DNA of 64,000 nt from an uncultured Bacteroidales bacterium (GTDB taxonomy: Bacteria > Bacteroidota > Bacteroidia > Bacteroidales > Muribaculaceae). The stretch covers positions 168,945 through 232,944 of the forward strand of contig CACYGX010000007.1 of assembly GCA_902774055.1 (NCBI GenBank), given 5' to 3'. Numbering within the stretch: the first letter of the stretch is position 1; every line of letters starts with the position of its first letter. The translations under genes were made by a program, and so were the position numbers. The notes beneath the pieces were generated by a model. The model worked only from the letters and a program-made list of their open reading frames with translations, ran no database searches and was not told where the DNA came from. Below are positions 1 to 64,000 of the stretch, in pieces.

Positions 1-549
1 GTGATTCCCACAAACATCGTCAAGCAGATATCAGTATATCTGAAACAGAATGATCCCTACTTCTTGTTGGCTTGCCAGCTTCTTTATAATTGTTTCATCA
101 GGCCTGTCGAGATGACCAGGTTGAGGGTTGGCTGGATCAACATTAAGGCCGGGACCATCACCATCCCAGCAGATGCAGCCAAGAACCGAGAGACCCAGGT
201 GGTCACCGTTCCAAAGAAGGTGCTTGCTCATGCTATTGAGCTGGGCACCTTCCATGCCGCCAGCCAGGATTTCCTTTTTTCCATTGACTTGCGACCAGGT
301 GACCACCAGGTTGACCCAGTCATCTTCAGGCATCATTGGGGAGTGGTTCGAAAGGCGTTGAACTTACGCCCAGAATGGCAGTTCTATTCTTTGAAGGACA
401 CCGGTATCACCGAGATGCTGGACAGGAACATTGCCAGCATTGCCGTCAGGGATCAGGCACGGCACAGTTCCTTGGCTATCACCGAGGTCTATACCCGTCA
501 CCTGCAGAGAGCGAACGAGCAGGTGCTGTCCTGGGAAGGCTCACTCTAA
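1..549 (+). CDS. Tyrosine recombinase (phage integrase), C-terminal catalytic domain, partial
   Basis: This is the carboxy-terminal part of a site-specific tyrosine recombinase that would integrate and excise the prophage. The catalytic Arg sits in RPVEMTRL (residue 34 of the visible part). The later box is a diverged HSSLAITEVYTRH with the candidate nucleophile Tyr at residue 164, and the middle box is atypical (YSLKDTG instead of HxLRHT). The reading frame is open at the window edge, so the GTG at base 1 is probably not the true start and the core-binding domain lies upstream. It overlaps the end of the convergent tail gene by nine bases. It is the only clear plus-strand phage gene at this end. 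Confidence 0.85.
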   Translation: MIPTNIVKQISVYLKQNDPYFLLACQLLYNCFIRPVEMTRLRVGWINIKAGTITIPADAAKNRETQVVTVPKKVLAHAIELGTFHAASQDFLFSIDLRPGDHQVDPVIFRHHWGVVRKALNLRPEWQFYSLKDTGITEMLDRNIASIAVRDQARHSSLAITEVYTRHLQRANEQVLSWEGSL

Positions 550-2535
550 GATCCGCCAAAAGGTACCCTTTTTCATTTGGCTCATTCCGTTCTCAGTGAT
601 ATCCGTCTTGATGGAGCTGCAGAGGTATTTCTTTCCACGGATGATGAAGGTTGCCCGCACGTCGGGCAATCCCTCCATCAGGAAGGAAAACTCGTACTTT
701 TTGCGGTTGTCGATATGGATTGCCTCATTAAGATTCGCACCTTGGCCATACAGGTTACTATTGATGCGAAGGCTGGCATTGTGGCCGCTCGGCTTCAGAA
801 AGTATGTCCAATTAAACTCCTTTGTGTAGGAGTTGTAGGAGAAAACCGTAATCATTTTATACTCATCGAGGAAAGGTTGTGGCAGATAGTAATTGCCAAA
901 CCCTTGCTCGTTGTTGTTATAACCGAACCAGAACCCCACCTGCAAGGATGAATAATCTGTCTTTGAACCATCGTCTCCAGCCTGGATGATCTGGAAGCGT
1001 CGAGACTGCAACACCTGGTCCCATTCGACATCCCCTTCAGCACCACTCTGATTTCTGTTGTTGCTCTTATAGGATTTGTATGATGTCGATTCGTTATCCA
1101 GCTCTCCAGCGTCAAAGAACGGCAGGAAGCCATTCCCGATATCATCCATCCACACAGGGACAATGCCGATTTCCTCCTTACTCTCCCAGTCATCCGTGTC
1201 AAAGATCCTGTCGCCGTATGCGTTCAGAGGCAACAGCCAGCAGAAATTCACATAGTCCCAGGGATATCCATTGCCCTGATACTTCTGCCGGTCTATTGAA
1301 TACAAGACGAAGTAATTGTCAACATCTGCAACATGGAACACCCAGTCAACCACATCACCGGCAAAGAACGAGATATCACGTGAATTGAGCCATGTTCTGA
1401 GGTCTTCCAGTGTCTCAAATTCCATTGAATAGACGCTGTTCTTATGGAAATACCAGTAGCAAGAATAGATGTTGGACATATTGTGGTCACCATCGGCATA
1501 GCCCAAATTTCGCAATGCGTGGTATTGGCTGTCATCATCCTTAGAGAGGGTGGCCGTGAATTCATCAACCACTTCATCAATGGCGACCATGCCGGCATTC
1601 ACGACATTTTCGTTGCTCCACGAAAATGATATAGTCTTCTCTTTGTGGTTGATGTCAAACTCGCAAAGCATCAGTTTCTCCAGGTGCTCGAACAGTTCGT
1701 TGACGGACCAGTGTGGCAAGGTGTCCTGCCAGCTGCATTCGCCCCAGGCGTAAGGCAGTGAATTGAAGGAGTACAGGTAATAGAAATCACTGTCCCTCCA
1801 CCCTTCAGCATTGAGTGTGTAGCCCAAGGCTTGGCATATCAGTTCCACAATCTTATAAAGGCGGATCTGCAAGGAGAGACCGGTCACAACTTCGGTATCA
1901 TCATCGTCATCCTGATTGACATGCCACTTGAAGATCCAGGAAGTGGCGCCCGTTGGAATGACCTCCACCCTGTTCTGCATGTTACCGCTAGAAGCGTTAA
2001 CCCATGGCAACGCGATGATATCATCTGCCACCCATGCCTCCTCAGGAGATTTAGGCACTGCTTGTTGTGAATGGTCATTTCTGCCGCCCCTGGTTCCTGC
2101 ATATCCTGTGCGACCTGCACGGCGACGTCCTCCATTGCCCTGATGCTCATTCAAATTGTTCGGCACCCATCGAGGAATCAGACCCAGCTCCAGCTCGTTG
2201 ATGTAGGTGTCATCAAACGAGGGGTAGAAGTTCTGGAACGAGCGGCCAGCAATGAACTGGACTTTGGCCATCGTGTCCGTGATGGAGGTCAGTACGACGG
2301 CACCTGACTTGTGAAAGTTGTCGGCAATGATCTCGGCATCGAAGAAAATGGTTTCGATGTCGGCATCCTTGCGATTGACGTTGCCGAAGATCTCGGCATT
2401 CTCCCGGCAATCAAGCGGCAGCTCAATGTTCAATGAGTAGTCATCACGATCATTGAACATTCTATTGTCCGAATGATATTCAAAGCTCGAGCCCTGTTTA
2501 ATGGCGGCAGGTTTTCCGGATATAATCAGATTCAT
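541..2535 (-). CDS. Phage tail/baseplate protein (distal tail or hub type), 664 aa
   Basis: This large protein is encoded directly downstream of the tape measure, with overlapping ends (its ATG overlaps the tape measure stop), where siphophages carry distal tail and hub proteins. The N-terminal part (about residues 1-110) looks like a beta-rich tail domain. The rest is acidic and rich in Trp, Tyr and Asn, as in baseplate or host-contact proteins, and has no catalytic motif that I recognise. A Gly/Arg-rich linker lies near residues 130-150. It is the last late gene before the integrase. Function is inferred from position and composition. Confidence 0.65.
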   Translation of the reverse strand: MNLIISGKPAAIKQGSSFEYHSDNRMFNDRDDYSLNIELPLDCRENAEIFGNVNRKDADIETIFFDAEIIADNFHKSGAVVLTSITDTMAKVQFIAGRSFQNFYPSFDDTYINELELGLIPRWVPNNLNEHQGNGGRRRAGRTGYAGTRGGRNDHSQQAVPKSPEEAWVADDIIALPWVNASSGNMQNRVEVIPTGATSWIFKWHVNQDDDDDTEVVTGLSLQIRLYKIVELICQALGYTLNAEGWRDSDFYYLYSFNSLPYAWGECSWQDTLPHWSVNELFEHLEKLMLCEFDINHKEKTISFSWSNENVVNAGMVAIDEVVDEFTATLSKDDDSQYHALRNLGYADGDHNMSNIYSCYWYFHKNSVYSMEFETLEDLRTWLNSRDISFFAGDVVDWVFHVADVDNYFVLYSIDRQKYQGNGYPWDYVNFCWLLPLNAYGDRIFDTDDWESKEEIGIVPVWMDDIGNGFLPFFDAGELDNESTSYKSYKSNNRNQSGAEGDVEWDQVLQSRRFQIIQAGDDGSKTDYSSLQVGFWFGYNNNEQGFGNYYLPQPFLDEYKMITVFSYNSYTKEFNWTYFLKPSGHNASLRINSNLYGQGANLNEAIHIDNRKKYEFSFLMEGLPDVRATFIIRGKKYLCSSIKTDITENGMSQMKKGTFWRILE

Positions 2536-5500
2536 TTCCTTTTGGATTTAGGAAGGGTGTTATTTTGAAGCCGTTGATACTCGTCTTGAGCCTGCTTGAT
2601 GCCGGTGTCTCCAGTGACGGTGTTCACGGTGACAAACGGTTCGTCAAGACGTTGGCCAAGACGCTCCATGGTGTCGCCATAGCGTCCCATCACAGCGACC
2701 ATGGCGGTCATCGTGCGCTGCATCGAGCCGTCTCCAGCAGCGCCAGCGATCACCTGGGGAGCGGTGACAGATCTAGAGACATCGGCAGCATTGAGACGCC
2801 CGATGGTGTTGGTGCGCTGAGCATAGTCCAGAGCCTCGATGGCGGCACGCGTCTGCGGGTTCTTCAGCAGTTTCTGGCTGGCCACCCACTCACCGGCATG
2901 GACGATACCGACCGGTTCATCAGGTCGCCCATCAGGAGTGAAGCCACCCTTGGAGTAGCCAGCAGCTTCAGCTTCGTGCTGCTTCTTGATTGTAGCGATC
3001 TGTATCATTCCGGCTGCCGTTGCCATTGCTGCAGCAATCGGTCCCAGAATCCAGTTGACCTTTGAAGCGCTGGCATAGGCATTGATGGCAGCCATGGCAG
3101 TAGAAGCTATCGCCTGAGCAATCTCGATGGTCTGAGCTTTCTTGTTATACTCATTCTTGATCCTGGCAATCTCTTTGTTTTTCTTCTTCTCGAGTTTTTT
3201 GGTCTTGTATGCGTTTCCTTCGGCCATTGAGATCTGCCTTTCATAGGACTTTTCAGCCTTGGCCACCTCCAGATCACGGGCTGCAGCTGCATTCTCCATG
3301 TACATCTGGAGGCCGACATTCATCACGGCAAACGAAGCTTCAGCAAGATCAGTGATAGACTTGAGCTTTTCTTCCCAGGTTCCACCAAGACTCTCAAGAG
3401 CTGAGGACCATTTCTCATATACATTGGTTATCATCGTTGCCCATTCGCTTCCCTCACTACGGATCAATTCAGTAACGGAATCATGATACTTCTTGATAAT
3501 CTGGTGGCGGCGCGACTGATATTCCTCATCAGTCATTCCAGCACGTTCCTTCTCGAGGGCATCAAGGGCTTTATCCCTGTTAGTGGCCAGGTCATCCATA
3601 GCACTACCAGGTGCTGTCGTTCCTGTGGCCGAATCAATTTCATAGCGTTGCTTGTCACGATACTTCCTGCGGATTTCAGCCTTGATTTTCTCTGTTTCCT
3701 CAGTAGTCCATTTTTCGTGCTTGGCCACTTCATCGACAACAGCCAATTCGGCCTCCATTTGTTTCTGAAGACTGAGTTTCTGATAAGCGAGAGACCAAGT
3801 TGCCAAATCTTCTTCCAGTTGCTTACGCTGGCGCATTTCTTCCTGCTTGATGGCTTTATCCAAAGCTCGCTCAGCTTCATAATACTCCTGAGTTCCGACA
3901 GTCCTCTCAGACAATACTTTCCTAAGGTATTCTATTTCATTCTGAGCTAACTTCTCATCAAGCATTCTCTGGTTGTGGAAAGCCTCTTTAGAAGAATCAT
4001 AATAATCCATCTGGATGGCTATCTTTGTCGCATCACGCTCATCGGAATAGCGATCAAGACGAAGCTGCAGCATTTTCTTTTCGTGTTCCTGTTGCTCCTT
4101 TTCCTGGGCCTCATAGAGTTTTTTAGCAGCATCGCTCTCCTCGGTGCCGTGCTGCTTATGAACAGCCAGAGCCTTTTCATAATACTCATCAGCAGCCTTA
4201 TGGAGATTATTAAGATATGCCTCATAGTCCAGCTGGCCATCACGATACTGTTTGAGGGCTTCAGTTCGTTGAGTGGTCCAATGGGCCTTTGCCAGATCCA
4301 TCGCATCCTTGAATTCTTTCTTTTCTAGAGCAGCTGCGATTCGTGCTTGTTTGGCCTCTTCAGCTTGACGTCTCTTCTCCTCAGCAAGACGTGCCTTACG
4401 CTCCTTCTCGGTCTCGTGGTGAGTGTATGATATTTGTGGATTTGATGTTGGGGTTTGATCGGACTCTACACCTGTAACATCGTAATGGAACTGGAGCCAT
4501 TTGTTAGCTTCCCTTCTATCATTGATTTGTCCCTCTATCTCGTTTAATCTATTTTTGTTTTTATCAATTGTTTGGGTAGCTCTATTAATTGATTTATCCA
4601 AATCATGAATTCCCTCATCAAGAACCATAACATCCTGGTTGATGGGGCGTCGTCTATCATCGGACTCTTGAGCCCGCCGACGTCGCTCCAGAAGCGGTTT
4701 TCTCTCATCAAAAGCTTCCTTATTCTCTTGCCAAAGTTTACTTCGCTCTTGTTCGAGTTCGAGGATTTCTTTCTCGTTTTCCATAATTTTCTCGGCTGCG
4801 GCTCTTGCTCTAGCGTTCATGATGATAGAATCCGTTAGCTTGTCATAAGCGTCTCTCGCCTTGCCAGCCATCATTTCCTCTGTAGAGAAGTTGTTGAACA
4901 CAGAGGGGTATATAGACTGCATCTGCTTCACTGCTTCAATACGTTTTTCCCTTGCTAAGTTTTCATTCGTGACAGCGGCATACAAAGCTCTAAGCCTTGA
5001 AATTTCGTTTTCACTAAACTTCTTTGAAGACGCATCCACGTCCTTCAGAGACTTATAGTATTCCTTTTGCTTTCTTGCGGCCTCCTCTGCAGCCTTAGCG
5101 TTATCACCCAACCTTTTAGCTAAAAGAGCGAGAGCGGCAACTGCAGAGACTATCGCACCAATCATCATTGAATAAGGATTTGTTTTCATGACATTATTCA
5201 ATGCAATCCATGCTTTACGCGCTTTATCCGCCTGTAATGTACACATATACATTGCAGTAGCAAGACCTTTCCAGACGACGACAAACGCTTTACATGCGAT
5301 TGTCACTGTCATTTGTGCAGCCGCATAGGCTTTAGTAGCGATAGTTGCAGCATTAACTGCTACATAATACACAGCAATACTGCTCGCCACAATTATAATG
5401 GATTTTTTTTCTTTTACCAAGAAGTCAACTGTAGCAGCGATAACTTTCATAAGTGCCGATGACGAAGTGATAGTATATTTCATCAAAGGTGCCAACTTTT

Positions 5501-6893
5501 CACCAAGGGCAATCGCCACCTCATTGAAATTCTTCTTGGCTTTTTCAAGTCCTGCCTGAACTGTATTGTTTTGAACATTGAACTCTTTATCAATGGATAT
5601 AGCTTCCTCAAAAGCCTGGTTTGCTACTTCCTGTTGGGTTTTGACCTCATCAATGTGCTTTGCCATCGTTGACAAGGCTTGAATTGCACGGGCACCATTT
5701 TCGCCCATATCCGCAAACATAGGGGAAAGAACATCCATTCCACCGACCTTGTTCAATGTCTCCAGCAGCTGGATCAGCGCTGCGTTGGCATCCTTCTTCA
5801 ATAAGTCGGTAAAGTTCTTCACATCGAGGCCTGCCACTTTTGCATATTTCGCAGGTTCGCGGTAAAGACGGACGATAATCTGTGACAGCGCAGTGGCTGA
5901 TGATTCGACCTTCTGACCATACGAGTCCATTACAGCAGCATAGCCCATGATTTGTTGTGTGGTCATGCCTGCATTCGCGCCTACACCTGCAAGACGGCTG
6001 GCAAACTCGGCAATGTACGGTGCCGATGCCGTACAATTCTGCGACAGCTCATTGATCACAGAGCCTACGGACAACAACGACTTTTCCACACCCAAACGCT
6101 CACGATCACCAAAGATATCAGTCAGTTTAGACAGCGTTAGAGTTGCACCATCGCCTAATTCATCCAGGGCGACATTGATCTTGTCTGCAGCACGCACAAA
6201 ACCCATTACATCTTCCTGACTCTGCATACCCAGACGGCCAGCCTCTTGAGCTAACTGGTTCAATTGCTCTCGACTAGAACGGGTGTCCATCTTCTTGAAT
6301 TCCTCATTAAGACTTTTTACCTGTTCTGCCGTCATCCCCGTATATTTACGGACATTGGCCATTTCTTGGTCAATCTCCGCAAATGCCTGTACAGCTTTTC
6401 GGGCTGTCATTGTTATACCAGTAAAAGCCGCCATTAATGTCTGAATGGCAGCGCCCCAGTCGAACATCTTTTTCGCAAACCTGTCCCAAAGAGACACGTA
6501 TCCTTGCGTTTCTGCCTTAATTTTGGCAAGCTCCGTTCGGACGGCTTTAATTTTCTTAGTCTGCTCATCCCAAGCTTTAGATCCACGCTCAATGTTTTTC
6601 AGGTCTTTCTCTAAGGATCGGAGCGTTTGTCTTAACTCTTTAGGAGTAGCCTTATCGAGTCGTTTCAATGTCTGCTCGACATTGACCATCTCATTCTGGA
6701 TGGTACGAATTTGACGTTTTGTCTCGTCAATCGCTTTCTTGATACTCTTTTGGGCTACAGTATCGCCTGTTTTCCAGGCACGCACCATAGCATCCTCCAA
6801 ATCTTGGAGACGATTCTTCAGGCGAGCCAATGCTGGTTCAGCATTGCCGCCAACCTCCGTTTGGATGACGGCTCTTGTTACGATATCACTCAT
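2532..6893 (-). CDS. Phage tail tape measure protein (TP901-like)
   Basis: The tape measure sets tail length and is ejected with the DNA. I chose the ATG at 6893 (MSDIVTRAV, about 1453 aa); the longer reading needs a TTG and would run through the late promoter. A helical N-terminal region is followed by the TP901 core (about residues 150-420; motifs QEMANVRKYTGM and ETLNKVGGMD). Hydrophobic Ala/Val/Ile stretches lie around residues 490-610. A very long Lys/Glu-rich coiled coil follows, then a C-terminal hydrophobic Ala-rich segment (about 1280-1330). The gene begins its own late transcript, with promoter elements at 6916-6950. Confidence 0.93.
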   Translation of the reverse strand: MSDIVTRAVIQTEVGGNAEPALARLKNRLQDLEDAMVRAWKTGDTVAQKSIKKAIDETKRQIRTIQNEMVNVEQTLKRLDKATPKELRQTLRSLEKDLKNIERGSKAWDEQTKKIKAVRTELAKIKAETQGYVSLWDRFAKKMFDWGAAIQTLMAAFTGITMTARKAVQAFAEIDQEMANVRKYTGMTAEQVKSLNEEFKKMDTRSSREQLNQLAQEAGRLGMQSQEDVMGFVRAADKINVALDELGDGATLTLSKLTDIFGDRERLGVEKSLLSVGSVINELSQNCTASAPYIAEFASRLAGVGANAGMTTQQIMGYAAVMDSYGQKVESSATALSQIIVRLYREPAKYAKVAGLDVKNFTDLLKKDANAALIQLLETLNKVGGMDVLSPMFADMGENGARAIQALSTMAKHIDEVKTQQEVANQAFEEAISIDKEFNVQNNTVQAGLEKAKKNFNEVAIALGEKLAPLMKYTITSSSALMKVIAATVDFLVKEKKSIIIVASSIAVYYVAVNAATIATKAYAAAQMTVTIACKAFVVVWKGLATAMYMCTLQADKARKAWIALNNVMKTNPYSMMIGAIVSAVAALALLAKRLGDNAKAAEEAARKQKEYYKSLKDVDASSKKFSENEISRLRALYAAVTNENLAREKRIEAVKQMQSIYPSVFNNFSTEEMMAGKARDAYDKLTDSIIMNARARAAAEKIMENEKEILELEQERSKLWQENKEAFDERKPLLERRRRAQESDDRRRPINQDVMVLDEGIHDLDKSINRATQTIDKNKNRLNEIEGQINDRREANKWLQFHYDVTGVESDQTPTSNPQISYTHHETEKERKARLAEEKRRQAEEAKQARIAAALEKKEFKDAMDLAKAHWTTQRTEALKQYRDGQLDYEAYLNNLHKAADEYYEKALAVHKQHGTEESDAAKKLYEAQEKEQQEHEKKMLQLRLDRYSDERDATKIAIQMDYYDSSKEAFHNQRMLDEKLAQNEIEYLRKVLSERTVGTQEYYEAERALDKAIKQEEMRQRKQLEEDLATWSLAYQKLSLQKQMEAELAVVDEVAKHEKWTTEETEKIKAEIRRKYRDKQRYEIDSATGTTAPGSAMDDLATNRDKALDALEKERAGMTDEEYQSRRHQIIKKYHDSVTELIRSEGSEWATMITNVYEKWSSALESLGGTWEEKLKSITDLAEASFAVMNVGLQMYMENAAAARDLEVAKAEKSYERQISMAEGNAYKTKKLEKKKNKEIARIKNEYNKKAQTIEIAQAIASTAMAAINAYASASKVNWILGPIAAAMATAAGMIQIATIKKQHEAEAAGYSKGGFTPDGRPDEPVGIVHAGEWVASQKLLKNPQTRAAIEALDYAQRTNTIGRLNAADVSRSVTAPQVIAGAAGDGSMQRTMTAMVAVMGRYGDTMERLGQRLDEPFVTVNTVTGDTGIKQAQDEYQRLQNNTLPKSKRK

Positions 6894-6915
6894 ATCTTTG
6901 TCAAATTGTTTTTGA

Positions 6916-6950
6916 CAAAGATAAGTGACCAAGTACCAACAGTAAAAGAC
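6916..6950 (-). promoter_or_regulatory. Late promoter 5 (tape measure operon)
   Basis: Read on the minus strand, GTCTTTTA (6950-6943), 19 nt, then TATCTTTG (6923-6916). The start codon of the tape measure gene follows 22 nt later. Geometry is identical to four other sites in the prophage. The final C of the -33 element is shared with the terminator hairpin at 6950-6977. Confidence 0.75.
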
Positions 6951-6977
6951 AACGACACCATTTATCTGGCGTCGTTG
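6950..6977 (-). terminator. Terminator overlapping late promoter 5
   Basis: CAACGACGCC and GGTGTCGTTG pair over 10 bp (one G-U) across an 8-nt loop. On the minus strand this is followed by TCTTTTAC, which is also the -33 element of the next promoter. It contains the stop codon of the membrane protein gene. Confidence 0.65.
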
Positions 6978-7255
6978 TTCATTGTTTCGACATAGTCATC
7001 AATTTTCTTATCAACTTTTTCCACCCACATCATTATTCTTTCAGGTGGCGGTGATTTCCTTAACAGAATTCTATATATGAACTCTCTTGGCCAGTAGTAC
7101 ATCGCATACAATACACCTATTGCGATTACTAACAAAAGGATTCCGAGAAATATATATATAATCCATAGAAGCAAAGATCCAACTACACCCAATGTAGCTA
7201 GGCTTCCTAACCCTATCATGGATAACATTTCTTCTATGAACTCAAGGATGAACAT
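6962..7255 (-). CDS. Small phage membrane protein, 97 aa
   Basis: One or two strongly hydrophobic segments cover about residues 9-55 (rich in Leu, Ile, Val), followed by a charged C-terminal tail (residues 65-97). It lies between the tail completion genes and the tape measure and is the last gene of the operon that starts at 12,588. I do not recognise a family. A role in the tail or in superinfection exclusion is possible but not shown. It could also be a cargo gene. Confidence 0.6.
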   Translation of the reverse strand: MFILEFIEEMLSMIGLGSLATLGVVGSLLLWIIYIFLGILLLVIAIGVLYAMYYWPREFIYRILLRKSPPPERIMMWVEKVDKKIDDYVETMNNDAR

Positions 7256-7433
7256 AATCGCTTCTCTTTTTATGAGTTATCCTGCAAAAACCATGCCATT
7301 GACAATCAGATTAATATGTTTTACAACATATTTGCTCGCCTTACTAATGAGGTGAGCAAGTTACCGGCAAGTTAAAACAGGCTACGCTCCCGCGCGGCCT
7401 GCCCTGTCAAAAATTATGTCTTAAACAAACAAT
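7256..7433. other. Intergenic stretch with three hairpins
   Basis: Minus-strand hairpins are visible: CAGGC/GCCTG followed by TTTT near 7370-7395 (a possible weak terminator), TTGCTC/GAGCAA near 7327-7355, and ATATGTT/AACATAT near 7315-7332. No promoter of either type used elsewhere in the prophage was seen. The stretch may dampen read-through into the small membrane protein gene. Confidence 0.4.
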
Positions 7434-7880
7434 TCAATGCGTTTGATAGTAGCGGCTGTTGCGGCGCATCTTGTCAGCGTCAAGGGCATCGCTCACCATG
7501 CCTACGAATTGGCGTCCAATTGAATCCGCCAAGAACTCCTTCAGGTTCATGAAAGAGGCATAGAACTTTCGGGAAAACCAGGGGCGTTTCTGTCTCACCT
7601 TAGCACGACCTATATCTCCAGGGTTGCCCCGGGGCGTTTCTCGACCCGTACCATAGTTCTGCCACAGACCATATTCAAGGAAGGACTGCGAGAGTGTGAT
7701 GGCTGTGATTTTGTCATTCTTGTCACAGCGGATTCCAATGGGAGACTCCAGCAGTTGCCCGGTATCGATCACGCCCAGCAGGATGATCTGCTCCTTCCAT
7801 ATCTTGACCATCGTATCGTTGAACGCATTGATGTATTTCTCGCGTTCCTGGATGGCTTTTTCCTCGGTCAGCTCAGCCAT
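7434..7880 (-). CDS. Phage neck / HK97 gp10-like tail component, 148 aa
   Basis: A small basic protein in the neck gene block between the portal and the tape measure. The middle contains IDTGQLLESP, then FLEYGLWQNYGTGRE. Such DTGxL...S and YGTG signatures are typical of HK97 gp10-like or virion morphogenesis proteins that join head and tail. It overlaps the next upstream gene by 13 bases, consistent with translational coupling. Confidence 0.6.
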   Translation of the reverse strand: MAELTEEKAIQEREKYINAFNDTMVKIWKEQIILLGVIDTGQLLESPIGIRCDKNDKITAITLSQSFLEYGLWQNYGTGRETPRGNPGDIGRAKVRQKRPWFSRKFYASFMNLKEFLADSIGRQFVGMVSDALDADKMRRNSRYYQTH

Positions 7881-8371
7881 TCTTCAGGACGATAGACAAG
7901 GTTGGTATAGACATCAAAGCCGATCTGGAAGTAGGCGCAGGCCGTTCCCATGGCAAAGTATTGCTCGATCTCCTGGAACGAAACACGAGGATCCAGATAG
8001 ATAAAGCCCTCCTGGATGCGTGTGCGTTCTTTGAAAAGGACGCTCATCATCTGCCGGAAGATCTCGCGCATCTCGTCTATGCACGCCTGGCGGGCCTTCA
8101 TGTCGTTCAAGGCATGTCGTTTCATCATAAACACCGTTTTGACGCGCCTGGTGTGCGGTGTATTGTTCATCTCGGTGTAGCCGGGGGAAATGTCGCTCAA
8201 GCACACAGCAGCGGTCGCTGTCTGAGCCTGCTCGATATACTCCTCCAGGCCAGCCAGCCCGCTCACCTGGGCGAAGCGGTAGCCCTTTTGTTGTGCCAGC
8301 ACGTTAGTTTCCACCAGACGGCGGAAATAGCTCGTTGCGTCCCAGTTATAATTCTTATCAATGTTTGCCAT
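7868..8371 (-). CDS. Phage tail completion-like protein, about 167 aa
   Basis: I chose the ATG at 8371 (MANIDKNYNW), because a longer frame would run far into the preceding gene. The protein has a mixed alpha/beta composition without recognisable catalytic residues. Its place between the 249-residue protein and the gp10-like protein matches the tail terminator or completion slot of siphophages. Function is inferred from gene order only. Confidence 0.55.
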   Translation of the reverse strand: MANIDKNYNWDATSYFRRLVETNVLAQQKGYRFAQVSGLAGLEEYIEQAQTATAAVCLSDISPGYTEMNNTPHTRRVKTVFMMKRHALNDMKARQACIDEMREIFRQMMSVLFKERTRIQEGFIYLDPRVSFQEIEQYFAMGTACAYFQIGFDVYTNLVYRPEEWLS

Positions 8372-9107
8372 ATTTTCGGTTGAATTCTTCGGCCTCCCTG
8401 GCCAGTGCGTCAAGTTCGGTGAGGGCCCGCCATGTGTCCATGGCCAGCACCTCTTTCTCTTTAGTGATATCTCCTTTTGTCAAAGCTCGGATCTGCGCAT
8501 TCATCGCCTCCTGCAGCTGTTGGCCAATAGACTTTGAATTGCCCAACAGGTTACCGTCTGTCGAGGTCGAAGCCGACACAAAGAAGTTCGGGAACTGCTT
8601 GCTGAAGTAGGCCTTCAGCGATGTCCACCAGTAGAAGACGTTCAGTTTCTCTGCCTGGCCGAACATCAGTTTATCGCTGCCATAGAGCAGCTGGCCCATT
8701 TCATTGAGCAGGTCGTGCCTGGTTGTATTGAGAAATCCCTGGTACAGGTTCTCGAGATACAGATAGTCCTCAAACGGCACACCATTCAGCATCGCATCAA
8801 CGGCTTCCTGTTTCTTGATTACCGATATCCTTACAGGTTTATCAGAGATATCCTCAATCCATTTGAGCGAACGGATGGCGTCTGTTATAATCTCAACTGT
8901 GGTATAGAACTCATTCTTACCCTGCTTGATGAGGTAGCCGTCGCCATACTGGCACACCACACTCAGTTTGCCCCATCTGAACAGGCAATAGGTACGGATC
9001 TGTGCGCCGGACAGGTTGTCGGCGATCAGACCATAGACATAGTAGAGCTGCTGGTCGTCCAGCTCTTGCCATGACTTGGGCATTGTGAGGTGGATTACTG
9101 GAGTCAT
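8358..9107 (-). CDS. Phage structural-region protein, unknown, 249 aa
   Basis: No family is recognised with certainty. It is mostly helical, Tyr- and Leu-rich, begins MTPVIHLTMPKSW, and ends in a charged helix (about residues 205-249). It is separated from the preceding gene by two bases and overlaps the following gene by 14, so it belongs to the operon running from 12,588. By order it is a candidate head-tail connector or tail assembly factor. Confidence 0.55.
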   Translation of the reverse strand: MTPVIHLTMPKSWQELDDQQLYYVYGLIADNLSGAQIRTYCLFRWGKLSVVCQYGDGYLIKQGKNEFYTTVEIITDAIRSLKWIEDISDKPVRISVIKKQEAVDAMLNGVPFEDYLYLENLYQGFLNTTRHDLLNEMGQLLYGSDKLMFGQAEKLNVFYWWTSLKAYFSKQFPNFFVSASTSTDGNLLGNSKSIGQQLQEAMNAQIRALTKGDITKEKEVLAMDTWRALTELDALAREAEEFNRKYGKH

Positions 9108-9109
9108 TA

Positions 9110-9952
9110 TCAGAAGAAGTAACCGGATGAATTCTTTTTATTCTTGAACACTGTAGGCTGGAGATAAAGTTTTGCTGTGTCGCTAGTCGGCCACAGAGGG
9201 AACAAGTCTCCATTGTTGCGGATGTAGTTCACGATGCGGTCCAGGTTCCAGTGGTTGCGGTTGTTGCCACAAAGCTCATACAGCACACAGGAGCGCACCT
9301 TCAGGGCGACCTGGAACACCGTAGCGTTCTCGCCGGTAATCAGCACCTCGCGCAGCTGCTGCATCACCTCAGGGCTGATCCACCTCTCGGCGATGGCATC
9401 CTCAATCGTGATGGCCCGTTCTCTCAGTTGGAGGAACTGGTCCCATTGCTGTCCCTCACGGTTACGATCCATGACCGACAGCACGCAAGTCTTCGGTTCC
9501 TGCAGCAGGGACATAGCGAACCACCCAAAGCGTTCAGTGCCTCTCCAGTCCTCCCGTTTAAACAGGTCAAGAAGCAGCATGTTGATGAAATTATCGCGCT
9601 GCGCGGCCATCTGCTGGATAAGTCTTTCGATGCGTTCTTTGCTGGCTGGAGCCACGTTGCTGTTTGACACAATGCCGAAGCCGTTAGGCGTGAGCACAAT
9701 GTCCAGCGAAGGGATTGCCCGACGCAGCGCATCGGCCACAATCAGCGTCGCCAGATATCGCCATGTGTCTGAAGACGGCTCCGCAGCTATCGCATCCAGG
9801 ACTTCAGACCCGGTGAACGTGTCACGGACCCAAGATTCCGACAGCTCCAACTGGTGTGCCAGCTTCTCAAAAAGCGGCTTTTCTCCCTCCACGGTCACTA
9901 CCACGTTGGGAATCATCGCCATCAGGATATCGTTACTCGTTACTACCTTCAT
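9110..9952 (-). CDS. Phage protein resembling DUF6712, 280 aa
   Basis: The N-terminus (VVTSNDILMAMIPNVVVTVEGE) resembles a family that I recall next to portal genes in Bacteroides prophages (DUF6712-like). It is helical, without catalytic motifs, and ends in a Lys/Asn-rich tail. Its start lies inside the end of the portal gene (20-base overlap), so the two are probably translated together. A head-completion or adaptor role is inferred from this position. Confidence 0.55.
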   Translation of the reverse strand: MKVVTSNDILMAMIPNVVVTVEGEKPLFEKLAHQLELSESWVRDTFTGSEVLDAIAAEPSSDTWRYLATLIVADALRRAIPSLDIVLTPNGFGIVSNSNVAPASKERIERLIQQMAAQRDNFINMLLLDLFKREDWRGTERFGWFAMSLLQEPKTCVLSVMDRNREGQQWDQFLQLRERAITIEDAIAERWISPEVMQQLREVLITGENATVFQVALKVRSCVLYELCGNNRNHWNLDRIVNYIRNNGDLFPLWPTSDTAKLYLQPTVFKNKKNSSGYFF

Positions 9953-11279
9953 CGTTATTCTTGTTAGAGGGTTTCACTTGCTTAGCATCAACGCCTTCAT
10001 CGAGCGTCGTGAGCTGGATGAACGGCACTTCAGGTTTAACGCCCTTCCAGCCGTTGAACTTGATGATGATGCGATGCACCAGGAACATCAAGTCATGATA
10101 GGGTTTCTGCAGGGCTTGGGCGATGGTGTAGAGCTCGCGCTTATCGCTTCCGCTGTTATTCATCTGCGACTTTCCGGGTACAGAGCCAACGAGGTTGCTG
10201 TGCACTTGGAATGTGAAGCAGATCATGTTGACCGACTCCTGGATATCGCTCTCCCAGTCGCCGCCCTCCTTCTTGTCATCGACACGCGTGATCATCACCT
10301 CGTGATTCTCCTTACCGTCTGGCGAAACATAGAAGTTGGCAAACCAGGTCTTGCCGGAGTTCTCGGCTCCGCTCAGGAAGTCCAGGATCTCATTCTTGAT
10401 GGACACAATCTTCTCCTGGCGCTTCTTTGGGTCGGTAATGCCTTCCTGCCTGAAGATGCGTTCAAAGTACTTATCCGATATCTCCACCAGGTAGCGGATG
10501 GGGGATGCGTTCTGGATCTTCGACTTCTTAGCCAGGGCGATGAGCCGTTTGATGTCATACCAGTTACCCTTGAACAGGGCAGCCCAGTATGGAATCGGGT
10601 AATAGGTGTGGTCGCTGGTCGGCATCCTCGTGACGACAGCGAACTTCACTTCCTTGTTTTTAGGATCCTTGAGGCGTTCCTGCAGGTCGCTCCAAGGATT
10701 CTGCTCGTTAAGCAAAGGGATGACCTCGATATCCTTGATGGTCACTTCATCGCGCCAGGGACCATAATAGACCTTATCAATCACGCCGGTTTTCTCGTCG
10801 GCGCGCGAGAAACGGCAATAGCAAGCCTCCTTGCGGATAAGTCTCGAGATGCGTTTGCGGTCCTTGCTCAGGATGATGACACTGATGGCAAATCCCCAGT
10901 GTTTCATATCCTGTGCCACTCCCAGGAAGTATGAAGGCAATGAGTTTTCCAGCATCCACTCCTCCACATCGTCGGCCACCTTCTTGCTGGCGCCGTCGGT
11001 ATTATACTGCAATCCGCTGCCATAGCACATCTGCGCGTTCCACATCAGGCACGTCGATACCGTCTCATCACTCTCGATCAGCTCCATGATGTTATAGGGC
11101 ATACGGTTGTCCCTACCCCACGGCATGAAGTAATTCTTTTCGTCGAGTTTTATGGCATCAATCTTCTGCTCACGGAACACGCTGCCGCTGTCAATAAGGA
11201 AAGCAGCTTTGGCTTGCACCCCGGGTATGTCGTGGATGCTCGGCACCATGATTCTCTCGTATTCTTTTTTCTGACTCAT
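9933..11279 (-). CDS. Phage portal protein, 448 aa
   Basis: The portal dodecamer forms the capsid vertex through which DNA is packaged. This 448-residue protein has the expected length and layout: an N-terminal wing with FMPWGRDNRMPYNIMELIESDE, a central region, then a helical stem and clip (about residues 330-420) ending in a hydrophilic tail. Residues around 383-390 (SVPGKSQMNNSGSDKREL) match the linker seen in Bacteroidales portal proteins. It lies upstream of the adaptor-like gene in the 12,588 operon, although its terminase is in the neighbouring operon. Confidence 0.7.
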   Translation of the reverse strand: MSQKKEYERIMVPSIHDIPGVQAKAAFLIDSGSVFREQKIDAIKLDEKNYFMPWGRDNRMPYNIMELIESDETVSTCLMWNAQMCYGSGLQYNTDGASKKVADDVEEWMLENSLPSYFLGVAQDMKHWGFAISVIILSKDRKRISRLIRKEACYCRFSRADEKTGVIDKVYYGPWRDEVTIKDIEVIPLLNEQNPWSDLQERLKDPKNKEVKFAVVTRMPTSDHTYYPIPYWAALFKGNWYDIKRLIALAKKSKIQNASPIRYLVEISDKYFERIFRQEGITDPKKRQEKIVSIKNEILDFLSGAENSGKTWFANFYVSPDGKENHEVMITRVDDKKEGGDWESDIQESVNMICFTFQVHSNLVGSVPGKSQMNNSGSDKRELYTIAQALQKPYHDLMFLVHRIIIKFNGWKGVKPEVPFIQLTTLDEGVDAKQVKPSNKNNDEGSNE

Positions 11280-11509
11280 AGGTATATGGTTAGTCCGTTT
11301 ATCTTATACAGGCACACATCCCTGATGGTGCGGATCTGGCGACTTGCCAGCAGTTTGATATTGTGGGTGCCGGAGCGGAAATTGTAGCTCAGGCCCACCA
11401 CGTCATTCAGCGTGATCAGTTCACCATCCTTCGTCCAGAAGGTGATATCCACTGGGTCACCGCTGTCCAGCATCTTTCTTGCTGTCGTTATGTGAATCGA
11501 CTTGGCCAT
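11276..11509 (-). CDS. Small phage protein, 77 aa
   Basis: A short beta-rich protein (begins MAKSIHITTARKM) whose end overlaps the portal start by four bases. A segment TFWTKDGELITLNDV and a later beta stretch look like a small barrel or capsid accessory domain. I do not recognise a family. Coupling to the portal gene suggests a head role. Confidence 0.55.
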   Translation of the reverse strand: MAKSIHITTARKMLDSGDPVDITFWTKDGELITLNDVVGLSYNFRSGTHNIKLLASRQIRTIRDVCLYKINGLTIYL

Positions 11510-11511
11510 GA

Positions 11512-12588
11512 TTAATCGAATTGGTGGCTGAAGGGCGGTTTTACAAATATATCGACATCTGCTGCAGCAATACTGATATCGTCACGGGCATCGTCACGCT
11601 GCCAGGTGAATTTCACGGTGTTCATTACTGCAGCATCGTCGCTGATGGAGGTTTCGCCATCAGTGACCAGGATGGGCTTGCCGGCAATCCAAGCCTCAGG
11701 CGAAGTCACCAGCTGGGACAGCCAGCTGGCCACCTTCAGCGGCAGCGGAGCGGTCTCCACCTCATGCGTTACCGTCACGTCAATATCATAGAGTGTCGCA
11801 CGTCTGGCCACCTGGGCCATCTTGCGGCCGTCCTTGGTCTTCGTCGTGGTGACACAGTTCAGCCAAGCCGTCTCCAGAACGCCAAAGCAGTTCTTAAACA
11901 CGAATGCGGCATTAGCGGGAATCGCCGGCTTATAGTAGGTCATCGTGCGGCCACCGACACTGATGGCTACAGCCAAAACCTCCTCTACTGTCGGTTCCGC
12001 TTCAACGGCTGCAGCATGAAGGTCATCTATATTCCACGAGATACGCTGTATCAGTGGGGTATTGGCATCAATGGCGGCACAGTAGTCATCAAGGGTCACT
12101 ACACGCACCGCACCCGTTGACAGGCGGCAGGTTGCCGACACGATAGGCTTTATCGCCACTGTGGACAGATTAACGAAACTCAAGAATTCTGTTTCATTAT
12201 TTCCTGGCAGCGGTTTGCTGTCGATGGTGGTCAGGAAATGGGCCTCTATCCATGCACTGCAGCTGCCCACGATATTCTGTGTGCAGTAATACACATTACA
12301 CCCTCCAGAAATATTGTAGATTCTAGCGCTAGGCACCTTCCATTGCACCTGCAGGAAGATTTGGCTTTTGTTCAAGTAGCGCATCTTGCGCTCCACCGCA
12401 TCGCGAACCTCCATCAGATCGACATAACCACCGACAGCTGTCAATGTCAGTTCCAGGATATGTCCCACGCTTCCATCCGGGCAATAGAGCGAGACGGTGA
12501 TTGCTTCTTCATCCGTTTGCCACCGCAAATCAGGCAGCTGTGACGAGAAGTAGAAGTCGAGCAGATTATTTTGTAGAGTTGTTGCCAT
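11512..12588 (-). CDS. Phage protein of the portal operon, unknown, 358 aa
   Basis: I chose the ATG at 12588 (MATTLQNNLL). The longer reading would cross the late promoter and a terminator. The product is beta-rich with many Thr/Val/Ala segments and no catalytic motif, consistent with a structural virion protein. It is the first gene of its transcript. Only five bases separate the -7 box TAATTTTG from its ATG, so the messenger should be leaderless or nearly so. Confidence 0.6.
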   Translation of the reverse strand: MATTLQNNLLDFYFSSQLPDLRWQTDEEAITVSLYCPDGSVGHILELTLTAVGGYVDLMEVRDAVERKMRYLNKSQIFLQVQWKVPSARIYNISGGCNVYYCTQNIVGSCSAWIEAHFLTTIDSKPLPGNNETEFLSFVNLSTVAIKPIVSATCRLSTGAVRVVTLDDYCAAIDANTPLIQRISWNIDDLHAAAVEAEPTVEEVLAVAISVGGRTMTYYKPAIPANAAFVFKNCFGVLETAWLNCVTTTKTKDGRKMAQVARRATLYDIDVTVTHEVETAPLPLKVASWLSQLVTSPEAWIAGKPILVTDGETSISDDAAVMNTVKFTWQRDDARDDISIAAADVDIFVKPPFSHQFD

Positions 12589-12593
12589 GGACA

Positions 12594-12628
12594 CAAAATT
12601 ATTTACTTCTCCGTTTCTACAAAAAGAC
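12594..12628 (-). promoter_or_regulatory. Late promoter 4 (portal operon)
   Basis: Minus-strand GTCTTTTT (12628-12621), 19 nt, TAATTTTG (12601-12594). It has the same spacing as the other four late promoters, and the ATG follows after five bases. The -33 element is also the U-tract of the hairpin at 12631-12661. Confidence 0.75.
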
Positions 12629-12630
12629 AA

Positions 12631-12661
12631 ACCGAGCGCACCTTTTAGGGATGCGCTCGGT
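12631..12661 (-). terminator. Strong intrinsic terminator after the MutS-domain gene
   Basis: ACCGAGCGCA and TGCGCTCGGT form a perfect 10-bp stem with an 11-nt loop, followed on the minus strand by TTTGTCTTTTTG. It ends the operon that starts at the ClpP-like gene and directly abuts late promoter 4. Confidence 0.85.
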
Positions 12662-12682
12662 GCGATGATCTGCAGGACGGCA

Positions 12683-13219
12683 TCAAAGCCCATCACAGAT
12701 GGCCACCCGCTTGCCAGCCCTCACCAGCTTGGGCAGATAGCTATCGAGAGTATGAGCTGGGAACGCTGTCATGTAGGCAGGCTTCTCATAGTGGAAAAAC
12801 TCATCGATGCGGGTGAGGGTGAGGCCGCAAACATCTGCCACCACTTCGGCATCATCGCCATGGGCCTCATAGAAATCGCCATTGCGGAAAAGCAGGATGG
12901 CATCAGGATGTTTGGCCTTCATCTCGGCATAGCGCTTTGCCACTGGTGAAGGCTCGGCGGCGGGGGCATCGCCCGCCTCTTGGGCGGACTGCTCCTGCTG
13001 TGCTGCCTTCACTTCGGCCATCAGCTTGTTATAGATGGCCTTCGGGATCACTGCGCCAGTGCGCTTTCTAAGGATGAACGCATACCGTAAAGCCTTGAGC
13101 GGTGCATCCTCAGCGAAAAAGAAGCCATCGCTCTTTACATTGTCCTCACTGCGGTACACATGCCACATCATTGCACCACTCTTTACCTCACGCTTGCTTG
13201 CTAAAATCAGATTTGCCAT
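12683..13219 (-). CDS. Small protein with a MutS domain I (mismatch-recognition) module
   Basis: Residues 1-75 form an unrecognised N-terminal part, followed by an Ala/Glu-rich linker (about 70-92). From about residue 93 to the end the sequence reads as MutS domain I: AKRYAEMKAKHPDAILLFRNGDFYE. It keeps the Phe-x-Glu pair (F116, E118) that contacts mismatched bases in MutS. The clamp and ATPase domains are absent, so it cannot act as a complete MutS. It is the last gene of the head and packaging operon. Possible roles are DNA-end or distorted-DNA binding, or interference with host mismatch repair; both are inferences. Confidence 0.75.
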   Translation of the reverse strand: MANLILASKREVKSGAMMWHVYRSEDNVKSDGFFFAEDAPLKALRYAFILRKRTGAVIPKAIYNKLMAEVKAAQQEQSAQEAGDAPAAEPSPVAKRYAEMKAKHPDAILLFRNGDFYEAHGDDAEVVADVCGLTLTRIDEFFHYEKPAYMTAFPAHTLDSYLPKLVRAGKRVAICDGL

Positions 13220-13239
13220 AATTCAAAAATTTTAATGGA

Positions 13240-13494
13240 TTAAAAACTATCTACGTATAAATACACATTGCAGTAACTCACTTGCAGACCTTCGGCCATG
13301 GCCATGTCTGCGGCCTGTTCGCTGGCCTCCTGTTCGCTGCGGGCATCCACCTCATAGGTGTGGCTCTCATTGTCGAAGTCCACGACCTCAACCATGTAAT
13401 TATTGTACTTGGAAGAGCGGTAACCCTTCTTTACTCTTTGGCTCTCAGCTTGAACGGGAGAACCCAGGAATGATATGTTATAAGAAGCTGTCAT
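13240..13494 (-). CDS. Small phage protein, 84 aa
   Basis: A short acidic protein beginning MTASYNISFLGSP. It has a beta segment (YMVEVVDFDNESHTYEVDA) followed by an Ala/Glu helix. It lies 20 bases upstream of the MutS-domain gene and shares its terminator. No family is recognised. The EVxxFxNExHTYEVxA pattern suggests a small SH3-like fold, which is only a guess. Confidence 0.55.
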   Translation of the reverse strand: MTASYNISFLGSPVQAESQRVKKGYRSSKYNNYMVEVVDFDNESHTYEVDARSEQEASEQAADMAMAEGLQVSYCNVYLYVDSF

Positions 13495-13881
13495 AATGAA
13501 TGAAATTTTAGATGTTAATAATCATTGTCCATGTTGTCGCGTATAACCTTTTTACGGTGCTTTTCAAGTTGGCAAGGTAAGTGACCGGGGGCAAGGCTTT
13601 CCATGGGAAATACTACCCTGAAGGGGATGGAGATTTTTCATAGGAAACTGTGCATGGCCTTGCAGGGTAACGGCTTGCACTAACTTTGCAACGGAAAAAG
13701 TCAGGAGCGACTTGGACAATGTGACAGCTGAAATTTATTATGGCGGCGTCCCATGGCATTCCTCTCCAGTCAAATAGAGAGGCATACAAAGACAGCAGCG
13801 GTGGTTACGCTCACGCGCCACCACCGCCTCAGATTATTGACATTTTAATCTTTCTTCTTATGAAAAAATCAATACTTATGA
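13495..13881. other. 387-bp non-coding gap with a plus-strand promoter
   Basis: It lies between the large terminase (stop at 13,882) and the 84-aa gene. A host-type plus-strand promoter is visible: TTG (13655-13657 region), 18-19 nt, TAACTTTG at 13681-13688. Inverted repeats GCAAGGC/GCCTTGC flank the segment at about 13590-13660. A strong GCGGTGGT/ACCACCGC hairpin at about 13797-13828 lies near the terminase end and may stop transcription. The plus transcript would be non-coding or would encode the 53-codon frame listed separately. Confidence 0.5.
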
Positions 13882-13901
13882 TTACTGTATTCCTACGATA
13901 G
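13740..13901 (+). CDS. Possible 53-aa micro-ORF (doubtful)
   Basis: An ATG 52 bases downstream of the TAACTTTG box opens a 53-codon frame. It has a Pro-rich middle (HAPPPPQ) and a hydrophobic C-terminal third, and it overlaps the end of the convergent terminase gene by 20 bases. Nothing recognised matches it and no good ribosome binding site is seen. It is listed because it is the only frame that the promoter could serve; the transcript could equally be non-coding. Confidence 0.2.
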   Translation: MAASHGIPLQSNREAYKDSSGGYAHAPPPPQIIDILIFLLMKKSILMITVFLR

Positions 13902-15513
13902 AGTAGTTACTCGTCATCACCGACTGCGGGAACTTTTCGCACCCGATATACAGCGTATCAAAGGCATCAGTGCCATCGGTACGGTGCTCGAGCAGATCTT
14001 CTTCGCTCTCGGCCAGTTTCTCGCCCGACTTGTTTTTGCGGAAGCCGTTGCGCCCGCGTTCCACGCCTGCAGTCTGAACCGCCAGGATGAGGTCATCGTT
14101 ATTCTGGCGGTTGAAGAACGGCATCAGGCGCTGTTTCCCTGCAAAGCCCCGGTTGATGAGCAGGTACTTCTCATCATGGCGCATCGGGGGGCCAAGATAC
14201 ACGTCTTCCACTCTCCAGCCGCGCAACTCAAACTCGTGGACGATCACCCAGTGAAAGTCCTGGTCATTGACCGCATAGTTTGATCCAAGGGCCGTCGCAT
14301 CATAGTAGAAGACCACCGTCTTCTCGCGATGATGCATATAATAGGCGCAGAACTCGCTCACCAGCTCGGGCAGTTTCCTCTCGTATTTCACATAGAAGGA
14401 CTTCAGCACAAGCAGTTTCTTCCCTCTCGGCTGCCCAGCAACAATCCAGTTGATGTTGGCATTGTAGTCCATCCCGATGCAGATGGGCGCATCAGGATCC
14501 ACGTCCCGGTCGGCACGGCTGTCCAGGGCCGTCGGGTCGGGGTACCAGCCCAGGGAGTCGAGATATTCAAAATCGCTGGCGTTATACTTGTGGCCCTCAC
14601 GCATCGACGAGTAAAAACCATCCTTAGCGATGCCTATGCGTTCACACAGGATCGATGTCCTGAAGGTCAGCGGCGTCAAGTCGCGCTTCATCTGCTTGAT
14701 GTAGTTCTCGCCCAGCAGCTGCAGATTCTCGATCGAGGAGTATTCCTTATAATAGACGGCCACGCTGCGCATGCGGTTCAAGTCACGGTCCAGCAGCCGC
14801 AGCCTTCCCTGCAGGTAGCCCGGAACGGGTTTACCTGCAGCAATCATCTCCCGGATCCGCTGTTTCGTGTGCCAGATTTCCCAGAGGGTCCCCTTTATGG
14901 TCTCAATCAGTTCCGCGTCCATCTTCTCGCGGTAATGGAGGAACCAGGAGCCTTTCTGCGTCTGGGGCATATCACTCAGCACCATCACCGCGTGGTTGAA
15001 GCTGTGCTTGCCAAAGTGGCTCTTGATGCCGCCGTTGGCAGGGAACACTTCATCCTTCAGCTTGTTGTAGTCAATGAACTTCGCCTCATCCACCAGCACC
15101 CACGAAAGCGTCAACGAGTTTGCCGCTCCCGGGCGGTCCTGGCTCAGGATGATGGCGACAGATCCATTGTAGAAGCTGATGACATGCTCATAGTATTTCG
15201 GATCGATGATGGGGCAGGCAAAGGACTTTGGAGGTCGTTTGCCCACGACATAATGGACCCCCTCGATAAAGCCCCACCGCTTCCATGCCGCCAGCAGTCC
15301 AGGGATGGTGTTCGTCAACCCGTGCCTGAAGGTCGGCACCACGATGCCGCCCGTGCTGCCAGGCATGCGCTGCATGTTCCTCAGCCCATACGGCGCAGCG
15401 ATTGAATCCGTCTTGCCGGTACGACGGCCAGCCACGATGACCGTGGTATTGGCACCGATGAGCTGCGTCAACCGTTGGGGCTTATTGAAATATATTTCAT
15501 TCGGCTTCTTCAT
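13882..15513 (-). CDS. terL: Terminase large subunit, 543 aa
   Basis: The packaging motor ATPase and headful nuclease. Walker A is AGRRTGKT (residues 28-35) and Walker B is WVLVDEA (about residue 140). The C-terminal RNase H-like nuclease shows acidic boxes CIGMDYNAN (about 345-355), VFYYDATALG (about 410) and DGTDAFDTL near residue 520. Its start overlaps the end of the preceding gene by 17 bases, so it is coupled to that small-subunit candidate. It is part of the late operon beginning at the ClpP-like protease. Confidence 0.93.
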   Translation of the reverse strand: MKKPNEIYFNKPQRLTQLIGANTTVIVAGRRTGKTDSIAAPYGLRNMQRMPGSTGGIVVPTFRHGLTNTIPGLLAAWKRWGFIEGVHYVVGKRPPKSFACPIIDPKYYEHVISFYNGSVAIILSQDRPGAANSLTLSWVLVDEAKFIDYNKLKDEVFPANGGIKSHFGKHSFNHAVMVLSDMPQTQKGSWFLHYREKMDAELIETIKGTLWEIWHTKQRIREMIAAGKPVPGYLQGRLRLLDRDLNRMRSVAVYYKEYSSIENLQLLGENYIKQMKRDLTPLTFRTSILCERIGIAKDGFYSSMREGHKYNASDFEYLDSLGWYPDPTALDSRADRDVDPDAPICIGMDYNANINWIVAGQPRGKKLLVLKSFYVKYERKLPELVSEFCAYYMHHREKTVVFYYDATALGSNYAVNDQDFHWVIVHEFELRGWRVEDVYLGPPMRHDEKYLLINRGFAGKQRLMPFFNRQNNDDLILAVQTAGVERGRNGFRKNKSGEKLAESEEDLLEHRTDGTDAFDTLYIGCEKFPQSVMTSNYSIVGIQ

Positions 15514-16123
15514 CAGGCGGTGGTGTTACCGGGAACAGTTCATTTTCCTCGAGGTCGGCTTCCTCAAACTGCACATCCTCGATGTCAATGGTCTCCTTGC
15601 GGTATTTGTCGATCATGTCTTTGATTCGCTGCTCGATATTCTTGATCGGAGTGATGCCCAGCACACTCGGGTCATTGGTGGCAGTGAACGGTTGGACGAC
15701 GATCTGGTCATACGGCATGACCTGTTCGTCCTCCAGATCCACACGGTTATACTTAGCATAGGAGGAAGCCGCCCTCTCCATGGTCTTCGTGTCCTTGCGT
15801 TTCTTCGCCATCTGGTATGTCTCAAGCAGCATCTGGTTCGCTTTCCAGCGGTGAAAATCACGGCTGGAGCTCTGCAGTGCGGGCAAGAGCTGCTTGATGA
15901 TAGCCAGGTCGGCATAGATGGCACGGTCAGTCAAGCCGGTACGTCCCGTGAACTCATCCACAAACTGTCGGTCGGGCAGGTCAGGGTTCGAGATCACCCA
16001 CTGATACTCGGCACGGATGCGCATCAAGCGAGCTATCGTAACCGCATCGTAGCGGTCTTGTAACTCGCTCTCGCTTGTGAATAAATCCACCTTGCAGACT
16101 TCTATGATCTTCGGCAGCGACAT
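15497..16123 (-). CDS. Terminase small subunit-like DNA-binding protein, 208 aa
   Basis: It directly precedes and overlaps terL, the usual place of the small subunit that recognises the packaging site. A helix-turn-helix-like stretch (VDEFTGRTGLTDRAIYADLAII, about residues 53-75, only partly quoted) is followed by helices and an acidic C-terminal tail (EEADLEENELF). Direct repeats lie immediately upstream of its start. The 91-aa gene further upstream is a second candidate for the same role. Confidence 0.6.
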   Translation of the reverse strand: MSLPKIIEVCKVDLFTSESELQDRYDAVTIARLMRIRAEYQWVISNPDLPDRQFVDEFTGRTGLTDRAIYADLAIIKQLLPALQSSSRDFHRWKANQMLLETYQMAKKRKDTKTMERAASSYAKYNRVDLEDEQVMPYDQIVVQPFTATNDPSVLGITPIKNIEQRIKDMIDKYRKETIDIEDVQFEEADLEENELFPVTPPPDEEAE

Positions 16124-16171
16124 GTAAGGTTGTAACTTGTAACCTTGTAAGGTTGGCTTGTAAGGTTGTTA
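16123..16171 (-). repeat. Direct repeats CAACCTTACAAG ahead of the terminase genes
   Basis: Read on the minus strand, CAACCTTACAAG occurs twice back to back, and a third partial copy, CAACCTTACATG, runs into the start codon. Between the second and third copies lies GTTACAAGTTA. The spacing is short and regular, as in protein-binding iterons. A packaging (pac) site or an operator for the small terminase is possible. Confidence 0.5.
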
Positions 16172-16215
16172 ATCATGAGTGTGGAGGAAATTAATTTCCT
16201 TCACTCTCATTTTAA
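16172..16215. repeat. Stem-loop between the two small-terminase candidates
   Basis: GAGTG, one bulge, GGAGGAAATT pairs with AATTTCCTTCACTC. On the plus strand a short T-run follows; on the minus strand (the coding direction) it does not. It is therefore more likely a processing or binding structure than a terminator of the operon. Confidence 0.4.
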
Positions 16216-16225
16216 TGAATTATTT

Positions 16226-16501
16226 TCACTCGTCCTCCTCCATATCGATGAGCGCCTGGCGCGCGTTCTCGAGGGCGAGCGGTGAGCCCACCTGCGCCAG
16301 TTGGATCTCCTGCTTGCGGAGTTCCACCTTGCGCATGGTCTTGCCCCTGTTGTAGGCGATGGCCACCGGGTTGCCCTTGATGTGGATCTGCTTGCGCAGC
16401 TCCTCGGGCCACACCCCGAGGATCGTGGCGATATCGGTGATGGACAGATAGAGTGAAGCCATCTGTTCAATCTGTTTCAATTCTTCCTCTGTAAAGGTCA
16501 T
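16226..16501 (-). CDS. Helix-turn-helix protein, terminase small-subunit type, 91 aa
   Basis: Begins at the ATG at 16501 (MTFTEEELKQIEQMASLYLS); the in-frame alternative is a GTG four codons earlier. A helix-turn-helix covers about residues 8-40 (SITDIATILGVWPEELR). It is followed by AYNRGKTMRKVELRKQEIQLA and GSPLALENARQAL, the pattern of phage DNA-packaging HTH proteins. It overlaps the end of the PLD-like gene. It is a candidate small terminase or an accessory DNA-binding protein. Confidence 0.55.
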   Translation of the reverse strand: MTFTEEELKQIEQMASLYLSITDIATILGVWPEELRKQIHIKGNPVAIAYNRGKTMRKVELRKQEIQLAQVGSPLALENARQALIDMEEDE

Positions 16502-16988
16502 GGAGCGGCACACTGTGGTTAGTTATTAAATCTTTGATTTGGGCATTGATGGTCCTGAAGATGATCAGGTCTGTAGAGACAAAGGCGCTCTCGGTGCGGT
16601 TGCCCCTGGTGAGGTTCTGACTGGTGATGACCGTCACGACCTCACCCTTGGCACTCTCCACCTGCAGCACCTTGCTGTGGTTGTCGGCCAGGAAGGTTTT
16701 CTCCACCACCTGGGTGAGGAACGGCCACAGGGCAATCGTCTTATTCGTTGCCTTGTGGTCGAGCACCAGGTTATATTCCTTCACCAGTCCTGACTTCTCG
16801 ATAAAGAACAGTCGGCGCACAAACTCCTCGCTGATGGAGAAGGAGGTCTGCCACACCGTGGATGGCCCCAGCTGCTCCAGAATCCATTCGAGCACATCAG
16901 CCACCTGCAGGGCATTCGTCAGGTAAGCCTGGTTCGGTTGCTCTGCAAGTGGCTTTAGCCATTGCTCGATATCAGTACCGCGCTTCAT
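16467..16988 (-). CDS. Phospholipase D-like domain protein, 173 aa
   Basis: Residues 104-133 carry an HKD-like box: His104-x-Lys106, then Ser123-x-Asn125 and Arg128/Glu133 (HSKVLQV ... SQNLTRGNRTE). PLD-fold enzymes need two such boxes, often by dimerisation, as in the bacterial nucleases Nuc and BfiI. A single-box protein of this length fits a dimeric nuclease, although the usual Asp of the motif is not obvious. It lies in the head operon between the terminase genes and the 270-aa protein. DNA-end processing is inferred. Confidence 0.6.
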   Translation of the reverse strand: MKRGTDIEQWLKPLAEQPNQAYLTNALQVADVLEWILEQLGPSTVWQTSFSISEEFVRRLFFIEKSGLVKEYNLVLDHKATNKTIALWPFLTQVVEKTFLADNHSKVLQVESAKGEVVTVITSQNLTRGNRTESAFVSTDLIIFRTINAQIKDLITNHSVPLHDLYRGRIETD

Positions 16989-16996
16989 TTATTGCC

Positions 16997-17809
16997 TTAG
17001 CCTTCGGCCGGAGCCTCTTCCTGCTCGGCAGCCTGCTCCTCAGCCGGAGCTTCTTCCTGCTCGGGGCCGTCGATGATGCCCAGCTCAATCAGCTCGTTGG
17101 TCATCTTCTCGGTCGGGTTGATGACCAGGGCATAATTCTCGGCCAGCTTCTGCTTCAGCTCATCGGTCGGGTTCTTGCGGTAGTTGCCCTTCTGCAGGTT
17201 GATGAAGTTCGATGCCTTGCGGCTAGCGGCACGGGCGTCCAGCTGCTCGACAACCTCACCTTTTTCCAGGTCAAAGTCATCGTACTTTGCCCAGTTCTCG
17301 TGATACTTCTTGTCAAGCTCGATGAGCTCCTGCAGCAACGGATAGCAGTCGCTGTCATGGCAGGGGATCTGCTTCTTCTCGGCATTCTCCTCCAGGATCA
17401 CGAGTTTGCCATGGAGCATCCTCATGCGCTGCATGATGCCCAGGTTCTCGGTATAGGCAGCCTGGATTTCCTCCGGCAGCTGGTCATGGTCGGCACGCTT
17501 GCCCTTCTTGAACTCGTTAGCGGGATTCTGCTCCTGCAGGGATCGCGACTTGGCGATTTCCTTCACCTGGGCGCGCATCTGGTCCACCTGCTCGTGGTCC
17601 ACCTGCTCGACACGGAACTTCAGTCGCTTCGACAGCTCACGCTCCAGCAGCTTAGCGTACTTCTTCGGGAACATGACAATGTTCCTGTAGAGTACCTGGT
17701 TGCGGTTCATCTTCAACAGCAGCGTTGCACCCTCGGTGATGTCGCGCTGCTCAGCCGGTGTCTCCAGCCATTGCTGGATGCGGCGGGTCAATTTTTCGTC
17801 AACTTTCAT
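16997..17809 (-). CDS. Charged coiled-coil phage protein, 270 aa
   Basis: A hydrophilic, mostly helical protein with heptad-like stretches (about residues 40-170). Its acidic, low-complexity C-terminus repeats EEAPAE/EQEEAPAEG. It overlaps the phosphoribosyltransferase gene by four bases and precedes the PLD-like gene by eight, so it is co-translated with both. The acidic tail resembles DNA mimicry or scaffold tails, but no family is recognised. Confidence 0.55.
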   Translation of the reverse strand: MKVDEKLTRRIQQWLETPAEQRDITEGATLLLKMNRNQVLYRNIVMFPKKYAKLLERELSKRLKFRVEQVDHEQVDQMRAQVKEIAKSRSLQEQNPANEFKKGKRADHDQLPEEIQAAYTENLGIMQRMRMLHGKLVILEENAEKKQIPCHDSDCYPLLQELIELDKKYHENWAKYDDFDLEKGEVVEQLDARAASRKASNFINLQKGNYRKNPTDELKQKLAENYALVINPTEKMTNELIELGIIDGPEQEEAPAEEQAAEQEEAPAEG

Positions 17810-18438
17810 AATTTATTGTCTATACATGTAAAAAAAACCAGATTCTTCCTGTAGGGTGCCAGCAGCTGCTTCATTGCCGCAAGAGTCTGCCCGGTGGTCA
17901 CAAAGTCATCAAAGACGATGATATTGGGTTCCTTGGGCAGCACATTCAGGTCGAAGACGGCATTAACGCGCTGGCGTGTGCGGCACGTGGCCACATCCTC
18001 ATAAAAAGGAATAGCCAGGGACTCAGCGATGCGCTCACTGATGAGCGTTGCGAAGTTCCTGGCCTTATGTCTGCGCTTGGGTGATGTGCAGATGCACCAA
18101 CCGCCCTTGTCAAGGTTATGGCCTATCGTCTCACAGATGGCAGGGACGATGTTTGTGGCACAGAACTCCACCATGGCAGGGTCCGCCTTGATGTCGGTCA
18201 AGGTGCGGCCATGAACCGTCTTGTGCCAGATGGAGATGAAGTTGACATCACTTCGGCGCGTCATTCTGAGCCTGTAGGAGAAGTCACACCGTGCTTCGAC
18301 TGACTTATCCCATGACCTGCGCTGCTGCACAGCGAACAGGTCTTTAGGCTGTGGTGGCTGGTCAAGATCGGTCAAAAGGGAGGAGAGCTGCGCGGATTCC
18401 GGCACATCCGTCAAGAGCCCATCGACGTAACTCTCCAT
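17806..18438 (-). CDS. Phage-encoded phosphoribosyltransferase-fold protein, 210 aa
   Basis: The C-terminal third carries the PRPP-binding signature of type I phosphoribosyltransferases: NIIVFDDFVTTGQTLAAM (about residues 172-189), with the two acidic residues followed by TTG. The layout resembles ComF-type or orphan PRTases. An N-terminal region (about residues 1-60) is unique. It sits inside the head gene cluster, between a putative head protein and the coiled-coil protein, which is an unusual place for a metabolic fold. Nucleotide salvage or nucleic acid modification are possibilities; substrate unknown. Confidence 0.75.
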   Translation of the reverse strand: MESYVDGLLTDVPESAQLSSLLTDLDQPPQPKDLFAVQQRRSWDKSVEARCDFSYRLRMTRRSDVNFISIWHKTVHGRTLTDIKADPAMVEFCATNIVPAICETIGHNLDKGGWCICTSPKRRHKARNFATLISERIAESLAIPFYEDVATCRTRQRVNAVFDLNVLPKEPNIIVFDDFVTTGQTLAAMKQLLAPYRKNLVFFTCIDNKL

Positions 18439-18456
18439 CCCTGTTTGAGTCAGATC

Positions 18457-19059
18457 TTAGTTACCCCCGTTTCCAGGAGTCTGCGATGCAGCGATCACCG
18501 ACGAATAGACGTCTCCGTCATCGGTCTCCAGCACGCCCTCATAGAAGGGAGCAGCGAGCTCGTCGGTCACCTCCACGTTAATCGTGGTGCCTGCAGGCGA
18601 CGTGCCCTGGCCGTTGTCCTGGTTGACTGTGGTCTTGGTCGGCCACTTGTCATTTCCGACAACGCGGAAGTTTCCTGCCATATCCTCAACGATGTACACG
18701 TTGTCGGAGTTGTTCAGGAAGCCGGCAGCGCCAGTTGCCTCCTCATCCACGCCGTTGTGCATGAGCACGAGCTTGTTGAGCTGGGTCTGGCTGGGAGACT
18801 CGCCCTGAGGCTCACTGGTGAGCTGAGACTTGTCGGGGTTGATGTCGATGTACTGGAACTTGGCACCTTCCACCAGCTCAAAGTCACCGGTGTACTTGCC
18901 CGAGGTGGGACGGCCCATGGAGTCACGGGTCAGTGTGGGCCACTTCGCAATCAGGTTCTTGTTGCAGAAGTAAGCGCGACGGCGGATGCCGGGATGCTGA
19001 GGCATGCCGTCACACCATGCGAGCGACTTCTGCAGCGCGGTTGTACATTCTCTTGCCAT
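18457..19059 (-). CDS. Putative head decoration or accessory protein, 200 aa
   Basis: It lies directly downstream of the major capsid gene. The middle is rich in Asn, Gly, Thr and acidic residues without catalytic motifs, as in decoration proteins. Its last residues (QTPGNGGN) nearly repeat those of the capsid protein (ETPGNGG) although the codons differ, so the short tail is conserved at protein level. It could be a head fibre or a capsid-stabilising protein. Confidence 0.55.
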   Translation of the reverse strand: MARECTTALQKSLAWCDGMPQHPGIRRRAYFCNKNLIAKWPTLTRDSMGRPTSGKYTGDFELVEGAKFQYIDINPDKSQLTSEPQGESPSQTQLNKLVLMHNGVDEEATGAAGFLNNSDNVYIVEDMAGNFRVVGNDKWPTKTTVNQDNGQGTSPAGTTINVEVTDELAAPFYEGVLETDDGDVYSSVIAASQTPGNGGN

Positions 19060-19094
19060 ACTATTGATTGTGCAATTAAAGGTTCAACATACGA

Positions 19095-20126
19095 TTAACC
19101 GCCGTTACCGGGAGTTTCAGGAACATTGAAGTCACTCATCAGTTCGATAGCCGACGACATCTTCACCACTTTCAGGAAGCGGTAGTCCAGGGTGCGCAGC
19201 TGCACACCGAAGAACATCTTGGCGGCCAGCGTGAAGGTGTCAACATCCATGCGCAGTACCTCAAGCGTCTCGAGGTCGCTCATGTTGTCGAAGCCCACGA
19301 TCATGTTCATCTTCGGGGCGATGATCATGTACTCGCTGCCTGCCAGAGCGGGCAGCGGCGCAAAGGTCATGCGGCGGTTGGTTCCCTCGATGTAGGGCTG
19401 GTTGTACTGCGTGTTGTAGGGCAGTGCAGGATGGGTCAGCTGGTAGCCCTCGTTGTAGAGGTCAACCAGAGCCGGGTCGCAGTAGAGGAAGCGCTGCTGC
19501 TTGCGCAGGCGCTGGTCAAGGCCGAACTCCAGATACTTCATCGCGTCAACCACGTTGGCCGAGTCGATGGTGTCGGTGATCTCCACCAGGTTCTTGTTGG
19601 CAGCGCTGATCTTGCCGGCAGTGATTTCCTTAGCGATGATGGTGATAAAGCCATCAAACAGGTCCATCGTGGTGTCGCCATCAGCGTCACGCTCGGCATT
19701 GGCAAGAGCCAGCTCGAGGTGTTCGCCGGCGATGGCCATCACCTGGCTGAGGATGAGCTTTGCCATCTCGCTGCGGGCCTGGCCCTGTCCGAGAACGGCA
19801 GCGTTCTCGCCGAGCAAGGTCTGGGCGAAAGCGTTAGGCTCGAAGTCCTGGTTCATAGCACCGAAGTTGATGGGCAACTCACGGAAGGTGATGTCAGTCG
19901 AACCCTCACCGCGCTTGTTGGGCGCATAGGGGTAGAACTGGGCTTCCGTGCTCACGCCACCCAGATACTGGTTGGTGCGGCAACCGGGCATCGGGGTGAG
20001 GAACTTCATGCTGTCGCTCATGGCGAGCACCGGCATCTTCAGCAGCGTGCGATGCCACTTCTTGGCGGCTTGACGCCAATCTTCCTCGCTGGGGAGGATA
20101 GAGATAAGATGATTCGTGGGAGGCAT
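19095..20126 (-). CDS. Major capsid protein, 343 aa
   Basis: It has the expected size and place, directly after the ClpP-like prohead protease/scaffold gene (two-base gap). The N-terminal arm is short. Inner segments such as DITFRELPINFGAMNQDFEPN, shown here only in part, and the C-terminal ALPALAGSEYMIIAPKMNMIVG region fit an HK97-like fold of the type seen in Bacteroidales phages. The C-terminus ends PETPGNGG, a motif shared with the following gene product. Confidence 0.8.
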   Translation of the reverse strand: MPPTNHLISILPSEEDWRQAAKKWHRTLLKMPVLAMSDSMKFLTPMPGCRTNQYLGGVSTEAQFYPYAPNKRGEGSTDITFRELPINFGAMNQDFEPNAFAQTLLGENAAVLGQGQARSEMAKLILSQVMAIAGEHLELALANAERDADGDTTMDLFDGFITIIAKEITAGKISAANKNLVEITDTIDSANVVDAMKYLEFGLDQRLRKQQRFLYCDPALVDLYNEGYQLTHPALPYNTQYNQPYIEGTNRRMTFAPLPALAGSEYMIIAPKMNMIVGFDNMSDLETLEVLRMDVDTFTLAAKMFFGVQLRTLDYRFLKVVKMSSAIELMSDFNVPETPGNGG

Positions 20127-20128
20127 AA

Positions 20129-20500
20129 TTACTTCTTGAGTTGTTCGAGCAGTCTCTGGGCCTCAGCGACTTCGTCACAGTAGCCCTTCAGCTCGGGGTT
20201 AGTGTCATCGGTGGTCTCGTCGCCACCCTCATTGTTCACCTGCTTCGAATCGGCGGCGGGCTTCTTGCCCAGCTCGGCGATCTTGGCATCCTTGGACGCA
20301 ATCTCGTCCTTGAGCTTCTGGATTTCCTGATCGCGGCTGGCTACGTTCTGGTTGGCCTCATCCAGCTTGCCCTGCAAGTCCTTCAGGTGGTCGTCCAGTT
20401 TGCCCAGCTGCTCATCGGTAAGCTCAACTTTGCCGCCCTCGTCACACTCAAGGGTTGCGAGCGCGAGCACGGCGGCGATAAAAGCAAAAGTCTTCTTCAT
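20129..20500 (-). CDS. Possible internal start: free scaffold protein, 123 aa
   Basis: An in-frame ATG within the protease gene would yield the scaffold part alone. It begins MKKTFAFIAAVLALA (an Ala-rich hydrophobic helix), then a long coiled coil with heptads LxDHLKDLQGKL and IASKDAKIAEL. Separate scaffold synthesis from a protease-scaffold fusion is known in lambdoid phages. No strong ribosome binding site is seen here, so this is a hypothesis. Confidence 0.35.
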   Translation of the reverse strand: MKKTFAFIAAVLALATLECDEGGKVELTDEQLGKLDDHLKDLQGKLDEANQNVASRDQEIQKLKDEIASKDAKIAELGKKPAADSKQVNNEGGDETTDDTNPELKGYCDEVAEAQRLLEQLKK

Positions 20501-21217
20501 TGCGCTTAATACTTGGTTTGTAGTTTCGTTGTTACTAGGATAAAGTCCCCTCAAGAACTCCTTCAGTCTTGAGATCAGGCCACGCTCGTCGGCATCTTCT
20601 TCCATGGGAACGTCGGGCACGGGGATGCCCTCAGCTGCCAGGAACTCCTTCACTTCAGCCGTCATTACCGGCTTCTCATCATCGGGCAGGTCGGTCACCT
20701 CGTTGACGAAGCCCCAGTCCAGAGCTTCCTCGGCGGTGAGCCATCCACCCTCCTTCATCAGGTTGAGCAGGTCGGCCTGGTCCTTCTTGCATCGCGCGGC
20801 ATAGCCCTTGGCGATGGTCAGGTCTATCTTGTTGAGATCTTTCTTGGTCTTCTCACACTCCTGGATGAACTCGTTGAGTTTGTCCGCGTTCATCTGGTCC
20901 CACACGAACATGAACTGTGAGCATTTGTGCACCAGGTACATCGCGTTGCGGTCGATGGTGATGCTCTTGGCGCCCATCGAGGCGATGGTGGCCGCACTCG
21001 CGTTCATGCCCTCGTAGTGGACGTGGACATTGCCATGGCGGCTGAAGGCGGCGCTCACACTCAAGGCGGTGGCCACCGAGCCACCCAGTGAGTTGATGAG
21101 GACGTGCACCTCCTCATCCTTGTATTTATTAAGGATATAGTCGACATAGTCGCTGTCGAAGTTCCAGCCTCCGACATAACCCTTCAGATACAGGTGGTAT
21201 GATTTTCGCTTTGCCAT
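20129..21217 (-). CDS. ClpP-like prohead protease fused to a scaffold domain, 362 aa
   Basis: Residues 1-190 are a ClpP/S14 fold: INSLGGSVATALSV provides the oxyanion strand, Ser is in GMNASAATIASMG (about residue 73), His in YLVHKCSQF (about residue 97), and a downstream Asp is likely. Residues 215-362 form a Lys/Glu/Gln coiled coil typical of capsid scaffolds. An in-frame ATG at 20500 (MKKTFAF) could start a separate 123-aa scaffold, as in lambda C/Nu3. The gene opens the head and packaging operon, with its promoter at 21239-21273. Confidence 0.85.
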   Translation of the reverse strand: MAKRKSYHLYLKGYVGGWNFDSDYVDYILNKYKDEEVHVLINSLGGSVATALSVSAAFSRHGNVHVHYEGMNASAATIASMGAKSITIDRNAMYLVHKCSQFMFVWDQMNADKLNEFIQECEKTKKDLNKIDLTIAKGYAARCKKDQADLLNLMKEGGWLTAEEALDWGFVNEVTDLPDDEKPVMTAEVKEFLAAEGIPVPDVPMEEDADERGLISRLKEFLRGLYPSNNETTNQVLSAMKKTFAFIAAVLALATLECDEGGKVELTDEQLGKLDDHLKDLQGKLDEANQNVASRDQEIQKLKDEIASKDAKIAELGKKPAADSKQVNNEGGDETTDDTNPELKGYCDEVAEAQRLLEQLKK

Positions 21218-21238
21218 AATCTAATTTGCGTTGATACA

Positions 21239-21273
21239 CAAAATTACAGCACACTCCACAGGCTATAAAAGAC
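21239..21273 (-). promoter_or_regulatory. Late promoter 3 (head and packaging operon)
   Basis: Minus-strand GTCTTTTA (21273-21266), 19 nt, TAATTTTG (21246-21239), with the protease start codon 21 nt downstream. No terminator hairpin is seen just upstream, unlike the other four. Confidence 0.75.
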
Positions 21274-21284
21274 TCTAAAAGCCG

Positions 21285-21707
21285 TCAGTTGTCCAGCGGA
21301 ATCATGGCTTTATAGGCCTGGTAGGTCACTTCGACCGTCTTGACGGCACGGTCACCGCCGGGTTGGCCAGCCGATGTCGTGATCTTCACCACGGGAGCGG
21401 GGCGCTCCCTGGCGCCGATGAGCCACCATCCGCTGCTGGCTTGGCGCACCATCCACACCACGCCAGTGCGCGGCACGTCGTCCACGGTCATGAAGGTGAG
21501 CGTGGCCTTTTCCACCCTCCCGTTATTGCTGTGCTCCTCAACGGCTTGGCAGGAGGCCTCCCCATTGAGACTGACACAGGTGCCCTCCACGAACACCGCT
21601 GCAGGGATTCCGGCCAAGTAGCTGCTGATGATGTTGGGGGTGACATCTTCAGGCTGGAGATATCTCACTTCGACGATGCCGGGCATGTTGTAACTGTCCT
21701 GTTGCAT
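21285..21707 (-). CDS. Phage protein, unknown, 140 aa
   Basis: A compact beta-rich protein with segments AGIPAAVFVEGTCVSL, GVVWMVRQASSGWWLIGARE and PAPVVKITTSAGQPG. It looks like a small virion or adaptor domain but no family is recognised. It lies between the 22,285 gene and the late promoter of the head operon, so it is probably transcribed with the former. Short direct repeats precede its start. Confidence 0.5.
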   Translation of the reverse strand: MQQDSYNMPGIVEVRYLQPEDVTPNIISSYLAGIPAAVFVEGTCVSLNGEASCQAVEEHSNNGRVEKATLTFMTVDDVPRTGVVWMVRQASSGWWLIGARERPAPVVKITTSAGQPGGDRAVKTVEVTYQAYKAMIPLDN

Positions 21708-21716
21708 AATTCTGTC

Positions 21717-21770
21717 CTTAGTTATGGTTTGTTACGGTTTGTACGCTTAGTTGAGGTTTGTTACACTTTG
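21717..21770 (-). repeat. Two direct repeats with 29-bp period upstream of the 140-aa gene
   Basis: On the plus strand, CTTAGTTATGGTTTGTTACG (21717 on) and CTTAGTTGAGGTTTGTTACA (21746 on) align over 25 positions with four differences. They end about 10 bases before the start codon of the minus-strand gene. They may be binding sites for a regulator. Confidence 0.5.
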
Positions 21771-21820
21771 TTAGTTTTGGATTTTGAATTCCACGTTAAA
21801 CTGTGTTAAAAAGCAGCATT

Positions 21821-22285
21821 TTATCGCTTGGGCGGCGTGTGACCCTTGCGGTAGGCCTTCCGTTGCCTGAAAAACATCTGTCGGATGGCTTCCCAGGATT
21901 TCTCCTCGTGTTCGATGCCGTGCCGGGTCATCCAGTCATAGATGGAGTCGGTGATCGGCAGCGACAGTTTCTCCACCAGGTAGAGGTCCTTCCACAGCTG
22001 CACGCGGAACCTGACCATGATCACGTGCGTCAAGGTCTTGCGGGCGTCCTCACTCAGCACGCACCAGTAGGGGGCTGGCTTGCTCTTGAAATCGGGCACA
22101 GCGATGGCCACCTGGCCATCCTCACGCAGCTGGGGCGCCCCGCCTTCCGGCAGCTTGTCAAGCATCATCTCCAGCACATCGTTCTCGGCACTGCCCCTGG
22201 GGAAGCGCACCACGCCCTGAGCGTCGCCCCAGTCGTGCAGGCACCACTCAGTAAGGTATTTCGGCAGTGAGAGGTAGATATTCAT
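21821..22285 (-). CDS. Phage protein, unknown, 154 aa
   Basis: I chose the ATG at 22285 (MNIYLSLPKYL), because a typical -7 box TATCTTTG lies at 22317-22310, inside any longer reading. The product is helical and Trp/Arg-rich, with a basic C-terminal tail (RQMFFRQRKAYRKGHTPPKR, final 20 residues). No family is recognised. As the first gene of its transcript, upstream of the late block, and with a basic tail, it is one candidate for the late activator. That is inference only. Confidence 0.5.
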   Translation of the reverse strand: MNIYLSLPKYLTEWCLHDWGDAQGVVRFPRGSAENDVLEMMLDKLPEGGAPQLREDGQVAIAVPDFKSKPAPYWCVLSEDARKTLTHVIMVRFRVQLWKDLYLVEKLSLPITDSIYDWMTRHGIEHEEKSWEAIRQMFFRQRKAYRKGHTPPKR

Positions 22286-22309
22286 GCTCGGTAACGGAAT
22301 TCGATAGCA

Positions 22310-22317
22310 CAAAGATA
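22310..22317 (-). promoter_or_regulatory. -7 box for the 154-aa gene
   Basis: TATCTTTG on the minus strand, 24 bases upstream of the ATG. No TTG is present at the -33 position, so it may need an activator. The palindrome at 22349-22364 lies about 32 bases further upstream. Confidence 0.5.
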
Positions 22318-22347
22318 CTAATTTCTTCACTTTCAGGTGCTAATTAC

Positions 22348-22616
22348 TTGCACAAAATTGTGCAGCAACTTGATACAAAAGTTTCAGTCGGGGTGGTCTT
22401 TAGTATCGAAAAAAACTGTGCAATCGTACGGACTACCCAACACGAAACACCTAATTAATTGTGCGTCAGTGCGTTAGCAAGCGCACACTTTTTGCACGAT
22501 TTTCGGGCCCCGTACAGTTGCACAGTACGTACAAACCTGCACTTTTTTTTTCGGAAAATCGTGCGGCCATAAGTTGCTGATTTTCGGCAACTTTCCCCCT
22601 CTCCGTACTATTGCAC
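22348..22616. repeat. Cluster of TTGCAC half-sites, including one palindrome
   Basis: TGCACAA-AA-TTGTGCA (22349-22364) is a palindrome. Further copies of TTGCAC/GTGCAA lie at 22418, 22492, 22518, 22538 (partial) and 22611. An 11-bp inverted pair, GCACGATTTTC (22494-22504) and GAAAATCGTGC (22554-22564), encloses two of them. The cluster fills the gap between divergent transcripts and looks like an iteron array for a DNA-binding protein or an origin. Confidence 0.5.
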
Positions 22617-22633
22617 TCTTTTTTTTACCTTTG
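22611..22633 (+). promoter_or_regulatory. Plus-strand promoter of the 36-aa micro-ORF
   Basis: TTG at 22611 and TACCTTTG at 22626-22633, in an AT-rich context, 31 bases before an ATG. The interval between the two elements is about 12 nt, shorter than the usual 19, so the -33 assignment is weak while the -7 box is good. Confidence 0.4.
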
Positions 22634-22664
22634 AATCAAGTTAAAAAGTAAAAATAAAAAAAAT

Positions 22665-22775
22665 ATGAATATATCGCCAACTTGGCGGCAGCGGCAAGCC
22701 TTGTTTATGTATGGAGTTCCCGAACAACCTCCTATCAATCAAGAAGATACAAGCGGTTGCGGCGGTACCGGGTAG
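22665..22775 (+). CDS. 36-aa micro-ORF ending in a Gly/Cys-rich tail
   Basis: ATG at 22665 and TAG at 22773-22775. The product starts MNISPTWRQRQALFMYGVPE and ends DTSGCGGTG. It is led by an A-rich leader and a TACCTTTG box, as expected for a Bacteroidales gene, and points opposite to its neighbours. A signalling or leader peptide is possible, and so is chance; no homologue is recalled. Confidence 0.35.
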   Translation: MNISPTWRQRQALFMYGVPEQPPINQEDTSGCGGTG

Positions 22776-22935
22776 GGCGCAGCGCCCCCGCTCCCCCACG
22801 GCTGGAGGCTTGTGGCCGTACATGTGTACGCCTGCACTATGTTATGCGCTTGAAGAAGGGGTCCGGGGTTCCGACGGGTAAACCCTATAGGGAAGGGGCC
22901 CCGCGTCTCACGACGCAAGGCCCCGGTCATCAAAA
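22775..22935 (+). ncRNA. Hairpin-rich GC segment downstream of the micro-ORF
   Basis: Several perfect short palindromes follow in a row: GGGCGC-A-GCGCCC (22775-22787), GTACATGTGTAC (about 22818-22829), GGGTAAACCC, CCCTATAGGG, and GGGGCC...GCGTC-tcac-GACGC...GGCCCC (about 22896-22925). After the last, the plus strand reads A8, so it is not a standard terminator on that strand. The density of stems suggests a structured 3' region or a DNA-processing site. Function unknown. Confidence 0.35.
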
Positions 22936-22956
22936 AAAATGTTGTCTCTTTAGATA

Positions 22957-23214
22957 CTATCGCCTGTAACGCATCGCCCAGCCATGCTTGCCGTCCACTG
23001 AGCGCCACTTGATGGTGTATCCGGCCTGCATCATCAGGTTGGCCACCTCGCCCGGCTGCGGCTCCACCATGTCCTCGAGCTCGCGTTCTATGGCCTCGGT
23101 GGTCTTCAATAGCATGTTCGTGTCATCCTGGGCGGGTTCATAGTTCTCCAGATAGGCTGCCAATGCCATTGCGAGGGGCGAGCCCATGTCACTGTTGTTC
23201 GCTTCCATGGTCAC
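22957..23214 (-). CDS. Small coupled phage protein, 85 aa
   Basis: Last of seven overlapping minus-strand genes that start at 25,148. It is acidic and helical, with MALAAYLENYEPAQDD and a basic end KHGWAMRYRR. It overlaps its neighbour by 26 bases and has AAAGGAGGTGACC just before its ATG. No family is recognised. Confidence 0.55.
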   Translation of the reverse strand: MTMEANNSDMGSPLAMALAAYLENYEPAQDDTNMLLKTTEAIERELEDMVEPQPGEVANLMMQAGYTIKWRSVDGKHGWAMRYRR

Positions 23215-23476
23215 CTCCTTTCCTCTTTTGCTCAGCGTTCATCATATCGAGGTAAGCGCCTATGGCGTCATACAGCACCTCGAGGTCACTGATATCGTCG
23301 AGCCAGATGGTATCGTCTGGTATCTGCATGCCATTGTCCTCCGGCGAATATACCTTGATTTCGCAAGCCACTGGCACGCTCTTGTCATTGGGGTCGATGC
23401 ACCGGGAAACCGATACATTGATATGGCCACGTCCCTCGAAGCGGGTGGTCATCATCTTCAGTCCTTCGGTATTCAT
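23189..23476 (-). CDS. Small coupled phage protein, 95 aa
   Basis: Sixth gene of the coupled set. It is acidic, with a beta-rich first half (GHINVSVSRCIDPND, VACEIKVYSPED) and a helical C-terminal half ending KRKGGDHGSEQQ. The Lys-Gly-Gly is encoded by the ribosome binding site of the next gene. Function unknown. Confidence 0.55.
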   Translation of the reverse strand: MNTEGLKMMTTRFEGRGHINVSVSRCIDPNDKSVPVACEIKVYSPEDNGMQIPDDTIWLDDISDLEVLYDAIGAYLDMMNAEQKRKGGDHGSEQQ

Positions 23477-23760
23477 ACTGCAGCCACCTCCTTTCTTGCG
23501 GTCATGCGGGTCATGCCCCTGTAGTCACTGTTGATCTGCCAGCGGTCGCCGTCCCAGTTGAGGAACTGGCGTTCACCAAGGAATATCCCCAGGTAGTCCC
23601 AGTTGTTGTTGGGCTGGTTGAAGGCCTGCACCTTCAGCTGGTGGTTCTGGGCAGTGGCCAGGTTGTCGCCCATGCGGCGGATCTCCTGGAATGTACATTC
23701 CGTATCGGCCACGACCTTACGGCCGTTCAGCAGCTGGAAATGATACTTCTTATCGTTCAT
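23473..23760 (-). CDS. Small coupled phage protein, 95 aa
   Basis: Fifth gene of the set, with four-base overlaps on both sides. The composition is mixed, with WDYLGIFLGERQFLNWDGDRW (only partly quoted) suggesting a small beta domain. AGAAAGGAGGTGG near its end serves the following start. Function unknown. Confidence 0.55.
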   Translation of the reverse strand: MNDKKYHFQLLNGRKVVADTECTFQEIRRMGDNLATAQNHQLKVQAFNQPNNNWDYLGIFLGERQFLNWDGDRWQINSDYRGMTRMTARKEVAAV

Positions 23761-23984
23761 GACTCACCTCCTTTCCTGGAATACAAGCCCGTGATGTCGA
23801 AATACGGGAACGGCTTGTCCGGATGATAGCGGTTAATGCGGATCCCCGCAAACTCCCTGAGCGCGGCTTTGGCCACCGGGCGCTCCAGCTCTTGCGCTTT
23901 TTCATAATCCGTAGGCTCTATTAAGGCAAAGCGTTGACGTGTGCCACGCTTGCGGCCACTGATGATATACTGAAGGGCATTCAT
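23757..23984 (-). CDS. Small coupled phage protein, 75 aa
   Basis: Fourth gene of the set. Basic N-terminal half (MNALQYIISGRKRGTRQRF), then ALREFAGIRINRYHPDKPFP, ending SRKGGES over the ribosome binding site of the next gene. No family is recognised. Confidence 0.55.
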   Translation of the reverse strand: MNALQYIISGRKRGTRQRFALIEPTDYEKAQELERPVAKAALREFAGIRINRYHPDKPFPYFDITGLYSRKGGES

Positions 23985-24367
23985 ACCTCACCCCCTTCCT
24001 CCGGCTCAAACGCGATGGTTCCGGGCTGGGACTTGTCCATGTCAACCTCACCGGCGAGAACCGCCAAGTGGATAACGGCAGCCTTGGGCTGGCCGGTCAT
24101 CTTGGTCTTATCACCGCTGTAGATATAAATCACGCTCTGCTCGTTGTTGATTGTCGTGCGGTGGAACTCGACTTCGAGTTTGCGGGTATTGGGGTATTTG
24201 TGGTCCAGGAACCGGCAATGGTCTTCGATTGCCCTGGTCAGGTCAAAGACGGGGCGCTTGCCCTTGATGAGGCGATGCTTCAGCTGCAGGGCGAAGGTGG
24301 CTGCTTCGTTGCCCTTCTTGTTCGAGGCATTGTAGGTCACTACCTCAGTGCAGATATAGGTCTTCAT
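23981..24367 (-). CDS. Small coupled phage protein, 128 aa
   Basis: Third gene of the set. It is an alpha/beta protein with THR-rich strands (KLEVEFHRTTINNEQ, SVIYIYSGDKTKM) and an acidic end EPEEGGEV. It overlaps both neighbours by four bases. Function unknown. Confidence 0.55.
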   Translation of the reverse strand: MKTYICTEVVTYNASNKKGNEAATFALQLKHRLIKGKRPVFDLTRAIEDHCRFLDHKYPNTRKLEVEFHRTTINNEQSVIYIYSGDKTKMTGQPKAAVIHLAVLAGEVDMDKSQPGTIAFEPEEGGEV

Positions 24368-24897
24368 TGGGCACCTCCTTCCTCGCTCTCGCGCTCCTGG
24401 CGGTTCTGCTCGACATGCTGCAGGTAGGCCTCATGCAGTTTCTCGGCCTCGCTGATATAGTGTTTGTTGATGGCCCGGCGTTCCTCCTGATTGTCCTTGC
24501 ACCGGTTGTCGAAGGCCGCCTCAGCATCATTCAATGCGGACACCAGCTGGCGCTCCAGCCCGATGACCTGCTTATGCAAGCCTTCGATTTTAGAGGTAAG
24601 ATCCTCGAGCATGGCGCTGTCGCTTGGGTCGATGCTGTCATTCTGAATGCTCAAGGCGTGGCGCAGGTTCCCTCTTTGGTCCTTCAAGCGTTCAATCTGG
24701 GTCTTGAGGTTAAGACGGCGCAGGCTGTAGTCCTCTTTGATGCTGATGCGCTCCATGCGATAGGAGTTCTTGATGATCTTGTGTCGCTCATCCACCTGGG
24801 CCAGCTCGTCTTCCTTAGCTTGGCGCAGGCGGCGCAGGTCTGCAGCATACTTGGCTTCCACTTGCTGGGCACGGCGTTGTCTTGCAGTCTCGATCAT
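24364..24897 (-). CDS. Coiled-coil phage protein, 177 aa
   Basis: Nearly all of the chain is charged helix with heptads (residues 1-165), for example LRRLRQAKEDELAQVDERHK and LTSKIEGLHKQVIGLERQL. It ends SEEGGAQ over a ribosome binding site. It lies second in the coupled set, after a membrane protein. A membrane-linked structural or anchoring role is possible; no family is recognised. Confidence 0.6.
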   Translation of the reverse strand: MIETARQRRAQQVEAKYAADLRRLRQAKEDELAQVDERHKIIKNSYRMERISIKEDYSLRRLNLKTQIERLKDQRGNLRHALSIQNDSIDPSDSAMLEDLTSKIEGLHKQVIGLERQLVSALNDAEAAFDNRCKDNQEERRAINKHYISEAEKLHEAYLQHVEQNRQERESEEGGAQ

Positions 24898-25148
24898 AAC
24901 TCGGCACCTCCTTTCGCGATATCAATGGTCAGCATGACGGCCAGGTGGAAGACCCAGGCGACTATTGCAAAAATGGCAACTGTCGAGTGTTGTTCCGTGA
25001 TGAGCCATGAGAACAGGCACACCAGGGCGACAGCCGCCAGCAGGATGTTGACTTGCAGGGTTAAAAACTTCAGCACGATGTGACCCAGTGCTGTGGCCAG
25101 AGCTTCATAGCTCTCTCCCCGGGATTGAATTTGAATCGATGTGTTCAT
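24894..25148 (-). CDS. Small membrane protein, first gene of a seven-gene coupled set, 84 aa
   Basis: Two hydrophobic segments (about residues 27-50 and 56-77) separated by LITEQHSTV, with a polar N-terminus (MNTSIQIQSRGESYEAL). The ATG stands one base after an 18-bp perfect inverted repeat, so the messenger can fold tightly against its start. The gene lies downstream of operator/promoter A and its leader terminator. No family is recognised. Confidence 0.55.
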   Translation of the reverse strand: MNTSIQIQSRGESYEALATALGHIVLKFLTLQVNILLAAVALVCLFSWLITEQHSTVAIFAIVAWVFHLAVMLTIDIAKGGAEL

Positions 25149-25149
25149 A

Positions 25150-25220
25150 ACACAGTTGGTTGTAAGCTATGGCAGTATATAAAAACGGCTGCCTGTTCCG
25201 TTGCTTACAACCAACTGTGT
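25150..25220 (-). repeat. Perfect 18-bp inverted repeat abutting a start codon
   Basis: ACACAGTTGGTTGTAAGC (25150-25167) and GCTTACAACCAACTGTGT (25203-25220), with a 35-nt spacer. The spacer contains AACGG/CCGTT followed by TTTTATATA on the minus strand, and GGCAGCC, which can pair instead with GGCTGCC further upstream at about 25252-25259. In the messenger the large stem ends one base before the ATG at 25148, so it may gate translation. A DNA-binding or recombination role is an alternative. Confidence 0.6.
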
Positions 25221-25283
25221 CATCTCCGGGGAGCGTCATATCGATTCGGAAAGGCAGCCTGTTCTATCGGCTGATGCGGGCAT

Positions 25284-25330
25284 AAAAAAAGCCCGACTGA
25301 TTTCGAGCGGATAACCGACGCTCAGGCGGC
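25284..25330 (-). terminator. Leader terminator A
   Basis: On the minus strand GCCTGA-GCG pairs with CGC and TCGGGC (a bulge on one side), followed by seven T at 25290-25284. It lies about 65-70 nt after promoter A. The hairpin is weaker than B and C. Confidence 0.5.
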
Positions 25331-25360
25331 GATGGCAAACATCGTTGATTGTAAGCGCTG

Positions 25361-25391
25361 CAAAGATAAGGCGCATATTGTAAATGTACAA
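25361..25391 (-). promoter_or_regulatory. Early promoter A with embedded operator
   Basis: Operator TTGTAAATGTACAA at 25378-25391. Read on the minus strand its first TTG lies 20 nt before TATCTTTG (25368-25361), so the operator covers the -33 element. This matches promoters B and C. Transcripts would run into leader terminator A and then the seven-gene set. Confidence 0.7.
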
Positions 25392-25421
25392 CATGTTTTG
25401 ACGGAAAAATGTCAAAACATG
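25392..25421. repeat. 11-bp inverted repeat upstream of operator A
   Basis: CATGTTTTGAC (25392-25402) and GTCAAAACATG (25411-25421) with an 8-nt spacer. It directly abuts operator A on the upstream side and is followed by ATGCTGTAAAACATA, a block shared with modules B and C. It could be an additional regulator site. Confidence 0.5.
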
Positions 25422-25449
25422 CTGTAAAACATATTTTAAGCCGGTTGTA

Positions 25450-26082
25450 TCATTGCATAGCCTTCCATTTGGCAGGGATACTCAAGTCAAATTTCTCTGC
25501 CTTGAGGTGGACTACATCAGGCAGCAGACTTTGGTTGAAGCGGGCTTTGTATTTCGACATGAGGATCGGCATACCGCTGCCCAGCGTTGCCAGGTTGCTC
25601 GAGTAATGGTTGGGCGGGAAGAATACGAACACCTTATGCCCAGTGGACTTGGCAATCTCAACAGCAGGAATCATGTCGCTGTCGGCCGACACGACAATGG
25701 CCACATCGCAGTTGTCCTCGTATGCGTCGCTCACTATCTGGGTCGCTATCCTCACGTCAGTCTCTTTCTCCTCATAGGTGTTGATTACGTTGCCGCACTT
25801 GAAACACGTGATCTGCTTTCTCAGGTATTTTCCCAAAATCAGCCTGAACTTGGGATTCTCCTTGTTCGCCTGGAAAAGCGCATACTGTCGCTGGTTCTTT
25901 CCCAGCTCCGTCGGCCTGGCCGAGAAATATTTCACGGCCAACAGTTCCTGGTTCGGCTTCATGAATTTCTCGAACAGTGCGACAAAATCAAGCCAATAGA
26001 AGCGTTTCCACTTGGCTTCACTCTTCAAACCATAGAAGAAATTGAAGCCGTCAATATAAACTATAACTCGTTGTTTCTCCAT
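25450..26082 (-). CDS. NYN-domain (PIN-like) ribonuclease, LabA/DUF88 family, 210 aa
   Basis: NYN proteins are metal-dependent nucleases, mostly acting on RNA. The acidic active site is visible: Asp11 and Asn14 in YIDGFNFFYG, Asp109 in EKETDVRIATQIV, Asp134 and Asp136 in VVSADSDMIPAV. A Cys93-x-x-Cys96 pair adds a possible metal site. It is transcribed alone from operator/promoter B, through a leader that ends in a hairpin and T-run six bases before its ATG. This suggests tight, possibly attenuated expression. A defence or RNA-decay role in the lysogen is inferred. Confidence 0.8.
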   Translation of the reverse strand: MEKQRVIVYIDGFNFFYGLKSEAKWKRFYWLDFVALFEKFMKPNQELLAVKYFSARPTELGKNQRQYALFQANKENPKFRLILGKYLRKQITCFKCGNVINTYEEKETDVRIATQIVSDAYEDNCDVAIVVSADSDMIPAVEIAKSTGHKVFVFFPPNHYSSNLATLGSGMPILMSKYKARFNQSLLPDVVHLKAEKFDLSIPAKWKAMQ

Positions 26083-26137
26083 ATTCTAAAAAAATAGCCA
26101 CCCCCCGAAAGAGGTGGCGAGCCTTAGCCTTTTTCAT
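26051..26137 (-). CDS. Possible leader peptide of the NYN gene, 28 aa
   Basis: An ATG at 26137 within the leader opens MKKAKARHLFRGVAIFLEYG and stops at 26053-26051, out of frame with and overlapping the NYN start. Its codons run through the terminator hairpin, so ribosome movement could control the hairpin. No ribosome binding site stands out. This is a hypothesis. Confidence 0.25.
   Translation of the reverse strand: MKKAKARHLFRGVAIFLEYGETTSYSLY
26088..26118 (-). terminator. Leader terminator B (attenuator before the NYN gene)
   Basis: GCCACC (26118-26113) pairs with GGTGGC (26102-26097), followed on the minus strand by TATTTTTTTAG. An upstream ATCCCCC (about 26142-26148) can pair with GGGGGGT of the hairpin and would then prevent it from forming. 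The NYN ATG follows after the T-run. Confidence 0.7.
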
Positions 26138-26161
26138 CTAAGGGGGATAGTTTTTCTGCTG

Positions 26162-26191
26162 CAAAAATACAACCAAATTGTAAATATACAA
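26162..26191 (-). promoter_or_regulatory. Early promoter B with embedded operator
   Basis: Operator TTGTAAATATACAA at 26178-26191 and -7 box TATTTTTG at 26169-26162 (minus strand). The interval is eight bases against nine in A and C. The upstream sequence ATGCTCTAAAACATA is shared with A and C. Confidence 0.7.
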
Positions 26192-26395
26192 TCAAAAACC
26201 ACCAAAAAAATCACAAAATATGCTCTAAAACATAAAAAATCAGGGGAAATTTTACCTTAAATCTCCTCTACTTTCCGCGAGTTTCCGCGTTATTTTCCGT
26301 AAAAACTAAAGATTAAGCAGGTTTGAATCTGCTTAAAAAGAAGCGCCCCTGGACGCTGATGGGCGACCCAGAGACGCTGAAGGGAGCGGTTGATC
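26178..26395 (-). repeat. Operator-UP-terminator cassette, copy B
   Basis: In order on the plus strand: operator, ATGCTnTAAAACATA, CAGGGGAAATTTT, TTCCGCGAGTTT, and the terminator GAAGCGCCCCTGGACGCTG. The same order is found at 27099-27250 (copy C) with substitutions, so an approximately 150-200 bp cassette has been duplicated. The first two elements also occur at A. Confidence 0.6.
26343..26378 (-). terminator. Terminator after the DUF5053-like gene
   Basis: On the minus strand GCGTCTCTGG pairs with CCAGGGGCGC (G-U pairs) and is followed by TTCTTTTT. It is a near copy of the terminator at 27215-27249. Confidence 0.7.
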
Positions 26396-26418
26396 GAAGC
26401 AATTAGAAATGTCTTTCT

Positions 26419-26676
26419 CTAGATCGTGTCGGCGGCGGCACGGATGCGGTCGGACAGGTCATAGAGTGCAGCCTGCAGCTGCTTCGCCTCATCAGGCGTG
26501 AACTCGTCCTTGCCGCCGTTGCCGTTGATGCCGTCCATCTTGTGATACAGCCAGGAACTCGACTTGCCGAAGTATCGGCGCGCGATGTCCCTCCATGTGA
26601 TAGACAACAGGATGTCACTTAATCTCATCTTCATAGTTGTCTGGCCATTGATAGTTTCTGTCTTCATAATGCTCAT
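26419..26676 (-). CDS. DUF5053-like HTH-type protein, 85 aa
   Basis: The core SITWRDIARRYFGKSSSWLY (about residues 26-45), then HKMDGINGNGG and a helix EAKQLQAALYDLSDRIRAAA, matches what I recall of DUF5053, small Bacteroidetes proteins with a helix-turn-helix look. Internal ATGs at residues 4, 15 and 17 are possible starts. It lies between the terminator of the 50-aa gene and its own terminator. DNA binding is plausible; target unknown. Confidence 0.65.
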   Translation of the reverse strand: MSIMKTETINGQTTMKMRLSDILLSITWRDIARRYFGKSSSWLYHKMDGINGNGGKDEFTPDEAKQLQAALYDLSDRIRAAADTI

Positions 26677-26736
26677 AGAATCGGTAAGTTAATAATAAAT
26701 TGTGTTGGTTGGCCATTCTAAAAAAGATCATTTAAA

Positions 26737-26762
26737 GAACCCCGCCGCTCGTGGCGGGGTTC
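26737..26762 (-). terminator. Terminator after the 50-aa gene
   Basis: GAACCCCGCC and GGCGGGGTTC form a perfect 10-bp stem with a 6-nt loop. On the minus strand TTTAAATGATCTTTTTT follows. It begins seven bases after the stop codon. Confidence 0.85.
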
Positions 26763-26768
26763 GGATGA

Positions 26769-26921
26769 TTACTCATCCACTGGAGGCATTTCGACTAATT
26801 TGTCGAACAGCTGTTGAGCGTACCAGAGCAGTTCGTCATATCCATTCGGATAGGCTCGCCGCAGGTTTCTAATCGCTTCAATCAACTCGAGCTCCTCAGC
26901 ATTTAAATGATCTCTTGCCAT
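26769..26921 (-). CDS. Acidic 50-aa protein with its own promoter and terminator
   Basis: ATG at 26921, TAA at 26771-26769. The product is acidic and helical: MARDHLNAEELELIEAIRNL, then RRAYPNGYDELLWYAQQLFD and a short acidic end. It is flanked by a host-type -7 box with three palindromes upstream and a strong terminator downstream, so it is an independent small transcription unit. A regulator or anti-repressor is possible; no family is recognised. Confidence 0.65.
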   Translation of the reverse strand: MARDHLNAEELELIEAIRNLRRAYPNGYDELLWYAQQLFDKLVEMPPVDE

Positions 26922-26943
26922 AAGTACTTGTTTTATGACACTG

Positions 26944-27000
26944 CAAAGATAATACGATTTTTCGTATTACACAAATATTTGTACGATTTTTCGTATTAAA
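26944..27000 (-). promoter_or_regulatory. Promoter of the 50-aa gene with three palindromes
   Basis: TATCTTTG on the minus strand (26951-26944). Directly upstream lie AATACGA-tttt-TCGTATT (26951-26968), ACAAATATTTGT (26971-26982) and TACGA-tttt-TCGTA (26982-26995). The outer two are direct copies of TACGATTTTTCGTATTA. This operator differs from TGTAAATnTACA, so a second regulator is implied. Confidence 0.65.
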
Positions 27001-27007
27001 AAGCGTT

Positions 27008-27075
27008 AAAAAATCCCGCAGGAGGGCACTCCCACGGGATAGCAGCCTGCGAGCAGGCCTTGAGATCTTTTAAAT
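27008..27075 (-). ncRNA. Short terminated RNA or leader C, about 68 nt
   Basis: It runs from promoter C (start estimated at about 27075) to a hairpin ATCCCG...CGGGAT (27040-27013) followed by TTTTTT. A second stem, GCCTGC-tc-GCAGGC, lies at about 27044-27057. No reading frame of note is present. Transcription that passes the hairpin would reach the 50-aa gene, which also has its own promoter. Confidence 0.55.
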
Positions 27076-27081
27076 GCACCG

Positions 27082-27112
27082 CAAAATTGGGGAAGATATT
27101 GTAAATGTACAA
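27082..27112 (-). promoter_or_regulatory. Early promoter C with embedded operator
   Basis: Operator TTGTAAATGTACAA at 27099-27112, then nine bases, then CAATTTTG (27089-27082, minus strand), a near match to TAnnTTTG. The arrangement is the same as A and B. Confidence 0.6.
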
Positions 27113-27214
27113 GTAAAAACGCCCGAAAAATGTTTAAAGATGCTATAAAACATAAAAACAGGGGAAATTTTCCCGAAATTTCCTCAATTTTCCGTGAGTT
27201 TTCCGCGAAAAGAA

Positions 27215-27249
27215 GCGTCCCTGGACGCTGATGGGCAACCCAGAGACGC
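27215..27249 (-). terminator. Terminator after the PemK/MazF-like toxin gene
   Basis: GCGTCTCTGG (27249-27240) pairs with CCAGGGACGC (27224-27215), followed on the minus strand by TTCTTTTCGCGG. It is a near copy of the terminator at 26343-26378. Confidence 0.75.
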
Positions 27250-27285
27250 AAGAGCTCTTTATTTCATTAAGCGATCAAGGTTGTT

Positions 27286-27654
27286 TTATTCTATTTCAAG
27301 ACCCATGATGCTCTTGATAATCTTATTTTGTATCTCCTCAAACTTTTCTACGTTAACGAAAGCATTCATTACTTTTTTAATGTGGCGAAGTTCAAAATAA
27401 GTCATGAAATGAGTGACCACATAGGAATCGTGGTCAAGTTTATCAGAGCCATTCAAATCATTATTAGTTAACCTGACTGTATACTCCGAATGGTGGTCAG
27501 CCGATGATACTAATACAGCATAGAACATCCCTTCATCATCCTGCAATTTGCTATCGGATACGACAATAGCAGGATGGATATGAAGACCATTCTTGTCTGG
27601 GAATATCCAATCCACCAATACTATTTGCCTCTGATTGACGTGCTTCACAGCCAT
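27286..27654 (-). CDS. PemK/MazF-family toxin-like protein, 122 aa
   Basis: The N-terminus RQIVLVDWIFPDKNGLHIHP followed by AIVVSD matches the start of the MazF/PemK fold (usually GDIVLVDFPF...RPALVVS). These toxins are mRNA-cleaving ribonucleases. The later part has VNVEKFEEIQNKIIKSIMG, like the C-terminal helix of the family. It is last of three overlapping genes. The preceding 119-aa protein may act as partner or antitoxin, although it is not a typical AbrB-type antitoxin. Confidence 0.7.
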   Translation of the reverse strand: MAVKHVNQRQIVLVDWIFPDKNGLHIHPAIVVSDSKLQDDEGMFYAVLVSSADHHSEYTVRLTNNDLNGSDKLDHDSYVVTHFMTYFELRHIKKVMNAFVNVEKFEEIQNKIIKSIMGLEIE

Positions 27655-28004
27655 TTTGCCATCGGATTAATGGTTCGGCCCGAAGACTCGTGCAACAGAG
27701 ACTGCAGATCAACATCCTCCGTGTGGATTCCTGCGGGTTTCGAGCCTTGTGCGATTTCGCCGATAATCTGCGACAGTTCCTCGTCATTGCGCTCGACGCG
27801 ACGCGATTTGACTCTGACTTTGCGGCGCTTCTTTGCCACGATGGTGGCATCCACAAACGAAGTGGTCAACTCCGTTTCAGCCTCTATGGTGACAGAGGGA
27901 CTGAGCGATGTCGAAGACGTGCAGTCGTTAGCACCTGCAGTCAGCGCCAGGATGGGGACGAACATCCATTTTAATACTCCACTAGTGTCCATTGTCTCCT
28001 TCAT
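27645..28004 (-). CDS. 119-aa partner protein between the TIGR04255 and toxin genes
   Basis: It has a hydrophobic stretch near the N-terminus (GVLKWMFVPILALTAGA, about residues 9-25), then a Ser/Thr-rich part, a very basic patch KKRRKVRVKSRRVER, and an acidic or polar C-terminus. Its ATG overlaps the TIGR04255 stop (ATGA) and its end overlaps the toxin start by 10 bases, so the three are translated in step. It may be an antitoxin or membrane tether; no family is recognised. Confidence 0.5.
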   Translation of the reverse strand: MKETMDTSGVLKWMFVPILALTAGANDCTSSTSLSPSVTIEAETELTTSFVDATIVAKKRRKVRVKSRRVERNDEELSQIIGEIAQGSKPAGIHTEDVDLQSLLHESSGRTINPMAKWL

Positions 28005-28729
28005 TTAAATGATTCGTATAACTTTCCTGCAGTCATTTTCTTAAAGAAGTCACTCAGGTAATCATGTGAGTTGCAGATGACTTCTTTGAAGCGTTCGTGA
28101 TCATTGACCGGGACCATGTTGTTCACTTGGCTCTCGATGATGATGCCCAGACTCTTCGATTCAGTGATTTGTGCCGTGTTGATGACCATTCTGAAGATAC
28201 CAGCTGGCGTCACGAATCCAGTTCTGAATCCGAGTTCCTTGATGTCATCAAAGAAGTCGGCCTGGATCTGAATGTGGAAATTCTCGTTGATGAACTGTGT
28301 GATGTCGTTCCGAGTGGTAAAATCATAGGGGAAAAAGTCCACATACTTCAAGTTCACACCAAGGCCCTGCTGTGCATTGAAATCATACTCTGAATTCAAC
28401 GCTTTGACAACTTCCATCACTTCAGGGAGGAAACTATCCCAATCATATTGGTTGCCAACCAGATTCACAGAAAGAAGACCCGGCCCTACCTGGAACAGCT
28501 GTGAAGGGTTGCCTTTTCTATGGCAGCGGTAAACAGGCTTGCCCACCGCAAGCACTATAGGCATATTCGGGTCTGGAAGCAAGAATTGTGGCGGTTCATA
28601 CAGTTCACTCAGTTTAGAACACAAGGCACCCACCATCAACTGATACTTCTTCAGTTCAGCCTCTGAATTGGATTGCCATGTCAACTCGAGAATGACTTCC
28701 AATAATGGTGCTTTAGGCAGTTGTGACAT
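28001..28729 (-). CDS. TIGR04255 family protein, 242 aa
   Basis: The opening LPKAPLLEVILELTW and the later YVDFFPYDF, FINENFHIQI and a C-terminal half ending in a conserved helix match the sporadically distributed TIGR04255 family. Its biochemical role is unknown; members often sit in mobile or defence-like contexts. It heads the three-gene operon ending with the PemK/MazF-like toxin. Its -7 box TACCTTTG lies at 28772-28765, and three operators spaced 20 bp apart lie behind it. Confidence 0.7.
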   Translation of the reverse strand: MSQLPKAPLLEVILELTWQSNSEAELKKYQLMVGALCSKLSELYEPPQFLLPDPNMPIVLAVGKPVYRCHRKGNPSQLFQVGPGLLSVNLVGNQYDWDSFLPEVMEVVKALNSEYDFNAQQGLGVNLKYVDFFPYDFTTRNDITQFINENFHIQIQADFFDDIKELGFRTGFVTPAGIFRMVINTAQITESKSLGIIIESQVNNMVPVNDHERFKEVICNSHDYLSDFFKKMTAGKLYESFK

Positions 28730-28764
28730 AGGTGAAAGGTATGATTGGTTGATATTTCGCCATG

Positions 28765-28772
28765 CAAAGGTA
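28765..28772 (-). promoter_or_regulatory. -7 box of the TIGR04255 operon
   Basis: TACCTTTG on the minus strand, 36 bases before the start codon. No TTG is seen at the proper -33 distance; the region is an ATTT repeat. Confidence 0.55.
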
Positions 28773-28805
28773 AGTAATTATTTTTATTTATTTATTTATT
28801 TACGT

Positions 28806-28857
28806 TGTAAATGTACATTTTTGACTGTAAATTTACACTCACGGCTGTAAATATAAA
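28806..28857. promoter_or_regulatory. Triple operator D, 20-bp period
   Basis: TGTAAATGTACA (28806), TGTAAATTTACA (28826) and TGTAAATATAAA (28846) start exactly 20 bp apart. On the plus strand, the TTG at the first site and TAAATTTA in the second are 20 nt apart, which is promoter spacing. A rightward promoter into the structured region is therefore likely. Confidence 0.75.
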
Positions 28858-29590
28858 CAAATACCGTGCCAATCTGTCAATGGATGTTAATTTTTTAGCC
28901 TGGTATTCGGATTTGTTTCCGAAATCGGTTTCGGGAACAAAATGCCAGCGTTTTCGGCGCTGGGACCGTGATGGAACGGCGGCACGTTTCGTTAATTTTT
29001 GTTGCTTTGAAGCTATCAAAAATTCTCAAGGCTGAAAAACAGCCGATTAGGGGATTAACAAGGGGAATTTTCCCCTTGTTTCGCTCGGAAGAGCCCCCGC
29101 CCGCCCTGCGCTGCGCCTGCGCCCGACCCTTTGTAGCTTTAGCGGAATATGTGAACGGGTGTTAAAATCGTGCAGGTGAGCGAGGCCGAGCCAGCCGATG
29201 TGCGGTGATGCGCCTGGCGCGCGAGCGTCTGGGGCATCAAGGGTGACGTGCAGCTACCACCATGCCTCATCGATGGGCGGTGCTGCAGGAGTGTGGCCAG
29301 CGTAACGGAGTGTCAGCGTAATGCGGCCGTGGGCGACGTGAGCGCACCGCACCCCGATCACCATGGCGGGCTTGCCTCACTATAGCGTGAGCGAGGCATG
29401 AAGCTCAAGCTACAGAGAGGAGAGCCGGGCATGGCGGGTTGCGGTGGAAGAAGCGAGCCCAAGCCCTCAGCCGGATGCAGCGATAACGCAGTGGGCTGGA
29501 GCATCACGCAGGCAGCACGGCCCATCGAGAAGCTGCCCGATGCTGTGGGTGACAGCGTCGGGCAGCGACTAGATACAAATGCACCTCCTA
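28843..29590 (+). ncRNA. Candidate large structured RNA (about 0.75 kb)
   Basis: No convincing reading frame is present, yet long stems are numerous. TTTGTTTCCGAAA-tcgg-TTTCGGGAACAAA (28912-28941) has 13 bp. CCAGCG/CGCTGG lies at 28945-28963. An 11-bp palindrome, AACAAGGGGAA/TTCCCCTTGTT, lies at 29057-29080. GCTGCCCGATGCTGT-gggtg-ACAGCGTCGGGCAGC (29532-29566) has 15 bp. The single imperfect pair in the first and last stems is G-U on the plus strand and A-C on the minus, favouring a plus-strand RNA. GTGAGCGAGGC is repeated at 29177 and 29387, and GGGCGGTGCTGC can pair at long range with GCAGCACGGCCC. It would start at triple operator D. Confidence 0.5.
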
Positions 29591-29614
29591 ACTATTATGA
29601 TGAAACACGTTGAG

Positions 29615-30187
29615 TCACTTCTTGAGTCTGCGATGGATGAAGAATATAATCACCAGGGCAATGATGACTGCAGGGACGATGTAGAACCAGGGAGGGACGG
29701 GATGAGCGACAGCAACGACATCACTGGACCTCGCTTCATTGGTGGTGTTATCAGATGCAGTCCTGGTAGAGTCATCTATCTGGACTGTCTGCACCACCGT
29801 CCTCTCTGCAGCTGTACCGCTGGAGATGTTGGCACGGCGGGCCTTGAGGAGCACCGGCACCTGGCCGTTGCTTCTCGATGGGGCAACACCCCGCTGTGCC
29901 AGGGATGCCGTATCGGGCAGGAGGGGAAGCAGTTCGTCCTGCCCGACGGGCAACCACAGCTCCAGGCTATCGAGTGAAATGGTGAATGAGCGGTCAAAGC
30001 GCTGCTGCTCGATGGCGGCGAGATCCTGTCTGGAGGTCGTGACAGCTTCGGCTGTTGCGGTCTCCTGGACGGATGAGGATTTCGTGCTCCTGCAGGAGTT
30101 CATGAACAGGGGCAGCACGAGGCAAGCGAGTATCACGAGCATGATAAAGACGATGCTCAGGAAGCATGATTTGTAGCGGTCGTTCAT
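29615..30187 (-). CDS. Putative unimolecular spanin, 190 aa
   Basis: The N-terminal hydrophobic segment (about residues 10-30) ends at a Cys in LFMNSCRS, a lipobox-like site. The middle is hydrophilic and Gln/Ser/Thr-rich. A C-terminal transmembrane helix (WFYIVPAVIIALVIIFF) is followed by HRRLKK. A lipoprotein end plus an inner-membrane end is the layout of u-spanins such as T1 gp11, which fuse inner and outer membranes at lysis. It lies directly after the endolysin gene. Confidence 0.6.
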   Translation of the reverse strand: MNDRYKSCFLSIVFIMLVILACLVLPLFMNSCRSTKSSSVQETATAEAVTTSRQDLAAIEQQRFDRSFTISLDSLELWLPVGQDELLPLLPDTASLAQRGVAPSRSNGQVPVLLKARRANISSGTAAERTVVQTVQIDDSTRTASDNTTNEARSSDVVAVAHPVPPWFYIVPAVIIALVIIFFIHRRLKK

Positions 30188-30199
30188 AGCTGTAGTTAT

Positions 30200-30658
30200 T
30201 TACAATTTTATTCCGGAATAATATTTACCACCACGGCATGTGGTCTTGACCCTACGGTTTGCCCTGCGTGTGGTGTAGCTCACATGGATCCAATCTGGGC
30301 GTCCATTGGCGTCTGGGTATTCGCAGATGATCTGGTCAAACTCAATCCCGCTCTGGAGCAGGCAACGAAGCAGTTTCATGTTGTCCTCACGGCTGTCACT
30401 TACGGTTCGGATGTCGGCAGCTTCGCCCTGCATATGCTGTGAGGTCTTGGAAGCGCCAGGCGTAGCAGCATTGACCTTTGGCGAACGATAGCCACTGGAG
30501 ACGATTATTGGCGCACCGAACTTCTCACGCAATGGGTCCAGGACATTATCGACAAGCGCATTGAGGCGCCTGGTAATCTCGGGCGTCGGCGTGTTGTCGA
30601 TGCCCAACTTGGCCGCTGTGCGGCTCTTAGTCAGTTCTCGGATCGTGAAATGTTTCAT
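30200..30658 (-). CDS. Endolysin, peptidase M15A family, 152 aa
   Basis: A zinc peptidase that cuts peptidoglycan cross-bridges. The motif SQHMQGEAADIR gives His75 and Asp82, and WIHVSY gives His125, the three zinc ligands of the M15A family. The N-terminal FTIRELTKS and ITRRLNALVDNVLDPLRE are also typical. It has no signal peptide, consistent with release by the holin encoded just upstream (32-base overlap). Confidence 0.9.
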   Translation of the reverse strand: MKHFTIRELTKSRTAAKLGIDNTPTPEITRRLNALVDNVLDPLREKFGAPIIVSSGYRSPKVNAATPGASKTSQHMQGEAADIRTVSDSREDNMKLLRCLLQSGIEFDQIICEYPDANGRPDWIHVSYTTRRANRRVKTTCRGGKYYSGIKL

Positions 30659-30911
30659 CGTTATCAGGATTATAGGGAGGTTGATGGTGTCTGCGGTCCT
30701 CGTAGGTCTTGAACCGGTAGTGGTAATCTACCCCGACGAGTGATCCGGCGAACGTGCAGCATTCGCCGAAGGCCACCAGCACCGAGTTGTGGATTTCGCC
30801 TTGCGGGTCGATGAAGAAGCCGCAGAACAGCAGGATGAGGCCTGCGGCGACCAGCACGATCGCTATACCGAGCTGGATATTGAGTTTTATTTCCGGAGTC
30901 AGCTTATTCAT
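30627..30911 (-). CDS. Holin-like membrane protein, 94 aa
   Basis: Two hydrophobic helices (about residues 12-33 and 40-60) are followed by a charged, His/Asp-rich tail, a common holin layout. It is the first gene of the lysis operon. The -7 box TAATTTCG ends only four bases before its ATG, so the messenger is probably leaderless. Position before the endolysin supports the call. Confidence 0.7.
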   Translation of the reverse strand: MNKLTPEIKLNIQLGIAIVLVAAGLILLFCGFFIDPQGEIHNSVLVAFGECCTFAGSLVGVDYHYRFKTYEDRRHHQPPYNPDNDETFHDPRTD

Positions 30912-30915
30912 ATAG

Positions 30916-30950
30916 CGAAATTACCCCGCTTTTGATACCCGCTAAAAGAC
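30916..30950 (-). promoter_or_regulatory. Late promoter 2 (lysis operon)
   Basis: Minus-strand GTCTTTTA (30950-30943), 19 nt, TAATTTCG (30923-30916). The GTCTTTTAGC block is also found at late promoter 1. Confidence 0.8.
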
Positions 30951-30951
30951 A

Positions 30952-30989
30952 GAAAAACAACGATGGCTACCCTCGCGAGCAGCCACCGT
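30952..30989 (-). terminator. Terminator of the tail-fibre operon
   Basis: ACGGTGGCT (30989-30981) pairs with AGCCATCGT (30968-30960), one G-U, 12-nt loop, then TGTTTTTCTGTC on the minus strand. The U-tract merges with the -33 element of late promoter 2. Confidence 0.8.
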
Positions 30990-31064
30990 CTAAGCAATTT
31001 TTAATCCAAAAGTCATTACATGTTACATATCAGTTCTTTCCAATCCGTCAACTATTGGCAAGAA

Positions 31065-31898
31065 TCATGCCACTTCAACGTAGATGTGGACAAGATCCGC
31101 CAGGTTGTTATACACCGGCACGCCCGTCGAGCGGATGCACAGGTAAACGACTCCATCCTGCGAATAATACTTGCCCTGTTCGAGCTCCATGTTGTTGTTG
31201 TACGGTATCGGGTTGTCGAGCGTGCCCTGCTCGGCACTGATGGCCACCTCGGTAAACAGGGAAGCCGCCACATCAGGCGTCCATTCAGCCTGTACAGTGT
31301 GGGCCTGCAGCACACGCCACAGCCTACCGCCATAGAACATGCGCTTGTCAACCTCCACCTGCTTGCCGATGAAGTCTGCCCATGCGGGGAACAATGCGGG
31401 CACTTCAATGGCCTGCTCGTCGTCGAGGTCGTCCACCTGGCCTTTCAGCAAGGTGACAGCCTGCTGCAGCATCGTCATGCCGTCGGGATGCAGCTCCACC
31501 TCGGTGGGCGTAGCGGCTTCTTCCTCGGGTTCCAACTCGGCCTGGGCAATGCCATGCTCCTCCGCCCACTGCATAGCCTCATGTGCGTACTGCTTGGCCT
31601 TCTTGCGCCATTCCTGCAGGGCCTTGTACTCGGAAAGATTGCCGGCATCAAACAGGTTGGAAATGCAGTTGTTCAAGATGGCCTGCATCTTGTCATTGGG
31701 ATAACGCCCACTGACGAGGGCATTAACGATGAGCGAATAGCCCCAACGGCCATTGGGCAACGTCACGCTATCCCACTCGTATCCTCCTTCAACCTCGGTC
31801 ACGCCAACGTTGACGGTCATCACGTTTTGACCGCAGTCTCTTATCACGGTCACCATGTCGGGGCAGAACAGCCCCTTCTGCTTTTTGTAATCCATCAT
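31065..31898 (-). CDS. Tail-fibre-associated protein with a C-terminal carbohydrate-binding-like repeat, 277 aa
   Basis: The first half is acidic and helical (EWRKKAKQYAHEAMQWAEE), then a Glu/Pro-rich linker. From about residue 165 two Trp/Tyr patterns occur (FYGGRLWRVLQAHTVQAEW and MELEQGKYYSQDGVVYLCI) that resemble CBM5/12 chitin-binding modules. It lies directly after the giant adhesin, where tail-fibre assembly or tip proteins are found. Confidence 0.6.
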   Translation of the reverse strand: MMDYKKQKGLFCPDMVTVIRDCGQNVMTVNVGVTEVEGGYEWDSVTLPNGRWGYSLIVNALVSGRYPNDKMQAILNNCISNLFDAGNLSEYKALQEWRKKAKQYAHEAMQWAEEHGIAQAELEPEEEAATPTEVELHPDGMTMLQQAVTLLKGQVDDLDDEQAIEVPALFPAWADFIGKQVEVDKRMFYGGRLWRVLQAHTVQAEWTPDVAASLFTEVAISAEQGTLDNPIPYNNNMELEQGKYYSQDGVVYLCIRSTGVPVYNNLADLVHIYVEVA

Positions 31899-31916
31899 CT
31901 TTCTTGATTATAATGT

Positions 31917-34900
31917 TTAGAATGCCACAATCGCGCGAGGCGTCAGATTTCCTTCCTTCGCATAACCATTGCCATTAAGTACAGCACTATTGCTTCTGTA
32001 AATGAACCACGAGCGAATTTCAGAGCACTCTGAACTGCTCCAATAGGCTTCCCGTTCCAATGCTGGGAATTTCCCAATGCTCTTTGCCAAAGCGAAAATG
32101 TCCAACGGCTCAGTTGCATTCGGTTTGACGCGGTACCAATACCAAAAGCGTGCCAATTCACCACAGCTCGGCAGCCACCACATATGAGCCTTGAACTTGT
32201 CGCTCAAGACTTCACCTGGATTGACCGCAGGCTGATAAGCATAGCATCTCGATGCTGCAGGCCAATAAAACTGCTTGTGCTTGTTATCCTTCGCCTGAGC
32301 GATGGCGTTCATCGCCGCTTCAAGCTGGGTTAATTCCGGAGTGTCAGGATCAACTGCGAACGGATAATAGGATGTCGGAGCAAACCCTTCAATCGTCACG
32401 CCTTCAAGCACCATCTTGCGCTGACGGATAATCAGCTGCGTATTATATTGTCCTGCATGCACGACTTTATTGGCGATAGGGCCGAAGTCAGCGGGGCATG
32501 GGCCTATAAGTCCCCAGTCGGCTAATGCGCTTTCCCCATATGTGCGCTGCTTGAAACCGTCAGGCTGGGTTGGGTCGCGCATGTTCGACTCGTTGACAGG
32601 AGTAGCACCGACAGCACTCAAGTTGGGCAAGCCCTGTACATCATAGCATCTAGTCGCGGCTCCCTGTGACGTATCACCGTCAATCGTGACATGCGGTATG
32701 CCTGAAGTGGAATTATTGTACAATCCCCAAACACAATTATCAAGTTCTTCAATAGCCACAGCAAGCCTGTCTGAAGTGTTATCCGGATTGACGTAGAAGC
32801 ATACTGCTACAACCGTCTTCCCTTCGAGTATGGTATCGCTGTATGTCCCGTCAGCATAGACAAGGTCACCAAGCGCAGCAACGTGCTCATACAGGGCAAT
32901 ATTTCGCGTCACGGTAAATTCTTGGCTTGACGTGGTAATCTTCGCCGAGACAATGATTTTCACAACATCTCCAGCAGTATTCAGCGCGTCAACGTGAAGG
33001 ACACCTGTTTCCTGGTTTATCTGAGCATTGCCGGTGGCGCCGTTGCGTTGTATGCTCCACTCGATTTTCCGAATGTTATTGCCGTTTGTCGGGCTCGGTT
33101 TGATGCCGAAATGATAGTCTCTGCCTTCCTCGTCAAGATAATCGCTATTGACGCCGTAATCGTTGCAGATTATGGAAGCGGAAGTAATGGGAACAACAGC
33201 ATAACTGATGGTCAACTCACTGGCGGGGTCATACAGCGAAGGCCATTTATTCAGCATCTCCTCCGCAATCGAGTAGGTGACAGTTCCCGAGATCTCGATA
33301 GCTCCCTTGATGTCCACCACATCCACGGCAAGAAGTTTCTCGAACAGTGCAATCGGCATTGCATTTGTGCCCGTCCAGTCCACGTTGTCAAGGACAACGG
33401 ATTTCAAGCCGCTGTCTGCTGCAAGCGCGTTGAAGACAGTCTGCCTTGTGAACGAAGCAATGTTCGTATTACCTACAATACAAATTTCCTCAATGTCAGC
33501 AATACCGCCTATCGACACGACGGCACCTTCGTCAACCGATGTGTCACCAATGTTGGGCTGGCCGTTGATAACCAGTTTGGTCAGCGAGGCTGGCAGTTGC
33601 AGCCTCGTGAGTCTTTCGCTGGTCGGTAACGTAACCTCGGTGAGGTATGTGCCTCGCAGGTCGAGCGACACCAGTCTCGACAGAGTACTCAAGTCGAGTG
33701 TGCCGCCTATACCGCTGCCATTAAGGCTTACTGCACGCAACAGCGGCGCAACAAGGTTGATCTTGTTCGGGCGGTATGCGCCAACCGTCTTCCCGCCCAC
33801 TTCGTACTGCACCGAAGGCTCGGCCACGAACGTCGTCAAGCGGTTTCCGCTGACTGTCGCGGAGTTGTTCGGGTTCACACTCTGGTCTCCGACATTGCCG
33901 ATGTTCCTGTAGAGATGGATGGCGAACAGCGAAACGCCAGTGTCGCCCGATGCCGGGCCGATATTGAAGTGCCATGTCTCGCCAGGGGCCACACGATGCC
34001 GGGGCGTGATGGCCGTCTGTCCAACGGCACCGCTCGGGTAAAGGTACTGGTGAGGCGTCACATCAAGGTAGTAGCTCATCTCGTTGCCGTTTGGCAGCGG
34101 ACGAGGCTCGAAACCGAACGAGTCCTGGGCATCCGTCAGTCCAACGCGATAACTATTGTGTCCCTCGAAGTCACCCCACGCCGCATAGCTGGCCATATAT
34201 AGGAGGCGGCGCTTGATGAACTGAGACTCGGCCTGCAGCTGAGAACCCATCGACTGCGTGATGGGACGGATGTGGCGTTCGCCCTTGCCCCAAGAAACGA
34301 AACCAAGCGTCTCTGGGAACTCGTAACGGATACGGGCCTGCTCGTTGTACGCCATCTGCGGGAAGTAGTGCTGGCTGGAGAGCATGTACTTCTGCATGCA
34401 CCCCCACAGTGTCCTGGAGTATCCGTTAGCAACATCCGCATCGGTGACAAGACCGACCATAGCCGAGAAAATGCGCTTCAGCATGGCTGCGATTTCAGAG
34501 CCGCTGCCTTCAGTCTCCCACATCGCCTCGCAGAGGTTGAACAGCTGGTTGCCGCCGCCCATGTAGCAGCTCTCACCGGGATTGTCATCATCATAAGGGT
34601 GCATGCGGTCGATGTAATACGGCTTCGTCGAACGGCCGTTGTTGTCGGTAATCAGGATGGTGTCCACGTCATCCTGGTGCAATTCCCACAGGTAGCACTG
34701 GCGCGTCTCGCCGTCGATGGTCACAGACTTGGCGTATGGCATCAGCACGAAGTAGGTGTTCTTCGAGCAGTTGTCGGTGCCAGCCATGAAGTGGTTTTGG
34801 AACGCATAGTGGAATTTCAACGAGTCCACGTTGAAGTAGAACCCGATGTATTTCTTTGCGTCTGAGACGATAGCTGCGACGAAGTTCTCATGGAGCTGCG

Positions 34901-37900
34901 ACAAATTCATGTGGTTCGGCGTGTTCTGAGAGTCCACATAAGCCTGGTATGCAGATGCCGTCAATGCGTAGGTGCGCAGATCGATGACATCGTATGCCTT
35001 ATTGCTCTCGTTCCACAATCCCGCATCACGCCATACGTTGTTCTTCCCGTCGTAGCGTTTCAGCAGGAACGCATCATCGCCGCTTGAGCACCAGTATTTA
35101 TACCTTTTGTCGGGATTACTTGCCAAGAAGTCCACATAGGTGCCGTTGAAGCGTTTGATGCTCGGGGCGTGCAGGTATATCCAGTTCCAAGTCTCCTGCA
35201 GACGTGCGGTGATGGCCGCAGCGGGGTAGCCGTCATCATCGGTCTTGCCTGCGTCGAAGTCGAGGTTCTGGATGTCTCCGTAGAAATACCCTTCATCTTT
35301 GGGGACATAGGTGATGCACTCGGGGCAATCAGGGTCGGTACTGAAGGGTACACGGCAGTCTGTCAGGTACTGGTCGTTGTCGCTGCCCTCGATCATCGTG
35401 AACATCGGGTGCTCGCTCTTGACATAGCCCCAAGTGGGCTTGTCCATCTTTCCGGCGCCGAAGTTGCCCATGCCCCTGAACACCACAGCGGAATTGTCGT
35501 CAAGCTGGGTGAAGAAGAACACCGGCTCGGTGTACTTCGACACACGGGCTGAGTGAACACGCTGCTGCAGCTCGTTCTCGCCGACAACTGCGCGGTGCAG
35601 GTCGTCGTAGAGCTTCAAGCAGCCCGTGACGTGGCTCTGCATCGACGAGGCATAGTTGATTTTCAACACCAGTTTGGTAGCAAGAGGCGTGCCTTCAGCA
35701 ATCATGAAGCCCATTCCCCTGTACTTGCCGTTGCCGTCGATCCATCCATCGGGGACGGTCACCATGCCATTGTTGATCGGGTACTGCTTCGCCACTTGGG
35801 CAACAGGGTCTTTCTTTCCGAGGTTTCCACCATAGATGTCAACGACCATCACCCCGTCCTTCTCGTAAGGCTCGCTGACGGTCATGCTCTCGTGGATGTC
35901 CTCTAGCCTAACGTCGATAGACCCAGCATCATCAATCTTGGTCTGCAGGTTCGAGTAGTAGTAGGTGTTGGCCGTCGAGCCTTGGCGTTTCACCTCACCG
36001 AAGCCCGTCTCCTTGCAGATGGTACCCGACAACTCGGGAATTTCGTGTCCTTCGCTGTCGTACTGATGGATCTCCCACCAGTTGCCGCTGGCCGAGGTGT
36101 CATACTTGTACGGTTCCTTGCCGTGCAGGATAAGCACACGTTTGCCGAGAGCCTTCACTTTCTGCACGTCAACCCTCGTTCCGCTCATGATGGCGTTGGC
36201 ATCATGGACGGCGCGTTTCTGGTCTGAGTTGGGCAGTGAGGAAACGTAGTTGTCGACAACATCCTTCGCCTCAAGCGCCATGCGTTCGTAGCAGCGGATG
36301 GAGTAGATGTCAATGTCGGCTCCGTCCTGGCCGATGGTAATGCCGCCGTTGGACATCAGGCCTGTGCAGAACTCCTGGGCATTCGTCCCTGACAGCAGGA
36401 TTTCACGCTCGATGTTGCCGTTGATGAACACGCGGGCGAACATGCGGGTGGTTGACGGACTCCCCTGTGACTCGTAGTACTCGTCGGTCACCAACCCGTC
36501 ACCATTGATGTCGGTGTCCACCTGATTGTTGATGTTGATCACGATATGGGTACGCTCACCCTCTTGCCAGCGGAAGTTCGTCTCACTGTCGTTCGGTTCA
36601 CTCTGTGCGAACAGGTTGCCAGACATAGCACGGATGGCAAGGCCACGAGGACGTCCGCTGACATCCTCGCTGACACCGAGAACTATGTTGTTCTCGTCAG
36701 TCACATTGCGCACCTTGATGTCGAGTTCAAGCGTCATCGACGTGTTAGGGCTGCTGACGAACTGAGCAAACGGGTTGTACTGGATGTTCAACCGCTGGCC
36801 TGCAAGCACTCGCAGCACTCGTAGACCGTCCTCGGCCTTCACCCATCCGTCATTGACGAAGCCGAACCCCTGCCAAGTGCTCGTCACCACATTGCCGTTC
36901 TTGGCGTTGATAACCTGGTCGGGATGCAGCTCTGTATTGTTGCGCATACGGGGGTTGATGATGAACGCCGCACCCGCCTTGGGCGCGAACGACTGGCTGT
37001 TGTCCACTGAGACGTAGATGTAGGTGCGGCCAGCGCTGCGCTGAAGGATGTTGTCGTTCCCGCTCCATATGCGCAGGTAGGCGGGGATAGTCGCATCTGC
37101 TACATCCTCGATTTCTATGGACGCATCCAGCGGGTACTGTACTCCTGGCTCGGTGTTGATTTGCAGTGGGTAGTAGACATCGTAGTCGCCACTGGGGTAA
37201 TTCTCGGCCTCAGACGTGATGTTGATGTCGAGGGTCACAGGCGAACCATCGGGGCTGTACACGGCGATGTCGCACAGGTGGGTCTGCATGAAGTTCTCTG
37301 CTGCATTCACCTCGTTCTGGATCATTAGGTACGGCTTGTCGATGTTCGTGCCTGCCGTGTCTGCATCGACGACCATGAAGCGGTTCACGAGAGTTGCACC
37401 GGTCAGCGTTCCGCCCCTGCCGTCATCGCAGGTGAGCCATGCGGACACCTTTCGGATGCCGTGGTTCTTCAAGCCGTACGACATCGTGTCGTGCAGCCAG
37501 AAGTTTTGGGCCACACCACTCGTTGAGGCCTCAAGTTCGTTTGTTATGGCAATGGTACCACCAGGGCACTCCACCGAGATGTGGAGCACCGCGTCTACGG
37601 CATGTGATGCACGGTAGCGCAGAGGCATACCATTAGACACGATGTCTGATGACTCGATTGGCACATGCCAGTCCGAAAGGCACACCAGCGACAGCGAAGT
37701 GTACGTTACCGTTGCCACCGTAATCTGACGTGACGTGTAGGTGCTTCCTATTGCACTGAACGAGGCTCGCACAGCGATGATGTTCTGATAGCCGTCACGC
37801 AGGTACTTGCCGATGTTGTAACTGTCGAACACTGATGAGTTCTCTTCGCGGCTCACGATAGGCTCCTGCCCTACCACGGTGTATGTCGCGCCACCGTCGA

Positions 37901-38390
37901 TGCTGCGGAGGAACGTGAGTGTACCAGGAAGTCCAGAGTTCACATACTCTCCGCCTTCATACATCGCAGCCGTGAAGCGCACGCCGACGTTGTGGGCGGG
38001 CTCGTTTGTGATGAGGTTGGTCGTATCGGAGTTGGTGGCCACACGGGCGATGTAGCGTTCGTGCGTCTCCATCTCAGCGGTCACGTTCGGCTGGTTGTCG
38101 GGGTCGGAGTGGTCCGCGCTCCATGCCTGGTACGTCTCGATGGAGTCGAAGCCGAGCAGGTAGTTGACGCCGTTGATGTTCTCCATCACGAAATGGCCGA
38201 CCTTGTCGCCGAACTGGGACTTGATGAAGCGCTCCACCTCGGCGAAGTTCATGCCCCATTTGTAGCCGTTGGGGATTTCGGTGCCGTACTTGGTGATGGC
38301 GGCACCCGTGTTGTTCACCCCTCCCCATTCATCGGACAGGGAGGTCAGCAGGTTAGTGCCTTCGATGATTATCCTTTTCTCTTTTGCCAT
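31917..38390 (-). CDS. Giant tail-fibre adhesin, 2157 aa, with leucine-rich repeats and a C-type-lectin-like end
   Basis: The probable receptor-binding protein. The N-terminal third carries Ig-like and beta domains. The middle is rich in Tyr, Asp and Asn, with a LamG-like stretch (RVFINGNIEREILLSG). Around residues 1520-1620 leucine-rich repeats appear (LSRLVSLDLRGTYLTEVTLP). The C-terminus from about residue 2080 reads HMWWLPSCGELARFWYWYRV, then YWSSSE and a final TPRAIVAF. This is the DUF1566/C-lectin fold that is often the target of diversity-generating retroelements. No reverse transcriptase is in the window. It is the fourth gene of the fibre operon. Confidence 0.8.
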   Translation of the reverse strand: MAKEKRIIIEGTNLLTSLSDEWGGVNNTGAAITKYGTEIPNGYKWGMNFAEVERFIKSQFGDKVGHFVMENINGVNYLLGFDSIETYQAWSADHSDPDNQPNVTAEMETHERYIARVATNSDTTNLITNEPAHNVGVRFTAAMYEGGEYVNSGLPGTLTFLRSIDGGATYTVVGQEPIVSREENSSVFDSYNIGKYLRDGYQNIIAVRASFSAIGSTYTSRQITVATVTYTSLSLVCLSDWHVPIESSDIVSNGMPLRYRASHAVDAVLHISVECPGGTIAITNELEASTSGVAQNFWLHDTMSYGLKNHGIRKVSAWLTCDDGRGGTLTGATLVNRFMVVDADTAGTNIDKPYLMIQNEVNAAENFMQTHLCDIAVYSPDGSPVTLDINITSEAENYPSGDYDVYYPLQINTEPGVQYPLDASIEIEDVADATIPAYLRIWSGNDNILQRSAGRTYIYVSVDNSQSFAPKAGAAFIINPRMRNNTELHPDQVINAKNGNVVTSTWQGFGFVNDGWVKAEDGLRVLRVLAGQRLNIQYNPFAQFVSSPNTSMTLELDIKVRNVTDENNIVLGVSEDVSGRPRGLAIRAMSGNLFAQSEPNDSETNFRWQEGERTHIVININNQVDTDINGDGLVTDEYYESQGSPSTTRMFARVFINGNIEREILLSGTNAQEFCTGLMSNGGITIGQDGADIDIYSIRCYERMALEAKDVVDNYVSSLPNSDQKRAVHDANAIMSGTRVDVQKVKALGKRVLILHGKEPYKYDTSASGNWWEIHQYDSEGHEIPELSGTICKETGFGEVKRQGSTANTYYYSNLQTKIDDAGSIDVRLEDIHESMTVSEPYEKDGVMVVDIYGGNLGKKDPVAQVAKQYPINNGMVTVPDGWIDGNGKYRGMGFMIAEGTPLATKLVLKINYASSMQSHVTGCLKLYDDLHRAVVGENELQQRVHSARVSKYTEPVFFFTQLDDNSAVVFRGMGNFGAGKMDKPTWGYVKSEHPMFTMIEGSDNDQYLTDCRVPFSTDPDCPECITYVPKDEGYFYGDIQNLDFDAGKTDDDGYPAAAITARLQETWNWIYLHAPSIKRFNGTYVDFLASNPDKRYKYWCSSGDDAFLLKRYDGKNNVWRDAGLWNESNKAYDVIDLRTYALTASAYQAYVDSQNTPNHMNLSQLHENFVAAIVSDAKKYIGFYFNVDSLKFHYAFQNHFMAGTDNCSKNTYFVLMPYAKSVTIDGETRQCYLWELHQDDVDTILITDNNGRSTKPYYIDRMHPYDDDNPGESCYMGGGNQLFNLCEAMWETEGSGSEIAAMLKRIFSAMVGLVTDADVANGYSRTLWGCMQKYMLSSQHYFPQMAYNEQARIRYEFPETLGFVSWGKGERHIRPITQSMGSQLQAESQFIKRRLLYMASYAAWGDFEGHNSYRVGLTDAQDSFGFEPRPLPNGNEMSYYLDVTPHQYLYPSGAVGQTAITPRHRVAPGETWHFNIGPASGDTGVSLFAIHLYRNIGNVGDQSVNPNNSATVSGNRLTTFVAEPSVQYEVGGKTVGAYRPNKINLVAPLLRAVSLNGSGIGGTLDLSTLSRLVSLDLRGTYLTEVTLPTSERLTRLQLPASLTKLVINGQPNIGDTSVDEGAVVSIGGIADIEEICIVGNTNIASFTRQTVFNALAADSGLKSVVLDNVDWTGTNAMPIALFEKLLAVDVVDIKGAIEISGTVTYSIAEEMLNKWPSLYDPASELTISYAVVPITSASIICNDYGVNSDYLDEEGRDYHFGIKPSPTNGNNIRKIEWSIQRNGATGNAQINQETGVLHVDALNTAGDVVKIIVSAKITTSSQEFTVTRNIALYEHVAALGDLVYADGTYSDTILEGKTVVAVCFYVNPDNTSDRLAVAIEELDNCVWGLYNNSTSGIPHVTIDGDTSQGAATRCYDVQGLPNLSAVGATPVNESNMRDPTQPDGFKQRTYGESALADWGLIGPCPADFGPIANKVVHAGQYNTQLIIRQRKMVLEGVTIEGFAPTSYYPFAVDPDTPELTQLEAAMNAIAQAKDNKHKQFYWPAASRCYAYQPAVNPGEVLSDKFKAHMWWLPSCGELARFWYWYRVKPNATEPLDIFALAKSIGKFPALEREAYWSSSECSEIRSWFIYRSNSAVLNGNGYAKEGNLTPRAIVAF

Positions 38391-38410
38391 ATTGTTTGTA
38401 TGATTAAATG

Positions 38411-38578
38411 TTAGTCATGAAACCAGCCACGATCATGCGACCAGCCCTGATCATGGAACCAGGCATTATATAAACTGGTGAACTTCTGCCAGACCAGGCG
38501 AAGTCCTTTGTACTTCGCCGTGATTTCCTTGCGGCGCCAAAAGATGCCGGTGGTTTCTTTTCCTTGCTTGTACTCCAT
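38411..38578 (-). CDS. Small tail-fibre operon protein with a Trp/His/Asp repeat, 55 aa
   Basis: ATG at 38578 (MEYKQGKETTGIFWRRKEI), one base after the preceding stop. The C-terminus repeats W(F/S)HD(Q/R)G: FHDQGWSHDRGWFHD. At the DNA level this is an 18-bp unit present about two and a half times (38414-38463). Short, but framed exactly between fibre genes; function unknown. Confidence 0.5.
   Translation of the reverse strand: MEYKQGKETTGIFWRRKEITAKYKGLRLVWQKFTSLYNAWFHDQGWSHDRGWFHD
38414..38463. repeat. 18-bp tandem repeat within the 55-aa gene
   Basis: Unit CATG-R-ACCAGCC-N-N-GAT on the plus strand, about 2.5 copies. Copy number could change by slippage and would alter the C-terminal WxHDxG repeat. 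Confidence 0.55.
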
Positions 38579-38579
38579 G

Positions 38580-39281
38580 TCACTCGTCCTCGTAGGTATG
38601 GTATATCGCGTCGGGGTCAACCTCATCCGCATTGACAAGCGTCTGATATTCGCTCTCAGACAGGAATATGTTCAATGGCAGTCCCTTGATGCGTTCCAAT
38701 CCGTCAAGGATAGCCTGCTGCGTCTCGGGGGAAATGCCGTAGCCCTTCGATCCGTTCTTGACACGGAACGTGACCGTCTCGCCTGTGGTGAGAGTGATGG
38801 TGATGACGTTGTAGCCATCGTCCTCATCGCTTTCGTCAACAGATATTCCGGCGATGCCGTCGCCCTTATCGCCTTTGGCGAATAGGAAAATTGTAGCGTC
38901 CAGGATATGGGCCTCTGAGTTGAACTCTATACCTTCAGGCAATCCCGCATCAGCCGTGACGTCATACACTTCAACTGCAGCACGCCTCTTGTGCCGCATT
39001 GCCCTGCCTTGGTCATCGTGGCAAAGAACAGTCAAGCTATAGCGCCCCTCCGTGATCGTACCAGGTTCAATGGCTACTGCAACATTGCCTTCCATCACGG
39101 CATCAATTTCAATACTCGCGGTACCTTTGGCTAGCACAACTGTGACTGGGTAAGAAGGATTAGGAATAAAATCGGTATAGGTGACCTTAGGTTCACCGTT
39201 TTCGAGGGTTACAGTTTCGAGTTGCAGGGGGATGGCCAGCCTGAGCTCGTTACCCTGTACGTGTGGGATTCTTGTATTCAT
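38580..39281 (-). CDS. Tail fibre protein with a short collagen-like segment, 233 aa
   Basis: A beta-rich N-terminal half (Ig-like) is followed by KGDKGDGIAGISV (about residues 135-147), a collagen-type turn often found where fibre trimers change fold, then VTFRVKNGSKGYGISPE. Such modules occur in Bacteroidales phage fibres and in RagB-like phage baseplate upper proteins. It is the second gene of the fibre operon. Confidence 0.65.
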   Translation of the reverse strand: MNTRIPHVQGNELRLAIPLQLETVTLENGEPKVTYTDFIPNPSYPVTVVLAKGTASIEIDAVMEGNVAVAIEPGTITEGRYSLTVLCHDDQGRAMRHKRRAAVEVYDVTADAGLPEGIEFNSEAHILDATIFLFAKGDKGDGIAGISVDESDEDDGYNVITITLTTGETVTFRVKNGSKGYGISPETQQAILDGLERIKGLPLNIFLSESEYQTLVNADEVDPDAIYHTYEDE

Positions 39282-39284
39282 GGG

Positions 39285-40481
39285 TTATCGATATGCTATA
39301 AAGTGAGCGTAGCGGCTGTTATAGATAATCACCATGACGCCCTCCCCGCTATCCACATCCTGGACTACGGGGCGCGTTCCGTCTTCCCAAATCAGGCTTG
39401 CGGGCCATTTTAGGCCAGTAGTCGTGCCGTCAACCAGGTCGCCGACATCAGAGGCCTCCAGCACGATGCGGTGAATGGCGCCATTGCCATCTTCGCTCGG
39501 CAGCAGGTTAAAGTTCACCGTGTCGGTGCTCGGCTTCAGGATGCACAGCGGGCCGCTCGGGATATCATAGCGTTTTTGCGTTCGGTTCGAGCATCGCACT
39601 TCCTGGACAAGCATACCGGCTTTCGGGTTGGCGTTGATGGGCTCAAACTTGCTGCCCGTCCAGCGATACAGCACATTGGTGTCCCTGTGGCAATAGTACA
39701 CATTCTGCGACGGAACACCCAGCTCGACAGCGTCAGCACCATTGTTCATCCAGCAGTAGATCTTGCCCATGTCGATGTCATAATAAGCATGGCCGTTTGG
39801 GGTCTCTATAGGCGTTTCTCCCTTCATATAGTCAAGAACGACAACTGGGCAATGCGCCCAGCTCAGATGGCCAGTCGCATCCAGCTTCGCCACGTCGGCA
39901 TCATTAGCCTTGTCTGCCAGCGCCTGCTTGTCAGCGGCGGTCATCAAGCCCGCTTTCGACGTGGTGGCAGCAGGCAAGGTCACACTCTTGTTACCAGTGC
40001 CAAACGTAATTTTCAGTGATGCTGAAGTCGTGCCAGGAGTAACTGTTAAGGAACTGACCTTATTCGCTGTGATGTCCAGCACAGCTTGAGCCAACGACAC
40101 TGCTTGTGCGGCGCTCATCACGCCTGCAGCATTCTCGTTTGCTGCAGTCAGGTTCAAGGTCAGCGTCGTGCCCCCCTGTTGGCCAATAGACAGCGCAACG
40201 GCATCAGTGCCGCACACCGCCTGAAGCAGATTAAGCAACATGCCTCTGGCCGTGGTAAGCGCATTGTTCGCAGTCGCGACGGCAGCGTTAGCGGTCGATA
40301 GTGCATCCTGGACCATCGAGGTCACATTGATGACATCCTCCTCAGGAACCAGGAGCAGCGACTTCACAAAGTTCACTATCATCTGAAGGATGTTGCCCAG
40401 GTACTCCGGCGTAATAGCATTGGCTTCCGTCTGCGCACGCATCGCCTCAATCATTGGTGAGATGTTTTCTTGTTGTGGCAT
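39285..40481 (-). CDS. Tail fibre protein with an Ala-rich coiled coil, 398 aa
   Basis: The N-terminal 90 residues are helical, including the Ala/Asn heptads STANAAVATANNALTTARG, typical of trimeric fibre stalks. The middle has SKAGLMTAADKQALADKAN, a motif common in phage fibres, and the C-terminal half is beta-rich. It is the first gene of the fibre operon, 28 bases after the -7 box of late promoter 1. Confidence 0.75.
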   Translation of the reverse strand: MPQQENISPMIEAMRAQTEANAITPEYLGNILQMIVNFVKSLLLVPEEDVINVTSMVQDALSTANAAVATANNALTTARGMLLNLLQAVCGTDAVALSIGQQGGTTLTLNLTAANENAAGVMSAAQAVSLAQAVLDITANKVSSLTVTPGTTSASLKITFGTGNKSVTLPAATTSKAGLMTAADKQALADKANDADVAKLDATGHLSWAHCPVVVLDYMKGETPIETPNGHAYYDIDMGKIYCWMNNGADAVELGVPSQNVYYCHRDTNVLYRWTGSKFEPINANPKAGMLVQEVRCSNRTQKRYDIPSGPLCILKPSTDTVNFNLLPSEDGNGAIHRIVLEASDVGDLVDGTTTGLKWPASLIWEDGTRPVVQDVDSGEGVMVIIYNSRYAHFIAYR

Positions 40482-40509
40482 ATTATTCCATTATTAAAGT
40501 TCAACTTCA

Positions 40510-40544
40510 CGAAATTACGCCACAAAGTGCTTCTGCTAAAAGAC
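40510..40544 (-). promoter_or_regulatory. Late promoter 1 (tail-fibre operon)
   Basis: Minus-strand GTCTTTTA (40544-40537), 19 nt, TAATTTCG (40517-40510). A degenerate copy of the palindromic operator (CGTAAATGTAGA on the minus strand) lies at about 40599-40612, on the far side of the terminator. Confidence 0.8.
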
Positions 40545-40581
40545 AACAAAATAGAGCCAGGCGCATCCCTGCATCTGGCTC
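40545..40581 (-). terminator. Terminator of the replication/early operon
   Basis: GAGCCAG (40581-40575) pairs with CTGGCTC (40560-40554), followed on the minus strand by TATTTTGTTGTC, which runs into the -33 element of late promoter 1. Confidence 0.7.
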
Positions 40582-40950
40582 CAAGTAACTAATTGATTTC
40601 TACATTTACGATACTTTATTATTAACTCTTAAACTTAATTCTATGAAAAAACTTATGTACTTAATGTTTGTCTTACGCCCTACCCGGGCCAGGTGATACT
40701 TGGACGGCGTGCATCCCTGCAGACCTGTCCTTACTAAATAATACTATGAAAAAATTATTACATTCTTCTGTTGCTTTGCTGGCTGGGGGAGAATCGAACT
40801 CCCCTGGTTGTTTTTAGACACCCCCTCGATGGGGATTGTTTGCTTTCTGAGAAATCAAACATTTAACACACTTTTGTTTATTAACGGTTGATAAATTACC
40901 TTTCAGCCATGCCACATGTTATTGACCTATTTGTTTACACCTCCTTTCAG
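40582..40950. other. Non-coding gap with a tRNA-like arm and two tiny plus-strand frames
   Basis: A minus-strand T-arm, GGGGAG-TTCGATT-CTCCCC (40785-40804 region), with a CCCC-atcga-GGGG stem to its right resembles the 3' half of a tRNA. The anticodon stem does not pair and no matching 5' acceptor strand is present, so it is at best a remnant. On the plus strand two ATGAAAAAA starts open frames of only 17 codons (about 40643) and 23 codons (about 40746), each like the start of a secreted protein. None is called as a gene. Confidence 0.35.
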
Positions 40951-40951
40951 G

Positions 40952-41053
40952 TTATATGAAAATTCCAACAATACAGAAAATGAAGACAATCCAGAAGATT
41001 ATCATGATGCAACCGCAGCATCCGGCGTCAGGCCTATCGTCAACCTTGCTCAT
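40952..41053 (-). CDS. 33-aa membrane mini-protein
   Basis: ATG at 41053-41051 overlaps the stop of the preceding gene (ATGA), with AGAAAGGAGG seven bases upstream, so translation is very likely. The product has a short polar head with three Cys (MSKVDDRPDAGCCGC) and a single hydrophobic helix (IMIIFWIVFIFCIVGIFI). A second AAAGGAGGTG follows its stop without an open frame of more than four codons. A toxin-like or regulatory membrane peptide is possible. Confidence 0.6.
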   Translation of the reverse strand: MSKVDDRPDAGCCGCIMIIFWIVFIFCIVGIFI

Positions 41054-41283
41054 GAGCGGCCTCCTTTCTCGGCCCACTTGAGGATGCCGTCTATAGTCCT
41101 GTCCATGCACTTGTTGCTGTCGAACAGCAGCTGCTCCTCATCGTTATCCAGGACACGGTATAGTTTGACGTCAAAAACATTCGACAACACTACCGCATCA
41201 TAGATGGCAGCTCTAGTGGTCGGCCGCTCTTCATATAGGTCAGAGTCCGGCGAGACGAAATGGAATTTTTTCTGTTTACTCAT
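41050..41283 (-). CDS. Small early phage protein, 77 aa
   Basis: An alpha/beta protein with YDAVVLSNVFDVKLYRVLD in the middle, ending KWAEKGGRS over the ribosome binding site of the 33-aa gene. It overlaps the upstream HTH gene by eight bases. No family is recognised. Confidence 0.55.
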   Translation of the reverse strand: MSKQKKFHFVSPDSDLYEERPTTRAAIYDAVVLSNVFDVKLYRVLDNDEEQLLFDSNKCMDRTIDGILKWAEKGGRS

Positions 41284-41569
41284 GTTTTGCTTTAGTTCTA
41301 TTGTTCGGCGTCTGCGGCTGCAGATACCATGGTTTCTTTAATGTACATTCTCGCTTAGCCTTGTGCTGATCGCTTGCATCGCTGGCTGCAATCACTTCCG
41401 GCTTTTCATACTCTCGCTTCTGGTTACGCTTCACGCCCATGGCGCTGACCAGCTTGTAGATGGACTCCGGCTTCCTGCCGAAGCGCCGGGCGATTTCATT
41501 GACGAGGAGCCCGTCTTGATAGAGATGGGCAATCTCGTTCTTTTCTTCTTCAGTGTAGGCTTTTCTCAT
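41276..41569 (-). CDS. Helix-turn-helix protein (resolvase-type HTH), 97 aa
   Basis: Residues 4-46 form a homeodomain-like HTH (YTEEEKNEIAHLYQDGLLVN, then EIARRFGRKPESIYKLV) like the DNA-binding end of recombinases and IS3-type transposases. The C-terminal half is basic and disordered, with Lys/Arg and Pro-rich patches. It sits near the end of the early operon. It is a candidate activator of the late promoters, an inference from timing and fold. Confidence 0.65.
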   Translation of the reverse strand: MRKAYTEEEKNEIAHLYQDGLLVNEIARRFGRKPESIYKLVSAMGVKRNQKREYEKPEVIAASDASDQHKAKRECTLKKPWYLQPQTPNNRTKAKHE

Positions 41570-41583
41570 CTTGTTCGTTGTTA

Positions 41584-41832
41584 CTACTGTTTTCGGCGTG
41601 GGGGGGGTAGATTCTCCTTATCCCACTTGCGGATCCTTTCCTCAACGCTCAGAGGAGCATCAATATTCGTCGATTTCTCACCATTGATTTTGTACTGGAG
41701 CTCAATGAGTGATGTAAGCATCATCATGTACAGCGGCATGGGCAAGCCATCCCCGTCTACGTTGCCGCATGATATTCTAAGATGATTCTCATTTTCATCA
41801 TACTCTACATGGAATGTAACATCTGCTTTCAT
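41584..41832 (-). CDS. Small early phage protein, 82 aa
   Basis: Beta-rich first half (MKADVTFHVEYDENENHLRI, then SCGNVDGDGLPMPLYMMML) and a charged C-terminus ENLPPPRRKQ. It overlaps the preceding gene by four bases. Function unknown. Confidence 0.55.
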   Translation of the reverse strand: MKADVTFHVEYDENENHLRISCGNVDGDGLPMPLYMMMLTSLIELQYKINGEKSTNIDAPLSVEERIRKWDKENLPPPRRKQ

Positions 41833-42086
41833 AATTCTTCAAATTCTTTTTCGTATTGACTAAGTTCTTGCTTCGCAAACTCTTGAATTTTCCAAAATGT
41901 CGTTGGAATGTCCCCTGCCCAAACAGTCCGTACTATCGGTTCGACTTGATAGATCGCACTGTAAGTAATTTTAATTTGGCAATCCTTAACACAACTGATA
42001 TCTGAGGGAAACGCTTCAAGAAAATCCTTGATGTTCTTAATGATCTCAGCGAGCTCGTTTCCTCGTTGAAGTTTCTCGTTATCCAT
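41829..42086 (-). CDS. Small early phage protein, 85 aa
   Basis: Start at the ATG at 42086 (MDNEKLQRGNELAEI), which has AAAAGAGGTGG just upstream; a longer reading would overlap the previous gene heavily. It is helical and acidic, ending QYEKEFEEL. No family is recognised. Confidence 0.55.
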   Translation of the reverse strand: MDNEKLQRGNELAEIIKNIKDFLEAFPSDISCVKDCQIKITYSAIYQVEPIVRTVWAGDIPTTFWKIQEFAKQELSQYEKEFEEL

Positions 42087-42474
42087 TGTCCACCTCTTTT
42101 CTTGCGAGCTTAAAGCCTGATCTTGTGAGCCAAGCCGGAGTTCTAACACCTTCATGGCCTGGGGCCATATCCCATAACAGGCAACAGGTACGAATCAATT
42201 CTAATCGGCTGCATTTTTTGTAGCTCATTCCAAGCCATCTCCTGAAAGACTTGATTTCTTTCTTGAGTTTTCTCGGTAGTTTAGGATAGGGCTTGAATAG
42301 CTTTCTGTATTCTTCCTTTGTCAGCTTTGCGTCGAGCGTGAAGCTGACAGAGACATCCTTTTGAGGAGCCGAATCATAGTGATTGAACGGATCCTCTACA
42401 GATAGGGAGTTCGCAGTCACGATTCCAAGTGGCTGCCAATCGCCTCCATCCACTGGCATGAAATATGCGTTCAT
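42079..42474 (-). CDS. Early phage protein, 131 aa
   Basis: The first half has PQKDVSVSFTLDAKLTKEEY, then a basic helical part (KLPRKLKKEIKSFRRWLGM) and two adjacent Cys in RTCCLLWDM. It overlaps its neighbours by four and eight bases. No family is recognised. Confidence 0.5.
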   Translation of the reverse strand: MNAYFMPVDGGDWQPLGIVTANSLSVEDPFNHYDSAPQKDVSVSFTLDAKLTKEEYRKLFKPYPKLPRKLKKEIKSFRRWLGMSYKKCSRLELIRTCCLLWDMAPGHEGVRTPAWLTRSGFKLARKEVDNG

Positions 42475-42899
42475 TGCTCACCTCCTTCCTCGATGATTTC
42501 ATTCCAGGTATTGGATGTGTTGCGGTGGTATTGTTCAATATTCTTGAATGTTGGACAGTCGAGTTTAGTCTGAATGATATTGATTACATTCAAGATTTCT
42601 TCATCTGAGTCCCGGTTGATGTTCGGGTTCAGATGCTCAGCTAGATAGTCTCTGATCAGGTCAAGGTCATCTTCAGTGAACTCTCGATATTCCGCGAGAT
42701 TCTTCTTGGGCTGAACAATGAACTTCCCGACTACTACCTGGTAGCCTTTCTCGTTCTGGGTCTTTACAAGATCTACCGCACGCTGACAGGTCATCGGGTC
42801 AACATCCCTGCAGCCTTGCTGGTCTCTTTTGGGGCATCCCACACAGTTCGCTGTGACGAACTCGAGGTGGTTGCCGAATGATAATACTAAATTTGGCAT
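42471..42899 (-). CDS. Cys-containing early phage protein, 142 aa
   Basis: Four Cys near the N-terminus, in CVGCPKRDQQGC and MTCQR (residues 19-38), suggest a small zinc site. The rest is helical and acidic, ending EEGGEQ over a ribosome binding site. It is the first small gene after the primase-helicase (24-base gap). Function unknown. Confidence 0.55.
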   Translation of the reverse strand: MPNLVLSFGNHLEFVTANCVGCPKRDQQGCRDVDPMTCQRAVDLVKTQNEKGYQVVVGKFIVQPKKNLAEYREFTEDDLDLIRDYLAEHLNPNINRDSDEEILNVINIIQTKLDCPTFKNIEQYHRNTSNTWNEIIEEGGEQ

Positions 42900-42923
42900 A
42901 ACTTTGGATTATTAAAATTGTTG

Positions 42924-45900
42924 TTAGAATGGTTCCTGTAAAGCGTGATCGGTATCATACACCGAGAAATATTCGATTCCTCCAGACTTGTCATCCCCAC
43001 CGATGAAGCTCTCTCCAGGGTGGTCTGCAATCCAGCTGCGGAAGCTCTTTCCCTCCTTGTTGAGCCTTGACGGGTTGAAGTGGAAGCCCTTGAATTGGCA
43101 ATAGAAGATCAGGCGCTTCTTGAAGTTCGATGCAGTAATGCCGGTTTTTGCACCGGGGAAGTGGTCGTTGAAGTTGCCATACATTTCTCCACGCTGCTTG
43201 CGAGTGTTGATAACGAAACCCGTCGAATCGAAATACACCTCTGCCCATTGGTAGAGGCTTTCGCTCATTTGCTGGCGCAGTGTCCTCTGCATGATATCGT
43301 GCATGGGTGGCAGGATCACACCCTGGCCAGGTCGCGCCCAACCCTGCTGCATCGACGTGAAGTATAGGAACACACATTCAATCATCAGATTGAAGAATAG
43401 GTCCCACTGTTCCTGGCTCCAGTCATCAAAGAACTGGTGGCCGAACACATCCATTGGGTGGCGGGAATCGTTGAAGTAGTTCGAGAAACCGATATAGATG
43501 ATACGCTCCAGGGAACTACGGCTTTCACTGCCATTGATGGCGTGGTTTGTCGCTATATATATCTTCGGCGACCGTTCCATGGGAATCGTGAAACGGCTGC
43601 CGCCTTTCACGTTGACATTCAAGTCGCCGGTAATCGCCACATACAGGCGCTCAAAATTGAAGTTTACAGGCACGTCATCAAAGAACACGTTACGAGTACG
43701 CATCGTCGTCTCAGTGAACATGAAGTCATCATCATTCTTCGTCTTGCGGCCGTCAATCTTTGCCTGGTCAACAATATAGCTCAGCGCTTTTCCGATGAGT
43801 GACTTACCTGTGCGGCCGTTGCTCTGTCCGACGTCACTCATCTCACCGTCCATGGCGATGACAGCCTTCAGTTCCGTCTGGAACTTGTAGTCCGACAGCA
43901 GGTAGCCGATGGCCGTCAGTTTATTAAGCAGATGTTGGCTGAATTCCTTTTTCTCGATGGGTGTTTGGGCGCCGCCCTTCTGCCACCAGAAATCAGAAGC
44001 ATGGACCAGGAAGTTCAAGAAGTCACAACGCTTCCCCGATTCTGTAAAGTTGATTTTATAGCCGCCAGTTTCCGGATCAGACTCCACGCTCTCGATGATG
44101 CCCACACGGTTGAATGTGCGTTTCACCACCCTGTGCTCCCACACAGTGGCGTCAATGATCTTGTCATGCTTGATACCTTGGGGCGTCACGGTTACCATGC
44201 CGTTGCGGAAGTAGAAACGCTGCTGGAAGGGTTCGAACACATCGAAGTTATCCTCAATCTTCTGCAGGCGCTCCAACTTGTCAGGGCCAAGCTCGCTGGT
44301 CAACCTTGCAGAGAAATGGTTGCGCACGACAGGATCTTTAGAGGTCATCTTGATATATTCCCATACGAAATCCCTGATATCGCTGCCATAGGTGATTTGG
44401 GCCACACCTTCATCGATGTGGACAAAGCCGTTTTCCCCTGGAGCCATGTCATTCGTGTGGATGCGATAGAAGCCTGCCTGTTCAATGAACTGGAGCGCTT
44501 CAAAGGTCTCCAGGGCCACAGTTATGCGTCCCGTGTTCTCGTTTTTGTTCACATTCCAAAACTCCTTATCGGCGATGACTTTTGAAGCCAGTTCAACTTT
44601 GCCTTCATCAGTGACCTTGTAGCGGAAGCGGTTAAACTTGAACAGCTTAAGCGGTTTTACAGCAGCTACATATTTATCGAAGAAGGAATCAATATCATTC
44701 AGCAGCCAGTAATCCTGGATCTGTATATCGGAGCATGTGGAGATATTGAAGATTGAGCAGTAGGTTCCCACTCCATCATGGGCATGGAGGGCAAAGTCTA
44801 TATCCTTGGCCAGCTCATCCTCTTTGCCTTTGAGCATACCCACCAGCAGGTCGTCAACACCTTTGTCGCCACGCTCATTCTTATTGATGTGGCCGAAATA
44901 GATGTCAACGTTCACTCCGATATTGTGCATCGATGCCACATACTTCTTGAACTTGATGGCCGCCTTCGAGAACATTCTCGGGCGGTAATCGACTGCTTCA
45001 TCAGGATTCAGCGACTTGCTCAGATCGTCCCAGTCGCTGTCGAAGAGCAGCACAACATTCTTCACGTTGCATCGCTGCACAATATACTGGAGATCCTGCG
45101 GCAGACCGCCTTCTTTGGATCCGATGTTGAAGATACCTTGGATGGCCAGGCTCGGAATGCCATGCTTGCACGCCTTTTCAGCTTTCTTTTCTCCCTCCTG
45201 GATGACAAGAGTCTCTATTGGCAGGGATTTATTGTACAGGTCTCGCACCTTCTGCGGGATGTAGAACCTGGTTGGTGCTCCAGCTGGAGACATGTACTTG
45301 TTTTCCCGGGAAGAGCCTTCAGGCGTATGCAGAGAGGGATTTGACCATCTGATTCTGATGTATGGTCTTAATGCGCCACGCGCACCCCTGGTTGCATACT
45401 GCCCCATGGTGCCATCCAGGTTGTAGTAATAGATCAGCATCTCGTCATCGCCCGGATGGACGGTGCCAGTCTTATCGATGCTGCCCCTGCACATGGCAGG
45501 AACTTCTTTCTCGAGGCGCTGCCCCTTGTAGATTTCTACGGACTTGACCATCACATCTTCAACCGTAAGTCCGGATGCTTCCAACTGGCGTTGACAAAAG
45601 CTCTTGGCTATCTGTTTGCGGTGGGATTCGATGTTAGCGTCGCGCCGTTCTTTCTCGCTCATGATAAAGATGCCTGCGGCATCGGCAGTCATTTTGATGG
45701 CTTCGGGATATCTGCTTCGGTCCTCGTTGCACTGGTAATACATCGTTGCATCGAGGGCATTATTCAAGGTGAAGCCACAGCTGAAGCACTTGGCTATATT
45801 CCTTCGCGAATTATGTGTCACGCACAGGCCTTCACGCTTGCCGAACTTCCCGCATTTGGGGCATGGCACATATGAGGTTGCCTTGGTACGGTCGGCATCA

Positions 45901-45971
45901 GGTATGCAAGTCCGGATGTCGGCCTGCGCTTTCAGCAAGTTGACAGTATTATCGTCATAAAAATCACTCAT
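42924..45971 (-). CDS. Primase-helicase (zinc finger, TOPRIM-like, SF3/D5-type ATPase), 1015 aa
   Basis: The phage replication protein. An N-terminal CHC2-like zinc finger shows CPKC (Cys37, Cys40) and CFSC (Cys62, Cys65). A TOPRIM-like region follows at about residues 255-330, with ETLVIQEGEKKAEKA and VVLLFDSDWDDL. The helicase part has Walker A GRTGKS (about 719-724), Walker B VFFDDVP (about 760-766), sensor IYIATNHAI and Arg-rich ESRSSLERI. This combines priming and unwinding in one chain. It follows the LuxR-HTH gene with a four-base overlap. Confidence 0.9.
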   Translation of the reverse strand: MSDFYDDNTVNLLKAQADIRTCIPDADRTKATSYVPCPKCGKFGKREGLCVTHNSRRNIAKCFSCGFTLNNALDATMYYQCNEDRSRYPEAIKMTADAAGIFIMSEKERRDANIESHRKQIAKSFCQRQLEASGLTVEDVMVKSVEIYKGQRLEKEVPAMCRGSIDKTGTVHPGDDEMLIYYYNLDGTMGQYATRGARGALRPYIRIRWSNPSLHTPEGSSRENKYMSPAGAPTRFYIPQKVRDLYNKSLPIETLVIQEGEKKAEKACKHGIPSLAIQGIFNIGSKEGGLPQDLQYIVQRCNVKNVVLLFDSDWDDLSKSLNPDEAVDYRPRMFSKAAIKFKKYVASMHNIGVNVDIYFGHINKNERGDKGVDDLLVGMLKGKEDELAKDIDFALHAHDGVGTYCSIFNISTCSDIQIQDYWLLNDIDSFFDKYVAAVKPLKLFKFNRFRYKVTDEGKVELASKVIADKEFWNVNKNENTGRITVALETFEALQFIEQAGFYRIHTNDMAPGENGFVHIDEGVAQITYGSDIRDFVWEYIKMTSKDPVVRNHFSARLTSELGPDKLERLQKIEDNFDVFEPFQQRFYFRNGMVTVTPQGIKHDKIIDATVWEHRVVKRTFNRVGIIESVESDPETGGYKINFTESGKRCDFLNFLVHASDFWWQKGGAQTPIEKKEFSQHLLNKLTAIGYLLSDYKFQTELKAVIAMDGEMSDVGQSNGRTGKSLIGKALSYIVDQAKIDGRKTKNDDDFMFTETTMRTRNVFFDDVPVNFNFERLYVAITGDLNVNVKGGSRFTIPMERSPKIYIATNHAINGSESRSSLERIIYIGFSNYFNDSRHPMDVFGHQFFDDWSQEQWDLFFNLMIECVFLYFTSMQQGWARPGQGVILPPMHDIMQRTLRQQMSESLYQWAEVYFDSTGFVINTRKQRGEMYGNFNDHFPGAKTGITASNFKKRLIFYCQFKGFHFNPSRLNKEGKSFRSWIADHPGESFIGGDDKSGGIEYFSVYDTDHALQEPF

Positions 45972-46525
45972 TGGAATAGATGGTTAGTTTCCGCATAGCG
46001 GACAAATTCGGCCCGTGAATGCACACCGATACGGATATAGGCATTCCGGATATGGTTGTTAACGGTATGGGCTGACAGGTAAAGTTGGTCAGCGATATCT
46101 TCCTTATTGAGCCCTTGGTGCCAGAGCTTCATGACACGCAGCTCTGCATCGCTCATCTTGTGAGCGAACACAGGTCTGCAGACAACATTCTCCAGCTTGC
46201 ATTCCCCACGGAGAGGGCATGGTACACACTCAAGATGGATGCGGCCAAAGGAATCGATATCAGCAGTTTTGTCAATGTTGCCGAAGTTGCACTTGATGAA
46301 ACGCACGACGATTCGGTAACGATAAAAGGACATATTGGGGATGCAACGCTCATATTCTTTCTTTAGAGCTGTGATTGCACCCGGATAGAATTGCTCGATC
46401 ATCTCATAAATCGCAGAGATGATATCGCTATGTTCCTCGGTCAATTTCTCCGCCGTTCCGTCGGCGTAATGGAGCCACGCTTCATCATTGAAGGTGTAGA
46501 ACTCGATATTTGATGGCATATCCAT
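45968..46525 (-). CDS. LuxR-type HTH regulator with a Cys cluster, 185 aa
   Basis: I chose the ATG at 46525 (MDMPSNIEFYTF), two bases after the cro-like gene; longer readings would overlap that gene. The C-terminal 60 residues are a LuxR/GerE HTH: MSDAELRVMKLWHQGLNKED and IADQLYLSAHTVNNHI. Upstream is ECVPCPLRGECKLENVVC with four Cys, a likely metal site. Proteins of this layout are common in Bacteroidetes mobile elements. It may switch on early or replication genes. Confidence 0.75.
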   Translation of the reverse strand: MDMPSNIEFYTFNDEAWLHYADGTAEKLTEEHSDIISAIYEMIEQFYPGAITALKKEYERCIPNMSFYRYRIVVRFIKCNFGNIDKTADIDSFGRIHLECVPCPLRGECKLENVVCRPVFAHKMSDAELRVMKLWHQGLNKEDIADQLYLSAHTVNNHIRNAYIRIGVHSRAEFVRYAETNHLFQ

Positions 46526-46526
46526 A

Positions 46527-46769
46527 TTATTTTTCGCAAGTTTCAAGTTTATCAAATATCGTTTCTCCAAATATTTCCTCAATTTTGCACTTGTGCAATT
46601 CAGGAATTCTAGCGAGGCCTCTGATCCAGTTGTGGATCGTATAGCGAGGAACCATACACCCCTCACAAATCTTGTCATAGATGACAGGGATTTCATTCTT
46701 CTTGTGGCGGTGAATGAAGTCATCCAGGGCCACGGAATCTTTACGAATTTCAGTAGTTTGTTCTGCCAT
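46527..46769 (-). CDS. Cro-like small DNA-binding protein, 80 aa
   Basis: First gene of the leftward early operon, divergent from the XRE regulator. A helix-turn-helix-like centre (YDKICEGCMVPRYTIHNWIR, about residues 31-50) is followed by helices. Its promoter (-33 TTTG at 46840-46837, -7 TACATTTG at 46818-46811 on the minus strand) carries the third operator of triplet E, so it should be controlled by, or itself bind, that operator. Confidence 0.65.
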   Translation of the reverse strand: MAEQTTEIRKDSVALDDFIHRHKKNEIPVIYDKICEGCMVPRYTIHNWIRGLARIPELHKCKIEEIFGETIFDKLETCEK

Positions 46770-46774
46770 AAGTT

Positions 46775-46826
46775 TGTATATTTACATTTATCGTTGTATA
46801 TTTACAGCCGCAAATGTAAATATAAA
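46775..46826. promoter_or_regulatory. Triple operator E, 20-bp period, at the divergent immunity promoters
   Basis: TGTATATTTACA (46775), TGTATATTTACA (46795) and TGTAAATATAAA (46815) start exactly 20 bp apart. The third covers the leftward -7 box TACATTTG. For the rightward promoter, TTTG (46773-46776) and TATATTTA (46797-46804) lie 20 nt apart, inside the first and second sites. This is the probable lysis-lysogeny control region. Confidence 0.8.
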
Positions 46827-46893
46827 GTTTGAAACTCAAACTAAAAAGATAAGTAAATCAAACTGATTTAGCAATTTTTAACCATTATAGTCT

Positions 46894-47262
46894 ATGTTGC
46901 ACATAGGAAATGAAATCAAAAAGGTAATTGAAGGAAACCATCTTGTAAAGCAGGAAGTGGCCGAACAATTAGGAGTCAGTCCGACTTACTTGGCAAGAAT
47001 GTTTAACATGGAGGACATGAAGTGTTCATCACTTGACAGGGTATGTAAAGTGATTGGACTTTCTGCTGCGCACATTTTCGAACAGGACGGTTCAGTAAGT
47101 GTACAAAATGTTTCAGCTAACACGATTATCGGAGATGCCAGAACTGAGGTAAATGTCACTCCTAGAGAGATGGCAACCCTCCGAGAACTGCTGGAAGAAA
47201 AGGAGCGCACCATCCAGATTCTGATGGCTCAAATCGGGACAGTATCGGGACAACATGAGTGA
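46894..47262 (+). CDS. XRE-family HTH regulator, candidate prophage repressor, 122 aa
   Basis: Residues 1-60 form a lambda-repressor-like HTH (LVKQEVAEQLGVSPTYLARM, then CSSLDRVCKVIGLSAAHIFE). The C-terminal part has a coiled coil (LRELLEEKERTIQILMAQIG) that could mediate dimers. There is no peptidase domain for self-cleavage. It is the only rightward gene of the immunity region and is driven from triple operator E. It is the leading candidate for the protein that binds TGTAAATnTACA. Confidence 0.75.
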   Translation: MLHIGNEIKKVIEGNHLVKQEVAEQLGVSPTYLARMFNMEDMKCSSLDRVCKVIGLSAAHIFEQDGSVSVQNVSANTIIGDARTEVNVTPREMATLRELLEEKERTIQILMAQIGTVSGQHE

Positions 47263-47359
47263 AAATTGGCCTTTTATCTGCCCTTTGTCATTGCTGATTA
47301 TCAACAAGTTAGCGACTCTTGCCTATGTTGGAACAATTCTTCTCACCCCGACTCTAGCA

Positions 47360-47398
47360 GGGGCAACAAGTTGAACGACAACGAGTTGCCCCATTTTT
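47360..47398 (+). terminator. Terminator after the repressor gene
   Basis: GGGGCAAC (47360-47367) and GTTGCCCC (47385-47392) form an 8-bp stem followed by ATTTTTC. It marks the right end of the phage transcripts and probably lies close to the prophage boundary. Confidence 0.75.
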
Positions 47399-47437
47399 CA
47401 AACATTTGTCGGGACAAAAACGGTACAAATCCTTATT

Positions 47438-48340
47438 ATGTTATCTATGCAACAGGATAGAATCACACAACTGGACTTAAACGATGTGCCCGAGGTCTAT
47501 CACAACCTTAAGTACAATGACGGCGAAATCTACTTTGCCGACAATATCACGTCGATACCTGGACTGATGAAGCAGTTTCAGGTCAATTTCATCGCCTATG
47601 TCATGGTACTTGACGGTTCGCTATCGCTGGAGCTGAATGCAGTACCGTATCAGTTGAAGAAGAACTGCTCGCTCATCGTCGACCGCAAAATGGTCATCAA
47701 CAACGTCCAGCACAGCGAGAATTTCCGCTGCCTGATATGTGTCATCAGCACCGATGTCGGCTTCTCGTTCATCAACAAGAGCCTGATGCAGTCGATCATG
47801 CACATCCTCGCCAACCCCGTCATCGAGATGGGCCAGAACGAGGTGGACTTGCTGCTCAAGTACTATGAACTGCTGGTGTTCAAGATGGACCACCCCGAGA
47901 TGAACTTTGGCCGCGAGACGGTGCGCGACATCATCCGCTGCTTTGCCTACGACCTGCTGTCCAACATCAACAAGCACCTCCACCAGGACGGTGACGACAT
48001 GCTGCGCCAGGGCGACCGCATCTACCGCCGCTTCATGCTTCTACTGGCCGACAACACAAGCGTCAACCGCAGTGTCAAGTCCTATGCCGACGAGTTATGC
48101 GTCTCTCCCAAGTACCTGACCAGTGTGTGCCGCAAGCATAGCCAATTGACGGCCAGCGAGATCATTGCCACGTCGGTCGTGAGCCGCATCAAGCAATTGC
48201 TGCTTTACAGCGACCTGAGCATCAAGGAAATTGCCAGCGAGATGGGGTTTGACAACCTTTCTTTCTTCGGCAAATATGTGAGAAAGCACCTGGGCCTTTC
48301 GCCCAACCACTACCGCAAGGCCAACAACTACGGCCAGTAG
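47438..48340 (+). CDS. AraC-family transcriptional regulator, 300 aa
   Basis: An N-terminal cupin-like sensing part (about residues 20-170) and a C-terminal AraC HTH pair (about residues 205-297: VKSYADELCVSPKYLTSVCR and IKEIASEMGFDNLSFFGKYV). A TTG- or ATG-based start four codons earlier than MQQDRI is possible. This is the first clearly chromosomal gene to the right of the prophage and reads into the LOG-family gene. Target genes unknown. Confidence 0.85.
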   Translation: MLSMQQDRITQLDLNDVPEVYHNLKYNDGEIYFADNITSIPGLMKQFQVNFIAYVMVLDGSLSLELNAVPYQLKKNCSLIVDRKMVINNVQHSENFRCLICVISTDVGFSFINKSLMQSIMHILANPVIEMGQNEVDLLLKYYELLVFKMDHPEMNFGRETVRDIIRCFAYDLLSNINKHLHQDGDDMLRQGDRIYRRFMLLLADNTSVNRSVKSYADELCVSPKYLTSVCRKHSQLTASEIIATSVVSRIKQLLLYSDLSIKEIASEMGFDNLSFFGKYVRKHLGLSPNHYRKANNYGQ

Positions 48341-48364
48341 AGGTCAATACAGAATTTTGCAAAC

Positions 48365-48946
48365 ATGGAACAAGAGATAAAAGGCAACGTTTGTGTATTT
48401 GGCGCTTCAAGTGCCAACATCGACACAAGATATCTTGACGACGCTCGCGAGCTGGGACAACGGCTGGCGCACGGCGGCTGGCGCTGTATTAACGGCGGCG
48501 GGGCCGTGGGAGTGATGGGGGCCGTGACCGATGGCACCCTCGACGCTGGCGGCGAGGTGACTGGCGTCATTCCCAAGTTCATGGTCGATAACGGGTGGTG
48601 CTATGACCGTCTGGAGGATGTCATTGTCACTGCCGACATGCACCAGCGCAAACAGATGATGAGCGACATGGCTGACGCCATTATCGCCCTGCCTGGCGGA
48701 GTCGGGACACTCGAGGAACTGCTCGAAACGCTCACCTGGCGGCAGTTGGGACTGGTTCAAGTGCCTGTCATCATCCTGAACACTCTGGGCTACTATGACG
48801 CGTTGCTCGACATGCTTCGTCATTCTATCGACGAGGGTTTCATGAAACCTTCCCATGGCCAATTGTGGCAGGTAGCCACCACGCCCGCCGAGGCCATCTC
48901 ATTACTGGAAAACAACAGCCCAGTAACATTTGAATCCAAGTACTAA
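48365..48946 (+). CDS. LOG-family protein (TIGR00730), 193 aa
   Basis: A Rossmann-fold lysine-decarboxylase-like protein of the LOG family, known as nucleoside 5'-monophosphate phosphoribohydrolases. The signature PGGVGTLEE (residues 110-118) is present, together with VFGASSANID near the start and GGGAVGVMG (about 44-52). It lies 24 bases downstream of the AraC gene and 12 before the DUF4271 gene. Confidence 0.9.
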   Translation: MEQEIKGNVCVFGASSANIDTRYLDDARELGQRLAHGGWRCINGGGAVGVMGAVTDGTLDAGGEVTGVIPKFMVDNGWCYDRLEDVIVTADMHQRKQMMSDMADAIIALPGGVGTLEELLETLTWRQLGLVQVPVIILNTLGYYDALLDMLRHSIDEGFMKPSHGQLWQVATTPAEAISLLENNSPVTFESKY

Positions 48947-48958
48947 ACCGTACTCATC

Positions 48959-49855
48959 ATGCCCGTCAACAGCCATCCAGCCGACACCGTCCAGCCTGTA
49001 GAGTCGCAAAACTTAGCGTCTTCACAGGCCGATACTGCTAACGCCTACTATGCGCCGCAGTATCTCGACGGCTTCCCCGAAGCCGCCCCTGCCGACACGT
49101 CGCTGGAATCCATCAACACCAGGCCGGTGATGGAACTGCCTGATGGGAACCCAGCACAGACGTTTGCCCACTCGCCACTGCACGACACCCCGTCGATGGC
49201 GCTACTGCTGACGGGCCTGCTCGCGGTTGCACTGTGCTACCACACGGGCTACAAGTATATCGAGAATTTCTTCCACTACATGTTTTCGACGCGTCGCCGC
49301 GAGAATCTGTTTGAGGACCATACCGTCAACGAGACAAGCATCCTTGCCGCCCTCATTGCCAACACTTGCATCATCGAGGGCTTCATCATCTTCCTGGCCG
49401 TGCAATTGCTGCGACCACTGCTTGCCGCTTCGCTCCAGGCCAGCGTATTCCCGCACATCGCCACCTATTGCGGGCTGGCGGCTGGATTCTACATCGTCCA
49501 GTGGATGGTGTATAAATTGATAGGCTACACCTTTACCGACAAGGTGGGATCCAAACTGTGGCTAGACGGCTTCAAGGCTTCCCAGTCATTATTGGGCCTG
49601 CTGCTACTGCCAGTGCTCGTGCTTCTCATGCTCTATCCCACTCATGGCAAATTGCTATTAATCATTGCTGCGACGCTTTATATCGTAGCCCGCTTAATAT
49701 TTATTTATAAGGGCTTTAGAATTTTTTATGGCAATATGACATCAATTGTCTATTTTATTTTGTACCTTTGCGCCGTTGAAATCGTACCTATTGTCATTAT
49801 GACAGGTATAACCTACTGGATTAGTGATATTTACACTATAAAAACGACTACATGA
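48959..49855 (+). CDS. DUF4271 membrane protein, 298 aa
   Basis: A hydrophilic N-terminal 75 residues are followed by about six to seven membrane helices. The family is frequent in Bacteroidetes directly before the uroporphyrinogen-III synthase-like gene, as here, with a four-base overlap. Its function is unknown. The ATG at 48959 follows the LOG stop by 12 bases. Confidence 0.8.
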   Translation: MPVNSHPADTVQPVESQNLASSQADTANAYYAPQYLDGFPEAAPADTSLESINTRPVMELPDGNPAQTFAHSPLHDTPSMALLLTGLLAVALCYHTGYKYIENFFHYMFSTRRRENLFEDHTVNETSILAALIANTCIIEGFIIFLAVQLLRPLLAASLQASVFPHIATYCGLAAGFYIVQWMVYKLIGYTFTDKVGSKLWLDGFKASQSLLGLLLLPVLVLLMLYPTHGKLLLIIAATLYIVARLIFIYKGFRIFYGNMTSIVYFILYLCAVEIVPIVIMTGITYWISDIYTIKTTT

Positions 49856-50610
49856 GCATTAAGAAGATTCTGGTTTCACAACCAAGACCGACGTCTGAGA
49901 AATCTCCTTATTTTGACTTGGAGAGGAAATATGGGGTTGAAATAGTTTTCCGACCTTTTATCAAGGTGGAGGGACTCACATCTAAAGAATTTAGACAGTC
50001 CAAAATTAATGTACCCGACTACACTGCCATCATTTTGACGGCAAGAACCGCCATTGATCACTTCTTCCGTCTGTGCAAGGAATTGCGTTACAATGTGCCC
50101 GACACATTGAAGTACTTCTGTGTCAGCGAGACGATTGCACATTATCTGCAAAAGTACGTCATTTACCGCAAGCGCAAGATTTTCTATAGCGAGTCAGGAC
50201 TGATGGAAGACCTGATTCCCATCATTGCCAAGCACAACAAGGAGACTTACCTCATGCCCGTGAGCGACGTTCACAACGACAAGGCTGTAGTACTTGACAA
50301 CAACAAGGTGAAGTATGTCAAGGCGGTGATGTATCGCACCGTGAGCAACGACTTCACGCCCGACGAGCCGTTTGACTACGACATGCTGGTGTTCTTCAGC
50401 CCCGCCGGTATCAAGTCCTACACCACCAACTTCCCCGACTACAAGGACCGCAAGGTGGTCATCGCCGCCATGGGTCACACAACCCTTGAGGCTGCCGATC
50501 AGGCCGGCTTGAATGTGGATATCACTATCAAGCCCGAGACGCCCTCGATGGCAAGCGCCATTGAGCATTACCTGAAGACGCACCCCGAGGAAGTCGCCAA
50601 AAAGGAATAA
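49852..50610 (+). CDS. hemD: Uroporphyrinogen-III synthase family protein, 252 aa
   Basis: HemD-fold protein that would close the tetrapyrrole ring. Visible features are ILVSQPRPTSEKSPYFDLE at the start, IILTARTAIDHFF, KYFCVSETIAHYL, and in the C-terminal half LVFFSPAGIKSYTTNFPDY followed by VVIAAMGHTTLEAADQAGL. The conserved Tyr and Thr positions look intact. It ends before a clear terminator. Confidence 0.8.
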   Translation: MSIKKILVSQPRPTSEKSPYFDLERKYGVEIVFRPFIKVEGLTSKEFRQSKINVPDYTAIILTARTAIDHFFRLCKELRYNVPDTLKYFCVSETIAHYLQKYVIYRKRKIFYSESGLMEDLIPIIAKHNKETYLMPVSDVHNDKAVVLDNNKVKYVKAVMYRTVSNDFTPDEPFDYDMLVFFSPAGIKSYTTNFPDYKDRKVVIAAMGHTTLEAADQAGLNVDITIKPETPSMASAIEHYLKTHPEEVAKKE

Positions 50611-50641
50611 CATCGCATCATCACTCTGAACGATGTTTTTG

Positions 50642-50677
50642 ATGGAGGATGGAGTTTGCCAATCCTCCATTTTTTTG
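50642..50677 (+). terminator. Terminator between hemD and rnpA
   Basis: ATGGAGGAT and ATCCTCCAT form a 9-bp stem with an 11-nt loop, followed by seven T. Directly after it, TAATTTCG at 50678-50685 could be the -7 box of rnpA. Confidence 0.85.
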
Positions 50678-50693
50678 TAATTTCGCATCCTGA

Positions 50694-51107
50694 ATGGACT
50701 ATAAACTCAATAAAACAGAGAAACTGACGAGCCGCACGGCAATCGAGCGCCTCTTTGGTGAGGGAAAGTCGTTGATGGCATTCCCCCTGCGTGCCGCCTT
50801 TTACCTGCGCGAGCCAGGCGACGCGCCAGCACAGTTTCTCATCTCCATTCCCAAGAAGCGCATCCGCAAGGCGGTCACCCGCGTCCTGTTGCGGCGCCGC
50901 ACCCGCGAAGCCTATCGCCTCAACAGGCGTGAGCTACTTACTGATGCCCTGCTCGAACACGGCATCGGGGTAGATATCGCCTTCGTTTACTTGGATACCA
51001 CACCGGCCCCCTACGAGGTCATCAATGAGAAAATGACCAACCTGCTGTCACGCATAGCACGGGCCGCCGCAGAGCAGTTACCTCCCCCTCAATCCGATGT
51101 CAAATGA
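50694..51107 (+). CDS. rnpA: Ribonuclease P protein component, 137 aa
   Basis: The protein subunit that supports the RNA enzyme in 5' processing of tRNA. The family signature is clear: [17 protein letters not shown] near the start and the basic [20 protein letters not shown] helix (RNR motif, about residues 56-75). The start at 50694 is ATG, nine bases after the TAATTTCG box, giving a very short leader. It overlaps yidD by four bases. Confidence 0.93.
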
Positions 51108-51367
51108 ACGGTTTCATCGACATAATCAAGCATTTTTGGCACACGGTGCTCCATTTCATCGGCTGGCTGCTCATCCTGCCCATCCGTTTTTACCGGAAAT
51201 GCATTTCGCCGCTCACCCCTCCCACTTGCCGCTTCACGCCCACATGCAGCCAGTATGCCATCGAAGCCATCCGCAAGCATGGCCCGTTCAAGGGGCTGTA
51301 CCTGGCAGTGTGGCGCATCCTCCGATGCAATCCCTGGGGTGGCAGTGGCTATGACCCTGTTCCATGA
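51104..51367 (+). CDS. yidD: Membrane protein insertion efficiency factor YidD, 87 aa
   Basis: The short YidD signature is present: [20 protein letters not shown], then [16 protein letters not shown] and [17 protein letters not shown]. The protein aids insertase activity at the inner membrane. Its usual pairing with rnpA, with overlapping starts and stops, is kept here; it also overlaps the following hydrolase gene. Confidence 0.93.
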
Positions 51368-51996
51368 TGGACATCATCGATTTCCACACCCATGACCTGG
51401 AGGCCTCCCGAGCCCTGATTTCGGTTGACCCTCAACAGTTTGACCCACAACCCGGCAAATGGTACTCGGTGGGCTATCACCCATGGCAGGATGTGGCCTC
51501 ACTGACCGATGACGATTTTGACTTGCTTGGCGATTGCGCCCGCCACGCTCAGGTGCTTGCTATCGGCGAGACGGGCATGGACGCCCTGCGTGGCTGCGGA
51601 CTCGACATCCAGGCACAAGTCATGGAGCGCCACTTGCGACTGGCCGCTGATCTCAACAAGCCCGCCATCATCCACTGCGTGAGAACAGCCCAAAACATTC
51701 TTGCCGTTCGCCGCAAAGCGGGGCTCACTGCTGTGCCCATGGTCATTCACGGCTTCCGGGGCAATGAACATGTCGCTCAAACCCTATTGAAAGCAGGTTG
51801 CTATCTGTCGTATGGTCCCCGCTTCAACCCTGCAGCGCTTCAAGCGACCCCAACCCACCGCCTGCTCATCGAGAGCGACGATAGTTCCACCCCCATCAGC
51901 GAGGTAGCATCCCTGGTTGCCGATGTGCTAGGCATCTCCCCACAGGAAGTAGAGTCAATCGCCGCCGACAACGCATCCACCCTCCTGCAACACTAA
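51364..51996 (+). CDS. TatD-family metal-dependent hydrolase, 210 aa
   Basis: A TIM-barrel nuclease-like hydrolase. The N-terminal IIDFHTHDL gives two His ligands, [12 protein letters not shown] the Glu, [11 protein letters not shown] a His, and [11 protein letters not shown] the Asp near the C-terminus. At 210 residues it is shorter than typical TatD (about 255). It is translated with rnpA and yidD. Confidence 0.85.
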
Positions 51997-52000
51997 TGCG

Positions 52001-52034
52001 AAAAAAGACCAGAGCAAACGATGTGCCCTGGTCT
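52001..52034 (-). terminator. Terminator between convergent genes
   Basis: AGACCAG (52006-52012) and CTGGTCT (52028-52034). On the minus strand TTTTTTCGC follows, so it ends the lipoprotein transcript; on the plus strand it may also slow tatD transcription. Confidence 0.75.
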
Positions 52035-52062
52035 CTTGATGATCGTACCGTTAAAAATTCGG

Positions 52063-52587
52063 TTATTTCTCCTTGGTTTCAGTCAACTTGTCCTTGCTTT
52101 TCACGGCGCGAGAGGTCACCGAGTCTTTACTGCTCTCCTTGGCAGCATTGTTCGACACTTTGGACATCTCGGTTGCAGGAGCCCAGAAGCCCGAGGGACG
52201 ATAGGCGGTGTAGTGATAGAAATCTCTGTCGAGCGAAAGAAGCAAGTCGCCATTGCGATCAAAATCATAGTACAAGTAATCTGTATCGCCATCATAGTAC
52301 CTGATGATCAGGTTGCTACCATAAGCATCCCAGTCAAAGTCCACGTATGTCAGCCTGTAATACCTGTCAAAGCAAGTCCAACGGCCAGTGCGGTTTGCAT
52401 AAAAATCATAGCGCACCTGATCATACCCCACGATGTCATATACATAGTTACCCTCGCAACCGTAATAGGACTCCCAACTGCCGACGAGACTACGATTATC
52501 CCAGCTATAAGGGGGATCCCAGCCATCACACGAAACCACTGTCACTGCGATCACTGCAAGAAGCAGCATGTAGTATATCTTTTTCAT
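52063..52587 (-). CDS. Predicted lipoprotein, 174 aa
   Basis: Start at the ATG at 52587: MKKIYYMLLLAVIAVTVVSC, a type II signal peptide with Cys20. The mature part is very rich in Tyr and Asp (for example YYDGDTDYLYYDFDRNGD), in a beta-like repeating pattern, and ends in a charged Ser/Lys tail. The pattern resembles lipocalin-type surface lipoproteins. Location is the outer membrane; function unknown. Confidence 0.75.
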   Translation of the reverse strand: MKKIYYMLLLAVIAVTVVSCDGWDPPYSWDNRSLVGSWESYYGCEGNYVYDIVGYDQVRYDFYANRTGRWTCFDRYYRLTYVDFDWDAYGSNLIIRYYDGDTDYLYYDFDRNGDLLLSLDRDFYHYTAYRPSGFWAPATEMSKVSNNAAKESSKDSVTSRAVKSKDKLTETKEK

Positions 52588-52746
52588 AGCGCAAATGAGT
52601 TTTAATTGTTGATAATTTGTGCAAATATAATTATATTTTGTCAATCCTTGATGATTCTTGACGATTTCTTGATGCTTTCTGATAAAAAGCGCATGCCACC
52701 GGTGTGATAGAGCGGCATGCGCCACCCAGAAATCTACGTTCTAACC

Positions 52747-53424
52747 TCAAAAATTCACACCTATATTTAGAGTAAAGCAACCATTATGCGTATCTGCAAA
52801 GTTGTCTTGGCCGATATTGGCCAGGCCGATGTCATAGCTGGCATCCAGGTAGAGCATGTTGAAGCCCACTCCGCAACCGATTTTGAGTCCGCCGTCACAA
52901 CGCTGGAAATAACCATTGTCAAAGGAGCTGAACGCTGTGCGGTTATCATAATTCTTAATGCTGCCGTCAGTTCCCACTGCCACATATCCGCCAGCGTAGG
53001 GCTGGATGCTTGTCTGGTTGCCGACAAAGTGCTTGTACTTGATGAGCAGAGGAATCTCCAAGTAGTTCAGATCGTAGGTGAACTTGCCGGTGCCAGTGTC
53101 GCTCTTGCCACCCTTTTGGGAATAGTACAAACCTGTCTCAAAGAACAACGGAGCCCTGTAGGTGAGTTGGACGCCGGCTGCAGCGCCGATATTCAAGCCG
53201 CTCTTGAAACCACTGCCGTCGAGCTGTGGGCTCTCGCTGTTAACGTGGGAAGCATTGACACCCAAGCGCAGGCCGAAGTAATAGCGGTGCCATGCGACAT
53301 ATTCGTTTCCGTGACGTCCCACTGTTTGAACGCGGGGATTATAGCCATAACGGTATCCGGGTTGCGCCATTGCCGGCAGAGCGAGAATCATACACAGCAG
53401 GCCTAGAAGTAAAGTCCTTTTCAT
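52747..53424 (-). CDS. Outer-membrane beta-barrel protein, PorT-like family, 225 aa
   Basis: Signal peptide MKRTLLLGLLCMILALPAMA, then alternating strands with YYFGLRLGVNASHV, LFFETGLYYSQKGGK, YLEIPLLIKYKH and a C-terminal Phe (LNIGVNF). These match the outer-membrane protein beta-barrel family (PF13568) common in Bacteroidales. The ATG three codons into the open frame was chosen as start. Confidence 0.8.
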   Translation of the reverse strand: MKRTLLLGLLCMILALPAMAQPGYRYGYNPRVQTVGRHGNEYVAWHRYYFGLRLGVNASHVNSESPQLDGSGFKSGLNIGAAAGVQLTYRAPLFFETGLYYSQKGGKSDTGTGKFTYDLNYLEIPLLIKYKHFVGNQTSIQPYAGGYVAVGTDGSIKNYDNRTAFSSFDNGYFQRCDGGLKIGCGVGFNMLYLDASYDIGLANIGQDNFADTHNGCFTLNIGVNF

Positions 53425-53572
53425 AATTGTCAAGTTTAGATTGTTATTTCTTGACTCTTAGACCACAACGTGTTTTCAAGGTTTAACCCCTATACTACCC
53501 AAAAACGATGAGTCGGCTTCATCAACCGACAAACCTCAAAAATCAACCGACAAACGGCACCAGCCTGACAAA

Positions 53573-55051
53573 TCACTTATGCAGGTAATCTCTCAATGAC
53601 GGAAAATGAAAAGCCTTAGAAAAGACTTCACGGTCGACTTCCAGGCCAACAAGGAGGGCTACAACCGTGAGGATGACAAAGAAAAATACCCAGCGCTTAA
53701 AGGTCTTGCGCCAACGGCCCTCATGCAGGCGGTCGAGCACAAACAGGACAACGGGGACAAATAACGGTTCTACAGGCAACAGATATCGATTGGCCGTTCC
53801 TGCAATGACATAGGCCATAGCGATGAAGACCAGTCCCGGCCACCATGCCCAGGCACCCATGTTCTCGGAACGCCGCCAACTCATGAAAAGATAATAAAAC
53901 AACGCAATACCGCCGATGAGATACCAACCATAGGTTATCCTGCACACGTGGTTGGCAATCGTGGAGTCATCACCTGGCATCATCCATGGCAGGGGGAGGA
54001 TGAATTGCAACGACATGGTCAGCGGCAACATGAGGAACTTGTGGAAGGGGGAATACAGGAAATAGAAGTCCATCACGTCCTGATAGGGCTGCTGAGTGCC
54101 ACGTTTGAGGAAGAAGCGTTGCATATTCCACCCGCCACCAACGATCTCGGCATGGCGGTCAAACGAATAGGCCGCATAATGGTCTCCCACAAATAAGGAC
54201 ACGACAATGATAGCGACCATGGCCAGCGCCACGACCCAGTCACGCCGCCAGTGAGGAATGGCCATGACGATAACGCCAATCAAGATGATATACAGATAGG
54301 TTGTGCGCACCATGGCCAGCAACAGGCAAGCCAGGACAAACAAGGCGATGTCCCGCCACAGGTAATGCCGCTCCTCGTCAATCGTTGACATCGAGGACAA
54401 CGCATATCCCACCAGCGCAACAGACAAGAACACCGAGGCTTCTTTAAGGATGCTGATGCCCATGATGAGATAGAAGCACAACAGGCACGTGAGCAGCATG
54501 CCTGACGACACGAGCGTGGTCGATGAGAAGGATGTGCGATGTAACAGCAGCCTGCGGGTTGTCAGACCTGTCAACACCACCGACAGCAGCGTGAACATGG
54601 TGTTCATGGCAAGTGGCCATACCACCGACACCCCTAATAAGCGCCAAATGCCAATCATCATGAACGGGAAACCAGGAAATGCCACTTCGTTTGCAGGAAC
54701 GCGGCCATCATAATTATGCAATGCCCACTTATAATAACCTCGGGCATCACTTTTTAAGTTGGGCATCTCCAGCGAGTAACCTTCCACACTGGTCCATTCC
54801 AACAAGTTGCTCACGCCGACGAACATCAATAATGACATCAGCAGGAACAGGATGACATTGGCCGTCGTCGAATTTCCGTAAGAACGCTCAAGCACAATGC
54901 GAGGCACCACATAGGCGACCAGGTAACTGAGAGTGATTTTTAAGCCCTCGGACAAGCCAAAGTGGCTGCTTGCCACCAGAACGAGTATCGCAAACGCGAT
55001 GATCTCGGCTAGCAGCAACATCATTCTTGGCATTGTCAAACGGCTCTTCAT
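53573..55051 (-). CDS. Polytopic membrane protein, probable GT-C-like, 492 aa
   Basis: About 11-12 hydrophobic helices. The longest extracytoplasmic loops are near residues 85-125 (KSDARGYYKWALHNYDGRVP) and 320-360. A loop Asp near a first or second helix, Arg/Tyr motifs and the topology suggest a GT-C type sugar transferase or polymerase, but the sequence match is weak. It is transcribed alone. Confidence 0.55.
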   Translation of the reverse strand: MKSRLTMPRMMLLLAEIIAFAILVLVASSHFGLSEGLKITLSYLVAYVVPRIVLERSYGNSTTANVILFLLMSLLMFVGVSNLLEWTSVEGYSLEMPNLKSDARGYYKWALHNYDGRVPANEVAFPGFPFMMIGIWRLLGVSVVWPLAMNTMFTLLSVVLTGLTTRRLLLHRTSFSSTTLVSSGMLLTCLLCFYLIMGISILKEASVFLSVALVGYALSSMSTIDEERHYLWRDIALFVLACLLLAMVRTTYLYIILIGVIVMAIPHWRRDWVVALAMVAIIVVSLFVGDHYAAYSFDRHAEIVGGGWNMQRFFLKRGTQQPYQDVMDFYFLYSPFHKFLMLPLTMSLQFILPLPWMMPGDDSTIANHVCRITYGWYLIGGIALFYYLFMSWRRSENMGAWAWWPGLVFIAMAYVIAGTANRYLLPVEPLFVPVVLFVLDRLHEGRWRKTFKRWVFFFVILTVVALLVGLEVDREVFSKAFHFPSLRDYLHK

Positions 55052-55175
55052 GTGCTTGAAAACAATAGCTGTTCTATGGTCTGTTTTATCTTATTCTAGG
55101 ACTGCAAAAATATAACATTTCGCCATGATAGGCAAATTTTTTCCTTCATGCTTTTCTTTTTCTACATAAAATAAC

Positions 55176-55183
55176 TAACTTTG
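55176..55183 (+). promoter_or_regulatory. Promoter of the acyltransferase operon
   Basis: TAACTTTG, 30 bases before the first start codon, with an AT-rich upstream stretch. It drives the genes at 55,214-58,992, which are separated by fewer than ten bases or overlap. Confidence 0.65.
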
Positions 55184-55213
55184 TGAGTTTAATGCATATT
55201 TAGCCTCCGATGT

Positions 55214-56047
55214 ATGAGCAGCGAATTGGTTAAAATAGATGTGGATAAAGTGCTTAGGGAACGCCTCCCCAAGCATTACAAGCATATCCCGCACTGGGCT
55301 GTGCGGTGGCTTGAGCGCACCATCTGCCAGGACCGTCTCAACACCATCCTGGAGAAGATGCACGGCCACAACAGCGTCGATGCGGCGACCGTAGCGCTCG
55401 ATGAAATGGATATTACCGTCAAGGCCACAGGGCTGGAAAACCTGCCTCAGGGTCGATACATGTTTGTATCCAACCACCCCCTGGGTGGGCTTGACGGGTT
55501 AGCGCTCATCTCGTTGCTGGGCAACCGCTATAACCACCAGATAAAATTCCTGGTCAACGACCTGCTCATGGCCGTCAAACCTCTGCGAGAGGTCTTCTTG
55601 CCCGTCAATAAGTACGGCAGCCAGTCGCGCGATGCAGCCCTGCAAATCGAGCAGGCCCTGCAGAGTGACAACCAGTTCATCACTTTCCCGGCCGGCTTGT
55701 GTTCACGCATGCAGCCCGACGGCGCCATTACCGACCTGCCGTGGCAGAAGGCGGCTATCGTTCACGCCATCAATTATCAACGCGATATTGTGCCCGTCTA
55801 TTTTGACGCCCATAATTCACGTTTCTTCTATCGCTTTGCCAAGTGGCGCAAGCGGTTAGGCATCAAGTTCAACATCGAACTCGTCTTCTTGCCCAAGGAG
55901 ATGCTTAAGAAGTGCGGCAGCACTTTACACGTCATTATCGGCAAACCCATCTCATGGGACACAATTGACGCCTCACGGCCCAAGCAGGAGGCTGCCCGCC
56001 TGCGTGAATTAGTCATTAATATGGCTCCAACGCCAGCCAACCGATAA
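55214..56047 (+). CDS. glsA: PlsC-like O-acyltransferase, glycine-lipid synthesis (GlsA-like), 277 aa
   Basis: An acyltransferase of the lysophospholipid acyltransferase fold. The block VSNHPLGGLDGLALISL (about residues 81-97) holds the His-x4-Asp catalytic pair, and FPAGLCSR the substrate-binding motif. It lies directly before a GNAT N-acyltransferase. This pairing is known in Bacteroides as glsA/glsB, which make N-acyl-glycine lipids. The name is given by family and neighbourhood. Confidence 0.75.
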   Translation: MSSELVKIDVDKVLRERLPKHYKHIPHWAVRWLERTICQDRLNTILEKMHGHNSVDAATVALDEMDITVKATGLENLPQGRYMFVSNHPLGGLDGLALISLLGNRYNHQIKFLVNDLLMAVKPLREVFLPVNKYGSQSRDAALQIEQALQSDNQFITFPAGLCSRMQPDGAITDLPWQKAAIVHAINYQRDIVPVYFDAHNSRFFYRFAKWRKRLGIKFNIELVFLPKEMLKKCGSTLHVIIGKPISWDTIDASRPKQEAARLRELVINMAPTPANR

Positions 56048-56056
56048 AAATGCCCT

Positions 56057-57019
56057 ATGGAACCTATCATTGAACCCATCCCCGTCCAACTCATCGAACA
56101 GGAGCTCACACCCGAGCGTCTGTTGCGCAAGACCAATAAGGCGAATAACGAGATTTATGTCGTCACGGCCCACAATGCACCCAACACGATGCGCGAAATC
56201 GGCCGCCTGCGTGAGATATCGTTCCGCTCTTCGGGAGGTGGCACAGGCAAGGCCTGTGACATCGACGAGTTTGACACAATGCCTGTGCCATGCAAGCAGT
56301 TATTGGTGTGGAACCCCGAGAAAAAGGAAATTATCGGTGCCTACCGCTTCATCTGCGGCTGGGATATCAAGATTGAGGGTGGGATACCGCAAATCGCCAC
56401 GGGCCACATGTTCCGCTTCAGTGAGAAGTTCCTCAACGAAATTTTACCCGTAACCATCGAGCTGGGGCGCTCTTTTGTGCGTCCCGAGTACCAGTCCACT
56501 CGCGAGGGCGTCAAGGCACTCTTCGCACTCGACAACCTGTGGGATGGCCTAGGAGCGTTGACCATTGTCTATCCCAAGGTCAAGTATATGTTCGGCAAGA
56601 TGACGATGTATCCGTCCTATGACCGCGACTGCCGCGACATGCTGCTGTGCTTCCTTAACCTCTATTTCAAGGACAATGAGGCACTGGTAACACCCATCGA
56701 ACCGCTTCCTGACACGCGCAACGATGATCCGGAACTGATGCGCCACTTTGTGGGCAACGACTTCCGCGAGGACTACAAGACATTGAACACCTTCATCCGC
56801 CAGCACGGCATCAACATTCCGCCGCTGGTCAATGCCTACATGGGATTGTCTCCCAAAATGCACATGCTGGGCACCGCCATCAATCGTGAGTTTGGCGATG
56901 TGGAAGAGAGCGGAATCCTCATTAATCTCGACGAGATTGCCGACGAGAAGAAGCGCCGCCACATCGACACCTATCTGGCGCATCTCGAGCAGGAATTGAA
57001 AAACCCATCTAAACCCTAG
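56057..57019 (+). CDS. glsB: GNAT-type N-acyltransferase, OlsB-like (GlsB-like), 320 aa
   Basis: The N-terminal 240 residues match the OlsB/hemolysin-like acyltransferases that attach a hydroxy-fatty acyl chain to an amino acid. Visible blocks are MREIGRLREISFRSSGGGTG, FDTMPVPCKQLLVWN, EIIGAYRF, and ELGRSFVRPEYQS. In Bacteroides the homologue GlsB uses glycine and its partner GlsA adds the second acyl chain. It starts nine bases after the first gene. Confidence 0.75.
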   Translation: MEPIIEPIPVQLIEQELTPERLLRKTNKANNEIYVVTAHNAPNTMREIGRLREISFRSSGGGTGKACDIDEFDTMPVPCKQLLVWNPEKKEIIGAYRFICGWDIKIEGGIPQIATGHMFRFSEKFLNEILPVTIELGRSFVRPEYQSTREGVKALFALDNLWDGLGALTIVYPKVKYMFGKMTMYPSYDRDCRDMLLCFLNLYFKDNEALVTPIEPLPDTRNDDPELMRHFVGNDFREDYKTLNTFIRQHGINIPPLVNAYMGLSPKMHMLGTAINREFGDVEESGILINLDEIADEKKRRHIDTYLAHLEQELKNPSKP

Positions 57020-57022
57020 AGA

Positions 57023-58570
57023 ATGACCCGAAAGGCGCTACTATCCCTGATACTGGTACTGCTGTGTAACCTAACGGTAGTGGCGGGAGACTCGATTGCC
57101 GACCCTAACGTTCAGTATAGTGTTGGCTTGATCATGAATGCCGGCAACAGCGAGTTGGCTCCTTACTATATCGGTTCCAACACGGGCGGTACCGTCACCC
57201 AGCAATATAGTGCACTGGCAACAGCCCGCATTTGGCGCCAAATAGAACGCGACAAGCGCTTCTCATGGGGAGCGGGCATCGAGGCTTGGGGCGGCTATTC
57301 GTCTAGCGCGGGTTATGAACGCTATCGGGGCGACGGACAGTTCGAGGTTCACAAGCAGCACCCTGCACGCCTTTGGCTCCAACAGGCCTATGTCGAGGGC
57401 AAATACCGCAGCATCTATGCCGTGGCAGGACAGCGGCAAAAGCAGTCACCCATCGTCGATGGCAAGTTGAGCAGTGGCGACCTCGTGTGGAGCGGCAACG
57501 CGCGTCCCCCAGTGGGGCTGCGCGCCGGTTTCATCGACTTCCAGGACATTCCTTTCACTAAGGGGTGGCTGCAGTTGAACGGCGAGTTCGGCTACTTTCG
57601 CCTCTTTGACGACAAATGGCTCGAGAACCATTACAACTATTATAACCACTTCATCACCACCGACACGTGGCTGCACTACAAGAGTCTATACTTCCGCACC
57701 CGCCCCGACCAGCCAATGGTGTTTACCATCGGCGCACAGTCGGCCTGCCAGTTCGCTGGCACGGCCCGCTACTACCAGGATGGCCAGGTGACACGCACCG
57801 TCAAGATGGATGCCGACGCTAAAGCCTTCTGGCGCACATTTATCGCTGGCAGTGGCGGCAATTCGGCTGGCGATTCTTTTGTCGAGGGTAACCATCTGGG
57901 CTCCTGGGACATCTCGCTAGAGTACAAATTCAAAGACGGCAAGCGCATGCGCGCTTACACGCAGTGGCTATGGGAAGACGGCTCGGGCATTGGCAAGATG
58001 AACGGCTTTGACGGCCTATGGGGTCTGGAATACCGCAACATGGAGGACCACCAGGTGATAGATGGCGCCGTTATCGAATACCTCGATTTCACCAACCAGA
58101 GCGGCCCCATCCACTGGACAACCAATGACCACGAGGGCACGCCCATTACCAGCCACTCCTCGGGTGCCGACGACTACTACAACAACTACATCTACAACGG
58201 TTTCCAGAGCCGCGGCATGTCCATCGGCTCACCCTTCATCAAGTCGCCGCTCTATAACCAAGACGGCTACATGCGCTACACCGACAACGTGCTGCGAGGC
58301 TTCCACGCCGCGCTCACGGGATGGTTGGCCAGTGAGTGGTCCTACCGATTGATGGGCTCTTATCGCAAGGCGTGGGGCACGCCCCTCATTCCACGTGCAG
58401 GCAGTGTCGATGATTTCTCAATGGCGCTTGACATTGATTACCACCCCACCCGTTTCCCCAGTCTCAACATACATGCTACCGTAGCGACAGACCAGGGTTC
58501 TCTCTATGGCAACAATTGGGGAGCAAAACTGGGCATCACTTACTGTGGCCACCTGAATTTCAAGAAATGA
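57023..58570 (+). CDS. Capsule assembly Wzi-family outer-membrane protein, 515 aa
   Basis: A signal peptide (residues 1-22), then a long barrel with aromatic-rich strands, for example RIWRQIERDKRFSWGAGIEA, VAGQRQKQSPIVDGKLSSGD and AGFIDFQDIPFTKGWLQLNG. These match the Wzi-like family (PF14052), which holds capsule at the outer membrane. It follows glsB by three bases and overlaps the lipoprotein gene by four (ATGA), so surface lipid and capsule functions may be coregulated. Confidence 0.8.
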   Translation: MTRKALLSLILVLLCNLTVVAGDSIADPNVQYSVGLIMNAGNSELAPYYIGSNTGGTVTQQYSALATARIWRQIERDKRFSWGAGIEAWGGYSSSAGYERYRGDGQFEVHKQHPARLWLQQAYVEGKYRSIYAVAGQRQKQSPIVDGKLSSGDLVWSGNARPPVGLRAGFIDFQDIPFTKGWLQLNGEFGYFRLFDDKWLENHYNYYNHFITTDTWLHYKSLYFRTRPDQPMVFTIGAQSACQFAGTARYYQDGQVTRTVKMDADAKAFWRTFIAGSGGNSAGDSFVEGNHLGSWDISLEYKFKDGKRMRAYTQWLWEDGSGIGKMNGFDGLWGLEYRNMEDHQVIDGAVIEYLDFTNQSGPIHWTTNDHEGTPITSHSSGADDYYNNYIYNGFQSRGMSIGSPFIKSPLYNQDGYMRYTDNVLRGFHAALTGWLASEWSYRLMGSYRKAWGTPLIPRAGSVDDFSMALDIDYHPTRFPSLNIHATVATDQGSLYGNNWGAKLGITYCGHLNFKK

Positions 58571-58992
58571 TGAAAGCATTATCTTTATATATCATCACGC
58601 TGTTACTCCTGCTCTCGTTAGGGTCATGTACGCGAAACCACGGAGACATCGGCATCTGGTTCGGCACCTGGCATGTTGAGCGCATCACCGCCAGCGACAC
58701 GACAGTGGATGTCGAGGGCGACTATTTCTTCCAATTCCAGAGCAAAGTCTTCAGGGTATCACTTGTTAGTGACCATCATCAAGTCGTCGAGAGCTACGGC
58801 ACATGGGAGGAAAGCGAGGGCGGCAACAAAATGACCATTTCCTTCCCTGACCCAAACGTCTATTACATCGACATGCCCGGCCTAGAAGAAATAAACCATT
58901 TCACCGTCACCAAGGCCACGTCGAGCGACATCACCTTCACCAAGACCAACTCCACCGGCGACCTCTACACCTACCACCTCAAGAAACAATAG
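58567..58992 (+). CDS. Small lipoprotein, lipocalin-like, 141 aa
   Basis: Start at the ATG at 58567, which overlaps the Wzi stop. Signal MMKALSLYIITLLLLLSLGSC with Cys21, then a single beta domain (WFGTWHVERITASDTTVDVE, FFQFQSKVFRVSLV, KMTISFPD) like a lipocalin_4 or DUF fold. Last gene of the operon; function unknown. Confidence 0.7.
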   Translation: MMKALSLYIITLLLLLSLGSCTRNHGDIGIWFGTWHVERITASDTTVDVEGDYFFQFQSKVFRVSLVSDHHQVVESYGTWEESEGGNKMTISFPDPNVYYIDMPGLEEINHFTVTKATSSDITFTKTNSTGDLYTYHLKKQ

Positions 58993-59083
58993 CTGCCAGC
59001 TTAATAAATTGTGTTTATTGTATTTATTGTTTTCTTTTTATTAGCCTCGGCTTGAAAAAAAAGGACCGCATTTATTTCGTGAC

Positions 59084-61267
59084 TTATTGGCACTTAAAGG
59101 TCTGTAGGATGAAGTCATACTTCTCGCGAAGGCGGCGGCAGTGGGTAAGGATGTCCTCACTGGCGGTGCCACAGACGACCTCGCTGGTCGAGGTGACCCA
59201 TTTTTCCTGGAATTTATCGGTAGCAGCACGATAAGAGGCTTCGTCAAACTCCTTGCCCGCAAACACCGCTACGGTGACTTCGCGGATGTAGTTCTCCCAC
59301 CGCTTGGCGTAGTAGTCCCACACGAGTCCGTTCCAGTTGCGGCAGGCATAATCGTTAAGGCCTCCGCCCCAGGTGGTGATCAGTCGGCGCGCATTCATCT
59401 CATAGTAGTCCTTGACCTGTGGTGTTGTACCCAAGTCGCGGGCCTGCTGCAGCCAGTGGCCCAGCGTGGCATGCGGGTGGTGACTGTTCAGATTATCGAG
59501 GTCGGATAGAATTTCGTACAGCATATCGCTATGAGCGAAAAACGTCTCCTTGTCCCTCAGCTTAAAAGCCCTGTCAAACGCATGTTTCTCAATCTGGAAG
59601 AGGTCACCAAGCAACTGGCGCCCTACCCACAGGAGATCGATGACCATGGCATCGGTGGTGACGCTGTCCTGTTTCAAGAGATAATCCCAAACAGCAAGCA
59701 ATTGGCACGGGTCATACTCGATGGAGCGGGTTTCCTTGTTCATTATGGGATAGGAACAGGGCAGCGGGGCGGCATAGTTGCCAGGGGAAATATCGAGCAC
59801 ACTGTCATAGAGCAACTTCCATGCCTCGCGCACGGGCTGGCTCTCATGGCCAGCATGACGGTCAGCAAGTTCGTTTACCACCTGCTCGTGGGCCTTGCCA
59901 AAATCCCACGCCTTCTCCAGGATATATTCATAGGGGAACTGCTGAACATCTAGGCCCTCGAGCGTGGAGCCGATGCCCACAAGGTTGTCACCACACTCCT
60001 GCAACGCCCGCTCGATGCGCTCTCCTGCCTCACGCACACGGCCTTGCACATTGGTATTGCCGCCAAAATTGCCCAAGTAACACCAGATGAACGGTTGGCC
60101 ATAGAAGCCGTCATGCTCACGCCACATCTCCTTGTACTCGCAGAAGTAGTCGAGCATGGTCATTTTTCCGGCTGGCACGCCCGTGAGCATGGCACGGGTG
60201 CGTTCCCGGGTATAGTCCTTGCGCTGGTAATAGAGGAACCAGGCCATCTGCAACCACTCGGCATCAGGGTCCACAGCGGTGAGGCTCTCATAGATGTGCT
60301 TTGACACCTTATTGAGGTATTCGGGCTCAAAACTGGGCGGGTCCACCTCGTTGAACGGGTCAATGCCATAGATATGGTCGGTACCGAACAGACGGGTCTG
60401 CTCCTCGAGGAACAGGCGCTGGATTCGGCTATATAGCGGGTCCTCGCTGTTCAAGAAATAAGTGCGGTAATGGTCGTCAAAGCCAGCCCAACCGCCCAGT
60501 GCTTGGATATCGGCATCGGGGAAAAGCGTCCGCAGGGCTCCAGGAACATGCCCCGCGAAGGCCGGCAGCACAGGACGCATGTTCAAGGCTCGCTCACGCT
60601 CCACAATGCGTTGTTGCAGGGCTGTCTGACCAGTGAGCCACTCCTTGGGCAAGGGGCCGCACCAGCCATCGATGTTGGCCATGCGGTGCCAGGGCAGGTA
60701 AGCCGGGCCAGTGAAATAGGAGCGCACCTGTTCGTCGCTCATGCCCAACTTGGTCCACACGTTGTACCACACCGCCTCCTGGCCCGTGATGGCGAGCGGC
60801 AGGTTCACACCGTTCAACGCCATCCAGTCGATGAAGCGTTCCCAGTCGCGCCATTGCCAAAAGGGCATCGTATAGCCCCACGTGCAGTAGTTGAGGAAGA
60901 AACGTTGCGACACCCTAGCCGTCACCCGCTCGGGAGCAGGTACGTCGGGCAATGAGGCTGGCAACTTCACGGCCACATCGGCATACCACGACACCGTCAC
61001 CTTGCAGTAACGGTTCAGATAGCGGTTCAGTCCCACGGCCATCGAGCCCGCGTTGTTGCCACCGATGACGACCTTGCCGTCACGGCTCTCGAGCGTGAAG
61101 ACATCTCTGCCCGAGTAGTCCTGAATGGCCTCGAATTGCACCTTCTGGGCCAACTGCGGCGACAAACGCGCAGCCAGCGCCTGGGCTTGCTGCACATCCC
61201 CGCTAGCCATTGCCGACAGGGCCACTGCCAGCACAGCTATTATTGTGATAAATACTTTCTTGATCAT
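59084..61267 (-). CDS. Alpha-N-acetylglucosaminidase, glycoside hydrolase family 89, 727 aa
   Basis: Secreted enzyme (signal peptide about residues 1-21) that removes alpha-linked GlcNAc, as found on gastric mucin and heparan-type glycans. It has an N-terminal carbohydrate-esterase-like domain (23-105), then the TIM-barrel part with RFFLNYCTWGYTMPFWQWRD, the catalytic Glu in YGIDPFNEVDPPS (about residue 300), and FIWCYLGNFGGNTNVQG. The C-terminal helical domain is complete (NAGLU_C). A family 89 enzyme is consistent with a gut bacterium. Confidence 0.9.
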   Translation of the reverse strand: MIKKVFITIIAVLAVALSAMASGDVQQAQALAARLSPQLAQKVQFEAIQDYSGRDVFTLESRDGKVVIGGNNAGSMAVGLNRYLNRYCKVTVSWYADVAVKLPASLPDVPAPERVTARVSQRFFLNYCTWGYTMPFWQWRDWERFIDWMALNGVNLPLAITGQEAVWYNVWTKLGMSDEQVRSYFTGPAYLPWHRMANIDGWCGPLPKEWLTGQTALQQRIVERERALNMRPVLPAFAGHVPGALRTLFPDADIQALGGWAGFDDHYRTYFLNSEDPLYSRIQRLFLEEQTRLFGTDHIYGIDPFNEVDPPSFEPEYLNKVSKHIYESLTAVDPDAEWLQMAWFLYYQRKDYTRERTRAMLTGVPAGKMTMLDYFCEYKEMWREHDGFYGQPFIWCYLGNFGGNTNVQGRVREAGERIERALQECGDNLVGIGSTLEGLDVQQFPYEYILEKAWDFGKAHEQVVNELADRHAGHESQPVREAWKLLYDSVLDISPGNYAAPLPCSYPIMNKETRSIEYDPCQLLAVWDYLLKQDSVTTDAMVIDLLWVGRQLLGDLFQIEKHAFDRAFKLRDKETFFAHSDMLYEILSDLDNLNSHHPHATLGHWLQQARDLGTTPQVKDYYEMNARRLITTWGGGLNDYACRNWNGLVWDYYAKRWENYIREVTVAVFAGKEFDEASYRAATDKFQEKWVTSTSEVVCGTASEDILTHCRRLREKYDFILQTFKCQ

Positions 61268-61306
61268 ATTGCAATGAGGCTTAAAAGCAACAGATCGCGC
61301 GCCCTA

Positions 61307-61597
61307 TTACTTTGTGATGTTGTACCCGAGCTTCAGCACCATCTTGAGTGTGCCCAAGACGGTGTCACGGTCATAGTCCTTTTCCTGCTCGGGCAACTCC
61401 TGATAGGGCACCAAGCAGGGATGGGTCTTCAAGATATCATCGCGCTTGTCGCCCAGGGTCCATCCCTGCTCGATGCGCGACTGGGCCCACACTTCATGCA
61501 CGTTTTGGGCAATTTGCTCAATGACCATCTCCAGATCCTCGGGCAACTTGATATCGCTCGTGTCGATGGGATGTGGTGTGTATTCAGATGCCTTCAT
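61307..61597 (-). CDS. RyR-domain protein, 96 aa
   Basis: The whole chain is one RyR domain (PF02026): YTPHPIDTSDIKLPEDLEM, then ENVHEVWAQSRIEQGWTLGD as in animal ryanodine receptors (here QNVHEVWAQSRIEQGW), DDILKTHPCLVPYQELPEQE and TLKMVLKLGYNI. In bacteria these domains appear with sensory or conflict proteins and may bind nucleotide-like ligands. It lies between the GH89 gene and a small lipoprotein, and near a TIR protein. Confidence 0.85.
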   Translation of the reverse strand: MKASEYTPHPIDTSDIKLPEDLEMVIEQIAQNVHEVWAQSRIEQGWTLGDKRDDILKTHPCLVPYQELPEQEKDYDRDTVLGTLKMVLKLGYNITK

Positions 61598-61612
61598 CTG
61601 TCCAATAATCGG

Positions 61613-61828
61613 TTAATTGACAGTATCTTTCTCCATCTTGACAATGGGAATACCCTTCTCGATACTACCCTTAGGCTTGTTGGACGAAGACGTTGAATTA
61701 GTTGAGGTGTTTGTGCCATTGGAAGATGGGTTGGGCTTCTTAATGGCCGGAGTGGCGCATGATACCGCCATCAGGGCAATGCACATCGCAACGGCGGCTA
61801 GCCTGGTTCTTGATATTAACTTTTTCAT
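61613..61828 (-). CDS. Small lipoprotein, 71 aa
   Basis: Signal peptide with a lipobox ending MAVSC (Cys24), then a Ser/Thr/Asn linker and a Lys-rich end (GSIEKGIPIVKMEKDTVN). There is no folded domain to speak of. It lies 15 bases upstream of the RyR gene in the same orientation, so the two are probably co-transcribed. Confidence 0.7.
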   Translation of the reverse strand: MKKLISRTRLAAVAMCIALMAVSCATPAIKKPNPSSNGTNTSTNSTSSSNKPKGSIEKGIPIVKMEKDTVN

Positions 61829-61859
61829 AATAGCTTGCTTTTTATAGTGTTAGTGTTCA

Positions 61860-62783
61860 TCATTGATAGCGGTCTAACACATTCCCATTGACATCATACA
61901 GGACGCCCTTGTCGAGCTGATTGTCCTTGTAGGTGCCCGTGAAATATGTGCCGTCTTGCCAAACATAGGTGCCTTCGCACCGCTTGTTGTCCTTGTAGGT
62001 GCCGACAAACTTGTCGCCCTCGGCCTTGTTGATGTAGGTGCATTCGCCCTCAAACTCGCCGTGAATGAACTCGCCCTGGTAGGAATCGCCCTGACTGAAT
62101 TTTGCCAGACCTTTGCCATGAGGCAGGCCGTTTTCATCAATCGGGCCAGTATATACATACTCTCCCATCACCGGGTTGACACATGTCGAGTCAACGACCT
62201 CACGGGCAGCATCGGCCCTTGCTGACGCCTGTTTCATTCCATACATGACCAGAAAACACGTCAACGCCAATGCCAGCAGGGCCGCCAACACGCCAAGGAT
62301 AACTTTGGTCTTATCAGGTTTTTTCTCAACAAGATGGGGCTTGCTGTGCAAGAAGGACTTGAGCTTGCGATAGAACTCGTCAAAATAGCTCTTGTTGTAT
62401 TCAGGGCCGTTTTTAGTGACTACCTGGGAAATATCGTCGGGCAGGTCGGGCGGGAAACCGTTCACGCCAGCCAGCAGCACGGGAATGACGTTCTTTTTTA
62501 ACTTCAGGGCATGGGCGAGTTCTTTTCTGAGCCAGTCACTCTCGGGATTATAGTTGTCGCCATAGAGCCTGTCAAACGTATGCTTGTCAACGACCAGGAT
62601 AAAGTCGGTGCACTCATCGATGCGCGACAGCAACGTCGTGTCAAAATCCCCTTCACGCAGCGTGTCGATGTCAAAACTGACCGTATATCCGTCATGGGTC
62701 AGCAAATCAAAAAGATGATTTGCCGTAGCAAAGCCGCCGTCACGGCGATAGCTAATGAAGATGTCATTCACTTTTTCTTCCAT
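61860..62783 (-). CDS. TIR-domain membrane protein with MORN repeats, 307 aa
   Basis: Start at the ATG at 62783 (MEEKVNDIFISYRRDGG). Residues 1-150 form a TIR domain: NDIFISYRRDG, FDIDTLREGDFDTTLL, and DWLRKELAHAL, whose Glu88 corresponds to the catalytic Glu of NAD-cleaving TIRs. A transmembrane helix follows (161-182), then MORN repeats (about 205-300: GLPHGKGLAKFSQGDSYQGE, GTYKDNKRCEGTYVWQ). TIRs are NADases or scaffolds in defence; MORN repeats bind lipids or peptides. Confidence 0.85.
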   Translation of the reverse strand: MEEKVNDIFISYRRDGGFATANHLFDLLTHDGYTVSFDIDTLREGDFDTTLLSRIDECTDFILVVDKHTFDRLYGDNYNPESDWLRKELAHALKLKKNVIPVLLAGVNGFPPDLPDDISQVVTKNGPEYNKSYFDEFYRKLKSFLHSKPHLVEKKPDKTKVILGVLAALLALALTCFLVMYGMKQASARADAAREVVDSTCVNPVMGEYVYTGPIDENGLPHGKGLAKFSQGDSYQGEFIHGEFEGECTYINKAEGDKFVGTYKDNKRCEGTYVWQDGTYFTGTYKDNQLDKGVLYDVNGNVLDRYQ

Positions 62784-62916
62784 GCGCGTGATATATATTA
62801 GGTGACAAAAATAAATAAAAAACGCCAACATTGCGTCGCATCTGTTCAAAAAAAGACAAAAACCAGGCAAAAAGCACACTATCGCTACGCTTTGACCAAT
62901 TCTAGATGGCTTTTTA

Positions 62917-62946
62917 TTGGTTATTCTAGATTTTTACGTATCTTTG
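62917..62946 (+). promoter_or_regulatory. Host-type promoter of the GYF/CD225 gene
   Basis: TTG (62917-62919), 19 nt, TATCTTTG (62939-62946), an exact match to the Bacteroidetes consensus. The start codon follows 28 bases later. Confidence 0.8.
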
Positions 62947-62974
62947 CCACAAGAGAATAAAAGAATCGATTATT

Positions 62975-63535
62975 ATGCAGTACTGGATTAATCACAATGG
63001 AGTGCAGTCGGGTCCTGTTGACCTGGAAGACCTCAAGCAGATGGGGCTCACCTCACGGGCCTATGTGTGGCACGAAGGCATGACCGATTGGGCAAAAATC
63101 ACTCAGTTGCCCGAGTTGCAAGGCTTGTATGAGATGGAGACTGGAGAGCCTATTGACCTCCAGCAAGAGACACCCGCTACGGGCAGCAACGAGCCTGTAG
63201 TGGGACAACCTTACCAGCCACGTCAAGAGCCGCAGCCGACTCAGCCGCAATATGCGCCCCAGCAGCCCTATGCCCCGCAAGAGGCCCTCTCGGAGCCTTG
63301 CCCGCCCACCAATCTCATCTGGGCCATCATCTCCACGGTGCTGTGCTGCATCCCCACGGGCATTGTCGCCATCATCTATGGCTTGAAGGTGACCAACAAG
63401 TACCGCGAAGGCGACATCGAGGGAGCAAAACGCGCCAGCGAGGTGGGAGCCTGGTGGTGCATTGCCACGATCATTCTCGGCATCATCATCCAGCCGTTCA
63501 TGTCCATGCTACCCATGATGATGATGGGAAATTGA
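62975..63535 (+). CDS. GYF_2 and CD225-domain membrane protein, 186 aa
   Basis: An N-terminal GYF_2/DUF4339 domain (residues 1-52: WINHNGVQSGPVDLEDLKQ, YVWHEGMTDWAKI) and a Pro/Gln linker (60-105). A CD225/dispanin-like part with two membrane helices follows (TNLIWAIISTVLCCIPTGIV and WWCIATIILGIIIQPFMSML). The combination is common in Bacteroidetes; function is unknown. It is followed by a DUF2752 gene. Confidence 0.85.
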   Translation: MQYWINHNGVQSGPVDLEDLKQMGLTSRAYVWHEGMTDWAKITQLPELQGLYEMETGEPIDLQQETPATGSNEPVVGQPYQPRQEPQPTQPQYAPQQPYAPQEALSEPCPPTNLIWAIISTVLCCIPTGIVAIIYGLKVTNKYREGDIEGAKRASEVGAWWCIATIILGIIIQPFMSMLPMMMMGN

Positions 63536-63547
63536 CGTTAGGGCGAC

Positions 63548-63922
63548 ATGCGCCGTTGCCTCATTATCATTCTTGTTCTTGCCGCCCTGCTGGTGTTCGG
63601 CTTCATTTATTATGCGCTTGACCCGTCACAATCCGGGGTATTCCCGCAGTGCACCTTCTTGAAGCTCACGGGCTATAAGTGCCCGGGGTGCGGCAGCCAG
63701 CGCGCCATCCATGCCCTGTTGCATGGGGACCTGGCCAGTGCCTTCAGGTTCAACGCCATGCTGCTGATAGCCGTGCCGTGGGTAGCCGTTTGCCTCTATG
63801 CCGAGAGCCAGCGCACGCGCAATCCCCGCCTATACACCCGCCTGAACGCGCCACTGCTCATCTGGCTCTTCCTGGCCATGGTGCTCGCCTGGTGGCTCCT
63901 GCGCAACATCTTCAACTGGTAA
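63548..63922 (+). CDS. DUF2752 membrane protein, 124 aa
   Basis: The family signature CPGCGSQRAIHALLHGD (about residues 40-56) is clear, between an N-terminal helix and two C-terminal helices. DUF2752 proteins often follow GYF_2/CD225 genes, as here (12-base gap). The Cys pair may matter for an unknown activity. Confidence 0.9.
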   Translation: MRRCLIIILVLAALLVFGFIYYALDPSQSGVFPQCTFLKLTGYKCPGCGSQRAIHALLHGDLASAFRFNAMLLIAVPWVAVCLYAESQRTRNPRLYTRLNAPLLIWLFLAMVLAWWLLRNIFNW

Positions 63923-64000
63923 TCCTTTTTTTCAAACAACATCTACAACAAACAACAACTCAAACAACAAGAATATTAAACGACAATAAAAACAACTTAT
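63923..64000. other. A/C-rich tail of the window
   Basis: ACAAC-type simple sequence, probably the leader of the next gene outside the window. No gene is visible. Confidence 0.5.

Follow-up and report, generated by a model that had tools for sequence, protein, structure and literature searches.

Late genes and their predicted promoters

The window, a 64-kb stretch of DNA from an uncultured Bacteroidales bacterium, carries the late genes of a phage in several blocks, together with candidate regulators and a putative promoter of one type before each of five blocks:

2532–6893: tape measure gene (PHROG matches), downstream of the 6950 promoter
6916–6950, minus strand: predicted late promoter before the tape measure gene, GTCTTTT-N20-TATCTTTG; ATG 22 nt past the box
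9933–11279: portal (phrog_11226, 4e-7), in the block downstream of the 12628 promoter
12594–12628, minus strand: predicted late promoter before the portal block, TAATTTTG box; ATG 5 nt past the box
13882–15513, minus strand: terminase large subunit
20129–21217, minus strand: ClpP-like head maturation protease, which opens the late capsid block
21239–21273, minus strand: predicted late promoter before the ClpP-like head protease, TAATTTTG box
21285–21707, minus strand: Q140, a partner gene that separates Y154 from the protease promoter
21821–22285, minus strand: Y154 (154 aa), the proposed late activator; ATG 22285 favored over GTG 22330 by homologues
22310–22317, minus strand: −7 box (TATCTTTG) of Y154's own putative promoter, without a GTC element
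30200–30658: endolysin (phrog_894), preceded in the lysis block by a 94-aa protein
30916–30950, minus strand: predicted late promoter before the lysis block, TAATTTCG box; ATG 4 nt past the box
40510–40544, minus strand: predicted late promoter before a tail-fiber-like block, TAATTTCG box
41276–41569, minus strand: small HTH_38 protein, an earlier candidate activator
45968–46525, minus strand: LR, a 185-aa LuxR/GerE-type regulator (phrog_10300) with a cysteine in its N-terminal part
46894–47262, plus strand: Cro/C1-type repressor-like gene, divergent from LR

The first-pass annotation had placed the five sites on the minus strand with a constant interval, and all five are exact matches, every one with a gap of 19 nt from GTCTTTT(A/T), or of 20 nt if counted from GTCTTTT. 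With both strands of the window searched, GTCTTTT-N20-TAnnTT(T/C)G yields these five matches and no sixth, whereas 100 dinucleotide shuffles yield none. The bare GTCTTTT occurs eight times, always on the minus strand, and three of the eight lack a box at that distance. Bacteroidota promoters follow a −33/−7 consensus, TTTG ... TAnnTTTG, and a −7 box of this primary-sigma type, TAnnTT(T/C)G, is present at all five sites. At −33, neither TTTG nor TTG is found; TTT stands there, with GTCT in front.

That each site precedes a late block, as had been proposed, is borne out by the tape measure, portal, head protease and endolysin blocks identified downstream through PHROG matches or similarity. The portal block opens with an unnamed 358-aa protein, and the 398-aa protein after the 40544 promoter, previously called a tail fiber, has no Pfam or PHROG match. 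Judging lateness by the genes that follow, the five sites appear to be the promoters of a single late regulon. The 94-aa protein that opens the lysis block looks membrane-like by eye.

Geometry and comparison with host promoters

How rigid is this layout? Among 73 loci fetched by protein similarity rather than by the motif, the gap was 20 nt in 76 of 80 GTCTTTT/box pairs, with gaps of 10–30 allowed. In a larger set, part of which had itself been fetched with the N20 pattern, it was 20 in 105 of 108. Across 101 dereplicated sites, from a scan that itself fixes GTCTTTT and the box, a T precedes GTCTTTT in 67%, and there is no other strong upstream element or dyad. In host promoters, sampled as 106 boxes ahead of ORFs, there is a weak TTG at gap 19–20 and no GTCTTTT, so the phage element stands at the −33 position. 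On these sequence comparisons, the promoter class is well supported.

Might GTCTTTT be merely the U-tract of a terminator that closes the preceding block? Strong hairpins do lie directly upstream of four of the five window sites (MFE −19.7 to −23.7), and the mean MFE over the 101 sites is lower than that of shuffled sequences (−10.5 vs. −6.6). However, the protease site (21273) lacks a strong hairpin (−6.6), an MFE below −8 is seen in just 48% of the 101 sites (33% for shuffled means), and termination leaves unexplained why the gap to the −7 box is fixed at 20 nt and why host DNA lacks the element. Such an origin of the element is very hard to credit, and we continue to treat it as part of a promoter.

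Further copies in the genome and in relatives

No copy had been seen outside the five sites, and unrelated chromosomal matches had been raised as a concern. The former holds within the window, but the genome contains six further exact copies: four are inside or next to prophage remnants or phage-gene fragments, one sits at an island that has an IS1595-like transposase gene, and one is unexplained. Within the same (Prevotella-like) genus, 101 genomes have 581 copies of the element, compared to 34 for a reversed control, and it is present in 95 of them. We rejected general machinery of the order as an account of the GTCTTTT class, since 40 genomes of other genera gave 29 matches and the reversed control 49. 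Some boxes are flanked by inverted repeats, such as GCGGTTGATTT...AAATCAACCGC in remnants; these repeats seem to be a trait of a single promoter family.

The class is repeated before virion and lysis blocks and is rare before early and host genes, with the exception of Y154's own promoter in phages without LR and of copies in islands or near host genes. In two incomplete genomes (G028 and G048), the promoter is followed by late-type genes and Y154 was not found; the other copies examined in genomes without Y154 are remnants, an island or host-gene neighborhoods.

Variants in other Bacteroidota phages

Phages of Porphyromonas, Bacteroides, Polaribacter and Flavobacterium have the same layout with the variants GTCCTTT, GTCTTAA and GTCACAA, the GTC mostly lying 26–27 nt ahead of the box. 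The term "phage-specific" in the first-pass annotation is thus apt for a class of phage late promoters, but not in the sense of one phage's own, since the class is common to phages of several Bacteroidota genera. An unbiased count of the 7-mers ahead of ORFs in six phages, comparing observed with expected upstream regions, gave GTCCTTT in 5 vs. 0.16 for BT-TP2, TGTCCTT in 5 vs. 0.19 for Leef_1, GTCACAA in 4 vs. 0.16 for laban6-1, TGTCTTA in 4 vs. 0.15 for 6H, and GTCCTTT in 4 vs. 0.27 for P. gingivalis phage 028a. The GTC elements rank at or near the top in those five phages; in P. gingivalis phage 016a, they fall outside the top list. In BT-TP2, a phage of Bacteroides thetaiotaomicron, GTCCTTT sites lie at 10592, 17978, 25812 and 32317 of L384. 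The bare 7-mers show no excess over shuffles in 6H (7 vs. 9.5) or laban6-1 (6 vs. 5.2), and the four copies of the 6H 9-mer equal the shuffle maximum. Of the six Leef_1 elements, only four have their box at offset 27, and two of these boxes are poor.

With a match defined as at least five of six letters, eight sets that carry Y154 have GTC at offset 27 from 23 of their 314 boxes, compared to 1 of 319 boxes for six sets where Y154 was not found and 0 of 261 for host boxes, drawn in the main from one genome. This last figure bears on whether a host factor, such as an alternative sigma or a regulator, reads GTC and is exploited by the phages. The conservation of the element across phages with unrelated replication genes would fit such a factor, as would the isolated copies that persist in remnants and beside some host genes. 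However, 0.49 Mb of host DNA, likewise mainly from one genome, contains no GTCTTTT/box pair, and the same layout recurs in hosts of different classes (Prevotella-like and Flavobacterium). A host reader is therefore improbable, and a reader encoded by the phages is preferred.

Candidate activators

The first-pass annotation had argued that the non-standard −33 half implies a dedicated activator or sigma contact, and had named three candidate activators; the comparisons across phages support a dedicated trans factor for the late promoters. The HTH_38 protein at 41,276 is too rare and was rejected, being present in 3 of 14 phage groups; LR, at 45,968, is missing from several promoter-bearing phages; Y154, at 21,821, fits best.

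LR deserves consideration as the direct activator of the GTC promoters. It occurs in 12 of the 14 phage groups and in 10 of the 12 groups that have the promoter, related LuxR genes are found in 6H, laban6-1 and, weakly, Leef_1, and its C-terminal GerE HTH domain is clear (PF00196, 4.2e-14; Foldseek GerE/NarL domains at prob 1.00, though with E of at least 3e-3). On the other hand, LR was not found in the examined early regions of promoter-bearing G045:C34, L245, L247, L249 and L168, nor in BT-TP2 or two P. gingivalis phages, whereas Versailles and the G101 2.52-Mb element have LR and lack the GTC promoter. Moreover, GerE proteins usually bind dyads, and the GTC site, which has none, argues against LR as its direct reader. 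Direct activation by LR is thus unlikely; by its position, LR would be an early regulator and not the general reader of GTC. Its N-terminal part has a conserved Cys and matched no response-regulator or autoinducer-binding domain, and residues 82–121 are mostly of low confidence. A weak sigma-70 match of LR spans the HTH only, and no sigma region 2 was matched in LR or Y154 (Pfam for both; NCBIfam for LR and a 169-aa form of Y154). The Versailles relative has no more than the label of a sigma factor, and the boxes in Versailles appear to be of another kind, with AT-rich dyads.

The Y154 gene sits a little ahead of the first late promoter and is present in all 12 promoter-bearing phage groups compared, which had been chosen through LR or the motif (in G004, it is on another contig of the genome). 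Of 44 distinct loci recovered by a Y154 profile, 36 have a GTC promoter within 2.2 kb downstream by a loose pattern, and by eye the remaining eight have a promoter further on or a variant box. All 25 viral-contig loci fetched by Y154 have at least one GTC promoter, several of these being overlapping or near-identical and several contigs having entered twice under different ids (e.g., L162 and L362). Among 20 further loci, some of which share contigs with the 44-locus set (e.g., L406/L247 and L410/L249), eight have no promoter; seven of these end 0.8–2.1 kb past Y154, and the eighth (G000:C36), in the same genome as the window, is a relic that lacks late genes. In phages of Prevotella-like hosts, Porphyromonas, Bacteroides and Polaribacter, the head protease comes after Y154. 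Y154 was found in only 37 of the 101 Prevotella-like genomes, compared to 95 for the motif, and co-inheritance with the capsid module could account for the co-occurrence without any function. Nevertheless, Y154 is probably the activator of the late genes in the phages compared.

The Y154 structure model (confidence 89.6) has its best viral fold match in a Leef_1 protein (TM 0.68, E 6e-4, 13% identity), and the profile also recovers the Leef_1 gene at the same place. The window member has no Pfam match, the best of 26 members against Pfam was DUF1931 (9e-4, in two members), and no PDB fold match reached E<=0.001. Matches to designed "Pizza" repeat proteins in a PDB profile search (E down to 9e-8) were taken as a repeat artefact, as no single stretch passed. 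The relation to the Flavobacterium proteins is weak (E 0.0013 for 6H and 0.049 for laban6-1 in a 24-sequence test; hhalign probability 5%, P 0.008), and the profile that found the 44 loci did not recover them.

Q140, whose distribution is nearly the same as that of Y154, might activate in its stead, or both might be needed. It comes after Y154 in Prevotella-type loci, and a similar-sized gene takes its position in Leef_1, BT-TP2 and the P. gingivalis phages. Outside the Prevotella-type group, however, the best profile match had an E of 0.022 (24 sequences), a second search gave no convincing match, and the sequence looks beta-rich and structural by eye, which speaks against an activator. A role for Q140 in activation is a distant prospect, and Y154 remains the favored candidate.

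How is Y154 itself turned on? In several LR-less loci, a GTC-type promoter precedes Y154, in the form GTCTTT(C/A)-N20-box in L166, L168, L214, L391, L392 and L398 and GTCTTTT-N21-box in L245, L371 and L373. Among 13 loci with LR upstream, none has one.

Proposed mechanism

In the model that we favor, host RNA polymerase with the primary Bacteroidota sigma would read the TAnnTTTG −7 box, while a phage protein would read GTC(TTTT) at the −33 position in lieu of the usual TTG/TTTG contact and recruit or re-seat the polymerase. This reader is most likely Y154, expressed from a promoter of its own a short way ahead of the first late promoter. In many phages, the LuxR-like LR probably acts upstream by turning Y154 on, and in several LR-less phages, the GTC-type promoter on Y154 suggests self-activation. 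The late activity of the sites, the binding of Y154 to them and the order from LR to Y154 to the late genes are what we infer; taken together, such a late regulon is reasonably likely. We would give roughly even chances to the broader proposal that this is a late system of temperate phages throughout the Bacteroidota, in which the Y154 family stands in for the sigma −33 contact at TGTC-type promoters, the letters that follow GTC (TTTT, CTTT, TTAA or ACAA) drift by lineage as a specificity code, and LR or self-activation sets the onset.

Relation to known systems

The −7 box and spacing of the phage sites are those of Bacteroidota −33/−7 promoters; the phage sites differ in that GTCTTTT or GTC variants, absent from the sampled host promoters, replace TTG/TTTG. 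In T4 middle promoters (MotA box with AsiA), the sigma −10-type box is kept and a short, asymmetric phage-specific element replaces the −35-type contact; in this sigma appropriation, a phage activator binds the −30/−35 element and a co-activator remodels sigma region 4. The GTC promoters would be similar, with the sigma box retained, the upstream contact replaced and a compatible geometry, but the box is TAnnTTTG and the genes are late rather than middle. Papers on the T4 side of the comparison include PMC2988021 and PMC6024815. The family, sequence and fold searches made gave no relation between Y154 and MotA.

Lambda Q and RinA/ArpU/Ltr of Gram-positive phages are late-gene activators encoded at the end of the early operon, and Y154 resembles them in its proposed role and in the position of its gene just before the late block. 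Lambda Q, however, is an antiterminator, whereas in the window phage each late block has its own putative promoter. Ltr of phage Phi13 is the subject of PMC13123087. No family matches link Y154 to lambda Q or RinA/ArpU/Ltr.

In the literature searches made, no title or abstract opening described such a promoter class or late activator in Bacteroidota phages of this kind. If the proposal is true, the late genes and prophage remnants of gut, rumen, oral and marine phages could be read from this mark, an unnamed protein family would gain a function, and the re-aiming of a polymerase with unusual promoters by a phage would have a new example. BT-TP2 gp8, recorded as a "transcriptional regulator" (basis not given), matches the Y154 profile at 5e-8 and the Y154 of L355 at 35%, and phrog_21888 of Flavobacterium phages, annotated as of unknown function, is weakly related to Y154; like Y154, both are encoded shortly before the first late promoter.

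Distribution and layout of the late promoters

The window phage carries five copies of GTCTTTT followed, after 20 nt, by TAnnTT(T/C)G, all on the minus strand, where shuffled sequences lead one to expect none. The first-pass annotation had described this layout with a late-type block downstream of every site, and both points were borne out. It had also taken the motif to be that of one phage, with no copy outside the five sites. This holds within the window, but the host genome (3.17 Mb, genus termed Prevotella-like) contains the exact pattern 11 times (0 for the reversed control), leaving six further copies. The placement before late blocks thus stands, but the confinement to one phage does not: 101 genomes of the genus yielded 581 matches vs 34 controls, with at least one match in 95 genomes. 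A related phage was located in Prevotella sp. MA2016. The GTCTTTT form was not enriched in 40 genomes from other genera of the order (29 vs 49 for the control). At the loci examined, what lies downstream is mostly one recurring set: a ClpP-like protease, the leader of the portal block, the tape measure, a tail-fibre-like gene, a membrane/lysis gene and an integrase-adjacent gene.

Two of the six extra copies, on contig C6, adjoin an integrase gene, one preceding a phage-type gene and the other cargo-like genes; those at C27 and C7:1440 precede truncated copies of phage genes; the one on C18 precedes an island in which a transposase gene, IS1595-like by eye, lies on the opposite strand; and at C4:105581 no recognisable phage gene was found. 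The cargo-like genes (C6:95176-97427, locus L220; lipoprotein genes, by eye) have their own late-type promoter beside the integrase, as if promoter-gene cassettes were joining the late regulon. The C18 island is one of a kind carried by two genomes (L266:9377, plus strand, on C18 of the host genome G000; L270:5752, minus strand, on G025:C4). Judged by eye throughout, it has the transposase gene beside it and contains an HTH_17-like gene and two larger genes similar to DUF3987 and VirE_N. Its operon starts 105-107 nt past GTCTTTT-N20-box, the spacer having diverged, and the island may be a satellite tapping the phage late switch.

The spacing is nearly invariant. In 73 loci (1.12 Mb) fetched by protein similarity alone, the gap is 20 nt in 76 of 80 pairs, and in 105 of 108 in a wider set partly retrieved with the N20 pattern itself; no such pair occurs in 0.49 Mb of host sequence, most of it taken from a single genome. 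When 101 dereplicated sites are aligned (the letters scanned for being invariant by design), 67% have a T ahead of GTCTTTT; the box and an A-rich start region are also seen, with no further strong upstream element. In the host, a weak TTG precedes the box by 19-20 nt; the phage element therefore occupies the position of the sigma -33 contact, lengthened upstream by GTC. That the GTC sites form a class of late promoters can be held with high confidence.

Which protein reads the promoter?

Three proteins had been proposed as activators; they are listed here with the partner gene of the first.

21821..22285, minus strand: Y154, 154 aa
21285..21707, minus strand: Q140, partner gene of Y154
45968..46525, minus strand: LR, LuxR/GerE-type regulator, 185 aa
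41,276: small HTH_38 protein

Genes were compared over 14 phage groups, picked through LR or the motif. The HTH protein was discarded, being present in only 3 of the 14. LR occurs in 12, two of them promoter-less (Versailles and the G101 element at 2.52 Mb), and was not found in the GTC-promoter phage of G045:C34 or in the examined early regions of L245, L247, L249 and L168, which speaks against it as the activator. Y154 is the best supported, occurring in all 12 promoter-bearing groups (in G004 on another contig); it was not found in Versailles, an LR-bearing Bacteroides phage. With the other candidates eliminated, Y154 is therefore the most likely reader, an assignment that we consider reasonably probable.

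Retrieval led by Y154 points the same way. On viral contigs, the promoter was present in 25 of 25 loci, several of them overlapping, when T was allowed as second box letter; in L365 it precedes only the tape measure gene, and in L378 the box differs by one letter. Among 44 distinct Y154 loci, it lies within 2.2 kb in 36 by a loose pattern and in the other eight by closer inspection. Twenty more gave 12 with a promoter, seven that end too early and one relic, in the host genome. The incomplete genomes G028 and G048 have the promoter and late-type genes, yet no Y154 was found in them. GTC stands at offset 27 from the box in 23 of 314 boxes across eight Y154-bearing sets, three more boxes in phage 6H having it at 26; the figure is 1 of 319 in six sets that gave no match to Y154, which include four phages as whole or partial sequence, and 0 of 261 for host boxes. 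Counts per phage are small (1-6), and GTC ranked first of 64 in four of the eight sets, with ties in three of those.

How might Y154 act? In T4 middle promoters, MotA works beside the primary sigma factor. Here too an asymmetric element of 4-8 letters replaces the -33 contact while the -7 box is retained, a layout that, by analogy, fits a phage protein acting beside primary sigma. Y154 would read the GTC element in place of that contact. The AlphaFold2 model of Y154 is confident (89.6), and its basic C-terminal helices (residues 111-121 and 128-149) could be the DNA-reading part. A PDB fold search with the model gave no significant match; the best match among viral proteins came from Polaribacter phage Leef_1 (E 6e-4). 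Phage activators that take the place of a -35-type contact are a known kind; literature listings yielded no description of this class of promoter, of its occurrence across Bacteroidota phages or of the Y154 family.

Proposed control of Y154

Y154 and Q140 are placed shortly before the protease promoter, and the replication genes that precede them are of unrelated types. At least one other gene separates the pair from the promoter in several LR-less loci. No GTC element precedes Y154 itself in the 13 phages with LR upstream. In LR-less loci, GTCTTT(C/A)-N20-box precedes it in L166, L168, L214, L391, L392 and L398, and GTCTTTT-N21-box in L245, L371 and L373; the remaining loci without a detected LR had neither form. 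L368 was also flagged, presumably by chance. If Y154 is the reader, LR would serve as its early switch. L391 is a second Y154/Q140 pair in the host genome (C36:10655-11113), with a GTCTTTC-type promoter before Y154; no late genes were found in the 7.9 kb behind it, and it is probably a prophage relic.

LR has an invariant cysteine pattern ahead of its GerE domain, C-N-(F/L)-G ... CP(L/M)RGEC ... C, which as a sequence feature suggests a metal or Fe-S site. In Versailles (L242), AT-rich dyads resembling ATGTGTTT...AAACGCAT precede some boxes (6862, 22491, 41050).

Other Bacteroidota phages

In Leef_1, the Y154 profile matches a 157-aa gene two places ahead of a ClpP-type protease. The phage also encodes a LuxR gene, according to PMC8776804 and the phage record. 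Its six TGTCCTTTT copies each precede a gene (shuffled mean 1.0, maximum 4), and four of them are followed at offset 27 by a sequence resembling the box. In the Flavobacterium phages, ATGTCTTAA occurs four times in 6H and ATGTCACAA five times in laban6-1, in both ahead of late-type genes; the boxes lie at offsets 26-27 in 6H and at 27 in laban6-1. Y154 homologues and GTC promoters are also found on the fecal phage scaffolds MT835875 and MT836778, and starting from one of these, Y154 was also traced in phages of P. gingivalis and in Bacteroides phage BT-TP2. Of all GTCCTTT occurrences on both strands, 4 of 6 in BT-TP2, 4 of 8 in P. gingivalis phage 028a (two boxes partial) and 4 of 5 in 016a stand ahead of late-type genes and have a box at offset 27. 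Counts of 7-mers in upstream regions favour this element in BT-TP2 and in 028a, but not in 016a.

Leaders and neighbouring genes

At 12594-12628 and 30916-30950 in the window, only 4-5 nt separate the -7 box from the start codon, and these late mRNAs may therefore be leaderless; the first ATG lies 4 nt after the box in 9 of the 101 dereplicated sites. Between the lysis block and Y154 are a PemK/MazF-like toxin gene (27286-27654) and an NYN-domain gene (25450-26082).
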